Assembly (NCBI RefSeq): GCF_001548115.1
Contig: NZ_AP014825.1
Coordinates: 1-48,007, forward strand
Source of the DNA: Geminocystis sp. NIES-3709
Lineage (GTDB): Bacteria > Cyanobacteriota > Cyanobacteriia > Cyanobacteriales > Cyanobacteriaceae
Reading direction: 5' to 3'
Length of the DNA: 48,007 nucleotides
Notes under the pieces: model-generated
What the model was told of the DNA's origin: nothing
Seen by the model: only the letters and a program-made list of their open reading frames with translations
Databases searched by the model: none
Part shown: positions 1 to 48,007 of the stretch, in pieces
Numbering within the stretch: position 1 is the stretch's first letter
Layout: each line of letters starts with the position of its first letter
Translations under genes and position numbers: made by a program

Positions 1-366
1 CGGAAATAGAAGGTTCGCGCAACCAGGGGCAAACTACATTTCAAAACTTTACTATATAAAGTTTTCAGAGATTAGATTATCTTTAAATAATTCTTTCTGT
101 AATTGTATTTTTAAATCAGTATAGCTTATACTTTTTAATGGGATACTCAGACAAAAAAATCTTTGCCTAAAATAGAAGTTGGTATAGTAAAAAGCAATAC
201 CTTCAAAGCATTGTAAATACGTTTTTTAAAATTTTAACTTTGCCGAAAATGAAACGAACTAGGCAAAGTATGATATTTGTATTTCTTATCAACTTATCCT
301 TATTTTATCATTTATTTTAGTACATATGAATTGATTGTCCATGGTTGCGCGAACCTTCTATTTCCG
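1..366. mobile_element. MITE-like element with 25-bp terminal inverted repeats
   Basis: Bases 1-25 (starting CGGAAATAGAAGG) and 342-366 (ending CCTTCTATTTCCG) are perfect reverse complements. The ~315 bp between them are AT-rich and contain no credible gene. An internal inverted repeat lies at 43-50 and 58-65 (AAAACTTT/AAAGTTTT). The size and lack of a transposase suggest a non-autonomous element. The left repeat begins on the first base of the window, so it may extend further and no target duplication can be judged. Confidence 0.7.
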
Positions 367-396
367 CCGTCAAGTAGTTTTTTTTCTGCAAGTTTG

Positions 397-442
397 ACCT
401 GCTCTCCACTACTCCCTACTCCCTACTCCCTGCTCCCTACCC
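397..442. repeat. STRR-like heptad repeat (CTCCCTA type)
   Basis: The stretch contains consecutive heptads of the ACTCCCT/GCTCCCT type. Such short tandemly repeated heptamers are common in cyanobacterial genomes. It lies between the MITE-like element and the 3' end of parB and has no evident coding role. Confidence 0.6.
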
Positions 443-513
443 TAACAAGTAATTTTAGATCGAACTCAGGTTAGTCCTATTCCCTTTTGGCTGACAACTG
501 CTACGAAGTCTAA

Positions 514-1428
514 TTATTCATCCAAAAGTAATTCTATTTTGTCCAACAATTTTTCTAGTTTTTGCCATTTCTTGGGTTCTTTTTCCCACATTTTACTTTG
601 ATTCAGATTTTTTACTATTTTATTTATCTTCTCTCTAGCTAGATTACTTTCCTTTTGAGGTTGTAATTGTTTGATTCTTTCTTTAATTTCACTCAATGAT
701 AAGTTTTTTGAGATTACCTCGGATAATAATTCTTTTCGTTGTTGTTCATTTTTAACTTTGGCAAGGACGATCGCCTTCGTATAAGCTATTTCTCCCTGTC
801 GCAGACTATCTAAAATATCCGTAGATAAATTCAGTAACGGTAATCGATGAGTCCTAAATGATTCTAAACTCAACTTTCCTAATGTTTTAAATATATCCTC
901 AATCATCCCAATATCAGTTTTACGGACAACGTTGTTCGTAAGTCCTCTTTTGGAGTTAGAAATTTGATTAAGTAAGGAAATAACCTCTGGAATGGCTTTA
1001 TCTAAATTAAGGGCTAAAAGATTCAAGATTGCTTCGGTTTCCTCAACGGGGTTTAAATCTTCCCTTTGTAAATTTTCCGTCAAAGCGTATTGAGTTGCTT
1101 CAAGATCTGACATTTCCCTAACCACCACAGGAACTTCTAACAGTCCGATTGTTTGAGCAGCACGATAACGTCTTTCTCCTGCTACTAATTCATATTCATC
1201 GTTAACGATCGGTCTTACTAACAAGGGTTGAAGGATACCATCTTTTTTGACAGAAGCGATTAAAGTTTCCATGGATTGAGGAGAAAAATAACGACGAGGT
1301 TGAGATGATGGTAATTTGATTTTCTCAATGGCAATGGAAGATGGATTTAATTTTTCTTCGTCAGTAAATAAACTAATATTTTTTAATTTATTTCTTTCGG
1401 GTGAGGGAATGTTTCGTTTAGTCGTCAT
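514..1428 (-). CDS. parB: ParB-family partition protein
   Basis: This 304-residue ParB-like protein is expected to bind centromere sites and act with the ParA ATPase on plasmid segregation. The ParB/sulfiredoxin-like N-terminal domain is recognisable: a QPRRYF segment near residue 44, the GERRYRA signature near residue 106, and TENLQREDLNPVEE near residue 138. The C-terminal half is charged and helical. parA lies 544 bp upstream on the same strand, and the gap contains a ~187-bp repeat element. A 20-bp near-palindrome at 921-940 is embedded in the coding sequence and encodes LTNNVVRK; the same palindrome recurs upstream of parA, so the gene seems to carry a partition site within it. The family call is secure; the partner and site assignments are inferred. 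Confidence 0.93.
   Translation of the reverse strand: MTTKRNIPSPERNKLKNISLFTDEEKLNPSSIAIEKIKLPSSQPRRYFSPQSMETLIASVKKDGILQPLLVRPIVNDEYELVAGERRYRAAQTIGLLEVPVVVREMSDLEATQYALTENLQREDLNPVEETEAILNLLALNLDKAIPEVISLLNQISNSKRGLTNNVVRKTDIGMIEDIFKTLGKLSLESFRTHRLPLLNLSTDILDSLRQGEIAYTKAIVLAKVKNEQQRKELLSEVISKNLSLSEIKERIKQLQPQKESNLAREKINKIVKNLNQSKMWEKEPKKWQKLEKLLDKIELLLDE
921..940. promoter_or_regulatory. candidate parS-like palindrome inside parB
   Basis: TACGGACAACGTTGTTCGTA is a 20-bp palindrome with one mismatched pair. Its exact reverse complement occurs at 2849-2868, upstream of parA. I saw no other copies. Two copies limited to the parAB locus suggest a ParB binding site; no binding data are available. 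Confidence 0.5.
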
Positions 1429-1702
1429 TTTAGCTTATTTGGATTGCAGTAATATCTTATGGTAAAAAATAATAAAGAATAGTAAAACGAAATATATTAA
1501 AATACTTTATGTTACTGTGATAAATGTCTATCAGATTAAGCACTCGACGCATTTAATTTACATTTTTTGTTAATTTATAAAAATGCTTCAAACTCTTAAC
1601 TTTTTTCAGCCGTCACAGACGACTTAAATGCAAATTAGCTTACTATAGACTTTATCAGAAATAACAAAAAAAATGACCTCAAATCTTTGTTAGATAAAAC
1701 TT

Positions 1703-1890
1703 TAACGGTATTTAAACAAAAAATATCAAAATATTAATCTCAAACCTTTATTAATCAAAAACTTTACATCATTCGATAACTTTTCCTTTTATACCAAGAG
1801 TTTCAGCGATTTTTATGATGTTTACCTAAATCGCTTATCCTGACTGTATTTCAAGCCATTTTTGAACTAAAATTTTAAAAAATACCGTTA
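1703..1890. repeat. ~187-bp repeat element, copy A
   Basis: This lies in the 544-bp parB-parA gap (1429-1972), which otherwise holds only AT-rich DNA. Its ends are inverted (TAACGGTATTT ... AAATACCGTTA). It aligns along its whole length with 2882-3068, in the same orientation and roughly three quarters identical by eye. It has no coding capacity and looks like a small non-autonomous element. Confidence 0.65.
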
Positions 1891-1972
1891 ACCGATTTAA
1901 CCCTTATTAATGGCTATAATCCTTGATTGATAATGCTTTGAGCCAATTAACTGTCTTAATTCCGATAAAGTC

Positions 1973-2746
1973 TTATAATTTCTCCATTTCCGTTGCTAAT
2001 AAATCAAACAATTCTAAGGTATTTTTATGTTTATTAGGACATAATGCTAAAGGCTTACCCATTTCTGAGGCTTCGGCTATGGCAGTGGCTCGAATCATGG
2101 GGGGAAATACGGGGGCGATCGCCCTTAATTGTTCTTTTATGGCATCTAAGGTACGATTATCTAATGAATTGCTTACTTGATACATTGTGGGCAAAAAACC
2201 TGCTATTTTGAGTCTAGGATTTAAGCGTTTGCGAATCCTTGCCACCGTTTTTAATAATGAATCAGTACCTTTGAGGGCTTTAAATTGACATTGAATTGGC
2301 ACTAAAATATAATCTGCCGCTACTAAACTAATATGGCTCAAAATACCTAAAGAGGGCGGACAATCAATCAAAATAAAATCATAATCTTCAGCGATTAATT
2401 CTAATACTTGTTTGAGTCTTAATTCTCTTAGTTCGGCAAAAATTAATTCTTGTTCGGCATTGGCTAATAAGATATTGGCAGGTAACAAGTCCATTGAATG
2501 TAAATTGAGATGAATACTTTTTTTGATGTCCTCTTTTTCTAAGTCATCATTCATCAAAAGGTTATAAACGGTTATATCAATATCGGCAGGTTCTAATCCC
2601 ATAAAGCTAGTTAAGGATGCTTGAGGATCTAAATCTACTAACAAAACTCGATGATTATTTCGGGCTAGATGATAGCCTAAATTCTGAGTTATGGTGGTTT
2701 TTGCTACCCCTCCAGCTTGATTAAAAAAAGCAATAATTTTTGACAC
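1973..2746 (-). CDS. parA: ParA-family partition ATPase
   Basis: This is a small type-Ib-like ParA with a deviant Walker A motif (NQAGGVAKTT), then VLLVDLDPQAS, then the Walker B/switch segment FILIDCPPSLGILS. It should polymerise or form nucleoid gradients that move ParB-parS complexes. I chose the GTG at 2746, which gives the usual family start MSKIIAFFNQAGG; an in-frame TTG at 2779 would add eleven unusual residues. The gene ends 544 bp before parB. It is bracketed by two related ~187-bp elements, and a parS-like palindrome sits about 100 bp upstream of the start. The family is secure; the start is likely. Confidence 0.93.
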   Translation of the reverse strand: MSKIIAFFNQAGGVAKTTITQNLGYHLARNNHRVLLVDLDPQASLTSFMGLEPADIDITVYNLLMNDDLEKEDIKKSIHLNLHSMDLLPANILLANAEQELIFAELRELRLKQVLELIAEDYDFILIDCPPSLGILSHISLVAADYILVPIQCQFKALKGTDSLLKTVARIRKRLNPRLKIAGFLPTMYQVSNSLDNRTLDAIKEQLRAIAPVFPPMIRATAIAEASEMGKPLALCPNKHKNTLELFDLLATEMEKL

Positions 2747-2848
2747 TTTTGCTACTCTTTGTTGTTTGTTGATATGCAATATAGTCTAGCTAAAAATGAT
2801 GATTTTTCGTTTCTAGTTAAAGTATATAAAGGTGATTGTCATTATTTC

Positions 2849-2868
2849 TACGAACAACGTTGTCCGTA
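2849..2868. promoter_or_regulatory. candidate parS-like palindrome upstream of parA
   Basis: TACGAACAACGTTGTCCGTA is the exact reverse complement of the palindrome inside parB (921-940). Its position just upstream of parA fits a combined centromere and autoregulatory operator, as in many par loci. This is inferred from placement and symmetry only. Confidence 0.55.
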
Positions 2869-2881
2869 AATTTATTTTTAT

Positions 2882-3068
2882 TAGCGGTACTTAAACAAAA
2901 AATATCAAAATATTAGTGTGAAACCTTTATTAATTAATCAAAGACTTTAGATCGATTAATAGCTTTTTCTTTTATAACGAAGGTTTCAGTTATTTTTATG
3001 ATGGTAAATGTCTTAGTCTAAGGGAATTTCAAGCAGTTTTTGATTAAAAATTTTTCAAAGTACCGTTA
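2882..3068. repeat. ~187-bp repeat element, copy B
   Basis: This second copy of the 1703-1890 element lies between parA and the CBASS genes. Its ends are inverted (AGCGGTACTT ... AAGTACCGTT), and the T-to-C and A-to-G changes at the two ends are compensatory, keeping the repeats complementary to each other. It occupies most of the 308-bp gap 2780-3087 together with the parS-like site. Confidence 0.65.
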
Positions 3069-3087
3069 GAAGATTTAACTTAATCTA

Positions 3088-4236
3088 TTAGTTTATTTGC
3101 AATACTTTTTTAAATCCGTTTTTATCGGGGTAATATTCACAAATATATATTTCTGGATCTTTTGTTGGCAAAATAACTCTTCCACATTCTATTGCTATTG
3201 AAACAGGAACTGCTGGAAGAATATAAATTTTGCATTGTTTTCCATGTTCAGCTTGAATTTTATTAAGTAATTTACGATATTCATAACTAAAAATTTCTAG
3301 TTGTTTTTTGGATTTCAAGAAATGTGGTGAAGGTTCTGAAATAGTTATTTGATAAATGCTACAATCATCTGAAATTAAACTTTTATATTTATCAATCTCA
3401 ATATAATCACTAATAGCTAACTTTAATAACACTTTGTCATTTACTCCTTTTTTTTCATTAGAAATATAATAAGAAATGTCAGAATTTTGATCGTCTTGCC
3501 AACACCAAGTTTTATTGGTATCATCAATATTTCGATGAGATTGGTAAATATCTGCTGGTATCGTATCACCAATAAAGTTCCCTAAATACATCAAAAAAGG
3601 CATTGGTGAGATTCCAAATATAGAAAGATGCTTAATTTTGACATCATCAATACCTTCATTTAAACACCATTGAATTTTACGTTTAATTTTTGTTTCAGCA
3701 AACGTCTGCCATTCTTGAGGTGTAGCATATCTATCAAAACTTTGTTCCTCTATTTTTATTCCTTTGAAATCAGTAGGAAATTTCGGAAACATAGCTTTTT
3801 TGACTGCTTCAATGTTAATTGGGACAAAACGCTCACCAATATTAACGGCAAGTTGTAATACTGTCGATTTGCTAATTTCTTCTGAAATACTTGTTTGTAT
3901 TTCTATCCTCTCTTCATGTTCTCGTTTCCATTGACGTAATAATTCATTAGGATATTTTTTTAAGTTACTATTTCTATCTATTTCGTTATGGCATGATTCA
4001 CACAAAAGCATTAAGTTATCAAAATCAGTTTGTAATTCTTCTGATTCCTCAGTTCCTCTTGGTCCATCTTTACTTGAACCTATAATATGTGCAACTTCGG
4101 CAAAGTTACCTTGATTCAGAGTTAATCCATTGTACCAAACAGGTTTATTACATCCTTTAAACTGACAACGCCCTGCTGATTTTACCCATAGTTGTAATTT
4201 TACTGATTCTGGAATTTTTTTTCTTTTTTCTGTCAT
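3088..4236 (-). CDS. cap5: CBASS effector Cap5, HNH-SAVED endonuclease
   Basis: The 382-residue protein has an N-terminal HNH nuclease: CQFKGC near residue 24, AEVAHIIG near residue 47, and NLMLLCESCHNEID near residue 73. The C-terminal half is a SAVED-type sensor (about 190-382). In known CBASS systems Cap5 binds a cyclic oligonucleotide through SAVED, oligomerises and degrades double-stranded DNA to abort infection. The gene starts 3 bp after the CD-NTase stop, so the two form an operon. No Cap2/Cap3 (E1/E2-like or JAB) genes or HORMA/TRIP13 genes are nearby, which points to a minimal type I arrangement. Domain identity is strong; ligand identity is not visible. Confidence 0.88.
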   Translation of the reverse strand: MTEKRKKIPESVKLQLWVKSAGRCQFKGCNKPVWYNGLTLNQGNFAEVAHIIGSSKDGPRGTEESEELQTDFDNLMLLCESCHNEIDRNSNLKKYPNELLRQWKREHEERIEIQTSISEEISKSTVLQLAVNIGERFVPINIEAVKKAMFPKFPTDFKGIKIEEQSFDRYATPQEWQTFAETKIKRKIQWCLNEGIDDVKIKHLSIFGISPMPFLMYLGNFIGDTIPADIYQSHRNIDDTNKTWCWQDDQNSDISYYISNEKKGVNDKVLLKLAISDYIEIDKYKSLISDDCSIYQITISEPSPHFLKSKKQLEIFSYEYRKLLNKIQAEHGKQCKIYILPAVPVSIAIECGRVILPTKDPEIYICEYYPDKNGFKKVLQIN

Positions 4237-4239
4237 AAT

Positions 4240-5226
4240 TTAATAACGAGGGAAATCTGGACCAAAAACCTTTTGTAATTTCAAACAGGCATCTGAAGAA
4301 TCATATTCATTCGATGCAGTAATTAAAGTATTTTTTAAAGTTATTAATTTGTTTTTAAATGATTTCATCTGATCATCAGTCATTTTTTCAAACAGATCAT
4401 TATAGGGTTGAACAGGAAGTTGTACAATAATTTGATTTTGCCAATTAAACATACTAATTATTCCATTGACAACATTTTTTAATGCTTCCAAATCATTGTA
4501 TTTGTATTGATAAGGGTAAGATTGATACTCATAATTTTTTTTAGGCTCAAAAAGATTATAACAACAAGCTGTTAAAGCTATTCCTGTAGGTTTTCCCGCT
4601 ATCGTTGAAGAAAAATTATAATCTTTCCATCTTTTTAAATATCTTATAATTCTCCGAAATTGATCTCTATCTAATTGATCGGGAAATTTTGATTTTAAAA
4701 GCTCTTTGAGTTTAAAAGGTTCAGATACTTCCCAAAATTTGTAATCTTCAGAAGAATTAGAATAGCCTTTAGCAATGTAATTTATTTCACGCCCAAAATT
4801 ATCTTGATCTGAAGAATAAATAGCTAAATCAACATGAAACCATTTTTCCCCATTTTGATGATATTGAACTCTTACACAAGGTCTTTTTATTTCAACAGTT
4901 CTATTGAAACTACTTAAAGCATGATAAACCCATTCTTTTACCTGAACTGGCTGATAGTGATTTCTGGAAAAATGAAATACTATACCGACATCAATATCGT
5001 AATCTTGTCCTGTTGGGGGTTCTACTCCTGTTGCTAAATCATAACTACCCTGATTGAAAGAATGAAATATTGGTGGTTGAAGACTTTGAACAGCAAATAA
5101 TTTTTTTAAGCCCTCTCTTAAATTATTAACAATTAAATCTCTTTTATCTCGTAAATATTGGCTTTCATCAAAATCAATTTTGATAGTCTCGTGAAATTTA
5201 GAGAATTGAGTTTGCAAATTTACCAT
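4240..5226 (-). CDS. CD-NTase (cGAS/DncV-like nucleotidyltransferase) of CBASS
   Basis: The 328-residue protein shows the nucleotidyltransferase signature: GS at residues 60-61, DYDID at 75-79 (metal-binding DxD) and a third acidic residue in HVDLAIY near 133. A C-terminal helical OAS1-like region follows. It should make a cyclic di- or trinucleotide on phage infection that activates the HNH-SAVED protein encoded 3 bp downstream. Its pairing with Cap5 suggests the CdnG-type clade, whose known products include cGAMP isomers, but the clade is an inference. The 216 bp upstream are AT-rich and free of genes, and the promoter probably lies there. Confidence 0.87.
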   Translation of the reverse strand: MVNLQTQFSKFHETIKIDFDESQYLRDKRDLIVNNLREGLKKLFAVQSLQPPIFHSFNQGSYDLATGVEPPTGQDYDIDVGIVFHFSRNHYQPVQVKEWVYHALSSFNRTVEIKRPCVRVQYHQNGEKWFHVDLAIYSSDQDNFGREINYIAKGYSNSSEDYKFWEVSEPFKLKELLKSKFPDQLDRDQFRRIIRYLKRWKDYNFSSTIAGKPTGIALTACCYNLFEPKKNYEYQSYPYQYKYNDLEALKNVVNGIISMFNWQNQIIVQLPVQPYNDLFEKMTDDQMKSFKNKLITLKNTLITASNEYDSSDACLKLQKVFGPDFPRY

Positions 5227-5475
5227 AACACTTAAATATTAAATTCTTAATATTTTTTAATTAATTGATCAAAATAACTAAAACCATACTAACGTTTACA
5301 TTAGAAATTTATCTTTTGAATAAGTACATATTTAGTACGAATTACCGAATTGAAATTTTTACCTAACTTTTGCATGGGTGCATTATCTGAAATTTTACTC
5401 TTTAAAATTCCTTAAACTTTAATAGGTCATAATTGGCTATAATTGGTTATTATTAGCTTAGTAATTGGCTATGAT

Positions 5476-6519
5476 ATGGATATTAACCAAATTGTCATCA
5501 CTCCAGAAATCCTAACTCTAATCGCTGAAATTGATGAGTTTAAAGGCTCATGGCGGAGTTTAAAAACCCTTGCCCCTGAAAAGTTAGCTACATTAAAAAA
5601 GGTTGCAACGATCGAAAGTATTGGTTCATCTACTCGTATTGAAGGAGTTAAGATGAGCGATCGGCAAATTGAAACCTTGTTGAGTAATTTAGATAAACAG
5701 TCCTTCACCACCAGAGATGAGCAGGAAGTGGCAGGATATGCGGAAGTGATGGATATTCTCTTTCAAAGTTGGGAGACGATTCCTATTACGGAGAATTATA
5801 TTAAACAGCTTCATGCCATTTTGCTTAAATATAGCCCTAAAGATGAAAGACATCGGGGAAACTATAAAACTATTGAAAATCACATAGAAGCCTTTAACGA
5901 AGAAGGGAAAAGTTTAGGGATTATTTTTGCCACCGCTTCTGCTTTTGAAACTCCTTTAAAAATGGAAAATTTAGTTTTTTGGTTACGACAAGAAATAGAA
6001 GAAAAAAGATTGCATCCTTTGTTAATTATCGGCATTTTTATTGTTAATTTTTTAGCTATTCATCCTTTCCAAGATGGTAATGGAAGAATTTCGAGAATTT
6101 TAACCACATTATTATTATTAAAAAGCGGTTATATTTATGTTCCTTATAGTTCTTTAGAAAGTGTAATTGAGGAGAATAAAGACAGTTATTATTTAGCTTT
6201 AAGACGCACTCAACAAAGCATTAAAACTGATAATCCAGACTATCTTACATGGTTATTATTTTTCCTAAGATCTCTTAAAAAACAAAAAGATAAATTAGCT
6301 AAAAAATTAAAAAGAGAATTGATTTTTCAGACATCTTTACCTGAGTTATCAGTGCAAATTTTAGAGTTAGCTAAGGAGCATGGTAGAATCACTACGGGAG
6401 ATATTGAGAAATATACCAAAGCTAGTCGTAGCACTATTAAAGCTAGATTAAATGAATTGGTAAAACAAGAAAAAATTTATCGTTATGGTAAAGGTCGATC
6501 GACTTGGTATAGTCTTTAA
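5476..6519 (+). CDS. Fic family protein (predicted AMPylase)
   Basis: The Fic motif HPFQDGNGRISR is complete near residue 196, with the catalytic His, so the enzyme probably transfers AMP or another nucleotide moiety to a protein hydroxyl. The N-terminal segment STRIEGVKMSDRQI (near residues 50-63) resembles the inhibitory (S/T)xxxE(G/N) helix, suggesting an autoinhibited enzyme. A C-terminal winged-helix region (GRITTGDIEKYTKASRSTIK) resembles Fic proteins that bind DNA. I chose ATG 5476; a TTG at 5443 is in frame but lies in a repeat-like TAATTGGCTAT region. It is transcribed away from the CBASS pair and may be an independent stress or defence gene. Confidence 0.88.
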   Translation: MDINQIVITPEILTLIAEIDEFKGSWRSLKTLAPEKLATLKKVATIESIGSSTRIEGVKMSDRQIETLLSNLDKQSFTTRDEQEVAGYAEVMDILFQSWETIPITENYIKQLHAILLKYSPKDERHRGNYKTIENHIEAFNEEGKSLGIIFATASAFETPLKMENLVFWLRQEIEEKRLHPLLIIGIFIVNFLAIHPFQDGNGRISRILTTLLLLKSGYIYVPYSSLESVIEENKDSYYLALRRTQQSIKTDNPDYLTWLLFFLRSLKKQKDKLAKKLKRELIFQTSLPELSVQILELAKEHGRITTGDIEKYTKASRSTIKARLNELVKQEKIYRYGKGRSTWYSL

Positions 6520-6600
6520 AAAAGATTAACTAATAAAATTTTTTTTTGGAACTGCAAATATTGGTTATATTCTATAAAAAAAGCATCTTAAAACTATATA

Positions 6601-6867
6601 TTAATGACTTTTTTTCTTTTCTTCATCTGAACGCAAATCAGAGAGCTTAAAAATCATTTGTTGTACTTGTTCTAACTTCATCAAAGCCTCATTAAGTTGA
6701 CTCGATACCTTTTCCATTACATCTTCTGGAGTTTCTTCTTCATCATGGTCATTCTCACCATAATACTCAAACAGTTCAAAGTCAGAATCTTCTAAGATTG
6801 TGATAACATTATCAATTTCTGTTACAATCTCAACGAAATCATCATGAATATCTAAATCTTCAGTCAT
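6601..6867 (-). CDS. small acidic protein, unknown function
   Basis: This 88-residue, strongly acidic protein is rich in Asp and Glu (EENDHDEEETPEDV in the middle), with a predicted helical, possibly coiled-coil C-terminal half and a lysine-rich tail. I recognise no family. It sits alone between the Fic gene and the 75-bp tandem array downstream of rep, on the rep strand. The codon pattern and clean start are consistent with a real gene, but the evidence is modest. Confidence 0.5.
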   Translation of the reverse strand: MTEDLDIHDDFVEIVTEIDNVITILEDSDFELFEYYGENDHDEEETPEDVMEKVSSQLNEALMKLEQVQQMIFKLSDLRSDEEKKKSH

Positions 6868-6902
6868 ATTCCTAATTTTAAAATGTTAATTATAAATATC
6901 AT

Positions 6903-7278
6903 AAATTAAAAAATTGGACACCAATTAAGCAATTTGTTTTTGTTTATTTTCAAATTCAATATTTAAGTTAAATACATAAATTAAAAAAGTGGACACCGAT
7001 TAAGCGATTTGTTTTTGCTTATTTTCAAATTCAATATTTAAGTTAAATATTATAAATTAAAAAAGTGGACACCGATTAAGGGACTTGTTTTTGCTTATTT
7101 TCAAATTCAATATTTAAGTTGAATATATAAATTAAAAGAGTGGACACCAATTAGGCGACTTGTTTTTGCTTATTTTCAAATTCAATATTTAAGTTGAATA
7201 TATAAATTAAAAGAGTGGACACCAATTAGGCGACTTGTTTTTGCTCATTTTCAAAGTTATCATTTTCCAGCAACTCAT
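6903..7278. repeat. 75-bp tandem array derived from the rep 3' end
   Basis: Units begin AAATTAAAA..TGGACACC at 6903, 6978, 7054, 7129 and 7204 (periods 75, 76, 75, 75). The fifth unit runs into the end of the rep coding sequence. Read on the minus strand, each downstream unit encodes a near copy of the Rep C-terminus (FENKQKQ-[VI]-A-stop; the third unit differs at its last residues). The array fills the gap 6868-7225. It is a tandem duplication of a gene end, not CRISPR, because there are no spacers. Confidence 0.9.
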
Positions 7279-10200
7279 AGTATAGCCAATTAGTAAAAAT
7301 CTCATCAGCTAACTCATCACTAATACAGCTAGTTATATAATAATATCGCTTTCGATCGTTCCTACTACCCAAACGACTACCTTTTTTAATGTTATAACCA
7401 ATCCTTTTTAAGATCATCCTCAATAGCTGAATAGGAGTATGGTTTTTATCTAAATCAATATCTAAAACCTGCTTAAACGCCGTTTTAATCATGGGAGAAT
7501 CCTTAAACGATAAATAAGGAATAACATCCGTTTCCGTTATTAAACCCCCTAATTTATTTATATCAATACATTTAAACCAAGTGGGATTAACCTGCATGGA
7601 TAGCAAAAGTATCAATATTTCCTGACTTTGAATATTGAGAATATTATCGATAACTTTATCTAGTCCAATATGATGAAGTAAAACAGTTTGAGTAGAATGA
7701 CTTTGACGGTTAAAATCGATGGCATAACCTTGATTATCATTCTTGTGAGCATATTTAGCTAAGACTCTTTTATCCCTTTTCATAACCAAATCTACCCCTA
7801 CAGATAACCAAAATCTCAACAATAATTTCGGATAATAACCCTCTCTATCCAAACCAATTAACTCTCTAGTTATCTTATTAGTGCGATATTTTTTCGCCAA
7901 TTGCCCCTTATATTGCTCAATATTTTCCTCCTTAGTTTTCGTTTTACTTTTTTCTAATTCTTCTAACCTTGTTTCCGTTGGAATCTCCTTTTCCAAAACC
8001 TTCTCTTGGAAATTATTTTCTGATTCATCTCGAATAGATTGATAAATTTCTTTCAACTCTTTTACCTCAGATTTATTCAGCTTATTACCATCAAGAATAG
8101 TATAGCCTTTATCCTCTAAATGGGAGATAAAATTAGATTTTAAATGAATATAGTCATTATTAATTCTGGCTGCAAATTTACAATAATATTTAACTAAATC
8201 CATCCCTAAATCACAATCAAAATCATCTTGGAGTAACTTTTGAATATTATTAGTTTGACCCATGATATTATTAAGTAAATCGCTATATTTATAACTGCCA
8301 ATATTAATGCGTTCACTACTAGCATTTTTGATATAAATATGACGGTGACAATCACCACGATAGCGCTCGATCGCTTGTTCAAAATCTGTGAGAGGGAAAT
8401 TACCATAAAAGATACCAAAAACACCATCAAAAGTGCCTACAATCTCCTCATCAAGACTAACTCCAGTATTAATACAACTAGAAGCAATGACAATTTGAGC
8501 CTTTTTTAACCTGTCTAAATTAGATAAAATTTGATAACTTAAATGAGTAGAATCTCCCAAAGATTCTTTATCAAGACGATAGATTCTTGTCTCTAACTCA
8601 GGGAAAATTTCTAAGATTTCTTTCTCGATATTAATAGTACCATGAGTACTGCTTTCCTTTTGTCCGCTAGTATGAATAATAATTCTTTTATTATCTCTAA
8701 TAGCCTCAATAATTTGACTTCTTAAAGATTCAACATTATCATAAATGTAACAATCTCGAATATTCTCAAAAGATTTATAAATATTATCAACTACGAGAGT
8801 ATCTTCAGGGGAAATATCAAATAAAAATTGATAAAATTTAACCGCAATATCAGATAAATCAGCATCAAAAATAGTAATCATTCCATTAGCTTTAATAACC
8901 ATTTTTCCATGCTTACCAATGCGGACAATTTTGGTAATTCTGTTTTTGCTAATATCAGTTAAAGAAGCTAATAAATGCCATGAAACTTGTTCAGCTTCAT
9001 CAATTACCATATCATTGAATTGTTGATTTTCAGGGATTAATAAAGCACTATCAGCACAAGCAACAATACCATTATTTTCAAAATCAATAACATTAGATAA
9101 ATAACAATCAAGTTGAAATTTATCCGCTAAATTCCATGCCAAAGATTGTCGGTGAGTTAAAGCATAAGTGATTAATTTATCAGGTAAAAGAGAAGATTTA
9201 TTATCAATAATTTGACTTAAATCTCGTTCAATAAAACCAGTATTAAATTGACATTGATATTTTTTAGTTTCACAATTATAACCAAGTATAATTGAATCAT
9301 AAATATCCGAACCAACTTTAATTTTTACCTTCTCACCCAAAGAAGGCAGAGAGGAGACGGCAGAGGGCAAAAGGTTAGGTGAAGAAGGTAAAGGGCGGAT
9401 GGCAGAGGGCAGATGGTTATTATTTGATGATTGATTATTCTCAGTAATATTGACTAATTGATTGTTATGGTTGACAGTTAATCGTTGATTATTTTCATTA
9501 ATATTTAAGAATTGATTATTGTTATTAATATTTTTAAATTCATGATTTTGGTTAACATCTAAAGATTGATTATTTTGATTAATACTAGAAGATTGATGAT
9601 GGTTTAAGGGTTGATTATTCTGATTAATATTTTCAAATTGACGGTTTTGGTTAATATCAGAAGATTGATGATGATTTAATGATTGATGATGATTTAATGA
9701 TTGATGATTGAGATTGATATTTGATAGCTGATTATTCGGATCAACATCTAAAGATTGATTATTTTGATTAATAGTTGGGGATTTATGACTGTTATTTTGC
9801 TCATCGGAAAAAGTAGATAAATCTTGTTTAATTTTATCTTCTATTTCTAGGTTTAATTTAGATTGTTTAGCATCGTTAATTTCTTGTTGAGCTAACTTTT
9901 GTTTGAGATATTCTGATTCTTCATCTTCGTTATCATTAGACAAATCAGAATTAGGAATTTTGTTATATTCTAATTTTTGAGAAATAAATTTTGAGTTTTT
10001 ATTTTCTATATTTTCTCTATTATTTTTTACAAAATCAGAATTTTTATTTTCTTTAGTCTCTACATTAGAACTTAAAAAATCAGAGTATTTATTTTCTTTT
10101 ATTAATAAATTTTCATGGAAAAACTCACTATTATTATATTCATTATTAGGATTTTGTTCAGGTTTAAAATTTAAAGGGAAAAGGTATTTACTTTGTGCGT

Positions 10201-11644
10201 TGTCCTTCATCCATTGTCCTTCGTCTTGTTCCTTCTGCCCTCTGTTGAATGCTTTTTGCCTTTCCCGTTCTTGTTTTAAAGATTCAGCATAAGAATAAGA
10301 TTTACCACTATTTTGTTGAGATTTAACGCATAAAAGTTTTACTCCTTTTCGTCGAGCTTTACTAATTAAATCAGCAGATAAATACCGTTGATTAATAATA
10401 ATATTAGGAGTTAATTGGCGACCAAAATTAGCAATTTCTTTTTGCCATAACTTATTAAAATTAGTAGCATTATCGATAATTTTATTTAAGCCTTTAATAC
10501 CGTGTTTAGCAATAAAATCATCAATACCTTTACAGGATTCATCTTCCCAAGTAATAATTTTAACAATGCCGTATTTTTTAAGTTTTTTAGCAATTTTTTT
10601 AGTTTCCCTTTTAACCGCTTGACGAGAAGATTCTTTAACATCCGCCGCATCAAAAACTAGATAAATTAATCTATTTGCCTTTTGCCCTTCAAGTATCCAG
10701 AGTAATTCAGGCTTTAGGTTAGTCACCCATGAGGATTTCTTTTCCGTCGCTTTTTCCGAGTGAGTGGTGATACTGAAAGAAGCAATAGCGATTTTCCCAT
10801 GAGAAATTAAAGAAGCGGCTTTTTTGATGCCCTCAGTGATGAATAGGGGTATCTGAGGGTGATTCTTTATCCACTCCCATTTATCGCCCACCTGCCACGT
10901 TTTATAGCTGTCTGGGAGAGTTAAATCATATTCGGTGGCAATCTCTTCTAAAACTCGGATCGGGATATTAAGATAAATAAAAGGTGTACCACTACCTGTG
11001 GGGGTTTCGTACTTGATTGTCTTAAAAGCAAAAACGTCAAAAGCTCCATTTTCCAAACACCAGAGATATTTTTCAAGGGGTGACATGGCAGAGATCGCTT
11101 CTAAGTGCCAATTACCTTTCTCATCGATCGGCAGTTTATGGGGGATATTAAGGGTTTTAGCTATGCTAATGATAGTTTGTCTGGTTGCCCAGAAATAACC
11201 CTGTTTTTGGGGTAAATAACGCTTATCTGGATGATTTCTTAAAAGGGCGGGAGAAGGAAATTTATTTGAAGAAGCCAGAGGGCATTCAGCAGAGGGCAGA
11301 AGGTTAGTTTTGAGTCTTGAATTACTAGCTTTTGTTAGTCTTTGTTCTGAATTCTTATGAGTGATTAGTTGTAGTAAAGGAAAATCTGGTTTAATTTGGC
11401 TCATGTCAACGGAGTTAGTTAGAGGATACCAACTGTTGGCATACCAAAATCCTTGGTAAAGATGGCTATAGCGGTTGTTAAGTTCACTGTTACAGACTTG
11501 TCTTCCCTGTCTTTTATCCTTCAGGTCACAGTGGGAAACAAACTTAGTAAAGCCGTTGTATCCTTCGGCACTGTGGAAGTTCAGTTTGATAACGTCATCA
11601 GCGATGGCACTTTGTTTTAATTCTTGGTAATGGTTTGCCTTCAT
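7226..11644 (-). CDS. large plasmid replication protein (CyRepA-like, DUF3854 plus helicase)
   Basis: This ~1,472-residue protein looks like the plasmid replication initiator. After an N-terminal region comes a DUF3854/Toprim-like domain (LFITEGIKKAASL, YLVFDAADVK). Next are a P-loop (SQQNSGKSY), a DEAEQ Walker B (MVIDEAEQVSWH) and a motif-VI-like segment (DFEQAIERYRGD), so a primase-like and SF2-like helicase fusion is likely. A very long Gln/Asn-rich insert (about 9410-9800, within a disordered region to about 10260) separates the P-loop from a small Tudor-like beta domain. I chose ATG 11644 because AAAGGAAA lies 5 bp upstream; an in-frame start at 11665 exists. Its 3' end is copied in the adjacent 75-bp array. 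An iteron-bearing region lies directly upstream. The CyRepA assignment is by resemblance and context. Confidence 0.8.
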   Translation of the reverse strand: MKANHYQELKQSAIADDVIKLNFHSAEGYNGFTKFVSHCDLKDKRQGRQVCNSELNNRYSHLYQGFWYANSWYPLTNSVDMSQIKPDFPLLQLITHKNSEQRLTKASNSRLKTNLLPSAECPLASSNKFPSPALLRNHPDKRYLPQKQGYFWATRQTIISIAKTLNIPHKLPIDEKGNWHLEAISAMSPLEKYLWCLENGAFDVFAFKTIKYETPTGSGTPFIYLNIPIRVLEEIATEYDLTLPDSYKTWQVGDKWEWIKNHPQIPLFITEGIKKAASLISHGKIAIASFSITTHSEKATEKKSSWVTNLKPELLWILEGQKANRLIYLVFDAADVKESSRQAVKRETKKIAKKLKKYGIVKIITWEDESCKGIDDFIAKHGIKGLNKIIDNATNFNKLWQKEIANFGRQLTPNIIINQRYLSADLISKARRKGVKLLCVKSQQNSGKSYSYAESLKQERERQKAFNRGQKEQDEGQWMKDNAQSKYLFPLNFKPEQNPNNEYNNSEFFHENLLIKENKYSDFLSSNVETKENKNSDFVKNNRENIENKNSKFISQKLEYNKIPNSDLSNDNEDEESEYLKQKLAQQEINDAKQSKLNLEIEDKIKQDLSTFSDEQNNSHKSPTINQNNQSLDVDPNNQLSNINLNHQSLNHHQSLNHHQSSDINQNRQFENINQNNQPLNHHQSSSINQNNQSLDVNQNHEFKNINNNNQFLNINENNQRLTVNHNNQLVNITENNQSSNNNHLPSAIRPLPSSPNLLPSAVSSLPSLGEKVKIKVGSDIYDSIILGYNCETKKYQCQFNTGFIERDLSQIIDNKSSLLPDKLITYALTHRQSLAWNLADKFQLDCYLSNVIDFENNGIVACADSALLIPENQQFNDMVIDEAEQVSWHLLASLTDISKNRITKIVRIGKHGKMVIKANGMITIFDADLSDIAVKFYQFLFDISPEDTLVVDNIYKSFENIRDCYIYDNVESLRSQIIEAIRDNKRIIIHTSGQKESSTHGTINIEKEILEIFPELETRIYRLDKESLGDSTHLSYQILSNLDRLKKAQIVIASSCINTGVSLDEEIVGTFDGVFGIFYGNFPLTDFEQAIERYRGDCHRHIYIKNASSERINIGSYKYSDLLNNIMGQTNNIQKLLQDDFDCDLGMDLVKYYCKFAARINNDYIHLKSNFISHLEDKGYTILDGNKLNKSEVKELKEIYQSIRDESENNFQEKVLEKEIPTETRLEELEKSKTKTKEENIEQYKGQLAKKYRTNKITRELIGLDREGYYPKLLLRFWLSVGVDLVMKRDKRVLAKYAHKNDNQGYAIDFNRQSHSTQTVLLHHIGLDKVIDNILNIQSQEILILLLSMQVNPTWFKCIDINKLGGLITETDVIPYLSFKDSPMIKTAFKQVLDIDLDKNHTPIQLLRMILKRIGYNIKKGSRLGSRNDRKRYYYITSCISDELADEIFTNWLYYELLENDNFENEQKQVA

Positions 11645-11718
11645 CAAATTTCCTTTTTCCCTCAAAGCTAGAAGTAAAGCTAGATAAGAAGCATAACCAA
11701 TATTGAAAAATCACTTTT

Positions 11719-12053
11719 TGTTGACACCAATAAGATCTTTAATAAATATATATATGCTGTCAACAAGTACGGAAAATCAATAGTTTTAGACCCAGTTCAT
11801 CCCCCCATTCTAGTCAGTTCATCCCCCCATTCTAGTCAGTTCATCCCCCCATTCTAGTCACAAGTGTCAACATCAATTTTTCTTGATTTCATAAGGATTT
11901 AAAGGTTATTTTTACATCAATTTTGCTGTTGACAGTTACAAAACTTAACAATTATGTCAAAACAGGAGTAAGAAAATCTCTATAATTCTTATTAAGCAAA
12001 AGTTTTACCTTGTTTTTTTACTGAAAAATGTGTTTTGTCTTCTGTCAACGTGT
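11719..12053. promoter_or_regulatory. iteron region, candidate replication origin
   Basis: The 398-bp gap upstream of rep (11666-12063) holds three perfect tandem 22-bp repeats at 11793-11814, 11815-11836 and 11837-11858, each beginning CAGTTCATCCCCCC. Around them the heptamer TGTCAAC or its complement GTTGACA occurs at least five times (near 11719, 11758, 11866, 11931 and 12046). Iterons beside a rep gene are the usual form of a theta-replication origin, and TGTCAAC is a candidate Rep-binding or autoregulatory site. AT-rich tracts on both sides could serve as melting elements. Confidence 0.6.
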
Positions 12054-12063
12054 CAATTGAGAT

Positions 12064-13590
12064 TTAAGAATCTTGGAGAGTTAATATAACTTTTAATATT
12101 TCTTTAGCTTCATCTTGTTTAAGAATTCTATCTCCTGACTCTTTTTTGCTTAATGTACTTCGATGTATTTTCAGATAATCAGCTACCGTAGCTAAAGATA
12201 AACCTGCGGACTCTCTAGCTTTTTTTATATCTATACCCGTAATGGTTTTTTGTATTAATTTTGGATTAGTTTTTCGCTCTCTTAAATAAGCAGGTGTTGG
12301 AGGTCTAATACTTACTTTGGCTTGTAAAAGTATATCAAAATAACCTCTCTTATTGCTTTTTTGAGAATCGGGTCTAAGCCATTCAGGATATGTTTCAGGG
12401 TCAAAGTTAACAGTGAATCCTACATTTTTTAAAGTAATTAGAATATTATCCCAATAATTTTTTAATTCTGCTCTACGCCGAAAATCTGTTTTCGCTTTTT
12501 CGATTCGAGTACTAGCACCGTTTAAATTTTCCTTTAACCATGTTTCTACGGTTATATAACTATCACGATAGGCCGCGATCGACTGAATCATAGCGATTCT
12601 TAAAGCCGCTTCCTCATGGTAAGGATCTATGCTCATAATCGATTCTGATAACCATGAAAAATGATACAAAGCAGTTTGAGCTACTTTACCACCTTCATTT
12701 AAAAATGAATATGTCCATAATCCCGGACGAACAGTTATTTCAATTTCTTCAGGATTATCTACTTTTTCAGTCAAAGGATTTTCTTTTCCTAGTTCCTTAA
12801 CTGATAAATCCCATATTCTCGAAGTTTCAATAGCTATTTGATTAATATTTTTATTTTTTTTTGATTTTCCATAAATCCATTTAACTTGAATCAATAAACA
12901 ATTAATTGCCCATGCTAATTGAGATATTTTGTTAAGTTTTTCAGTTATGCTTAAATCAGTTCTTTTATGCCATCCTAAAGCAGTAATTAAATCGCTACCT
13001 TTTATCGTAAACTTAGAATCCCAAGGTTTTTCCTGACGACAAGCATGAACAGCTAAAATGAGGTGTAATTTTGCCGTATCAATTCCGAATTTATCTATAA
13101 TTTGAATCGCTTCACTGAAAGGTAATGTAATAATTTCGTTGGTATTGCCTTTGTTTATATAATGTTTAATATAATTTTCAGAATTAGATTTACCTTCATA
13201 GCGATAAACAGCTAAATTACTAATAGTTTCTTCTGTCCAACTATCTTTTTCTAACATAGCTTTATAACCAGTATAAATCGGCATTCCATTAGCCATTTTC
13301 TCTTCATGGTAGATGAAGGTTTTGTCTTCATAAGTTACCTGTTCATGGACTTTATAATTTTGATTTTCATGATGAGTATATTTTTCTTCAATTTCACTTT
13401 CCTTATAATTAGATTTACTCATTAACTCAGATATTTTTTCTGAATTAAATCCTTTTTCTTCTAATAAAAATTTAATATCTTGAGGTAAATTATTATCCTC
13501 ATAAAGTTGTTTTATCTTAATTAAAGTTTCAATAGGTAAATTATCTAAATTATCTATTTTTGTTGTCAAAGAAAAATGCTCTTCATTCAT
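12064..13590 (-). CDS. HTH protein, possible plasmid replication or copy-control factor
   Basis: The 508-residue protein is encoded directly upstream of the iteron region. The C-terminus carries an XRE-like helix-turn-helix (IKKARESAGLSLATVADYLKIHRSTLSKKE, about residues 455-485). The central region (about 150-410) has alternating helices and beta segments that could form winged-helix domains like those of Rep proteins, but I see no diagnostic motif. The N-terminal 100 residues are acidic and probably flexible. Position between the putative origin and HicAB suggests a role in replication or its control. Function is inferred from context and the HTH only. Confidence 0.6.
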   Translation of the reverse strand: MNEEHFSLTTKIDNLDNLPIETLIKIKQLYEDNNLPQDIKFLLEEKGFNSEKISELMSKSNYKESEIEEKYTHHENQNYKVHEQVTYEDKTFIYHEEKMANGMPIYTGYKAMLEKDSWTEETISNLAVYRYEGKSNSENYIKHYINKGNTNEIITLPFSEAIQIIDKFGIDTAKLHLILAVHACRQEKPWDSKFTIKGSDLITALGWHKRTDLSITEKLNKISQLAWAINCLLIQVKWIYGKSKKNKNINQIAIETSRIWDLSVKELGKENPLTEKVDNPEEIEITVRPGLWTYSFLNEGGKVAQTALYHFSWLSESIMSIDPYHEEAALRIAMIQSIAAYRDSYITVETWLKENLNGASTRIEKAKTDFRRRAELKNYWDNILITLKNVGFTVNFDPETYPEWLRPDSQKSNKRGYFDILLQAKVSIRPPTPAYLRERKTNPKLIQKTITGIDIKKARESAGLSLATVADYLKIHRSTLSKKESGDRILKQDEAKEILKVILTLQDS

Positions 13591-13855
13591 TGCTTATAAT
13601 CATTTTTTATTTATCATAAACTATTCAGGATTTATTAGTTCATCGCCTGTCCGAACCACTCACAGAAACTCCGACGCTTGGGCTTGGATGGAGAAGCCGA
13701 AGTACATTAAATCACTGTGGCTTGTTCTGTCCGCATCGACAGGGTATAGCCATTGGACATTAAAACTACTGGGAGAGCAAAATTTGAAGCCTATTTTTTT
13801 ATAAATTTTAAGAATCAATCTTGACAATAAGACATTTATGTCCGAAGATAGATTT

Positions 13856-14077
13856 ATGAGAGGAAACGAGTTCATCAAAAAAATTCAAAAATTAGCCAAA
13901 AAAAGAGGTATTTCTGAGACTGTGAACTCCTCAAGGGGTAAAGGGAGTCATGTAACCTTGTATTTTGGGGAGCGTTTAACTATTGTGCGTAATCCAAAAG
14001 ATGAATTAAAAACAGGTACGCTCAAAGCGATGCTATCTCAATTAGGTATTACTCAAAATGATTTGAATGATGTATAA
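13856..14077 (+). CDS. hicA: HicA toxin (mRNA interferase)
   Basis: This small double-stranded-RNA-binding-fold toxin of about 73 residues carries the family signature GKGSHVTL with the catalytic His, followed by LTIVRNP. HicA cleaves mRNA and is neutralised by HicB. I prefer ATG 13856 (MRGNEFIKKIQK) over ATG 13838 because it matches the usual HicA start. It is followed immediately by hicB on the same strand with overlapping or near-overlapping frames. Upstream, 13600-13830 is slightly GC-richer and has no gene that I can support. Confidence 0.9.
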   Translation: MRGNEFIKKIQKLAKKRGISETVNSSRGKGSHVTLYFGERLTIVRNPKDELKTGTLKAMLSQLGITQNDLNDV

Positions 14078-14084
14078 CACAACA

Positions 14085-14513
14085 ATGACTAATTTTATTT
14101 TTCCAGTACAACTAACACCAGACAATGAAGATGGGGGTTATGTTGTCACCTTTCGGGATTTGCCAGAGGCGATTACTCAGGGGGATTCTATTTCTGAATG
14201 TCTTACCGAAGCTGTTGATTGTTTAGAAGAAGCCATCGCCGCTCGAATTAATGATAATAGAGAAATACCACAACCATCCGTTCTTCAGGAAGGAGAATAC
14301 TTAGCGGAACTTCCTTTAACGATGATATTTAAGACATTAGTTTATCAAGCCTTTCGGGAAAAAGAAATCAATAAAACTCAACTAGCACGTCAACTAAACT
14401 TAGATGAAAAAGAAATCAGAAGAATTCTTAATCCTCGTCATGGTACAAAATTATCAACGATCGAGCGAGTTTTGTCGGCTTTAGGAAAAAAAATAGAAGT
14501 CCGAATGATGTAA
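14085..14513 (+). CDS. hicB: HicB antitoxin
   Basis: The N-terminal HicB fold is clear (FPVQLTPDNEDGGYVVTFRDLPEAITQGDS), and the C-terminus is a helix-turn-helix (NKTQLARQLNLDEKEIRRILNP) that should bind the hicAB promoter for autoregulation. Starts at 14067 or 14070 would overlap the hicA stop (14075-14077) and are possible; 14085 gives the conserved beginning. It forms an addiction module with the preceding toxin gene, probably helping plasmid maintenance. Confidence 0.9.
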   Translation: MTNFIFPVQLTPDNEDGGYVVTFRDLPEAITQGDSISECLTEAVDCLEEAIAARINDNREIPQPSVLQEGEYLAELPLTMIFKTLVYQAFREKEINKTQLARQLNLDEKEIRRILNPRHGTKLSTIERVLSALGKKIEVRMM

Positions 14514-14538
14514 TTGGTGCTGATAAATTGCTCTTATA

Positions 14539-15522
14539 TTATAAAAGATCCTCAAGAATACTCGTTACTCTACCTTGTTCATTGCGACGGTTATCATCAT
14601 AAATCATCAAAGTATTAATACTCGAATGACGAGATAACTTTTGCACCGCTCTGACATCACCATTAGTTGCATCTAGTGCCGCCGTAATCGAACTGTGACG
14701 AATACGATGGGGAGATAAATTTTTTTGGATACTAGCTAATTTGGCATATTTTTTCACTATTTTATATACCGAGTCATTATTGAGACGATGACCATAATAA
14801 CCAATATGTACTGCATAAAATAAAGGTTCATCAGGTTTACTATTTCCTCGCGCATTTAACCATTCCTGAATACAGTTAACCGTATTACTTCCTAAAGTTA
14901 CTTTTTGAGCTTGTTTTCCTTTTCCTTTACCCAGAATTGATAAAGTTTTTTCATGGGCATCAAAATCTTTGACATTACAGCTAGTTACTTCCGCTCGTCT
15001 TAAAGCATTTCCCCAGAGTAACAGTAAAATAGCATAATCTCGTTTTCCTCGCAAAGTGGAACGATCGACTGCACTTAACATTAATTTGAAACTATCAGTA
15101 CTAATACCAGTGGTATCTCGATAACTACTGACTCGTTCCATTTTCAAATTAGCTAAATTATAATGACATTTACCGATTTCCGTAGCATAATTAACTAAAG
15201 ATCTAACCACCGTTAAGCGTTGATTAATCGTACCTGGAGCTAATCCTCTCTCGATCAAAGTACCATGATATTTACTAACTAACTCATAGGCTTGAGTGGC
15301 TTCTAGGCATAAAAACTGAGCCAAAAGTTCTGCACTGTAACCATCACTGTTTAATGTACTAAAAAATTCAAAAATAGCGTGACGATAAGAACAACGAGTG
15401 AGGGGGGAAATAAAACGGGCTAACCAGTCATCAATAATCGAATCAAATCCAGTACTGACAAGGGGATTAGGCTTTAAAAAAGCTATTAAATTATTATTAT
15501 TTACAAGGTGTTTAACCGACAT
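14539..15522 (-). CDS. tyrosine recombinase (XerC/D-like integrase)
   Basis: The 327-residue protein has an N-terminal SAM-like core-binding domain and a C-terminal catalytic domain with the expected residues: Arg in NALRRAEV, Lys in GKGKGKQ, HxxR in SPHRIRHSS, His in LSRHSSI and the nucleophile Tyr in LMIYDD. It likely resolves plasmid multimers or integrates an element. It starts 57 bp downstream of the desulfurase stop on the same strand, at the edge of the phosphorothioation island, so it may be involved in island mobility. The family call is secure; the substrate is unknown. Confidence 0.93.
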   Translation of the reverse strand: MSVKHLVNNNNLIAFLKPNPLVSTGFDSIIDDWLARFISPLTRCSYRHAIFEFFSTLNSDGYSAELLAQFLCLEATQAYELVSKYHGTLIERGLAPGTINQRLTVVRSLVNYATEIGKCHYNLANLKMERVSSYRDTTGISTDSFKLMLSAVDRSTLRGKRDYAILLLLWGNALRRAEVTSCNVKDFDAHEKTLSILGKGKGKQAQKVTLGSNTVNCIQEWLNARGNSKPDEPLFYAVHIGYYGHRLNNDSVYKIVKKYAKLASIQKNLSPHRIRHSSITAALDATNGDVRAVQKLSRHSSINTLMIYDDNRRNEQGRVTSILEDLL

Positions 15523-15578
15523 TTTTTTTCAAAGTTGTCGTTGATACGGTTATTATAGCGATAACTTGGAAGAAAATC

Positions 15579-16916
15579 TTAATCAGAAATGTTTGTTAAC
15601 TGGAAAATTTTCTCCACGGTATTAGTTATAATCTCTGCGCTTTTTTCTATTTCCATATCGGTAGTGAATTTTCCTACTCCGATTCTCAACGCACCTTCGA
15701 TTAAATCATCAGATAAATTCATCGCTGTTAAAACGTGAGAAGGAGAAACAGTGGCACTACTACAAGCTGAACCCGTAGAAATAGCTAATTTATGTCTAAT
15801 TCGAGCAATAACAGCACTATTTAGTACATTAGGAATAGATATATGCAGATTTCCAGCTAGGCGATTTTCTGTGTCTCCGTTGATGACTAATTGAGGGATT
15901 TTGCTTTGTAATAATGATTGTAGATGATTTCGTTTAAGGGCGATCTCCCTTTCATCTTCTTTCATTTCTAACTGTCGTAAATAACAAGCCTCTCCCAAGC
16001 CGACTATCCCTGATACATTTAATGTACCTGATCTAATGCCGTTTTGATGTCCCCCGCCATAAATGAGGGGTTGTAAATGATAACCTTTTTTGATGACTAA
16101 TGCACCGATACCCTTTGGGGCGTATAATTTATGACCAGAGATACTTAAAAAAGTGATACCCCAATCCTCAAAATTAACGGGAATTTTGCCCACTGCTTGA
16201 GAACCATCGCAAAGAAAGGGTATATGATATTTTTGAGCTATTTTACCGATTTCTTCAATGGGGTATATATTGCCTACTTCATTATTCGCAGCCATCACAC
16301 ACAGTAAAGACGCACTTTCGCTACATAGTTTTTCCAGATGGTTTAAATCGATTCTGGCTTTTTGATCAACTTTTAACCAGATAATTTCTGCTAATCCTTT
16401 TTTTTCCATTGCCTGACAAGTATCGATTACTGCTTTATGCTCAACGGGTAAAATAATAATACGGGGTATTGAAATTTGATTTTCTTGGTTTTGACTTTCT
16501 GAAGGGATTATGTCAATTAATGGGTTTTGATTTTGAGAAGAAGTTAAAAAAATATTGTGGGAAGTAAAACTGAGATTTTCCCTAACTTCAGAATATTCAG
16601 AAGGGTATGACTGAATATTTTGAGAATTAAATTTATATTTTCTATGATTAACATTTAATTCAATTAAGCCTTGAATAACTAAGTTAATGCTTTCTGTTGC
16701 ACCAGAGGTAAAAATAATTTCTTGGGGTGAGGAGTTGATTAAATCCGCAATTTGTTGTTGAGCTTTTTTTATTGCTTCTTGAGCGAGATCTCCAAAAATA
16801 TGATCTATACTGCTACTGTTGCCAAAATTACTCATCATATAATCATAAACCTTATCGGCAACACGGCGATCGACGGGGGTAGTAGCGTGATAATCAAGAT
16901 AGATATGATTAGACAT
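15579..16916 (-). CDS. cysteine desulfurase, SspA/DndA-like
   Basis: This PLP-dependent NifS/IscS-type enzyme moves sulfur from cysteine to an acceptor. It has TSGATESINL near residue 70, PLP lysine K263 in SGHKLYAP, and sulfur-carrying C385 in STGSACSSAT. Residues about 88-150 form a Ser/Asn/Gln-rich insertion absent from typical ~390-residue homologues, between the PLP pocket segment and VEHKAV. In this setting it is the likely sulfur donor for DNA phosphorothioation, although housekeeping IscS-type enzymes look similar. The first 17 codons and start are duplicated at 17578-17629, beyond the VapBC cassette. Confidence 0.85.
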   Translation of the reverse strand: MSNHIYLDYHATTPVDRRVADKVYDYMMSNFGNSSSIDHIFGDLAQEAIKKAQQQIADLINSSPQEIIFTSGATESINLVIQGLIELNVNHRKYKFNSQNIQSYPSEYSEVRENLSFTSHNIFLTSSQNQNPLIDIIPSESQNQENQISIPRIIILPVEHKAVIDTCQAMEKKGLAEIIWLKVDQKARIDLNHLEKLCSESASLLCVMAANNEVGNIYPIEEIGKIAQKYHIPFLCDGSQAVGKIPVNFEDWGITFLSISGHKLYAPKGIGALVIKKGYHLQPLIYGGGHQNGIRSGTLNVSGIVGLGEACYLRQLEMKEDEREIALKRNHLQSLLQSKIPQLVINGDTENRLAGNLHISIPNVLNSAVIARIRHKLAISTGSACSSATVSPSHVLTAMNLSDDLIEGALRIGVGKFTTDMEIEKSAEIITNTVEKIFQLTNISD

Positions 16917-16917
16917 T
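16866..16917. repeat. 52-bp direct repeat, copy 1 (desulfurase 5' end)
   Basis: This covers the start codon and first 17 codons of the desulfurase gene. It matches 17578-17629 in the same orientation at 51 of 52 positions. The two copies bracket the vapBC pair. Confidence 0.9.
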
Positions 16918-16980
16918 TTTAATAATCAAGAATTATTTTGGGTATAATGTTTTTATATTTACACATTCTGCACTAAAAAA

Positions 16981-17193
16981 ATGAGAACTAATATTGATCT
17001 TGATGATAGTTTATTAGAAGAAGCCTTTCGTTTAACTAATGTCAGAACAAAAAAAGAATTAGTAAATTTAGCATTAAAAGAGTTTATTCGTAGTCGTCAA
17101 AAATTAAATTTATTAGATTTAAGTGGAAAAATTGAATTGAGAGAAGACTATGATTATACTCAACTAAGAAATAACAAAAATGTACCTAATTGA
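16981..17193 (+). CDS. vapB: VapB-type antitoxin
   Basis: The 70-residue protein begins MRTNIDLDDSLLEEAFRLT, a ribbon-helix-helix DNA-binding motif typical of VapB antitoxins. The C-terminal tail (SGKIELREDYDYTQLR) should wrap the PIN toxin. It overlaps vapC by 14 bp, so the two are translationally coupled. The RHH domain probably represses its own promoter in the 60-bp gap from the divergent desulfurase gene, so both directions may share control. Confidence 0.9.
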   Translation: MRTNIDLDDSLLEEAFRLTNVRTKKELVNLALKEFIRSRQKLNLLDLSGKIELREDYDYTQLRNNKNVPN

Positions 17194-17575
17194 TACTTCT
17201 GTTTGGATTAATATTTTTCGAGATAAAACAGGAATTAAAAGAAAACAATTAGAAAATATTATTCGAGATAATCCCTTCTTTTTAAGTCATTTTACACAAA
17301 TGGAATTATTACAAGGTGCAAAAAATGAAAAAGAATGGCAACTATTAGAAACTTATTTATATGATCAAGATTATCTAATGGAAAATGATCTTATTTTTGT
17401 TAATTCCGCTCGTATTTTTTATGATTTAAGGCGTAAGGGTTTAACTGTTAGAAGTAGCATTGATTGTTGTATTGCTCAATTAGCTCTTACTTATGATTTA
17501 ATTTTACTTCATAATGACAAAGATTTTGAGATTATTAAAAAAGTGAGAAATTTACAAACTATTACTTTTTCTTGA
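17180..17575 (+). CDS. vapC: VapC PIN-domain toxin
   Basis: The 131-residue PIN ribonuclease has the conserved acidic residues: Asp in YLIDTSVWIN, Glu in QMELLQG, and Asp in SSIDCCIAQLA and LLHNDKDF. It should cleave tRNA or rRNA unless bound by VapB. It overlaps vapB and ends 2 bp before the second copy of a 52-bp repeat from the desulfurase gene, which marks the edge of an inserted cassette. Confidence 0.92.
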   Translation: MYLIDTSVWINIFRDKTGIKRKQLENIIRDNPFFLSHFTQMELLQGAKNEKEWQLLETYLYDQDYLMENDLIFVNSARIFYDLRRKGLTVRSSIDCCIAQLALTYDLILLHNDKDFEIIKKVRNLQTITFS

Positions 17576-17577
17576 AA

Positions 17578-17629
17578 GCGATCGACGGGGGTAGTAGCGT
17601 GATAATCAAGATAGATAAGATTAGACATT
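17578..17629. repeat. 52-bp direct repeat, copy 2 (orphan desulfurase 5' end)
   Basis: This duplicate of the desulfurase start region lies immediately after vapC, with one mismatch from 16866-16917. No desulfurase coding sequence is attached to it, so it is the scar of a duplication or insertion event. Confidence 0.9.
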
Positions 17630-17665
17630 AATTGATCAAATAAATATTATTATGTTTTATACATT

Positions 17666-18271
17666 ATGACAAAAACAAAAATAGGTAAATATTTGACATT
17701 AGAAGAATTTTGTATGTGTAGTAATACATATAAATTATTTACTAAGGAAATAAATCCGTTTCCACAAGAAAAAGACAGTATTCAGGCAATCAAAGACTTA
17801 AATAAATATATTATCGATCCTATTATTGATAATTTTGGTTTTGAACAATTTAAACTTACCTATGGGTTTTGTTCTGTTGAGTTAAAAAAATATTTGAAGA
17901 AAAAAGATCCAAAAACTGGTAAACAATATGGAAGAATAGCACCAGAATTAGATCAACATATGTGTTATGAAAAAAACCAGAAAGGAAATTTATTTTGTAA
18001 AAGACTTGGCGCTGCTTGTGATTTTAAAATTACCAATATAAACACTAATCTAGTCATTGAGTGGATATACAAAGAACAACTTCCATTTGATAGGATGTAT
18101 TTTTATGGAAAAAATCGACCAATACACATTAGTTATGGCTCAGATAATAGTCGTGATTTTTGGATGTTTGATATTACGGAAAATGACAATATAATACCTC
18201 ATAAAATTTCTTTAATTGAATTTATCAATAATTACTGTGGGGAGGACAAGGGTGCTGAAAACATTGGATGA
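17666..18271 (+). CDS. M15-like (D-Ala-D-Ala carboxypeptidase fold) metallopeptidase-like protein
   Basis: The 201-residue protein shows the order of motifs seen in M15-type peptidases. There is a YLTLEEF start, a TYGFCS segment, then H98 (DQHMC), D119 (GAACDF) and H154 (RPIHISYG), which would be the zinc ligands. It has no signal peptide or membrane segment, so it should act in the cytoplasm, unusual for a cell-wall peptidase fold. It sits between VapBC and the PLD gene inside the phosphorothioation island. It could be an immunity-associated protease or a nonenzymatic derivative. The fold call is a motif-level inference. Confidence 0.55.
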   Translation: MTKTKIGKYLTLEEFCMCSNTYKLFTKEINPFPQEKDSIQAIKDLNKYIIDPIIDNFGFEQFKLTYGFCSVELKKYLKKKDPKTGKQYGRIAPELDQHMCYEKNQKGNLFCKRLGAACDFKITNINTNLVIEWIYKEQLPFDRMYFYGKNRPIHISYGSDNSRDFWMFDITENDNIIPHKISLIEFINNYCGEDKGAENIG

Positions 18272-18423
18272 TAAAGTGATTTTAGGGTTAAAATTATAGC
18301 AAAATAAGATATTCTGGATGACAAGATAATTTATGTATAAAAAACTTTAACTTATGAATATTTATCAACAACATTTGAAAAATCAATTTAGCATGAAATA
18401 CTTTTTTAGTAATAAAAATAATC

Positions 18424-19356
18424 TTACTGATACTTATAAAATATTTCTGAATAATTAGGTACAGATAAACCATAACGTGAAGGTAAAAAATAAAGAAACC
18501 AACGCATTAAAGTTTGCCATTGTATCTTTATATTAATATAATCAATTTCTTCCCCCTTAATTTTGTTTAAATAATCACAAACTTCTCCAAATCTACGAGG
18601 AATTGTGATAAAATCATCTATTTCTTGAATTATAGGTTTTTCTAATAATTGAATACCAATATAAAGATTAAATAATGTTTTACTAAGACTTTTTGGAAGC
18701 TCAAAAACAGATAAGTCTATAATGGCATTTTGACAAGCAATATTAGTTAATCTATCATATTCATTCGTATAAGCAAAATACAAATCTTCTGGATTTCTTA
18801 AAGTCGGTAGCCAATTTTTAATTATGTTTTGATCGGTATTTTTATTTAAACCAAACATATTATTACTATCTAATTTTAAAGATAATAATTCTTTTTGTTC
18901 GACGATCGCACTTTGATATAAATTAAATAATACTTGATCTACTTTGATACAATTATTAAATAATTGATGCTCAAAATTTTTTAACTCATCATCATCAGAA
19001 TTAACACTAATCATTAATTCAAAATTAGGTTTTTTTGACCAATTTAGCGCATTTGCCGTTAAATTTGCTGAACCGATTAAACATTGTTTATCTACTCGGT
19101 AATATTTAGCGTGTAAATTATTTCTTAACCATAAACTAGCGTAGGGAAAAGATTTAATAATTTCCCAAATTTCTATATCGCTAACTCCCATTAAAATTTC
19201 TTCAATACGCCAACGAGTTACACAGGTTATTTTTATTTCAGGATTAGTTAATTTTAAAAGTTCTTTGAATATTGAATTTTTTATAAAAGGAGCGACTAAA
19301 ATAATTTCATTTTCCGCTTTTTCGCATAAATTTTTAAGTTGATTACCAAAATTCAT
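18424..19356 (-). CDS. phospholipase D-family nuclease
   Basis: It contains one clear HKD motif (HAKYYRVD followed by LIGSANLT), the signature of PLD-superfamily nucleases such as Nuc and several restriction enzymes. Such enzymes usually dimerise to form the active site. The remaining ~190 residues are helical and unassigned, and may bind DNA or partners. I chose ATG 19356 (MNFGNQLKNL); the 18 extra residues from 19410 derive from a repeat-like intergenic sequence. It lies downstream of the GHKL ATPase gene on the same strand, so it could be the nuclease arm of that system. Confidence 0.82.
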   Translation of the reverse strand: MNFGNQLKNLCEKAENEIILVAPFIKNSIFKELLKLTNPEIKITCVTRWRIEEILMGVSDIEIWEIIKSFPYASLWLRNNLHAKYYRVDKQCLIGSANLTANALNWSKKPNFELMISVNSDDDELKNFEHQLFNNCIKVDQVLFNLYQSAIVEQKELLSLKLDSNNMFGLNKNTDQNIIKNWLPTLRNPEDLYFAYTNEYDRLTNIACQNAIIDLSVFELPKSLSKTLFNLYIGIQLLEKPIIQEIDDFITIPRRFGEVCDYLNKIKGEEIDYINIKIQWQTLMRWFLYFLPSRYGLSVPNYSEIFYKYQ

Positions 19357-19422
19357 TATTGAGAGATAAAAAAGATAATTTAAACATTTTATTCTTGTAG
19401 GGCGAGGCACACCTCACCGATG

Positions 19423-19512
19423 TAAGCTAAGACGCACCTAGTTTGCAATTCAGAACCTCTTACAGCAAGGGATTTAGACCTAAAAAAGGAAGATTAAATG
19501 AGTCTTAGCTTA
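19423..19512. repeat. inverted repeat in the GHKL-PLD gap
   Basis: TAAGCTAAGAC at 19423-19433 is exactly complementary to GTCTTAGCTTA at 19502-19512, with 68 bp between. The interior has no gene. It may be a small mobile-element remnant or a long-stem transcript structure ending the operon. Confidence 0.4.
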
Positions 19513-19515
19513 TCA

Positions 19516-21339
19516 TCACTCTTCGTTTTCCAAGAATCTTCTAGCAAGTCTTCCCCAATCAATACGGGCATCTTGGGCGTTTTGTTTGCGTATTCCTTCG
19601 GGTTGCTCATCTTCATATCTTGCCCATGCCATCAAGAGCAATTTAAGAGCCTTTAAAGAATTACCTAAACGAGTGCGTAAGATGTCTATATCCGCATCCT
19701 CAATATTATCCTCTAAAACTTCCACTAGATTTTTATAGGCGGGATGTTTGGTGTTAAGCTCGACAATAATTGCCCCTCCTTTGGGTTTGACGGAGAAAAA
19801 TGCAGGAGTATCCAAGGCAATTTCCGCAAAGATGTATTTTAAACCCTCATCAACGGTGGTAGCGGCGAGTAATTCGGCTTGACTAGCGGTGATTCCGTCT
19901 TCGATTAATGTTGTTTGAATGGCTTGTTTTCTCTCCTCTTTGGGTAGTTGTTCATCTCGATCGCTTTCTCCTTGATAACCGTTACTTTGTCTTTCTCTGG
20001 TGATAAAAGTTGCGGTTTTTTGAGGTTTATAATTCTCATGACGCTTATAAGAATTGCGATCGCCTTTCGTTTGTGCTTTAAGAGAGGCTCTAATAATACT
20101 CAATGTTGAGTTAATTTTTTCAGCTATATCTAATAATGGTAACTTGGGATCTTCATCTTCTTTTAATTCCTCTTTTAATTGAGCAACGGTTTTACCATTT
20201 TCTAATAAAGATTCTATGTCAAGGGCTAAAACTTCGCAAAAATTACGGGCAGATTGTTTATTATTAGTCACCCCAAAAAGATCATCAAGGGCTGGAGGAA
20301 ACTCTACTTCTACTCCCCACCATCTTTCAGTAGGTTCATAGCTATTAACTAAAGTTTGATCTAGTTCTAATTCTCGCCCTGCACGAACTACAGAAATTCC
20401 CAGATTTTTTTGAGCGTGTTTACCGTGAGGTAATGCCCCCGGTTGCTGACCATTTTCACTTTTTCTCGCTTCTTCTTTGGCATAAGCAAAACGAACTTTA
20501 ACTTCATGATCTTTTCCTTCAAAATTAAAAAGAAAGGTTGTTTCCTTATTGTTGTCTCCGTCCCATAGTTTAAACATGGGTTTATTATCAAAGGGAGGAG
20601 GACAAGATGTTTTACTCATTAAATAAAGGGGATCATTAGGTAAGGCATATCGTTCTAAAATTTGCTCATAAGTGTCTAAATCAAAGGCATACATCCTTAT
20701 CTTGACTTGATCATTATCCAAAAATTTGCGATACATTCTGCCGATGAGTAATTCGGAATGATCGATGATGGTTTTACCCGTGCGCCACATACAGCGATCG
20801 ATTTTTGACCACACTACCAATGTGCCACTTTGTCCAAAACCTTGCCCTACTTTTAACCATGTATGAGGTACAGATTTCGGAATCGGTTGGGGTACTTCGT
20901 TTAACTGACGAGTTTTAATTTCATCGAGATCAAGGTAAGTATAAAGGGTATTTTCTATTCCATTTTGCCATGACCAAACATCAACTCTCTTACACTGAGA
21001 AACCGATGATGAGGGTAAACCCATACCAAAACGCCCGATGCCTGTATGTTGATCTTTTTCTAGGTGAGTGCCGTTACCGAATTGCAGGGCTAGGCGTAAA
21101 ACGATCGCATCCATGCCACAACCATTATCTAAAACGGCGATTTGTTCGATATGAGAGCTTTTTCGGGATGTTAATTGTTTCATCCTTTGCCCACAGAGTA
21201 ATTCCACTTGCGATGCCCCTGCTTGAATGGCATTATCCATCAACTCAGCGATGGCATAGGCGGCATTTTTGTACCCGTTATCGCGCATGGCTTGAACAGC
21301 TAAATGTGCTGGAACTATATCATGGGGATTATTATTCAT
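19516..21339 (-). CDS. GHKL (HSP90/MutL/MORC-like) ATPase
   Basis: The ~607-residue protein carries the Bergerat ATP-binding fold: N-box AIAELMDNAIQAG near residue 30, DxGxG-type VLDNGCGMD near 65, and GIGRFGMGLPSSS near 95. Members of the MutL/MORC-like group clamp DNA and occur in predicted restriction systems. I chose ATG 21339 (MNNNPHDIVPAHLAVQAM); it overlaps the helicase stop by a few bases, indicating coupled translation. The C-terminal ~200 residues are charged and unassigned. The operon order GIY-YIG-like, DGQHR, helicase, GHKL suggests a DNA-scanning and restriction machine. The ATPase fold is certain; the role is inferred. Confidence 0.88.
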   Translation of the reverse strand: MNNNPHDIVPAHLAVQAMRDNGYKNAAYAIAELMDNAIQAGASQVELLCGQRMKQLTSRKSSHIEQIAVLDNGCGMDAIVLRLALQFGNGTHLEKDQHTGIGRFGMGLPSSSVSQCKRVDVWSWQNGIENTLYTYLDLDEIKTRQLNEVPQPIPKSVPHTWLKVGQGFGQSGTLVVWSKIDRCMWRTGKTIIDHSELLIGRMYRKFLDNDQVKIRMYAFDLDTYEQILERYALPNDPLYLMSKTSCPPPFDNKPMFKLWDGDNNKETTFLFNFEGKDHEVKVRFAYAKEEARKSENGQQPGALPHGKHAQKNLGISVVRAGRELELDQTLVNSYEPTERWWGVEVEFPPALDDLFGVTNNKQSARNFCEVLALDIESLLENGKTVAQLKEELKEDEDPKLPLLDIAEKINSTLSIIRASLKAQTKGDRNSYKRHENYKPQKTATFITRERQSNGYQGESDRDEQLPKEERKQAIQTTLIEDGITASQAELLAATTVDEGLKYIFAEIALDTPAFFSVKPKGGAIIVELNTKHPAYKNLVEVLEDNIEDADIDILRTRLGNSLKALKLLLMAWARYEDEQPEGIRKQNAQDARIDWGRLARRFLENEE

Positions 21340-22954
21340 GGTTTTTCCTCCAAACGTCTTCCCAATTGTTAAAAGCATCTGAAACAGACCCAAAACCGGG
21401 CATTTCACTATCGACTACTGTGATAATTTCGGCGGTAGCGTTGCCTCCTGCTTTGAGTCCTCTAATGGCTCGTCCGACCATTTGGCTATATAGTACAAGG
21501 GATTTGGTGGGACGGGCAATGACGGCGGCACTGGTTTTTGGTGCATCGAATCCAGTGGTTAATACGCCATAGTTACATAAGACTTTTGGTTCGGGGCTAC
21601 TATCTTTGAAGCTGTTGATAATTGCCTCTCTTTCTGCTTTGGGGGTTGTACCTGTAAGGGCGATCGCATTCCATCCTCTTAGTCGTAAAACAGAGGTGAG
21701 AATTTGAGCATGGTTAACGGAAATAGCAAAAACAATAATACGCTTGTGTCTTTGGGTTAAGGTTTCTAATTCGAGAATAATGCGGAGGTTGCGTTGCTCG
21801 TCTTCTTCTAATCGATGGAGAATATAGGGGGGGATGTCTAATTCTTCGTTAATGCGTTTGATGTCTTTTTGGGTCAATTTTAAGCCACTATCATAAAAGA
21901 GAGGGCGATAAATGGCTTTAGCTAAGTATTCTTGTTCTACGAGATAATCAACGGGGTTATCATAGCCTTCTATTTCAAGGGTTACTTTTTGTTGAGCGAA
22001 AAAATTAGCTAGTTGAGCGTCTTTATCTATGTCTGCCCATGTGCGTCCGGGGGTGGCTGTTAACCCTAGTAAGGCTTTTTTTTCGTAGGGAATGACGAGG
22101 CTATCTAATACTAATTTGTAGGTAGGGGCGATCGCCTGATGGGCTTCATCGATAATTACTAGGGATGTACGCACTCCTAATTGATTAATAAAACGGATAC
22201 TTTTTTGTAGGGCGTTATAAACTTTGCTCAATCCTGCCACCACAAAACCATCTTTTATATCTTCTATGGCTAAATCATGGCTACCCCAGAAGCGATAAAC
22301 AGTTAAGGTGCGATCGCCAAAATAGCCCCAAGCCTTCTCAAACTCATTTACAGCCTGTTCGCATAATTCTTCACTATAAGCCAACCAAACCACCAAAGTC
22401 AGTTCATTATTCCGTAGATGATCAGCGATAATATTCATCGCTGTACGGGTTTTTCCAGCCCCTGTCGGCATATGTAAAAGCCCACGATAGGGAGAATTAT
22501 ATAAATATTTTTTAACCCGATTAGCGGCGTTTCTTTGGTGTTTAAATAAAGGATATTGAGGAATAATTTCAAGAAAAGAGGGTTTTTCTACAGTGATATT
22601 TGTTTGACGATAAACAGGAATTTCAAACAAGTTAAATAAATATTTTTCTGCTTCTGAATTCTGTTTAATGGTAACTTTTTTCAGTCTTTTATATACATCT
22701 TTATCAGGGGGTGCATTCCAAACAGTGGCTAAAATTTTAGCTTGTTCAGAAGTCAGTAATTCTAAGATTAAATCACGATGATATTTTGATCTTAATAATT
22801 CTTCTTTTGTCTTTAAAGTTAATAAAGCCGTTATTAATTGCTCCTTATCTATCCCATATTTATCTAACAGTTTTAAGATATTAAAGATGGGCATACCTAG
22901 TAAATTACTAAGTATTTTTTCATCTGCATTGAGTAATAAAGTTTCTAATTTCAA
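21332..22954 (-). CDS. SF2 DEAH-type helicase
   Basis: The 540-residue SF2 translocase shows Walker A MPTGAGKTRT, motif II IIDEAHQAI, motif III GLTATPGR and motif VI QMVGRAIRG, similar to restriction-type and XPB-like helicases. The ~120 residues before the motor are helical. It begins 21 bp after the DGQHR gene and its stop overlaps the start of the GHKL ATPase gene, so the three are one transcription unit. It likely supplies ATP-driven translocation for the putative restriction complex. Confidence 0.92.
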   Translation of the reverse strand: MKLETLLLNADEKILSNLLGMPIFNILKLLDKYGIDKEQLITALLTLKTKEELLRSKYHRDLILELLTSEQAKILATVWNAPPDKDVYKRLKKVTIKQNSEAEKYLFNLFEIPVYRQTNITVEKPSFLEIIPQYPLFKHQRNAANRVKKYLYNSPYRGLLHMPTGAGKTRTAMNIIADHLRNNELTLVVWLAYSEELCEQAVNEFEKAWGYFGDRTLTVYRFWGSHDLAIEDIKDGFVVAGLSKVYNALQKSIRFINQLGVRTSLVIIDEAHQAIAPTYKLVLDSLVIPYEKKALLGLTATPGRTWADIDKDAQLANFFAQQKVTLEIEGYDNPVDYLVEQEYLAKAIYRPLFYDSGLKLTQKDIKRINEELDIPPYILHRLEEDEQRNLRIILELETLTQRHKRIIVFAISVNHAQILTSVLRLRGWNAIALTGTTPKAEREAIINSFKDSSPEPKVLCNYGVLTTGFDAPKTSAAVIARPTKSLVLYSQMVGRAIRGLKAGGNATAEIITVVDSEMPGFGSVSDAFNNWEDVWRKNHE

Positions 22955-22975
22955 TTTTCCCTCAATTGTTGTTCG

Positions 22976-25312
22976 TTATTCTACAGATTCAGAATTGACA
23001 TTTTCTAGAGATGATTGTTTAGAAATACGGTCGATAATTTTATCAGCTTCAGTAAACTTGCCTAAACTTGCTGAAATATTTTCTCGGCACTTATCTCTAA
23101 TTGATGTTTCTGTTTGATTTCTTTTCTGCTGTTCTTGTTCATTGATTTCCTCGTCTGATTTACCTTCACCCTTGAGTCCAGCTTTGAGTAATAAAATTTC
23201 TTGATTAAATTCCTTAGAATTTAGTGCTGAATCAACAGCTTTTTTAATATAACCATCTCGTAAATTCAGCAAACTATTTACCAATTCTGGTAATAATTCT
23301 CTGTATTTTTGGGATAAAGATGAGTTATCTGGATTATTTAAAAATGTTAAAAGTGCTTCAGAACTATATTTGCTGTGAACTATTTCTAAAATGGCGTACC
23401 GGAAGAAAATCCATTGAGTTTCATTAAGTTCCTTAACACTTTGGGCTAAAAGTCCTCTTAAACCTAATTCATTAGGATCAAATACCTTTGTCCTAGATTC
23501 TTTAACAAAACCTGTTAAGGTTCGATGCTCAGTATTAGAATCACTGGAAAAATACTGATTAAGAGCATTAAGATATAAATTGTTAATAAATTTCACAATG
23601 TTTAATCTATCTTCATACTTACTATCAGGCTGCATAAAGATTTCAACAACGGAATGAACAGCCATTAAATAGCCAAGTTGAAAGGCTTGGGTAGAGATAG
23701 TATCATAAATCCATTTTGAACGATTTAGTAACTCTTTTTGATCCTCTATATTATCTTCTGACGTGAAAAATCTACTATAGTCAATATTAAAGAGTTTAGC
23801 AGCTCTTCTTTTTTTGATGTCTTCTTCATAACGATTAACTTGAGTAGAGGTTGCTTGAGCATCATTTAATTGATTAATAATATAATCCCCTATACTTTTT
23901 CCTTCGTCTTCTAAACTATCTTTTCTGTCTTTTAATCGCTTAATATGATCTTCAAAGACAGTTCTTACTCCACTTCCTTCAAAAAGTAAACTGTAGCATT
24001 TTGCTTGAATAGGATCACCTCTTAAAGCCGGATCTTGTAAACGAGTGCGTAAGGCTCTCATTTCACTATTATGAACAGCGAAAGGATGAAACTTATCAAA
24101 GAGAGATAGTATTACTTCATCAGTTATTTCTGCTAAATATTTAACAGCTTGTTGAACTTCATCAGGGGGATGATATTTTCCAGAACGGCGAGAAAGAGAT
24201 GACCATTTTTGTAAAGAAGTTCCGATTAAAATTGCAGTTGGACGTTCTGTATTTACAACTCTTCTCCCATCAGTAATAATATCTTGTAACTGTTCTAGCT
24301 TAAAAGCATCAGGATTAGCAAAAGCAACAGCAGCGTGCATTTTATATAAAGCTACTGCCGTACTATATTCAAGTTGACCTGCAACTACTTCTGATTTACG
24401 ATTTTGTGCTTCAGAAATGGAGTCACCAAAAGCAAAGGAATAAATACGAGCTAGGGAGGCAGTATCTTCTCCACGACCTTTGAGTTTGGATAAAGTTTCT
24501 CGCATCATTCTTGCTGCAAAATCTTCATCATCTAATAGTAATTCTCTGGATTGACTAACTCGTTTAGCGGTTTTATTAACTACTAAAAATATTTCCCGAC
24601 AAACACTTTTAAGGTCAATTCCTCGATCTTTATATTCTTGATTACCTTCATGGAGGTCAGGAAAAAAGACAATACAAATCGGTAATTCAATATTCTTGAC
24701 TTGATTTTCTGTTAAAGAAAGATGATTGTAATAAGTAGCATAACGATTACCTGCCCAACTATCATTAATTTGGCGATGTAATGCTAAAAGAGCCATTGCT
24801 CGATGTTGTCCATCAACTATAATAAATGCTGTTTTTTGGCGATTATATTTGATTAAACCAAGAGGACTAACTTCGCCTTGAATCACTGCTTTTTCAAAGT
24901 CAAATAAATTGCCAAAGCTGATTGAAGTATCATTTTGATTTTCAGGAATGGGATAGTAAGATAATATTCCCGATCTTTCTGGTTTATTGGGAACTAAAAC
25001 TGCGAGAATGGGGGGAAAAAATCTGGCAAACGCACCACTTTCTCCTAATAGGTAGGGAATTAGATCATGTGCTACACGAGAATCGTCTAAATCTCTTTGT
25101 AGGAGTTCATCAAAGGTTAATTCTTCGATGTTAAATATCTCTCGCCAAGGAACCATTTGAGAAGCAAGAGAATTTTCCCAACTTCCTTCTGAACCAGGCT
25201 TCATTTTTGTGAGTAAAAATTGAGCGCGAACACGATTACCGTCAGAACCTATTGCAAATTCCCCATAAGTTCCGTAAATTGGATCTTTTTGAACACCAAA
25301 ACTAAATGACAT
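22976..25312 (-). CDS. large DGQHR-domain protein (DndB/ParB-like fold)
   Basis: The ~778-residue protein contains IIVDGQHRAMALLAL near residue 165, the motif of the DGQHR family to which the phosphorothioation regulator DndB belongs. SspE, a phosphorothioate sensor, has a related DGQQR motif. The protein is roughly twice the usual DndB length, and its C-terminal 400 residues are helical with no recognised motif. ATG 25312 is preferred, 2 bp after the GIY-YIG-like stop; an in-frame start at 25330 overlaps that gene. In this operon it is a plausible reader of DNA sulfur marks. The motif is certain, the role is inferred. Confidence 0.82.
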   Translation of the reverse strand: MSFSFGVQKDPIYGTYGEFAIGSDGNRVRAQFLLTKMKPGSEGSWENSLASQMVPWREIFNIEELTFDELLQRDLDDSRVAHDLIPYLLGESGAFARFFPPILAVLVPNKPERSGILSYYPIPENQNDTSISFGNLFDFEKAVIQGEVSPLGLIKYNRQKTAFIIVDGQHRAMALLALHRQINDSWAGNRYATYYNHLSLTENQVKNIELPICIVFFPDLHEGNQEYKDRGIDLKSVCREIFLVVNKTAKRVSQSRELLLDDEDFAARMMRETLSKLKGRGEDTASLARIYSFAFGDSISEAQNRKSEVVAGQLEYSTAVALYKMHAAVAFANPDAFKLEQLQDIITDGRRVVNTERPTAILIGTSLQKWSSLSRRSGKYHPPDEVQQAVKYLAEITDEVILSLFDKFHPFAVHNSEMRALRTRLQDPALRGDPIQAKCYSLLFEGSGVRTVFEDHIKRLKDRKDSLEDEGKSIGDYIINQLNDAQATSTQVNRYEEDIKKRRAAKLFNIDYSRFFTSEDNIEDQKELLNRSKWIYDTISTQAFQLGYLMAVHSVVEIFMQPDSKYEDRLNIVKFINNLYLNALNQYFSSDSNTEHRTLTGFVKESRTKVFDPNELGLRGLLAQSVKELNETQWIFFRYAILEIVHSKYSSEALLTFLNNPDNSSLSQKYRELLPELVNSLLNLRDGYIKKAVDSALNSKEFNQEILLLKAGLKGEGKSDEEINEQEQQKRNQTETSIRDKCRENISASLGKFTEADKIIDRISKQSSLENVNSESVE

Positions 25313-25314
25313 AA

Positions 25315-26001
25315 TTAACGTCTCCCACAAATTGGATCTGCTATGATTTGTAATAATTTTTCTAAAGTACGTCTATATTTTTGTTCTGATTGCATATCTT
25401 CATCATCAGTACCAATTTCTTGAGGAAGATTATCAGTGGGAAAGATATGTACCATTAAATCTCTTGGAGCTATATTTCTAACCCTAGCTTCTAAAGCAAA
25501 AGAATGGGATAAATTAAGCTCTGTCATAACTATCTGCACATTTACTTCAGGATGTAAAGTTAAGTATTTACTAATACGAGAATTATCATCCCACATTTCT
25601 ACCAATGATAAATAATGTTGCTGGTAAACTCTTGTATAAAAATTTTTAGCTATACCTATATAAATAGGTCTTGTAAAGAATTGAACAGCTTCTGATTTGA
25701 AAAAGTGAGTAATAAAATTTTCTCCATATTGAATTGCTTCAGAAAATATCTCAGCTAAAGATTGATTGTTTGAACCGTAAAATATATTTAACGGTGACTC
25801 GGAAATCAACTTAACTCCATAGCGCATATTAATTTGAGTTTTAATTTCTTGTTGATTATCCAAAAAAGACGTTAAAGTTTTAGTCAAATCATTAGCATTT
25901 TCTAGCAATAAAGGCTTGTAATACCAGGCATATAAACCAGAAATCTGTGGGATTCTAGCAATTTGCATTCCACCCTGAAATTGCCGTTGTTCATTTTTCA
26001 T
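25315..26001 (-). CDS. GIY-YIG-like nuclease domain protein
   Basis: The 228-residue protein has a split GIY-YIG pattern: GLYAWYY at residues 22-28 and PIYIG at 112-116, then N120, R124 (candidate catalytic Arg) and a downstream Glu near 172. The ~85 residues between the two halves are longer than in compact GIY-YIG nucleases. It is the first gene of the four-gene operon, 2 bp before the DGQHR gene, and could provide strand cleavage. Its upstream border is a copied fragment of the SspD-like gene end, so its promoter may have changed when the YefM-YoeB cassette arrived. Confidence 0.6.
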   Translation of the reverse strand: MKNEQRQFQGGMQIARIPQISGLYAWYYKPLLLENANDLTKTLTSFLDNQQEIKTQINMRYGVKLISESPLNIFYGSNNQSLAEIFSEAIQYGENFITHFFKSEAVQFFTRPIYIGIAKNFYTRVYQQHYLSLVEMWDDNSRISKYLTLHPEVNVQIVMTELNLSHSFALEARVRNIAPRDLMVHIFPTDNLPQEIGTDDEDMQSEQKYRRTLEKLLQIIADPICGRR

Positions 26002-26019
26002 TTTAAAATATACTTATAA

Positions 26020-26095
26020 ATTACAAACTAAACAAGGTAAAGTTGAATCTTCATCATCTAATACAGACTCTAAAGCCTCAACTAAAAGGTAATTA
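26020..26095. repeat. orphan copy of the SspD-like gene 3' end
   Basis: This ~75-bp stretch matches 26690-26765 in the same orientation with roughly 85-90% identity by eye. It encodes the CLVCNL terminus again on the minus strand. The two copies bracket the YefM-YoeB genes. It lies between the GIY-YIG-like start and the toxin stop. Confidence 0.85.
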
Positions 26096-26139
26096 GATAC
26101 TTTTTTGTTGTAAGATTACACTAACTGCTATTGATACTT

Positions 26140-26406
26140 TTATTCATAATGTGTCCACATCCTAATAATTTTGATGGTTTTTTTTTCTTCAAATACCTGA
26201 TAAACTAAACGATGTTGAATATTAATTTTTCTGGAATAATAACCTTTTAAATCTCCTGTTAATTTTTCATAAGGGGGATAAGATTCATAGGGATTTTGTT
26301 GAATAATATCTAAGAGTTTATTCACTTGTTTTCCTAAACCACAAGAAGCTATTTTTCTAGCATCTTTTACCCCTTGTTTAGTAAAAACTAATTGCCATTT
26401 ATCCAT
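26140..26406 (-). CDS. yoeB: YoeB/Txe-type RelE-family toxin
   Basis: The 88-residue toxin begins MDKWQLVFTKQGVKDARKI and ends with IQHRLVYQVFEEKKTIKIIRMWTHYE, the conserved C-terminal core with catalytic Arg, His and Tyr residues of YoeB. These enzymes cut mRNA at the ribosomal A site. It overlaps the antitoxin gene upstream by 8 bp. With its partner it forms a cassette inserted between the SspD-like gene and the GIY-YIG-like operon. Confidence 0.92.
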   Translation of the reverse strand: MDKWQLVFTKQGVKDARKIASCGLGKQVNKLLDIIQQNPYESYPPYEKLTGDLKGYYSRKINIQHRLVYQVFEEKKTIKIIRMWTHYE

Positions 26407-26659
26407 TTAAAATATCTCTGATACTAGATTCTTCTATACATTCCGATAACGGTGTTTTTCCTCCTTTTTTTATTGATTCAATCATGTTAGGAATTGAGCT
26501 TAAATAAAGAGTTTCCTGTATAGCATTCCATTCTGATTCGGAAATTAATACAGCGTTTCCTGTCTCTCCTTTTAGCAAAATTGGTTGATTTTTTTCTATG
26601 GCTTGATTAAGGAATTTTTCGATTTTATTGTTATCTTGATTAACTAATATTGTTTCCAT
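26399..26659 (-). CDS. yefM: YefM/Phd-type antitoxin
   Basis: The 86-residue Phd/YefM protein has the typical N-terminal DNA-binding fold (NQAIEKNQPILLKGETGNAVLISESEW) and an acidic C-terminal tail that should bind the toxin. It overlaps yoeB by 8 bp. Autorepression from the 31-bp gap downstream of the SspD-like gene is likely, but read-through from that gene is also possible. Confidence 0.92.
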   Translation of the reverse strand: METILVNQDNNKIEKFLNQAIEKNQPILLKGETGNAVLISESEWNAIQETLYLSSIPNMIESIKKGGKTPLSECIEESSIRDILNG

Positions 26660-26690
26660 TTTTTTGATAATTATTGATAAAAATAAGGGT

Positions 26691-27491
26691 TTACAAATTA
26701 CAAACTAAACAAGGTAAGGTTGAATCATCATCATCTAACACAGACTCTAAAGCCTCTGCTAGAGGGCGATTCGGAGCTTTTTTCTGCTCTCGTGCGATCG
26801 AACGTTCATGATGTGCTATAATTTCCTCTTTGCGCTCTAATAATTCCAAGAGAGTTTCTCCCTGATTCCATGTATAGGTGCGCCCATCTTGATGATTAGA
26901 CTCGTATTCAACGGCTTTTGCAAACAAATCAGGATGATTTTCTGCCAACATTACCCATTCATACTTACGTTGAAAGAAACAGAAAAAACAACCAGAGCGA
27001 CTGCGCCATTTATAATATTCAGGTAAGCCAATACCGCTTTCCTCTAATAGTTGCAGAATATCGGCTTTGACTAAACCTTTCTCTTTGAAGGGAAAAACGG
27101 GTTTAATATTCGGTTTCGTAGAGATATAACCCTCCCTATTTTCATCGGCGCGAATGCCAATATAACTGATAGCCTCATCATCGCCGACAAACTCCTCAAA
27201 AGGCTTAATCTTCATTTTAACCGTACACCAACGCATCTGAGGAGAAGGCAGTAAACCATCATGAATCGCCAACCAATGATCAAAACCTCTTTTTTCGCTG
27301 AGATAATGTATTTTAATGCCTAAACGGGCTTGTATGCGATCGAGGTAATCGTAAGTTTCTTGTAGCTCTTTGTGCGTATCACAAAAAAAATACTCCATAT
27401 CGGGGATTTCTTTGTGTAGTAAAATAGCTAAGGCGGTAGAATCCTTGCCACCACTTAATCCTAAAACGTGTCTGACTCTTTTTTCAGTCAT
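26691..27491 (-). CDS. SspD/DndC-like PAPS-reductase-family protein
   Basis: The 266-residue ATP-pyrophosphatase-type protein has the PP-loop SGGKDST at residues 13-19 and cysteines in RWCTVK (C90), GCFFC (C169, C172) and PCLVCNL (C261, C264), which could hold an Fe-S cluster or carry sulfur. In Dnd and Ssp systems this protein activates DNA backbone phosphate and inserts sulfur with the cysteine desulfurase. It is shorter than typical DndC, and the cluster lacks DndD/DndE and has DUF4007, so an Ssp-like assignment fits better. Its last ~75 bp are duplicated downstream, beyond YefM-YoeB. Confidence 0.87.
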   Translation of the reverse strand: MTEKRVRHVLGLSGGKDSTALAILLHKEIPDMEYFFCDTHKELQETYDYLDRIQARLGIKIHYLSEKRGFDHWLAIHDGLLPSPQMRWCTVKMKIKPFEEFVGDDEAISYIGIRADENREGYISTKPNIKPVFPFKEKGLVKADILQLLEESGIGLPEYYKWRSRSGCFFCFFQRKYEWVMLAENHPDLFAKAVEYESNHQDGRTYTWNQGETLLELLERKEEIIAHHERSIAREQKKAPNRPLAEALESVLDDDDSTLPCLVCNL

Positions 27492-27929
27492 GAAAGATGA
27501 TTGAATTGATTATTAATTTCACATATCCATAATCATAACAGAGGTAAGGGGTATCCAGTTGGAGATAAAATATGTTTTCCAAAATTGAAAAAAATTAACA
27601 ATTTATGTAGATTTAGGAAGTGTATCATAATCAGCCAAAAAATAAATTTCATGGCATAGCACAAGTCGGCTAAAGCGACTAATTTCAAAGCATCAAACTG
27701 TATAGTTTCTGGATTTCATACTTAAAAAAGATATTTATGAAATATGAAATGCCTTTAGCAGATTTTAGCTGTTAGCTTCGAGATTGCTTCGTGTCTGGCA
27801 ACGCTGCGGGATTTATTGCGAAGCGGTTTATGTCAAAATATTAGTTATTTTGTTATAAAAATTAATAAATCTGGTTATCGTTAAAACCTTGTATTTTTGC
27901 TAAAAATATTAGTTATTTTGTTATAAAAA
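27492..27929. other. 438-bp gap upstream of the SspD-like gene
   Basis: No gene is visible. It contains a small hairpin AGTCG (27664-27668) with CGACT (27676-27680), a GC-richer patch near 27780-27830 with repeated GCTTCG/CGAAGC words typical of dispersed repeats, and the first copy of a 67-bp duplication (27835-27901). The promoter of the SspD-like gene should lie in the AT-rich part near 27500-27620. Confidence 0.5.
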
Positions 27930-27969
27930 TTAATAAGTCCAGTTATCGTTAAAACCTTGTATTTTTGCT
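27835..27969. repeat. 67/68-bp tandem duplication of the HNH gene 3' end
   Basis: 27835-27901 and 27903-27969 are near-identical direct copies. The second copy contains the HNH stop codon and encodes the terminal GFNDNWTY, while the first is an orphan encoding GFNDNQIY followed by a stop. Confidence 0.9.
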
Positions 27970-29057
27970 AAGGATATTAAAGGCTCAAACTGACGGTTAT
28001 AAATATTAGTTAAAGTTTCTAAATTTAATAAATCTTCTATGTGACTTATCTTTAAATCTAGCAGATAATTTTCTGTATATTTTAACCATTCTTTTTGAGG
28101 TAAATATTGATGAGAAATAGTTAAGCCTTGATGTTGTAATTGAATAAATTTGGCTAAATATTGAGATGATGGTATATTATTTGATTTAGAACTATTAACA
28201 CTACTCATAGTTGGTATTAAATTCCAAAGTCGATCGTGGGCAACAAATGACCAGGGTAAATAATGATCGATCGAAACACTATTTTTATCTAAAATTTGAT
28301 GAGAATATATACATTTTATTGGTTGTTTGTCTAAGATAATTTTCCAATATTTAGCTTGTTGATGGAGAGATTCTCGTTTATCAAGGGGAAATAATTTACT
28401 AGCCAGATTAGGGGTATTTTGATTATTTTTTTGCATATAATTTAACCATTCCCAAGCTACCCAACCTTTAATAATTGTAAAATTTTGCTTAAAATATTCT
28501 ACCCAGTCAGAGTTTAAAATAATGCTATTAGTTTCTTTATATTCCGTACTATTAAAACAATAAATAGGCTTATAATTATCAAATAAATTAGTTGATAATT
28601 CGGTAATTCTAAAATTAACTAAATAATCTTTTGTTCCTCTTAATTCATTGGCAAAAAAAGGACGAATTAAACGAAAAGGCACAAAACGCATTAAACTATT
28701 ACTAATATCATCTAAATTTTGTTGACCAATAAGATTAATTAACTTTTCTTTTTTAGTAACTTTTTCTGTATAAAACTCTATATTTAATTGATCTAATTTA
28801 TTAGCAATTTGATCTTGTTTGCCAAAGGATAGCTTAAAAAATATATGAGGATACCACGCATTAGCTAAAATTTCTATGACTAATTCTCTAAAATAAATTC
28901 TTGTTGAATTGTCAAATAATTTTCTAGCTAAAATATCTAATAAAGCATTGAAAAATAGATACTTATAAGAGTTAGTAGTTGCATCAAATAACTGAGATAA
29001 AGCTGATATATTTAGATGATCAGATTCTGGTAGATTATTCATTTTACTATTCGTCAT
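27930..29057 (-). CDS. HNH endonuclease
   Basis: The 375-residue protein has an HNH/McrA-like core in its C-terminal third: CIYSHQIL, then SIDHYLPWSF (catalytic His) and RLWNLIPT (Asn). The N-terminal ~230 residues are helical and lack known motifs. It lies upstream of the SspD-like gene on the same strand, and HNH proteins often accompany PAPS-reductase-type phosphorothioation genes, so it may cleave DNA lacking the mark. The last 40 bp are part of a duplication that left an orphan tail downstream. Family call good; target unknown. Confidence 0.8.
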   Translation of the reverse strand: MTNSKMNNLPESDHLNISALSQLFDATTNSYKYLFFNALLDILARKLFDNSTRIYFRELVIEILANAWYPHIFFKLSFGKQDQIANKLDQLNIEFYTEKVTKKEKLINLIGQQNLDDISNSLMRFVPFRLIRPFFANELRGTKDYLVNFRITELSTNLFDNYKPIYCFNSTEYKETNSIILNSDWVEYFKQNFTIIKGWVAWEWLNYMQKNNQNTPNLASKLFPLDKRESLHQQAKYWKIILDKQPIKCIYSHQILDKNSVSIDHYLPWSFVAHDRLWNLIPTMSSVNSSKSNNIPSSQYLAKFIQLQHQGLTISHQYLPQKEWLKYTENYLLDLKISHIEDLLNLETLTNIYNRQFEPLISLAKIQGFNDNWTY

Positions 29058-29108
29058 CAGTATTAACTTTTAAAGATGTTTTTATTAAATAAAATGAGTT
29101 GTTAATAC

Positions 29109-29786
29109 CTAGTTAATATCATCCAAATTTATCCCTAATTCTCTTAATTTAGCCTCTAATTTATCTGCCCTTTCTTTTTCTTTTTCCGCCCGTTGTTTTT
29201 CAGCTAATACTTTTTGTTTTTCCTCGTTATAAGTAGAAAATCGATCGCCGTTAGGATAATATATATTTAACTCAGGTTGACTCAATTGAAAACGAATACC
29301 TAAACGGGGGCTTTCCCAACTATCTATACCTTCAATCATTTCCAAAATATTATTCTGTCGCACAAAAACCGTTAAGTCATTCATGTCTGGATCATAAATG
29401 TAATATTCTTCTACTCCATGATTTTGATAAAATAACAGTTTGCCATACATTTCCTTGGTAGTGTTACCCGGAGAGAGAATTTCAAAGACGACTTGGGGAG
29501 GGATATTGTTTTCTTTCCATTGTTGATATGAACCACGTTCACCTTTTTCTCTACCAAATACTACCATAACATCAGGGGCAACTCGTTTTTTATTATCTCC
29601 TTCCACGGGATACCAAAGTAAATCTCCAGCGATAAACACTTGAGGATTATCGGCAAATAACCAATCTAAATTAGTTTTAATGGTAGTAATCCAACGAAAC
29701 TGAAGGGTATTATCTGCAATAGGTTTACCGTCACTATCGGGATAAATAATCTCTGATGTTGTGGTTTTTTCTAGTTGAGCAACCAT
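29109..29786 (-). CDS. Uma2-family (DUF820) PD-(D/E)xK nuclease-like protein
   Basis: The 225-residue protein belongs to the Uma2 group, which is greatly expanded in cyanobacteria. The nuclease-like core shows Asp in VAPDVMVVFG, Glu in VVFEILSPGNTT and the downstream Lys. The C-terminus is a charged Lys/Glu-rich coiled coil (ekqraekekeradk), common in this family. Its physiological role is unknown and it may be incidental to the island. A predicted small-RNA locus lies between it and the DUF3800 gene. Confidence 0.92.
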   Translation of the reverse strand: MVAQLEKTTTSEIIYPDSDGKPIADNTLQFRWITTIKTNLDWLFADNPQVFIAGDLLWYPVEGDNKKRVAPDVMVVFGREKGERGSYQQWKENNIPPQVVFEILSPGNTTKEMYGKLLFYQNHGVEEYYIYDPDMNDLTVFVRQNNILEMIEGIDSWESPRLGIRFQLSQPELNIYYPNGDRFSTYNEEKQKVLAEKQRAEKEKERADKLEAKLRELGINLDDIN

Positions 29787-29851
29787 ATTGTTTTATATTA
29801 GACAAATCTAGTCAATTATTTTCATGGTAACAAATTCTTTTCATATATTAA

Positions 29852-29881
29852 TTGACACAATCGTTATCTTAAAACTATAAT
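29852..29881 (+). promoter_or_regulatory. near-perfect sigma-70-type promoter
   Basis: TTGACA at 29852-29857 and TATAAT at 29876-29881 are separated by 18 bp. This is the best consensus promoter I noticed in the window. It faces a non-coding region, predicting a transcript starting near 29888. Confidence 0.75.
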
Positions 29882-29887
29882 TAAAGT

Positions 29888-29960
29888 TAGGCTCAGCCTA
29901 GGGGTAGTCGTATGACTGCCGAAATATAAGCCGCTAAGAAAATGGCGGTTTTGTTTTTTG
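29888..29960 (+). ncRNA. predicted ~70-nt structured small RNA
   Basis: Three hairpins follow the consensus promoter: TAGGC/GCCTA (29888-29900, loop TCA), GGTAGTC/GACTGCC (29903-29920, loop GTAT, one G-U pair) and a terminator-like AAGCCGC/GCGGTTT stem (29928-29951) followed by a T-rich run to 29959. The span has no reading frame worth translating. It lies between the divergent ends of Uma2 and DUF3800. I do not recognise a known RNA family; it could be a plasmid-borne regulatory RNA. Confidence 0.6.
29945..29960 (+). terminator. rho-independent terminator of the predicted small RNA
   Basis: The second arm GCGG (29945-29948) pairs with CCGC at 29931-29934 and is followed by TTTTGTTTTTTG. It faces the 3' end of the DUF3800 gene, whose stop is at 29966. 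Confidence 0.6.
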
Positions 29961-29965
29961 TAGGT

Positions 29966-30758
29966 TTAATAGAAACAATAGTATTTTAATCCCGTCGAAG
30001 ATACTTGCTCGGTGCCCAACTTTTGATCTATGATCAGATTGTTTTCTTTTAGTGCAATGAAGGCTTTATTTTCAGGGTTGTCTTTACTTCTGACTACAGG
30101 ATAAAGACATAAATCTGCTAATTGTAATTTAGGTCTATTTTTTGTTTTTCCTTCAATTCCACTTAAAATAAGATTCAATTCTTTAATAGATAAAGGAGAA
30201 TATTTTTCTGAATTATTGGAATCAAAAGGTAATCCTTGTTCTTTAATTTCTTGAAAATACTGTTCAATTAATTTATCTTCTTTTTTTCCCATTTTTTCAT
30301 AATAAATCATAATTTTTTCGTTATTAGCAAAAGCATATTTAGCACAACGTTCCAATAAAATTGAAAAAGCACTTTTCATCATTTCCCAAGTTTTTTCTCC
30401 ATATTTATCTAAATATCTTTGACAATAGCCAGAACGAGAAATTACACAAGCATGAACAATTATCGGATTTTCTACAATAAGTTGTGTTAAATCATTCATA
30501 AACTTTTCATACTCTATCTTGTCTAATTTACCTAACCATGCAAAACCTCTTTTTTTTGAGCGAATTTCATTACCATGTAACGGATAATCTTGTGGAATAT
30601 TCCAACGTTGTTTAAAGTTATCAATTGAATTTTTAATTAATATTTCATCTTTTCTTTTAACTAAAATTCCACAAGTGCGCAAAATATGGTGAAGAGTCTT
30701 TTAAATTCGGTTTTGGGCTTCCACTATCATCAATAAATAAGGCAAATTCTTCTGACAT
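29966..30758 (-). pseudogene. DUF3800 protein gene, frameshifted near its start
   Basis: From ATG 30758 the sequence reads MSEEFALFIDDSGSPKPN.., the DUF3800 N-terminal strand with its conserved FIDDSG, up to about 30685. The rest of the family continues in the +1 frame (CGILVKRKDE.. to the stop at 29966, including LQLADLCLYPVVR). Removing one base in GCGCAC joins them as SPYFATCGILV and gives an exact 263-residue frame. DUF3800 proteins are RNase-H-like and frequent on mobile DNA. A TTG at 30682 could start a truncated protein lacking the catalytic Asp pair. The gene follows the SspC-like gene by 22 bp. Confidence 0.8.
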
Positions 30759-30780
30759 AAATTAACACAAAAAATATTAT

Positions 30781-32037
30781 TTAATTATAATTCAAAATTC
30801 TTTCGGTTAGTTTTGCGAGGATGGTTTCTCTAAATTGTTTATCATTGGGTAATTTGGCTACAATTTCCTCAACTATTTTGTCTGCTTCCGATTCCCTTTG
30901 ATTATCTATCCATATCATGTGATTGGTTTCTTCACCATCACTACGGGTAACGGTAATACGTCTAGCAGATAAACCTTTATTATTAACTTTAACTTCCTGT
31001 TGGATTGCTTCTAAATTGGCAAATTTTCGGGCTAATTCCGCTAATTTCACTTGAAATAGACTTACATCTTCATCTTTCCATGATTCGGCTGGTTTATCAA
31101 CAATAATCATGACTAAAGCCTCTAACCATTGACTATCAGTTTTTGATTCATCACAGGCGGCTTGGGTAAAACGTCTCAAAATAGATTCTACACATTTATC
31201 TCTTAAATAATTTGCCCTGACTCGTAAATCTTCCCTGATTTTAGTTTCTTCACTTCTGACTCCAAAAGCAGAATAAAGCAATGATTGACATTCACTCAAT
31301 AAGTTTTCGTAAGCGCGATTAATTTCTCTTAAAGTCTGAATTAACTTAGTTTTGAGTTGTTTTGCGGTAATGCCATCATCTCCTTCTCCCGTGCCGATCG
31401 ATGGTAAACTACAAGCTAAGGGTAATTCTTTGAATAATAATTCATCAGGCTCAACGGTTTTTTGTAAACAAGTTAAAACTTTGACGGCTTCTTTACTTAG
31501 GCGTTTAGTTTGTATGGTATAGCGAGGTAATTGTTTTACAAATTGATAAAGAGGAGTAACTACTGTTAATAATGTAGCATTACGAACATTCTCCTTCGTT
31601 TTTACGTTGGGATTGCGTAAAATTGCTTCTAATTCTTTGAATACTTCTGCCCTTAATCCTGCTATAGCAAAATATTTTACTCCATAACGCTCAGGATTTT
31701 TCACTAATAACTCAAAATGTTCTTCTCCTAACACTGGTATAAAAGTACCATCTTGATAAATACCGACATCCTCCCGATGATAAAGTAATACTGCCGTCAA
31801 AATAACAGGAATTATCCCTTCCTTTACTCCATAGGGTGGGGCAGATAATTTTTGATATAAGGTTTCTATGGTTTCTGGTTTTTCTGTAGCTGATAAACAA
31901 AAATCATCGATCGCACCCCAAATATCCGTTATCTTAGGATTACCCCAATTATTCTCAAAAGGCGGATAAAACCCCCATTCCTCTCCTTCTCCAACTCCTT
32001 CTAATAATTCCCCTGAAACCTTGCCCAATAATGTATT
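30781..32037 (-). pseudogene. SspC-like ATPase, C-terminal part after a one-base shift
   Basis: This ~415-residue segment continues the upstream ATPase gene. If the run of nine C at 32047-32055 (minus-strand reading) were eight, the two parts would read as APPDINNTLLGKVSGELLEG and form one 1,289-residue protein. Features include WGFYPPFENNWGNP and helical segments without known motifs. As written it has only a TTG start (32028) with no ribosome-binding site. It is probably not a separate gene. Confidence 0.75.
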
Positions 32038-32038
32038 A

Positions 32039-34651
32039 TTAATGTCGGGGGGGGGCTTTCAATATATTTTTGTCAGAAGTTATATTATTATTAATCTGAC
32101 TCGAAATTAATTGTTCATTATAGTTGACAAGGTTATGATTTGAGTTTTGAGAAATCACCTGTTGACTATTACCTGTTAGCTGTTGACTATTTGTTACTTG
32201 TTGACTATTACCTATTAGCTGTTGACTATTTGTTACTTGTTGCCTACCCTCACCAATAGATTTTATTTCCTCCCCTTGACGATGAATACCAGTTTCTTGC
32301 AAAAGAGAAAAATACATTGTGACTTCTGGTCCATAACCCGTTAAACCTAACTTAGGTAGGGTAGAATTATTTATCATGGCAGAGATTAACTGTCGTCTCG
32401 CCATCATACCTTGTGCCGTTAAATTACGGCGATTTATCAATTCATTCCACAAAATCGGGCTTTTAGGATATACTTGCTCACAAATACGAGATAATTCTGA
32501 GTTTAGGTGACTAATACTAGAAATATTAACTAACTTTCCTTGAATCCAACATTGATTATTTTCTTCCCTCACATCAAACACATTAGCGAGGGTATCATCT
32601 AAAAATCTTTCCGCTTCGGCGAGGCGATAACGCACTTCTTTTCTCGCAACTCCATCAGCCTGTAATTCCTTCGCTGTTTTATCTAGCCAATTCAAAGCCG
32701 AAAATTCCCTCACCCGTAACCGTAAAATGGTTAAGTTACTAGCGGTAATGATAATAAGGGGTAATCCATCAACCGTAGATGAAGGGAAAGAGGAGGGGAT
32801 GTCTTCTGCTAACCAATAACCTAAGTAACCGTCGGCGGTGTCGCTATCGCATTTCAGTTTCTCTAAATAGGAGGAGGTGTCGAGATAATGTCTTTCAAAA
32901 TATCTTAATGTACCTGTTTGATAACTGTGTCTTTGAGCTACCATTGGTTTTAATGGGCGTAACTCTGACAATAATTTAACTAAACTTTCAGGCTCTTGAT
33001 AAGATTCTAACTCTTGATCTACATTAAAATCTGAACCTTGCCAAATTCTTAATTCATCTATCTGACGACGATGGGTAATTATCCCTCCTTTCAACAAACT
33101 GTCTATTTTTTCCTGCCAGTAGTTAACCTTTTCCTCTTGGGGTAAATCACATAAACCCAATGCCACCAGTTGACGAGTTGCCCTTGTGATTCCCGTAATA
33201 GTAACTAAGTTGAGGATACCAATAACTTTTAATACCCGTAAACTATCCTCATCTAAACTTTTACTATCGGCGATTAAGTCGTAAATTTCTATCCATCGTT
33301 GCAAATTAGGGCGAGAGGTTAATCCCATTCCAGCAGACTCGATAAAATAATCATACACTTGATCGAGTTTTAATGTCGGTAAGTTATCTTTATCTATAAC
33401 CGTTTCTGTGAGAAAATTTTTTAAGGAAAAAGGCTCATCAGATGTGATAAAAGTAAATAAGGTGCGATCGTTTTGAGCATAACGCATACACAGAGTCGGT
33501 AAAACCAAAGCTGTCAGAGGATGCAAAGGATAAATATCTTCTAAGATTGACTTATCAATTTTTTCTACGGATAAAGTCTGATAAAGACTATCAAACCATT
33601 GTTGACTATAATCTACAATCCGCTCATACTGAAAAAAGTCATCATCGAAATTCTGTAAAAACTCCTCTTGCCTGTTGTCTTCCCCTCTACTTACGGAGGA
33701 TAAAGATGAGTTTACCCTTGCAAGGGGGGATAAAGAGGGGTTTCCTTCTTGCCTATCTGTATCAGCATCTTTTATTTCCTTACCAAGATTAATCGCTTCT
33801 CCCATTAACCGCATCATTTGCGATACTGATTCAGTAAAGGGAATATCCTCAAATCTACCTTGAATTTTTGCCCATTCATTACGCTGTATTTTAGCCAATC
33901 TTTGCCCATATTCGGTAAAGGCTTGATGGAGAATGCCTAAAATATAGACTCGATTGCCGTTAATTGACTCTAATTCTGCTAATTGTTGTAATAAATATAC
34001 ATCTTCTGCTCCTTGATTGTAAACGGCATATTCTAAATTTTTTCCCAACTCATCAATAATAAAAATTAAGTCAGTTTTAGCTTGAATAATTATCTCTTTT
34101 ATTAAGGCAATAATGGCACTATTTTGAATATTTTTTCCTTGTTTTATTAATTCATTAAAACCCTCTAATTGTTCTTGAAAATGAATCTTATTTTTTAGTT
34201 TAAAATTATCTAATCCTATAAATAAAGCCCGAATAATAGTGTTAGTAACTGATTCTCTTTGACTAACTGCGATCGCCCTTATAAAACCTTGTTTTGGGAA
34301 ATTATTTATTAACTGTTTATAGTGTTGAATTAAGTCATTATCGACCTTTAAAATTGATTCAATAATAAGAGAATTTAATTTATATATATTGCTATTTTTA
34401 GGAGATAATAAACAAGTTAAATAATGACAAAAAGCCGATTTCCCAGTACCATAAACTCCCGTTAAAGTCCAACAATTACTATTATTTTCCCTCGTTAAAC
34501 CCCGTAAAATTCGCCCTAAAACATCAATAGCTTTATCGGTTAAAATATAACCTTTTAATGCTTCTATATCATCAAAATCTCTTTCTAAATTGATGGATCG
34601 AGTGTAACGTCTTTCTAAGGTAAAATAATTAGCTAAAGTAGAATTATTCAT
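32039..34651 (-). CDS. SspC-like large P-loop ATPase, N-terminal part
   Basis: The 870-residue frame has Walker A GVYGTGKSA (G65 to S72) and Walker B FIIDELGK near residue 197, with YGPEVTMYFSLLQETGIH near 775. Large ATPases of this kind accompany DUF4007 and PAPS-reductase-type genes in Ssp-like phosphorothioation clusters. The reading frame ends prematurely after a C9 run, with the true continuation at 30781-32037. Two low-complexity insertions are translated in frame: residues ~298-336 (PSLSPLARVNSSLSSVSRG) and a Gln/Asn-rich repeat near residues 805-835 (NSQQVTNSQQ). If the shift is real, the protein lacks its last third. Confidence 0.75.
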   Translation of the reverse strand: MNNSTLANYFTLERRYTRSINLERDFDDIEALKGYILTDKAIDVLGRILRGLTRENNSNCWTLTGVYGTGKSAFCHYLTCLLSPKNSNIYKLNSLIIESILKVDNDLIQHYKQLINNFPKQGFIRAIAVSQRESVTNTIIRALFIGLDNFKLKNKIHFQEQLEGFNELIKQGKNIQNSAIIALIKEIIIQAKTDLIFIIDELGKNLEYAVYNQGAEDVYLLQQLAELESINGNRVYILGILHQAFTEYGQRLAKIQRNEWAKIQGRFEDIPFTESVSQMMRLMGEAINLGKEIKDADTDRQEGNPSLSPLARVNSSLSSVSRGEDNRQEEFLQNFDDDFFQYERIVDYSQQWFDSLYQTLSVEKIDKSILEDIYPLHPLTALVLPTLCMRYAQNDRTLFTFITSDEPFSLKNFLTETVIDKDNLPTLKLDQVYDYFIESAGMGLTSRPNLQRWIEIYDLIADSKSLDEDSLRVLKVIGILNLVTITGITRATRQLVALGLCDLPQEEKVNYWQEKIDSLLKGGIITHRRQIDELRIWQGSDFNVDQELESYQEPESLVKLLSELRPLKPMVAQRHSYQTGTLRYFERHYLDTSSYLEKLKCDSDTADGYLGYWLAEDIPSSFPSSTVDGLPLIIITASNLTILRLRVREFSALNWLDKTAKELQADGVARKEVRYRLAEAERFLDDTLANVFDVREENNQCWIQGKLVNISSISHLNSELSRICEQVYPKSPILWNELINRRNLTAQGMMARRQLISAMINNSTLPKLGLTGYGPEVTMYFSLLQETGIHRQGEEIKSIGEGRQQVTNSQQLIGNSQQVTNSQQLTGNSQQVISQNSNHNLVNYNEQLISSQINNNITSDKNILKAPPRH
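32047..32055 (-). other. nine-C homopolymer at the SspC-like frame break
   Basis: Nine consecutive G on the plus strand (C on the coding strand) lie exactly where the ATPase reading frame changes. Eight bases would keep it open. Such runs are classic sites of slipped-strand phase variation and also of sequencing error. Confidence 0.85.
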
Positions 34652-34873
34652 AATTAAAATTAAACAAAAATACCGAGATTAAAGTGTTAGAGTAATAAGA
34701 ACTTTGCAGTTTGATAACCCACGATTATTTCTAAAATTGTATAGCACTTTAGTTAATAATATTATTCATTAGACATCGATGTTCTTGCTTGTAGAATGTA
34801 TATTTTTACCTGTCATTGATAATAACGATCAAATTTAAGAGGCTAACTCTCAATTCCTAATTGCCAACTCAAG

Positions 34874-35226
34874 TTATAAGTGAGAAATAATTGGGGTGTC
34901 AGCTAATAATCTTTCCGCCACTTCCGTATGTTTAACCAAATCCACATTAGTCATAAAAGTTGAGTAGGTTAAAAAAGCTAATAGGGAACGAGGATCGATA
35001 ATCCAAGGGGAAAGATATTGGGGTAATTGACATAATCCCAAGGATGTTAGTTCGGCTAGTGCTGGTAAATCTAAAACATCTAGTTTGCCACAAAAGAGTA
35101 ATTTTAAGCAATCTGATCGCACTAAGAATCCGAATCGGCTTATTTGCCTGTTGGAGTAATTTAGCCACATGACAAATTCTCTCTTGTTCTTTTTCGGTGG
35201 TTAAGTCTGTCGCATTAATTGATAGT
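34874..35226 (-). pseudogene. remnant of an unidentified gene with an internal frameshift
   Basis: The coding trace runs from about 35226 (TEKEQERICHVAKLLQQANK..) in one frame, then switches near 35110 into another frame (KLDVLDLPALAELTSLGLCQ.. to TPIISHL at the stop 34874). Both halves look protein-like, with Leu-rich helices and SPWIIDPRSLLAF. The N-terminal part is missing and an upstream stop precedes it. I do not recognise the family. It lies between the DUF4007 and SspC-like genes and may be a former member of the cluster. Confidence 0.6.
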
Positions 35227-35332
35227 TAGGTGAAAAGAATCCTAACTTTATTCCTCTTGTCTTTACTATATCAATTACACTAAAATTTGTAATCTACATT
35301 TCTGTATTTTTCACGAAGCAATCCCGATTAAC

Positions 35333-36250
35333 TTAAATCCTACCATAAAAACGATCGAGAATTTGGGATGCTAAATCAAGGGGATTTTTTTCAAAAGATA
35401 GTTGCACTAAACCAGCCGTATCCGCTAAAAATAAAGATGATTCTTGACGGCATACTGCTTCAATCGCCGAATAAATAGCTTCTTCTGATAGTTTGAATAC
35501 AGTGCCGGGGCTTCCTTTGTCGTAAAGTAAACGAGAAATAGTAATAGTGAATTGATTTTGGCTTACCCAACTGGCGTATTCTAAACAAGTGGCTACGATT
35601 ATCGCTGATAGTAAATTAGGCTTACTACCGAAACGAAAACGGTAATAATTGCTATTTTTTGGTTGATAAATTAATCCTAACTCAGTAAAGGGACAGTCGA
35701 TCGAATCTTCCACAAAATTAGTATTGTCATTATCGGATTCCACATACATTCGCAAAATACAATTAATATCCTTGACGAGAGAAGAATCAGCGACAGTTTT
35801 ATTCAATTCCTGTAGATAATCCGTTAAACCCTTGAGTAAATCTTCCTTTTTAAACTCATTTTGATTGAAAAGATTAAAGGCATAATACCACGCACCAGCG
35901 TTACAAGTTGGTTTAAGTAAATTCCAGTGTAATAACCATAGGGAGGCAGGATTTTCTAAATACCTATCCCAACCATTAACACCCAAAAGATTATTACCAA
36001 AGAAAGAGGGAGTATTATCGTCATCAATAATTTTAAAAGCATAACACCAATAACGAAGTGATCGAACCATATTTTTACCCACTCCCAACCTAACTGGTGC
36101 ATCTTCAGAGTTGAAAATATGACTATCATTAGATGCCGCATCAAAACCTTTCTTTAACCAACCCCAACGGGGATGAAAAGTCTCATGACGGGCAAAAGTT
36201 GAAGTTACAGGATTATCTAAAAGATTTAACTCCAAATTAGTTTTATTCAT
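35333..36250 (-). CDS. DUF4007 protein, SspB-like
   Basis: The 305-residue protein starts with the family signature TFARHETFHPRWGWLKKGFDA and continues with RLGVGKNMVRSLRYWCYAF, characteristic of DUF4007. In Ssp phosphorothioation systems the DUF4007 protein (SspB) is the nicking component that opens one strand for sulfur insertion. Its co-occurrence with the desulfurase, PAPS-reductase-like protein and large ATPase gives a complete SspABCD-like set, though scattered over 20 kb. No frame damage is visible. Family assignment is strong; the Ssp role is by analogy. Confidence 0.82.
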   Translation of the reverse strand: MNKTNLELNLLDNPVTSTFARHETFHPRWGWLKKGFDAASNDSHIFNSEDAPVRLGVGKNMVRSLRYWCYAFKIIDDDNTPSFFGNNLLGVNGWDRYLENPASLWLLHWNLLKPTCNAGAWYYAFNLFNQNEFKKEDLLKGLTDYLQELNKTVADSSLVKDINCILRMYVESDNDNTNFVEDSIDCPFTELGLIYQPKNSNYYRFRFGSKPNLLSAIIVATCLEYASWVSQNQFTITISRLLYDKGSPGTVFKLSEEAIYSAIEAVCRQESSLFLADTAGLVQLSFEKNPLDLASQILDRFYGRI

Positions 36251-36424
36251 TAAATATTGTCTTGGTATGTTTTCATAGTTCTCTCAAAATAATATTATGC
36301 TTTTTTTCTGTCAAGGCGTAAAGCTAGGGAAACAGCAATTTAGTGCCAACTCGCTGAAATAGTTTTGCTGTAAAGGTTTTAAGAGTTACTAAATATATCC
36401 TCACACATGAATATAGTATGTTAA

Positions 36425-37951
36425 TTATTGCCTTATATCCAATTGCAAAGGCACAAATTCTAATTCGGCTTGTCTCACTTCCTCGAAAGATGCTGATTGC
36501 GCCCTACCTTCTTTTAACCAATTTCTTAAGAGTTCGATCGTCTCTTTCTGGGATACTGATAATGGTACTTGATTTTTTAGAGCTTTTGTCACATCCTGAT
36601 TATTAAACTCTCGGTTTTGGTTAAATCCCAAATACATGGCATCGATTATCGCCTGTTCAATTTCTGCCCCTACATAACCCTCACAAATACCACTCAAGGT
36701 TTTAATATCAAAATCTTCAGGAAACCGATTTCGCTTCTTCAAATGTACCGCTAAAATTTCTTCCCTTTCCGCTTTGGTGGGTAAATCTAAGAAAAATATC
36801 TCATCAAAACGCCCTTTTCTTAACAACTCTGGCGGTAGTTGACTGATATTGTTAGCGGTGGCAACCACAAAACAAGGCGCAGTTTTTTCCTGCATCCACG
36901 TTAAAATCGTACCAAAAACCCTAGTACTTGTACCGCCGTCTAATCCTCCAGAAGCGAAGGCTTTTTCCATTTCATCAATCCACAACACGCAAGGGGCAAC
37001 GGTTTCCGCTAATTGTAACGCTTGGCGAGTACGTTCCTCCGATTGTCCTACCAATGAACCAAACAATGATCCAATATCTAATTTCAATAAAGGTAAACGC
37101 CATAACCCTCCTATCATCTTCGCTGTCAAACTTTTGCCTGTGCCTGGGATACCAATTAAAGCAATGCCTTTCGGTGCAGGTAATCCATAATCCCTCGCCT
37201 CTTGACTAAACGCTCTTTCTCTTAGTCTTAACCACTGTTTGAGAATTTCTAATCCTCCCACGTCATTGGGAGTTTCATGCACGGCATAAAATTCTAAGGC
37301 TTGAGATTCTCTGATAATCTGCTTTTTCTCCTCAGTAACTATATTTATATCCCTGTCATCTAATCTACCATTAGAGACGATCGCTTTAGCAAATACCCGT
37401 TGTGCTTGGGCAGTCGTTAAACCGAGGGCAGCTTGAATGAGTTTTTCTTTTCCTAAGGGGGTGAGGTTAACTTTAACACCAGGGGTTTTGGCAAGGGAAT
37501 TTAAGACGGTTTCTAATTCTATTTCTTTGGGTAAAGGAAATTCCACCATTACTGCTTCATCCTTTAATTCTGCGGGAATAGCGTTAAGGGGGGAGGTAAT
37601 TAGGATAGATTTTTTGGTAAGTTTCAACCGTTGAGCAACACTGCGTAATTTTCGTTTAATGGTGTCGTTTTTCCAACAGTCATGAAAATCTTTAAGGACA
37701 AATAGAGCGTCGGTACTAGCTTTCTCAATTTGTTCGAGGGCGGTTAAAGCATCTTTAGCGGTGGGTAGAGAGGCTTTATCGTTAGTTAAAGATTGAAAAC
37801 CATCGGCGACATCCCAACTAAGACAAGGGCGTTGATTTTGATTACAGACTTGTTTAACGGTTTGTATGGCTCTTTCCTCCTCCTGAGTAACAAGAATCAT
37901 CAAGGTAAATCTGGCTCGAAGATAGGTGTCTAATTCTTGGGAAAAACTCAT
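36425..37951 (-). CDS. ycf46: Ycf46-like AAA+ ATPase
   Basis: The 508-residue protein has an N-terminal P-loop-like domain that lacks a full Walker motif and a C-terminal AAA+ module: Walker A IGIPGTGKS, Walker B LWIDEMEKAF, sensor 1 FVVATANN and arginine finger ELLRKGRFDE. It matches the Ycf46 proteins of cyanobacteria and plastids in length and layout. Cyanobacterial Ycf46 has been tied to inorganic carbon use. In this window it lies near DUF2997 and Ycf35 relatives, separated by an oppositely oriented zeta-toxin operon, which suggests a plasmid-borne set. The role here is unclear. Confidence 0.88.
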   Translation of the reverse strand: MSFSQELDTYLRARFTLMILVTQEEERAIQTVKQVCNQNQRPCLSWDVADGFQSLTNDKASLPTAKDALTALEQIEKASTDALFVLKDFHDCWKNDTIKRKLRSVAQRLKLTKKSILITSPLNAIPAELKDEAVMVEFPLPKEIELETVLNSLAKTPGVKVNLTPLGKEKLIQAALGLTTAQAQRVFAKAIVSNGRLDDRDINIVTEEKKQIIRESQALEFYAVHETPNDVGGLEILKQWLRLRERAFSQEARDYGLPAPKGIALIGIPGTGKSLTAKMIGGLWRLPLLKLDIGSLFGSLVGQSEERTRQALQLAETVAPCVLWIDEMEKAFASGGLDGGTSTRVFGTILTWMQEKTAPCFVVATANNISQLPPELLRKGRFDEIFFLDLPTKAEREEILAVHLKKRNRFPEDFDIKTLSGICEGYVGAEIEQAIIDAMYLGFNQNREFNNQDVTKALKNQVPLSVSQKETIELLRNWLKEGRAQSASFEEVRQAELEFVPLQLDIRQ

Positions 37952-38031
37952 TAAGTTATAATCTAAGGAATATATTTATAATTACGGATCTCTTTTTATC
38001 TGAATTTTATTCAATAATCTTTTAATGATTA

Positions 38032-38604
38032 ATGTCTAACCTATATATTATCAGTGGTGCAAATGGTTCTGGTAAAACCACTACAGCTATGACAATTTTA
38101 CCACAGTTTTTGAAGGTTATGGAATTTGTTAATGCCGATGAAATCGCAAAGGGTATTTCTCCTTTTAATCCTGAATCGGTAGCTATTCAAGCAGGTAAAA
38201 TAATGTTACAAAGATTAGATTTTCTAGCTAGTCAAAGAAAAGATTTTGCTTTTGAGACTACGTTATCATCCCGTCACTATGCTCGTTTTTTGAGAAAATG
38301 TAAGCAAATGGGTTATAGGATAAATTTACTATATTTTTGGTTACAGTCTCCAGAATTAGCTATTAGTCGGGTAAAAAGGCGAGTTGAAAGTGGTGGGCAT
38401 AATATTCCCGAAGATGTCATTATTCGCCGTTATCAAAGGGGTTTAACTAATTTATTTAAGTTATATTTACCTTTATGCGATAATTGGTTGATCTATAATA
38501 ATTCTCAGAAAAATACTGAGTTAGTTGCAACTTATTTCGAGAATGAATTAACTGTTGATAATCCTTATTTATGGTCTAAAATTAAAGGTGATTATAATGA
38601 GTAA
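38032..38604 (+). CDS. zeta-toxin-like P-loop kinase
   Basis: The 190-residue protein has Walker A SGANGSGKTT at residues 8-17, then VNADEIAKGISPFNPE and FETTLSSRHYARFL, the hallmarks of zeta-toxin-family kinases that phosphorylate UDP-amino sugars. It overlaps the next small gene by 8 bp, and that gene is its likely antitoxin partner. The operon is inserted between ycf46 and the DUF2997 gene on the opposite strand. The family is well supported; toxicity is inferred. Confidence 0.88.
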   Translation: MSNLYIISGANGSGKTTTAMTILPQFLKVMEFVNADEIAKGISPFNPESVAIQAGKIMLQRLDFLASQRKDFAFETTLSSRHYARFLRKCKQMGYRINLLYFWLQSPELAISRVKRRVESGGHNIPEDVIIRRYQRGLTNLFKLYLPLCDNWLIYNNSQKNTELVATYFENELTVDNPYLWSKIKGDYNE

Positions 38605-38785
38605 ACGAGACTTAAATCCGTTGTTTCAAAAAATTGATCGAGGTGTTAAATTAGCTATAAAAAATGAACTCGATAAACACCGAAGGTTAAATCAAGCAAT
38701 TAGTATTTATCAGGATGGTAAAATTATAACTTTAAAAGGTGAAGAAATTGGTAAAATTTTAGACAATAATAAAGATAATGATTAA
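38597..38785 (+). CDS. small partner protein of the zeta-like kinase
   Basis: The 62-residue protein (MSKRDLNPLFQKIDRGVKLAIKNELDKHRRLNQAIS..) resembles the short proteins that flank zeta-type kinases (KIDRGVKxAIxxxLxxHRR pattern, then YQDGKII). It overlaps the kinase gene upstream by 8 bp and the next gene by 8 bp. An antitoxin role is likely. The start ATG 38597 replaces a longer in-frame option with a weaker context. Confidence 0.75.
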   Translation: MSKRDLNPLFQKIDRGVKLAIKNELDKHRRLNQAISIYQDGKIITLKGEEIGKILDNNKDND

Positions 38786-39029
38786 AAGATTTTTTCGATC
38801 GTTTCAAAAAGAAGGAGAGGATTTAGTAGGAGAAAAACTTTTAAATAATGTTAATCTTGAAGAACTACAAAAACTATTTAAAGTTGATGGTAATAATCCT
38901 ATGTATGATTGTTACTTAATAGAAAATCAAGAGCAGTTTGATTATTTACAAAATAAATTTAATGTAAATTTAAATGATGAATTATATGATTATTATTTAG
39001 AAACTGATACCTTTTCGGAAGATAACTAA
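38778..39029 (+). CDS. small protein of unknown function in the zeta operon
   Basis: The 83-residue, acidic, aromatic-rich protein (LYDYYLETDTF at the end) overlaps the preceding gene by 8 bp, so it is translated with the zeta-like kinase. I recognise no family. Immediately after it, ACAGG/CCTGT with a T-rich tail (39043-39065 region) could be a terminator. Confidence 0.6.
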   Translation: MIKRFFRSFQKEGEDLVGEKLLNNVNLEELQKLFKVDGNNPMYDCYLIENQEQFDYLQNKFNVNLNDELYDYYLETDTFSEDN

Positions 39030-39097
39030 AGCATCTCTTAAAGACACAGGTAAGATGCCTGTTTTACGGTAGAAAAATTATAAATAAAATCGAGATA

Positions 39098-39301
39098 TTA
39101 ACTCCAATTAAACTCCTGATTTTTAATTTTTTGTATCACTTCCCCCGCTTCGGGTGTCATCTCTCGGCTAATGATTTCACCGCCTAAAATTGCCTCTAAA
39201 TCTTGGGTTAAGTCGAGACATTTTTGTCCTTTTACTCCCCTGATTTCTAATTTTACTTCTCCATTGTCATCGATAAAAACATCTATTTCTTGTAAGTCCA
39301 T
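39098..39301 (-). CDS. DUF2997 protein
   Basis: The 67-residue protein (VFIDDNGEVKLEIRGVKGQKCLDLT..LEAILGG) matches DUF2997, a small family usually encoded next to Ycf35/DUF1257 in cyanobacteria. Its function is unknown; the conserved pairing suggests it works with Ycf35 and the Ycf46-like AAA+ protein. It is the downstream member of the pair here. Confidence 0.85.
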   Translation of the reverse strand: MDLQEIDVFIDDNGEVKLEIRGVKGQKCLDLTQDLEAILGGEIISREMTPEAGEVIQKIKNQEFNWS

Positions 39302-39395
39302 AATTACCTATTTCATAGTTTATTAAATAATTTTTACTAAATTTATGTTAATTTTTAAGAGTTTTATTGTCTATATTTATTAATCAAAAAAATTT

Positions 39396-39784
39396 TTAAG
39401 CCATTCTTCTTAACACTAAATGAATTTTATTTCCTTCTTCAACTTCTTCACTAACTAATGAAAATCCTTGCTCCTCTAATTTACTTTTAGCGGCATGATA
39501 AGCATATTTTTGATTAAGAGTTTAGTTTGCACAAATTGGGCTTGTTGTATCTCTCTAATTCCCCACCAGTCGGCAATGATTTCGTAATTGTCTTCCTGTT
39601 TCTGAAAGCCAATATCATAATTGGGATTACTGGTGAAAATTTTTAAGTCGGCGTTGGTGCGATTTCCGCTATAACCGTTAACTTGCACGTTTCCTTCTTG
39701 ATATTTATAGCCTAAGTCTATTAGGGCTTGTTTGAGGTATTCTTTTTCAACTATTTTCGTTTTTAAACGGGTAAAATGTGACAT
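39396..39784 (-). pseudogene. ycf35: Ycf35/DUF1257 gene with a late frameshift
   Basis: The N-terminal ~85 residues (MSHFTRLKTKIVEKEYLKQAL..) are a clear DUF1257/Ycf35 protein. As written, the frame then ends in an unrelated tail. The true C-terminus is present in another frame as LNQKYAYHAAKSKLEEQG.. to HLVLRRMA with its stop at 39396. Adding one base near CTAAACTCTT restores a 129-residue protein. The result may be decay or a sequencing indel. Confidence 0.8.
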
Positions 39785-39909
39785 ATTTTTTTATATTAAT
39801 TTAAGCTGTGGAATCGATCGAAATTGCGTTGGTGTTATTTATATTCATATAATTATTAATGTAGCAAATTTTTAAGGATATAATCAAATATCTTTTAATT
39901 AGACATTAA

Positions 39910-40491
39910 TTATATTAATAATTCTACCAGACGATACACTGTTGTTCCTGTTGTTTGATGCCATTTTTGACAGGGTGGATTATCTTTTTGTTTGGCTCGA
40001 TCGATCGCTATTCTAACATAAGGTTTTAATTTTCTTCCATCAATCGTTTTATCATAATTAGGTAGATATTTTTTGAGTTTTTGATCACATTGCGAAGCCG
40101 TATTAACTCCTTTTCCATCTTCAAAATGCAGTAAAAGCCAATATTCAAATTTAGGATTAGAAACGGCTAATCCATAGTTATTTACCTTTTGACTCCATTG
40201 ATATAATAATTCTAATTGAGAATCTTGCCATTGATCTTTATCTACTACTAACCATGCTTGATCTGTTTTTTCGAGTTTATTATCTAATAAATATTCTTTC
40301 ATTTTTTTTAAGACTTGATCTGGGGAACTTTTTTTATTAGTTTTTAAACATTTCACTTGAATAGTGGTTTTTTCGTTGTTAAACATAGCAAAGTATTCAG
40401 GTTCTGTAATTGAGCCTTCTGTAGCAATTACAAATAGTTGCCGATATTGACGTTGCCCTGTGGGGCGAGAAAATCTACCTTTAGAAGCCAT
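39910..40491 (-). CDS. rloB: RloB-family protein (Toprim-like)
   Basis: The 193-residue protein begins RQYRQLFVIATEGSITEPEYFAMF, the RloB signature with a Toprim-like acidic site (EGxTEP), followed by WLVVDKDQW and FEYWLLLHFED. RloB is the usual partner of RloA-type AAA ATPases, and the pair corresponds to the AbiLi/AbiLii abortive-infection arrangement. Its start codon abuts the ATPase stop (both at 40491), so they are coupled. It probably acts as an effector nuclease. Confidence 0.88.
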   Translation of the reverse strand: MASKGRFSRPTGQRQYRQLFVIATEGSITEPEYFAMFNNEKTTIQVKCLKTNKKSSPDQVLKKMKEYLLDNKLEKTDQAWLVVDKDQWQDSQLELLYQWSQKVNNYGLAVSNPKFEYWLLLHFEDGKGVNTASQCDQKLKKYLPNYDKTIDGRKLKPYVRIAIDRAKQKDNPPCQKWHQTTGTTVYRLVELLI

Positions 40492-41840
40492 TAATTATCC
40501 TCTTTAATTTTATCTATGTTTTGATTATTATTTGATAAAATTAGGGCTGGATTTATTCTTGGTATGCCCCCCATTCTTCCTTGTAAATAACTTTTTCTGA
40601 TGTCTTTATCATAACGAATATCATCATATTCACTTAAACCAATTAAGGTAGTATTGCCGTCAAATTGTCTTTCTGTTATCCACATTTCATCTCTCCTTAA
40701 TAATTTCTGATCCATTAATAATAAATCATGGGTTGTAAATATTAATTGATTTCGAGTTTCTGGGTGACAATTATTGAGATAGGTTTCTAATATTTTTCTG
40801 GTTAATAGGGTGTGTAAAGATCGATCGATCTCATCTATGATAAATACTTTGTTACTGTGGGGATTTATTAAGTCTAATAAGACGGGAATTAAATCGATAA
40901 TTCTTTTTGTGCCATCGGATTCTTGATATATCTCAAAAGGGATTTCTTCCTCTTGGGAGTGATGATGATAACTGATTAATTTTTTAGCGATTAATTCTCC
41001 TTTTTTACGGCTAATAATTATCGGTTCTAGGTTGCCAAATTTGTGGATTTTGACGGTTTCTCCTTCTTTTATTTCTGTTTTTAGTTTACTTTTTAAAAAT
41101 TCTGAAATATCTATATTTTCTATTTTAATTTCTTCATTGCCTAATCTAACAATTCCTGTATCTAAACCCATTAATATTTTATTCATGGTATTAAATAAAG
41201 GGTTATTTTCATCAATAAATTGTAAAAATGGTTGAAATCGATCGTCGGGAGCGATGAGTTCAAGGGAATATTTAAACCAGTCATAAATGGGCTTAAAAAG
41301 TTCTATTTGTTGATTAACAGTGTTGGTTAAAAATAGTTGATTATCCCTTGTACCTTTAAAGGCAAATTTGAGAAAATCATCTTTAGCAAGGGTGGAATTA
41401 AAATGAGGTTGACTATCATAACGATGATAAATAATTTTATCTCTGGTACTCAAAATTTCTACTAATTTTTCTTCAATTACTACCTTTGAAGTAACACTAA
41501 AACTGTATTGATAGATGGTATCTTCTATTAAAATATCAAAGACAAATTCGCTAGGATGATTAAGGGAGGCGTTGTCTAAACGAAACCATTGTCGAGGGAT
41601 GAGGTTGTCGGGATGCGTACCCTCTACAATTAAGTATTTAGCAAATTTGAGGGCTTGAAATAGGTTTGTTTTGCCTGATGCGTTACCGCCGTAAATGGCT
41701 GTAATGGGTAACAATCGCAGGGGATATTTTTTGATTCTCGGTAGTCTTTCTCCGTGTTGTCTTTCTTTACTGGCAATGGTGGTGAGGGTTGCGGTATCCC
41801 GAAATGACATCCAATTAGAGAGGGTGAAGTTGATTAACAT
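40491..41840 (-). CDS. rloA: AAA15-type ATPase, RloA/AbiLi-like
   Basis: The 449-residue SMC-like ATPase begins MLINFTLSNWMSFRD, with Walker A YGGNASGKTN near residue 54, a central helical insertion and Walker B IIDEIDRSLH near residue 330, followed by FTTHDLLLMD. OLD/RloA-type ATPases sense phage activity and control a companion nuclease. Immediate overlap with rloB makes a two-gene defence unit resembling AbiL. Confidence 0.88.
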   Translation of the reverse strand: MLINFTLSNWMSFRDTATLTTIASKERQHGERLPRIKKYPLRLLPITAIYGGNASGKTNLFQALKFAKYLIVEGTHPDNLIPRQWFRLDNASLNHPSEFVFDILIEDTIYQYSFSVTSKVVIEEKLVEILSTRDKIIYHRYDSQPHFNSTLAKDDFLKFAFKGTRDNQLFLTNTVNQQIELFKPIYDWFKYSLELIAPDDRFQPFLQFIDENNPLFNTMNKILMGLDTGIVRLGNEEIKIENIDISEFLKSKLKTEIKEGETVKIHKFGNLEPIIISRKKGELIAKKLISYHHHSQEEEIPFEIYQESDGTKRIIDLIPVLLDLINPHSNKVFIIDEIDRSLHTLLTRKILETYLNNCHPETRNQLIFTTHDLLLMDQKLLRRDEMWITERQFDGNTTLIGLSEYDDIRYDKDIRKSYLQGRMGGIPRINPALILSNNNQNIDKIKEDN

Positions 41841-41996
41841 TGGTTAATGAGATTTTTGCTCTTTATTTTATCCTAATAAGACTAATCATCCTAAAAATAT
41901 AGTTTTAAATCAGATTTTGACTATTTTAATATTATTAGTTTACTATTTATGCTACAATAGATTAACATAACTGAAATTTTATAAATAATAAATAGT

Positions 41997-42491
41997 ATGT
42001 CCACTAAAAATTTGTCTAATCAAAACTTGAAAGGAAAAAATCTTGCTAACGAAGATTTAAGTCATGCAATATTAATTAACACCAATTTAGAAGGAGCAGA
42101 TTTAAGTCATGCAATATTAATTAACACCAATTTAGAAGGAGCAGATTTAAGTCATGCAATATTAATTAATACCAATTTAGAAGGAGCAGATTTAAGTCAT
42201 GCCAATTTATCAGGTGCTAATTTATGGGGTGCTAATCTAACCAAAGCTAATTTGACAAATGCTAATTTAAGTAATGTTGTTCAAGATAGTTTAGAATTAA
42301 CGCCTATAGTAAAACCAGGTCAACAGTCTCCTAGAATTAAAAGAAGTACAATTAATTTTACACAAGCCAATTTAGAAGGGGCTAATCTTGAAGGCGCAGA
42401 TTTAGCAGAAGCAAATTTTTCACAAGCAAATCTGAAAAATACAAATATAAATAAAGCAAATACTATTTTTGCAAAGAACTTGGTATTGTAA
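41997..42491 (+). CDS. pentapeptide-repeat protein
   Basis: The 164-residue protein consists almost entirely of A(D/N)LxX pentapeptides (for example GADLSHA, GANLWGA), which fold into a right-handed quadrilateral beta-helix. The 45-bp unit encoding DLSHAILINTNLEGA occurs three times in a row with almost no sequence change (about 42057-42191), so it has recently expanded. A 30-residue break (VVQDSLELTPIVKPGQQSP..) interrupts the repeats. Such proteins are abundant in cyanobacteria; function is not predictable. Confidence 0.9.
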   Translation: MSTKNLSNQNLKGKNLANEDLSHAILINTNLEGADLSHAILINTNLEGADLSHAILINTNLEGADLSHANLSGANLWGANLTKANLTNANLSNVVQDSLELTPIVKPGQQSPRIKRSTINFTQANLEGANLEGADLAEANFSQANLKNTNINKANTIFAKNLVL

Positions 42492-42500
42492 CAATCTTTA

Positions 42501-42643
42501 TCACAGTTTTAAATTATGCTCTTTAGCAATATTTATTATTTCTATATTGAGCTTTTCAAGTTTATCAGATGTGATATGCCAAAATTCTTTGTCAGAGGGT
42601 TTATCTTCAGGGCATGAATCTAAAATTTTTTTTGATGCTTTAC
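42501..42643 (-). pseudogene. 3' fragment of a gene split by the ISAzo13-like element
   Basis: On the minus strand this reads SKASKKILDSCPEDKPSDKE.. to AKEHNLKL and a stop at 42501. Joined to the fragment at 43966-44247 with one TAA target copy removed, it would continue the same protein if the A8 run (plus-strand T8 at 42626-42633) had nine bases, giving 142 residues. As written, the joined gene would stop early after VKHQKKF. Confidence 0.6.
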
Positions 42644-42646
42644 TAA

Positions 42647-43962
42647 GGTGATTTCTGAAAAAGGATCTACCCAAAAAATCAAAATTTTGCGATAATCATA
42701 GCTGTACAATAAAGATAATTAGCGTTACACTTAATGGATCAAGCTATTCAATTAACACAATCTCAGATTGAAGATATACGAATGGCTGCAAGTAAAATGT
42801 ATGGTGCTTTTCGCCGCTGATTTCAAGCACAAATGTGTTTGAAATATTGTCATGGAAGTGCCAGAAAAGCAGAAAGAATTTGGGGATGGGGGCGAGATAA
42901 TGTTCAACTTGGTTTGGAAGAAGAACGTACTGGTATTATTTGTTTGGGTACACAATCAATGTCGAGTGGAATAAAAAAATGGGAACAAAAATATCCAGAA
43001 GTAGCAAATGTACTCAAAGAGATAGCTGAAGCTCATTGTCAACAAGAACCGAGTTTCAAAACATCCATCGCTTATACTAGATTAACAGCATCATCCGCCA
43101 TGGCTGAGCTAAAAAAGAGAGGATTTACTCAGGAAGAAATTCCCCCAGGGAGTACAATGGCAACTATCCTGAATCGAATGGGTTATCGATTAAGAAAAAT
43201 AGTCAAAGCAAAACCTCAAAAAAAATTCCCGAAACCAATGCCATCTTTGAAAACTTGAAAAAAAAAGATCTCAAAAACGTCTGTGGAGTAAAACGTTTAA
43301 GTATGGATTGCAAAGCAACGGTAAATATAGGTGATTATTCTCGGGGTGGGAAAACAAGAGGGAATAATCAAGCACAAGATCATGACATGGGAGAAAAAGA
43401 AAAATATATTCCCTGTGGCATAGTAGATGAGGATAGTGGACAATTATATCTAAACTTTGGCAGTTCCCATAAGACAAGTGATTTTATAGTCGATAATATC
43501 TCGATGTGGTGGGAGAACATTAGTACACGAGAAAAAGAAGAAATAAATTTAATTCAAATAAAAATAGATAATGGTTCAGAAAGCAGTGGTGTCAGAACTC
43601 AATTTTTGAAGAGAATGGTAGAATTTGCCAGTAAAATACAAAAAAAGGTTCAGTTACTATATTTTCCTCCCTATCATAGCAAATATAATCCCATTGAACG
43701 CTGTTGGGGGATACTAGAACAACATTGGAATGGAGCGATTTTAAGGGATGTAGAAACCATGTTAGCTTGGGCAAAAACCATGACATGGAAAGGATTAAGA
43801 CCAATTGTTAACTTCAGTGAGAAAGTATATGAAAAAGGAATCTCTTTAACAAAAAAAGAAATGAAAAACATTGAAATGCACTTGGGACGTAATCCAGACT
43901 TGCCAAAATGGGATATTCTTATCCGACCTTCTTAGCGGGTAATTTCTTTCTAAGAAATCACC
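42647..43962 (+). mobile_element. ISAzo13-like insertion sequence, 1,316 bp
   Basis: Terminal inverted repeats of 26 bp (42647-42672 and 43937-43962) match at 21 of 26 positions and begin GGTGATTTCT. A 3-bp TAA duplication lies at 42644-42646 and 43963-43965. One transposase gene fills the element. It interrupts a small minus-strand gene whose two halves flank it. Confidence 0.85.
42734..43935 (+). pseudogene. ISAzo13-like transposase, disrupted
   Basis: The transposase reads from ATG 42734, meets an in-frame TGA at 42818 (codon 29), continues to TGA at 43256-43258, and resumes one frame back as ETNAIFENLKKKDLKNV to the stop at 43935. A run of eight A at 43218-43225 lies at the break and forms A AAA AAA in the zero frame, a canonical -1 slippery site. 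One extra A would give an exact 400-residue protein. The catalytic domain is recognisable (SMDCKATVNIG, IDNGSESSG, YNPIERCWG). Either the element is dead, or it starts at ATG 42833 and uses frameshifting. Confidence 0.8.
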
Positions 43963-43965
43963 TAA

Positions 43966-44247
43966 GTAATTAACTAAAGAATTTAGGTGAATATCTAAAT
44001 ATTCCTGTACCTTTTGTGCCACCAACGCGTCTAAATCTAACTGCTCAAACTGCAAAGCTAGATCGTGCAAAGTCGCATCCCTGTCTCCCAAAATCGGCTT
44101 ACCTGCATCCTGCCAAGCCTCCAATAATCGCCCTAAAACCCTCGCCTTAGAAATCCCATCATGGAGGGCGATAAACTCCGAAAGGATTGAAAGCTGATGC
44201 TCACTAATCAAACCAGAATATTTCGGCAACGAACTCGGCATATTCAA
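43966..44247 (-). pseudogene. 5' fragment of the gene split by the ISAzo13-like element
   Basis: About 94 native residues (MNMPSSLPKYSGLISEHQLS.. to DIHLNSLVNY) end at the insertion point. The reading frame then runs into the element's right end to a chance stop at 43846. The native part is helical, with GISKARVLGRLLEAWQDAG, and I do not know the family. Placement near RHH and recombinase genes suggests a plasmid-maintenance protein. Confidence 0.7.
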
Positions 44248-44402
44248 TAGGTCTTAACTTTTTTAATAACTAGATAATAACAAAAAACCAAAGTCTGTAG
44301 ATGATCGATCGTACAGAGTTTAACTGGATTAAGTAAAAGAGAATTTGTAAATATGATTGTTAAGTTTTGAAATAATTGGGGCAAGTAATATATAAGTCAT
44401 AA

Positions 44403-44774
44403 TTAAAGTATTTGCTTCAGTGCTAACTCAATTAACTTAGAGCAATCAGTACCCTTTTGTTTAGCAGATAATTCTAAAAATTTTTTAGCACTAGGAGTAA
44501 TATAAATACCACAAGTAACTCTGACTTGCTGATCTTGGCAATACATTCCCACACCTCTTTGCCCCTTTTTTCTGAGAAATAGAGATTGAGGCACCTCCAT
44601 CACTTCAATAATTTTTTGATGTTCACGATAAAGGGATTCTACACACTCACTAATAGATATATTATTTTTGGCTTTTAACTGTTCTAACTTTTGTTTTAAC
44701 TTAGAATCAATAGACAAATTAAACCTTACCTTATTCTCATCGTAAATTGGCGTGAACAACTTTTTTTTCATCAT
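44403..44774 (-). CDS. tandem ribbon-helix-helix-like protein
   Basis: The 123-residue basic protein has two segments with the RHH pattern: KVRFNLSIDSKLKQKLEQLK (about residues 14-33, followed by ISISECVESLYREH) and VRVTCGIYITPSAKKFLELS (about 83-102, followed by CSKLIELALKQIL). A single chain could therefore act as a pseudo-dimer DNA binder. It is divergent from the plasmid recombinase gene, with a 447-bp gap between, and may regulate it or copy number. Confidence 0.65.
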   Translation of the reverse strand: MMKKKLFTPIYDENKVRFNLSIDSKLKQKLEQLKAKNNISISECVESLYREHQKIIEVMEVPQSLFLRKKGQRGVGMYCQDQQVRVTCGIYITPSAKKFLELSAKQKGTDCSKLIELALKQIL

Positions 44775-45221
44775 CGATTTATTATCACTATTGTTTTGAC
44801 AACAACAATCATCCTACACTTAAAAAAAAGACCTCTTCCCTCAGTTCCAAAACTTAAAATTCAACTTATTTTTAGCTTATCGGTTGTCCAACTCTTATCC
44901 AACCAAAAAGCATCTTATTTGATAAGTATTTAGCTCCTGTGACTACTGGAGCGTTTTTCCAACATTTTTCTGACTTTTTTCTATCTTATCCAACTTTTTA
45001 AAAAACGAGAAGTGAAATTTAATAGCTATAACTACTATAAGTAAAGACTTTTAGCCTTTATTTTACCATAAAGGTATTTATATCTTTTAACACACCTTTA
45101 TCATCGAACTGTTTTTTTTTTAAATGAAATTGTTGGATATAATATTTAGATAACGACTAGCTAACAATTTTTTTTAAAGTTGCTTTAGCTATTGTGACTA
45201 CACCAAAATATTTTTAGAGAA
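44775..45221. promoter_or_regulatory. 447-bp divergent control region with TATCCAAC motifs
   Basis: The gap has no gene. CTTATCCAAC occurs at 44894-44903 and 44985-44994, a related TGTCCAAC at 44885-44892, and the reverse GTTGGATA at 45132-45139, overlapping TATAAT at 45138-45143, a likely -10 box for the recombinase gene. A GCTCC/GGAGC hairpin followed by GTTTTT (44933-44958) looks like an intrinsic terminator or attenuator. Confidence 0.5.
44933..44958 (+). terminator. GCTCC/GGAGC hairpin with T-run
   Basis: The 5-bp stem GCTCC (44933-44937) and GGAGC (44948-44952) encloses a 10-nt loop and is followed by GTTTTT. It lies between divergent genes with no obvious plus-strand gene upstream, so it might end a short leader or antisense RNA. 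Confidence 0.4.
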
Positions 45222-47078
45222 ATGAATCAGCCATATCCAACCTTATACGAATATTTTACTAGCCCAGAATTTCAGTCTTCCGTTAGTAAAATTAATTGCA
45301 TTAATACATCTATATTAAGATTTTATTTAGCTGGAGTCAAAGAAAAAAAGATTCAAGGAAAAAGATTAAACAAAGAACAAATCGAAAACCAGTTAGTCAA
45401 ACTAAAAGATATTTCTGTTGATCAGTCTTTTGATATTGAATATCATCTGTCTTTGGTGGAAAAGGGGTGCAAGGTGTATGGCAAAAACACAAAAACACAA
45501 ATGAAAGCCGATATTTCTTATGCTAGAGTCTTCTTTGAATTTGTCAAAAATTCTATGTCTGTTTCTAGTCAAAAAGAAGAAGACGAAACTGAGAGCATTT
45601 TGCCCTATCGACAGGCAATTATGGATAAATCGATGTATAAACAAAAAAGTTGTAGTGTTAATCGTCAAATCATTCTCCAAAATGAACCTTTGAAGTTTAT
45701 TGATGAGTTAAAAAATAAATATCCACATTTGTCACAGCAGCAGTTAGTTGAAAAATCAACTGAAAGTCTAACTCAAATTTTTGATACTTTTAATAACTTT
45801 GCTGAATTTAGGAAAAACGAAGAAAAATTAAGGGATAGAACTATCAATACCAATGTAGATGTACTGAGAAGATTCTTTGGTTGGTGTAAAGAGGAGCTTG
45901 AGTTAACGATCGATGAATTAAGTATCACGAAAATAATACCTGTGATTGATCCTTACATCAATAATTACCAAGATGAAGATGAGTTTGACGATAATTTTAT
46001 GACTGAGTTAGCGAAGAAAGAATGGCTGTTAAAGTCAAAAATTAACCGAAATACAAAATCTTTTATAAAATTACTTAATCGCTATTTCAACACCTATATG
46101 GCTGAAACTTCAACTGGTGCAAAGGTGATAGTTTGTAATTCTTTAATCGCTTTGACTAAATATTTATACTACGATATAACGGACGAAGACGAAGGAGATG
46201 ATTATCAAGATATTAAATTAATCAATAGACTTAAAGCCTACAGAAGAAATTTAGAGAAGGATAACTGTGATGAAGACGATGGTATTGTACCCCCGTTTAA
46301 CAGAGAAGAAACTATACAGGTAGCCATGAGACTGAAAAAGTTAGCTGACCAAAACTATGAGTATAATAGTGGTTACAAGTATAATCGAGGAAATAAACTA
46401 GGTAAGTTTGCTAAAGCTCTCCATTTACAAAGTTTTTTAGTGATCGGTTTAATGGTATTTATGCCTACAGACCGCAGTAGAACTTACCGAGAACTAACTT
46501 TTGGCGAAACTTTGGTGTATGGTATCTATAACCCTGAAACGGGAAATTTTACTTCTTATGATCAATTAGCAAAAGAAGAAGTCGCAAAATCAAAATACTA
46601 TATCCATCTATTACCCCACCAATACAAAACGGGTAAAACCTATGGTGAGTTTTGGTATCAGATTGAAAATATTGATTTTGGCGATGGTACTTTCTTTTAC
46701 GACTACCTTAACAAGTGGCTGTTTGAAGGTTATCGTGATGAATTGGCAACAGCAGGTAAAACTGATGCTGTATTTATTAGAGCCAGATCTGGAATAAGTT
46801 TTAGGGATAGTAATCGCTCCAAATTTGGGGGTTATGTCAGATCCATATTTTTACGTCTCACCAAGTATAATCTTTCCCCTCACAAACTACGAACTATATT
46901 TGTTACTTATATTAATAATCTAGGTCTTAGCGATAAAGAAAGGGAATCCATCGCTTATATCATGCACCACAGCAAGGAAATGGCTGACAAAGTTTATAAC
47001 AAACAAACATCAAGAGAAAAAATGGCTATTGGTATTGCTTTTATGAAGCAGGAAAATAGTCTTTTTCAAGCTCAATAA
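45222..47078 (+). CDS. large plasmid tyrosine recombinase
   Basis: The 618-residue protein has a C-terminal tyrosine-recombinase-like catalytic domain: Arg in PTDRSRTYRELT, HKLRTIF (HxxR), and MHHSKEMADKVYNKQ with His and the nucleophile Tyr. The N-terminal ~330 residues include segments resembling SAM-like core-binding domains (YLAGVKEKKIQGKRLNKEQ; TNVDVLRRFFGWCKEE) and an acidic linker. The length is about double XerC. It may resolve plasmid multimers or insert DNA. Start ATG 45222 begins a conserved-looking MNQPYPTLYEYF and overlaps a TATCCAAC motif. Confidence 0.75.
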   Translation: MNQPYPTLYEYFTSPEFQSSVSKINCINTSILRFYLAGVKEKKIQGKRLNKEQIENQLVKLKDISVDQSFDIEYHLSLVEKGCKVYGKNTKTQMKADISYARVFFEFVKNSMSVSSQKEEDETESILPYRQAIMDKSMYKQKSCSVNRQIILQNEPLKFIDELKNKYPHLSQQQLVEKSTESLTQIFDTFNNFAEFRKNEEKLRDRTINTNVDVLRRFFGWCKEELELTIDELSITKIIPVIDPYINNYQDEDEFDDNFMTELAKKEWLLKSKINRNTKSFIKLLNRYFNTYMAETSTGAKVIVCNSLIALTKYLYYDITDEDEGDDYQDIKLINRLKAYRRNLEKDNCDEDDGIVPPFNREETIQVAMRLKKLADQNYEYNSGYKYNRGNKLGKFAKALHLQSFLVIGLMVFMPTDRSRTYRELTFGETLVYGIYNPETGNFTSYDQLAKEEVAKSKYYIHLLPHQYKTGKTYGEFWYQIENIDFGDGTFFYDYLNKWLFEGYRDELATAGKTDAVFIRARSGISFRDSNRSKFGGYVRSIFLRLTKYNLSPHKLRTIFVTYINNLGLSDKERESIAYIMHHSKEMADKVYNKQTSREKMAIGIAFMKQENSLFQAQ

Positions 47079-47490
47079 ATAACTCTTTTGTATTATTTAG
47101 TCCTATAATTAACATGGGGCTAATTTTTTTATTTTTTCTTTGAAAGTTTTTGTTACCGTATTACGGACTTAAGATGATTTTAAGATCGATCGAGCTTACT
47201 CCTGAAACAAAGCCAAATGGAAAGATGGCTAGTAATTACCTTCTGTGTCGATCGTCTCTCAAAGCCGACTAATCTTCCATCCTGCCTGATTCCCTATCTT
47301 TCCAGTTCGGGTAAAAATGAATGCTCCTCTTATCCATTGTTCACCAAATGGTTTAGTACCTACTAGGCTTTTTACTTCTTTACTGCTGAGTATATACCCT
47401 CTTTCCACTGCTATAGTTATTTAAAATAACACTGAGACAGTTAATGATAGAATTAAAATCAACAAATATTCAGATTTTACTAATACTATA
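47079..47490. other. 412-bp gene-free gap before the IS630-type element
   Basis: I see no supported gene. The region contains GATCGATCG palindromes and a GC-richer stretch at 47170-47400. The left end of the IS630-type element should lie near 47400-47480, but without the right end I cannot define its inverted repeat. Confidence 0.4.
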
Positions 47491-48007
47491 ATGTATCATA
47501 ATTTAGAATTGAGAGAAAAGGTTATTGACTATGTAGAGAATAAAGGTAGTGTAACTAAAGCAAGTAGAATTTTCGGGGTATCAAGAGCTTCAATATATCG
47601 CTGGTTAACCAGAGAAAATTTAAAACCAACTATCGTGAAATATCGACATCGCAAATTAAATTGGTCAGCATTATACCGTGATGTGATAGAAAATCCCGAT
47701 GATAAATTAATTGAGAGAGCAAACAAGTTTGGAGTAACAGTTCCCGCTATATCTTATGCTTTTAAAAGAATGAAGATTACTAGAAAAAAAAACAGTTACG
47801 CTATAGAGAGAGAAATAGTACAGAGAGAATAAAATACTTAATAACAATAAGAGAATTAGTAAAAAAACATGGCATCAAAAGTCTTGTATTTATTGACGAA
47901 TCTGGGTTTGAAGAAAAAAGTAGTTGTATTTATGGATGGTCAAAAAAAGGGAAAAAAATTTATGGAAATAAGCAAGGAAAACGAGGAAAAAGAGAAAGTT
48001 TAGTAGG
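47491..48007 (+). mobile_element. IS630-type insertion sequence, partial (transposase in two frames)
   Basis: The first frame (47491-47832, 113 residues) is the helix-turn-helix half: NKGSVTKASRIFGVSRASIYRWL, then VTVPAISYAFKRM. The catalytic half lies one frame back and continues to the window end, with VFIDESGFEEKS as the first DDE Asp. The switch can occur at nine A (47784-47792) reading A AAA AAA, after which the sequence continues RKKKQLRYRERNSTERIKYL, a normal IS630 linker. Programmed -1 frameshifting is common in this family. Confidence 0.85.

Follow-up and report, generated by a model that had tools for sequence, protein, structure and literature searches.

A cyanobacterial plasmid pairs Ssp-type phosphorothioation genes with a candidate restriction arm of helicase, MORC-like GHKL ATPase and PLD phosphodiesterase

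Which genes could act as the restriction partner of an SspABCD phosphorothioation (PT) writer set that is accompanied by none of the SspE-type or DndFGH-type restriction genes? The question is raised by contig NZ_AP014825.1 of Geminocystis sp. NIES-3709 (GCF_001548115.1), a cyanobacterial plasmid of 48,007 nt, which constitutes the window analysed here. The plasmid is rich in defence genes, with CBASS and AbiLi/RloB-like genes. The stretch under study spans positions 15579 to 36250, with all the parts listed below on the minus strand:

15579..16916, minus strand: sspA, cysteine desulfurase, 3' end of the cluster (PADLOC DndA 452 bits, SspA 449 bits; Pfam Aminotran_5)
18424..19356, minus strand: PLD (HKD) phosphodiesterase and probable nuclease (27.9 bits with Pfam PLDc_2, cut-off 27)
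19516..21339, minus strand: MORC-like GHKL ATPase (Pfam HATPase_c_3 1.8e-20; PDB MORC2 9e-4)
21332..22954, minus strand: SF2 helicase (Pfam ResIII and Helicase_C)
22976..25312, minus strand: DGQHR/DndB-type protein, 784-aa ORF (Pfam DndB 29.2 bits, gathering score 29.1)
25315..26001, minus strand: small partner of the DGQHR protein, possibly GIY-YIG-like (sub-threshold Pfam GIY-YIG in relatives)
26140..26659, minus strand: small two-gene pair, probably toxin-antitoxin judging from the sequence, set within the partly duplicated sspD 3' end
26691..27491, minus strand: sspD, PAPS-reductase-like sulfurtransferase (PADLOC SspD 385 bits; Pfam PAPS_reduct)
27930..29057, minus strand: HNH gene, recurrent accessory of cyanobacterial Ssp loci (Pfam HNH_4 41 bits)
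30781..32028, minus strand: sspC, C-terminal part (PADLOC SspC 489 bits, profile 737-1104 of 1104)
32039..34651, minus strand: sspC, N-terminal part (the ATPase is naturally split; PADLOC SspC 1322 bits)
35333..36250, minus strand: sspB, DUF4007 (Pfam DUF4007 345 bits; PADLOC SspB 414 bits)

The original prediction had recognised a desulfurase, a DUF4007 protein and a PAPS-reductase-like protein as Ssp writers, and PADLOC and Pfam indeed matched them to SspA, SspB and SspD. The fourth component, described as a large ATPase, was confirmed as SspC by PADLOC but not as a single gene, given that the best stretch of profile PDLC02781 ended at 737 in one ORF (32039-34651) and spanned 737-1104 in the other (30781-32028). 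The same sspC split is present in the HL-69 plasmid. SspB, SspC (as two ORFs), SspD and a desulfurase occur together on the plasmid and, judging from this gene set, they probably put sulfur on the plasmid's own DNA and on that of the host. The partial duplication around the small two-gene pair includes an sspD remnant (26017-26109), corresponding to SspD residues 236-266 with 77% identity, and where the plasmid has the two-gene pair, HL-69 has an annotated toxin-antitoxin pair. The HNH gene reported near the operon was corroborated by Pfam, and the label M15-like for the gene at 17666-18271 found no support, with nothing matched in Pfam, NCBIfam or PADLOC.

PADLOC analysis of 20 plasmid proteins revealed no match to SspE, SspF, SspG, SspH, DndF, DndG, DndH, DndD, DndE, PglZ or BrxL, and HMMs made for this analysis produced no match to SspE, SspF, SspG or SspH in any plasmid ORF of at least 60 aa. 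The predicted absence of SspE-type and DndFGH-type genes holds, for both types over the 20 proteins and for SspE also over the ORFs. The NCBIfam DNA phosphorothioation restriction model gave 61 bits with the helicase, far under its cut-off of 600 bits.

The predicted identities of the SF2 helicase and the MORC-like GHKL ATPase were supported by their Pfam domains and, for the latter, by the PDB match to MORC2. The best PADLOC match of the helicase was PbeA (9.6e-28), and RadD was both the best PDB match (4.5e-21) and the best NCBIfam match, under cut-off; the Walker A lysine of the helicase was conserved in 83 of 91 distinct rows and fell in a gap in the remaining 8. In the GHKL protein (listed ORF start 21408; likely ATG 21339), the N-box E was found in 96 of 97 distinct rows and the G1 D in 97 of 97, and the segment GISVVRAGREL fits 10 of the 11 positions of the MORC S5 motif GhXhhpXXRhl, as judged by eye. 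The PLD gene noted near the operon was also confirmed, just over the PLDc_2 cut-off; the H, K, S and N of its HxK...GSxN signature did not vary across the 66 distinct rows (listed ORF start 19410; likely ATG 19356), and no PDB sequence relative was detected at E ≤ 0.1. The operon is as tight as had been claimed: the likely GHKL ATG lies behind a GGAGG and gives an overlap of 8 nt with the end of the helicase gene, and the likely ATG of the DGQHR gene (25312) lies 2 nt past the upstream stop.

Co-occurrence had been named in advance as the refuting test for a link between these companion genes and the writers, and the helicase-GHKL pair came out of it tied to them: all 18 GHKL-bearing genomes over two samples, each of which includes its own known positive centre, carried DUF4007, and 17 of the 18 did so within 17 kb. 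Among 386 cyanobacterial genomes, GHKL was found in 13, DUF4007 in 44 and both in 13 (hypergeometric 9e-14), and in 12 of these 13 the two genes shared a contig and lay no more than about 17 kb apart. The corresponding values in 385 genomes of the alphaproteobacterial class of Aurantiacibacter luteus were 5, 8 and 5 (hypergeometric 8e-10), all five on one contig within 8 kb. We then considered the 80 best GHKL loci, drawn from 235 relatives and not independent. Here sspB, sspC or sspD was present in 64 loci (38 of the 44 flanked by 9 kb or more on either side), the helicase in 78 and PLD in 56; the writer-linked loci came from ten phyla, a Treponema plasmid counted in, and 60 of the 64 writer-linked stretches were devoid of full-length SspE and of SspF/H. 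In the 60 loci with SspC, the writer lay upstream on the same strand in 40, was convergent in 16 and lay downstream in 4. Distances were strongly correlated for genes of one module (GHKL-helicase 0.87, SspB-SspC 0.96); across modules, the values for GHKL and SspB/C/D were lower (0.48-0.63). Mere clustering in a defence island with no functional dependence, for which the defence-rich plasmid with its CBASS and AbiLi/RloB-like genes might speak, is very improbable in view of the 18/18 genome co-occurrence, the three arrangements, the short distances and the ten phyla; because of the genome co-occurrence, we rejected it as the whole explanation.

Of the trio drawn in the original prediction (DGQHR protein, helicase and GHKL ATPase), the helicase-GHKL pair stood and the DGQHR protein as a fixed member did not, the usual third member being PLD (56/80 loci). 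A writer in the locus or DUF4007 in the genome accompanied 53 of the 56 PLD-bearing loci and 16 of the 24 PLD-less ones (Fisher 0.002, kinship ignored; in the PLD-less loci L040, L042 and L050 the stretch stops directly after GHKL). The three PLD-bearing loci without writer all derived from metagenome bins, and the eight PLD-less ones were helicase-GHKL loci from Microcoleus/Oscillatoriaceae and Chloroflexota with no DUF4007 in the genome; the pair can therefore exist without PT. Twenty loci combined writer, helicase and GHKL without PLD, and 17 of them contained SspE, DGQHR, DndB-like or HNH proteins, so that the nuclease may be an exchangeable part and not a constant one. HNH genes were present in 10 of the 80 loci, all cyanobacterial, and in several Nostocales loci HNH stands where the helicase would have its first ~179 residues; in the nine PLD-less HNH loci the helicase lacks its N-terminal part, Walker A included, which suggests decay or rewiring. 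HNH and helicase are separate ORFs, and a fused protein was accordingly rejected. Of the 64 writer-linked stretches, 14 encoded GmrSD-family proteins (SspE or other, detected with a broad HMM), that of L085 being an end-cut SspE-like fragment, which indicates that other nucleases are often nearby.

These distributions bear on two further readings. The helicase-GHKL pair could serve the writer or the upkeep of PT-DNA, opening or remodelling DNA for single-strand sulfur insertion, instead of acting in restriction: the linkage is to writer genes, the pair persists without PLD, and RadD, the best match of the helicase in NCBIfam (under cut-off) and the PDB, is a repair helicase. We consider this improbable, since GHKL is missing from 31 of the 44 cyanobacterial DUF4007 genomes and, in the second sample, from 3 of the 8, DNA modification by other Ssp systems does not involve GHKL (PMC8092258), and a PLD gene with conserved active-site residues comes next in most loci. 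Alternatively, the module might sense PT loss or overload during infection and destroy all DNA or kill the cell. The scarcity of PLD without writer (3/56 loci, metagenome bins) is consistent with such a suicide function, and for Dnd loci there is a published proposal of suicide nucleases as a backup (PMC10853773); a helicase plus a clamp would nevertheless exceed the needs of a suicide nuclease, and the genes form a compact core and not a boundary gene, so we regard this possibility as rather unlikely.

The 784-residue protein (listed ORF 22976-25330; likely ATG 25312) was correctly assigned to the DGQHR type, its borderline Pfam DndB match reaching the gathering score and the DGQHR motif being conserved in 20 of 20 distinct rows; NCBIfam DGQHR TIGR03187 gave 31.8 bits, under the cut-off of 58.85. 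Its AlphaFold model (6 rows) had a pLDDT of 58, and a Foldseek search of this model against the PDB returned nothing at E ≤ 0.001. Weak PDB-sequence profile matches to TFIID (best E 0.017) were treated as chance. The small partner protein (25315-26001) had no Pfam, PADLOC or NCBIfam match at E ≤ 0.001, and its proposed GIY-YIG identity is weakly supported: a sub-threshold Pfam match appeared in 3 of 4 aligned members (best E 0.0097), not in the plasmid's own protein, and hhalign of this family against another weakly GIY-YIG-like family gave a probability of 11%. Its AlphaFold model (4 rows) had a pLDDT of 35, and therefore we make no fold claim.

It had been envisaged that a DGQHR reader, the helicase and the GHKL ATPase form one PT-sensing machine with the GIY-YIG protein as nuclease. 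The adjacent order GIY(-like)-DGQHR-helicase-GHKL is found on the plasmid and in L016, L033, L041, L043, L113, L115 and L120 (the GIY-like gene being just a weak match in the last three), and DGQHR is present in four PLD-less loci. However, the DGQHR protein was found in just 5 of the 80 GHKL loci, the long DGQHR form is carried by 9 cyanobacterial genomes of which 4 have no GHKL, and Asticcacaulis carries DGQHR and sspABCD with no helicase or GHKL within the fetched stretch, which makes a single machine rather unlikely. The long form adjoins sspD in all 9 of those cyanobacterial genomes. We see the DGQHR protein as an optional component, a sensor or a regulator, at the position taken by SspE in some relatives (L029, L036).

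Known systems share some parts with the locus and differ in others. SspABCD-SspE, in which SspE is a PT-stimulated GTPase and HNH nickase, has the same writer, and SspE and the DGQHR protein have a common DGQ[HQ]R NTPase signature (PMC13251355); this motif and the slot are the basis for a putative structural link of the DGQHR protein to SspE/DndB. SspE itself is missing from the plasmid, and helicase, GHKL and PLD are foreign to it. SspABCD-SspFGH also has the same writer and a restriction arm of several genes, with a Walker A in SspF and an FtsK-like part in SspH, and it targets unmarked DNA (PMC8092258), as would be expected for the helicase-GHKL-PLD module; it differs in that SspF, SspG and SspH are not on the plasmid. 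In the Agrobacterium plasmid L020, SspF and SspH adjoin a helicase-GHKL pair, so that both can coexist. PbeA of the archaeal PT system, the best PADLOC match of our helicase, is a fusion of PLD, ResIII and Helicase_C (PMC6459918), which speaks for a joint role of PLD and helicase in a PT system. DndCDEA-PbeABCD (archaea, bacteria) nevertheless has a Dnd writer, an SMC-like PbeC and small PbeB/D in place of Ssp writer and GHKL, and on the plasmid PLD and helicase are separate genes and no other Pbe family matched. BREX type 4 contains DUF4007, PAPS reductase and a BrxC/SspC-like ATPase (PMC12839542), all common to the plasmid, but membership was rejected with PglZ and BrxL not found by PADLOC. 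Dnd membership was rejected because DndD-H are missing among the 20 proteins. The GHKL N-terminus is weakly similar to MzaB of MZA (1e-20) and PLD to DrmC of DISARM (1e-8), both at domain level, and both systems were discarded with no other component matched among the 20 proteins.

A precedent for the effector genes is provided by the prokaryotic MORC/paraMORC operons of Iyer et al. 2008 (PMC2292703), in which a GHKL+S5 ATPase is combined with an SF2 helicase, a nuclease and sometimes HKD, and for which DNA looping and a restriction function of GHKL-helicase-nuclease operons were predicted. The plasmid likewise has a GHKL ATPase gene together with SF2 helicase and nuclease-like genes. Figure legends of that paper name Anabaena variabilis and Nitrococcus mobilis, both of which carry the helicase-GHKL-PLD module (L016, L103), and the very same operons may be drawn in its figures. 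Its text ties the operons to methylases, and the terms PAPS, DndB and phosphorothio did not turn up when that text was searched for them.

We therefore favour, as the likely explanation, an Ssp-type phosphorothioation system with a restriction arm made of the SF2 helicase, the MORC-like GHKL ATPase and a single-HKD PLD protein, which together look like an undescribed attack arm of a sulfur-marking system. The helicase would load on DNA and move along or open it, the GHKL dimer would shut on DNA as an ATP-gated clamp coupling or looping sites, and the PLD protein, as a dimer, would nick DNA. Helicase and clamp would direct the nuclease at unmarked DNA, restriction being gated by PT. The mark is expected to be protective, as it is with DndFGH and SspFGH: PLD rarely occurs without writer, whereas the helicase-GHKL pair, when PLD is missing, does occur without one. 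Gene identities, conservation of active-site residues, linkage and gene order are what the sequences show; DNA modification, cleavage, the direction of gating and the formation of a complex are inferred. How PT would be sensed is inferred, and the failure to identify any known PT-binding domain counts against a PT-gated module; the DGQHR protein, as a second, optional arm, would probably be a PT sensor through a ParB-like NTPase domain.

The predicted helicase/GHKL companion of an Ssp writer, different from any described partner, was thus supported, and none of the titles listed by full-text literature searches (subscription papers and preprints falling largely outside this scope) dealt with the pairing of helicase-GHKL(-PLD) with an Ssp writer; as far as found, the three-gene module appears new as an Ssp restriction arm. 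In a published survey, 2,247 of 2,678 sspBCD sets (2,678 minus 196, 199 and 36) were without SspE and SspFGH (PMC8092258). In 34 fetched stretches of cyanobacterial DUF4007 genomes we found GHKL in 10, SspF/G/H parts in 4 and SspE in 1, and GHKL was present in 5 of the 8 DUF4007 genomes of the alphaproteobacterial sample. Whether helicase-GHKL-PLD is a widespread PT-gated SspABCD partner that explains many effectorless sspBCD loci, with DGQHR, SspE, DndB-like and HNH proteins as interchangeable second arms, is in our judgement an evenly balanced proposition. If confirmed, orphan Ssp writers would gain an effector, a MORC-type ATPase would belong to a system whose DNA mark is defined, and the reading of epigenetic state by MORC-type clamps would become testable in laboratory strains.

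The window spans bases 1-48,007 of contig 5 in a genome of 4.43 Mb and 12 contigs, and because it encodes a CyRepA1-type plasmid replication protein and a ParB-like protein, we read it as a plasmid. The nearest whole cluster found lies on plasmid pCHL69-2 of Cyanobacterium sp. HL-69 (Geminocystaceae). All four components of the predicted Ssp phosphorothioation (PT) writer, SspB (DUF4007), SspD, SspA and SspC, were present, the last one encoded by two ORFs (30781-34651). Since both halves break at profile position 737 and the HL-69 gene is split likewise, this split is natural rather than a sequencing error. The N-terminal SspC ORF ends with a repetitive QQ(V/L)TxNS-like stretch. Located 3' of the writer and on the same strand are genes for a small protein, a large DGQHR protein (DndB-type), an SF2 helicase, a MORC-like GHKL ATPase, a PLD protein and SspA; considering the likely starts, helicase and GHKL overlap by 8 nt and the gap before DGQHR is 2 nt. 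Within 26017-26659, the 3' end of sspD is partly duplicated, and inside this duplication lies a small two-gene pair, probably a toxin-antitoxin; the leftover sspD tail (26017-26109) shows 77% identity to SspD residues 236-266. In HL-69, a toxin-antitoxin pair is annotated at the equivalent place. In agreement with the original prediction, neither SspE nor DndFGH was detected in the window, and the same was true for SspFGH, PglZ and BrxL (PADLOC on 20 window proteins, plus our own HMMs for SspE/F/G/H). Other defence genes of the window are a CBASS-like pair (3088-5226), formed by a cGAS-type cyclase (4240-5226) and a SAVED endonuclease-type effector (3088-4236), and a pair encoding an RloB-like protein and an AbiLi-like AAA ATPase (39910-41840).

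Scanning GTDB species genomes with a GHKL alignment yielded 235 relatives, whose best 80 loci were kept and their genes called with HMMs built in this analysis (at least 60 bits). Among these best 80 of 235, a helicase was found in 78, PLD in 56, and SspB, SspC or SspD in 64 (38 of the 44 loci flanked by 9 kb or more on each side), while SspB, SspC, SspD, helicase, GHKL and PLD occurred together in 38; DGQHR was found in 5, HNH in 10 and the window-type GIY protein in 2, plus one weak match. The conserved unit is thus helicase-GHKL-PLD. Median spacing between HMM-hit ends was 26 nt for helicase-GHKL (77 loci) and 54 nt for GHKL-PLD (54 loci). Active sites were counted on aligned distinct rows, with the window counted once: GHKL retained the N-box glutamate in 96/97 rows and the G1 aspartate in 97/97, the helicase its Walker A lysine in 83/91 (8 gapped) and the DEAH aspartate in 89/91, PLD the H, K, S and N residues in 66/66 each and the D in 51/66 as aligned, and DGQHR its motif in 20/20. 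Twelve plasmid records had a place covering at least 80% of GHKL. Writer genes adjoined helicase and GHKL in 10 of the 11 fetched (Cyanobacteria, Hymenobacter, Alphaproteobacteria), with PLD too in 8 of those 10; on the Agrobacterium plasmid (L020), DUF4007 lay ~16 kb off. The eleventh, from Leisingera (GHKL 27% identical), showed no writer within its stretch. At the PLD position, the Agrobacterium (9028-10104) and Aminobacter (L024, 13786-14862) plasmids encode a 359-aa protein without Pfam match. Treponema saccharophilum, with a weaker GHKL match (34%), harboured DUF4007, an SspC-like ATPase, a desulfurase, helicase, GHKL and PLD, its SspD-like match being only weak.

The proposed link between helicase-GHKL and the writer was borne out at the whole-genome level. 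At E <= 1e-50, GHKL was present in 13 of 386 cyanobacterial genomes and DUF4007 in 44, both occurring in all 13; in 12 of them the two genes shared a contig, within ~17 kb, and in the thirteenth, an assembly of 240 contigs, they were on two contigs. Among 385 alphaproteobacterial genomes (the class to which Aurantiacibacter luteus belongs), GHKL was found in 5, DUF4007 in 8 and both in 5, always on one contig and <8 kb apart. Hypergeometric probabilities, which ignore relatedness, were 9e-14 and 8e-10, respectively; each sample includes the centre genome already known to carry both genes, leaving 12 and 4 new cases. DGQHR had been predicted to form a trio with helicase and GHKL, but GHKL was missing in 4 of the 9 genomes, out of the 386 cyanobacterial ones, that had a strong DGQHR match. 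All 9 strong matches were in DUF4007 genomes and beside sspD; four weak ones (~1e-9) were in genomes without DUF4007. The cluster therefore has two parts that move independently of each other, both linked to Ssp.

The gap between sspD and helicase measured <500 nt in 21 of the 35 loci having both on the same strand, sspD first, and a helicase at least partly intact. In other loci, the contents of this slot varied.

Proteins encoded between sspD and helicase (L numbers, related loci compared with the window)
SspE: L029, L036
GmrSD-type protein, not SspE by PADLOC: L044; L125 similar in Pfam
DndB-like protein, 432-455 aa: L030, L104, L108
Large DGQHR protein: window, L016 (plasmid A of Trichormus variabilis ATCC 29413), L033, L041, L043, L113, L115, L120
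ORC/CDC6-like protein: L017
HNH: L031, L032, L037
Different, weakly GIY-YIG-like protein: L018, L068

PMC13251355 describes a DGQQR motif in the N-terminal, PT-stimulated GTPase of SspE. Given this motif and the common slot, DGQHR can reasonably be taken as a putative SspE-like sensor. SspE, DGQHR, DndB-like or HNH proteins were encoded in 17 of 20 writer-helicase-GHKL loci without PLD, versus 12 of 61 with PLD (Fisher 3e-7, uncorrected for relatedness); nine of those 17 are cyanobacterial HNH cases whose helicase has no Walker A. In eight Nostocales-type loci (L031, L032, L034, L035, L037, L038, L040, L042), an HNH ORF replaces the helicase N-terminus including Walker A. The helicase match begins at residue 179-184 in these eight, 194 in L039 and 372 in L119, and several of these HNH loci have sspD absent or as a fragment; they may have decayed or been rewired. 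The helicase's place in Xenococcus sp. PCC 7305 is taken by a DACNK sensor (L046:8821-9978) that contains a DisA-like nucleotide cyclase domain.

No writer was seen in 16 of the best 80 of 235 GHKL loci. Eight of them (L047, L048, L051, L066, L072, L073, L079, L095; three Microcoleus/Oscillatoriaceae and five Chloroflexota) pair helicase with GHKL but have no PLD, and their genomes contain no DUF4007 at all. The five Chloroflexota pairs have common surroundings, by eye like ordinary chromosomal genes, and all eight pairs have possibly been domesticated for another role. Of the other eight, five (L045, L050, L052, L078, L101) have DUF4007 elsewhere in the genome; the remaining three, metagenome bins (L049, L069, L080), have none, and in two the contig starts <0.5 kb upstream of GHKL. 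A quick, unrooted ML tree, with eight unclear loci excluded from the count, required two changes for the writer-less state, in two small clades (SH-aLRT 100), which we read as loss rather than gain. Among the best 80 of 235, a writer in the locus, or DUF4007 in the genome, accompanied 53 of 56 PLD-bearing loci versus 16 of 24 PLD-less ones (Fisher 0.002, uncorrected for relatedness), three of the 24 stopping directly behind GHKL; this bias would be expected if PLD were the dangerous part.

Distance correlations, every one above all 999 permutations, reached 0.87 between GHKL and helicase and 0.96 between SspB and SspC; they were 0.48-0.63 for GHKL against SspB, SspC and SspD, 0.43 for helicase-SspC, 0.83 for GHKL-SspA and 0.49 for GHKL-PLD. 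For two cleanly separated blocks, the GHKL-SspA value is too high and the GHKL-PLD value too low, suggesting that SspA moves in part with the effector and that PLD is fast-evolving or exchanged. Three arrangements were seen among the 60 loci with SspC: writer upstream on the same strand (40), writer convergent (16) and writer downstream (4). Writer and effector therefore appear to have been re-paired, which favours function over hitch-hiking.

With PADLOC-confirmed SspE, SspF and SspH plus neighbouring SspG as seeds (SspE threshold >250 bits), neither SspE nor SspF/H was found by our HMMs within the fetched stretches of 60 of 64 writer-linked GHKL loci; the other four (L029, L036, L067, L097) had SspE. 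L085 held an end-cut SspE-like fragment (211 aa, 157 bits), and a broader HMM detected a GmrSD-family protein, whether SspE or not, in 14 of these 64 loci. Thirty-four stretches were taken from the 44 cyanobacterial DUF4007 genomes; the set excludes the window and HL-69, as well as eight genomes whose matches were short or weak, and L142 is the DGQHR contig of its genome, not the DUF4007 contig. They comprised 10 with GHKL, 4 with SspF/G/H parts, 1 with SspE and 4 with DGQHR without GHKL. The remaining stretches, several on short contigs, contained none of GHKL, SspE/F/G/H or DGQHR; one (L121) has a helicase at the contig end.

Phosphorothioate-based restriction is already known, ResIII-type SF2 helicases move on DNA, and single-HKD PLD enzymes are generally dimers. 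Restriction operons combining GHKL, helicase and HKD proteins had been predicted by 2008, and DNA looping was proposed for GHKL/MORC ATPases of restriction systems (PMC2292703). The full-text literature searched yielded no description of a stable GHKL-helicase-HKD module paired with SspABCD in ten phyla. Gene identities, conserved residues, linkage and operon structure are observed; beyond them, we propose that PT would gate a helicase-clamp-nuclease, so that unmarked DNA would be damaged. Gating may work through protection by PT, which we somewhat favour, or through stimulation by PT as in SspE.
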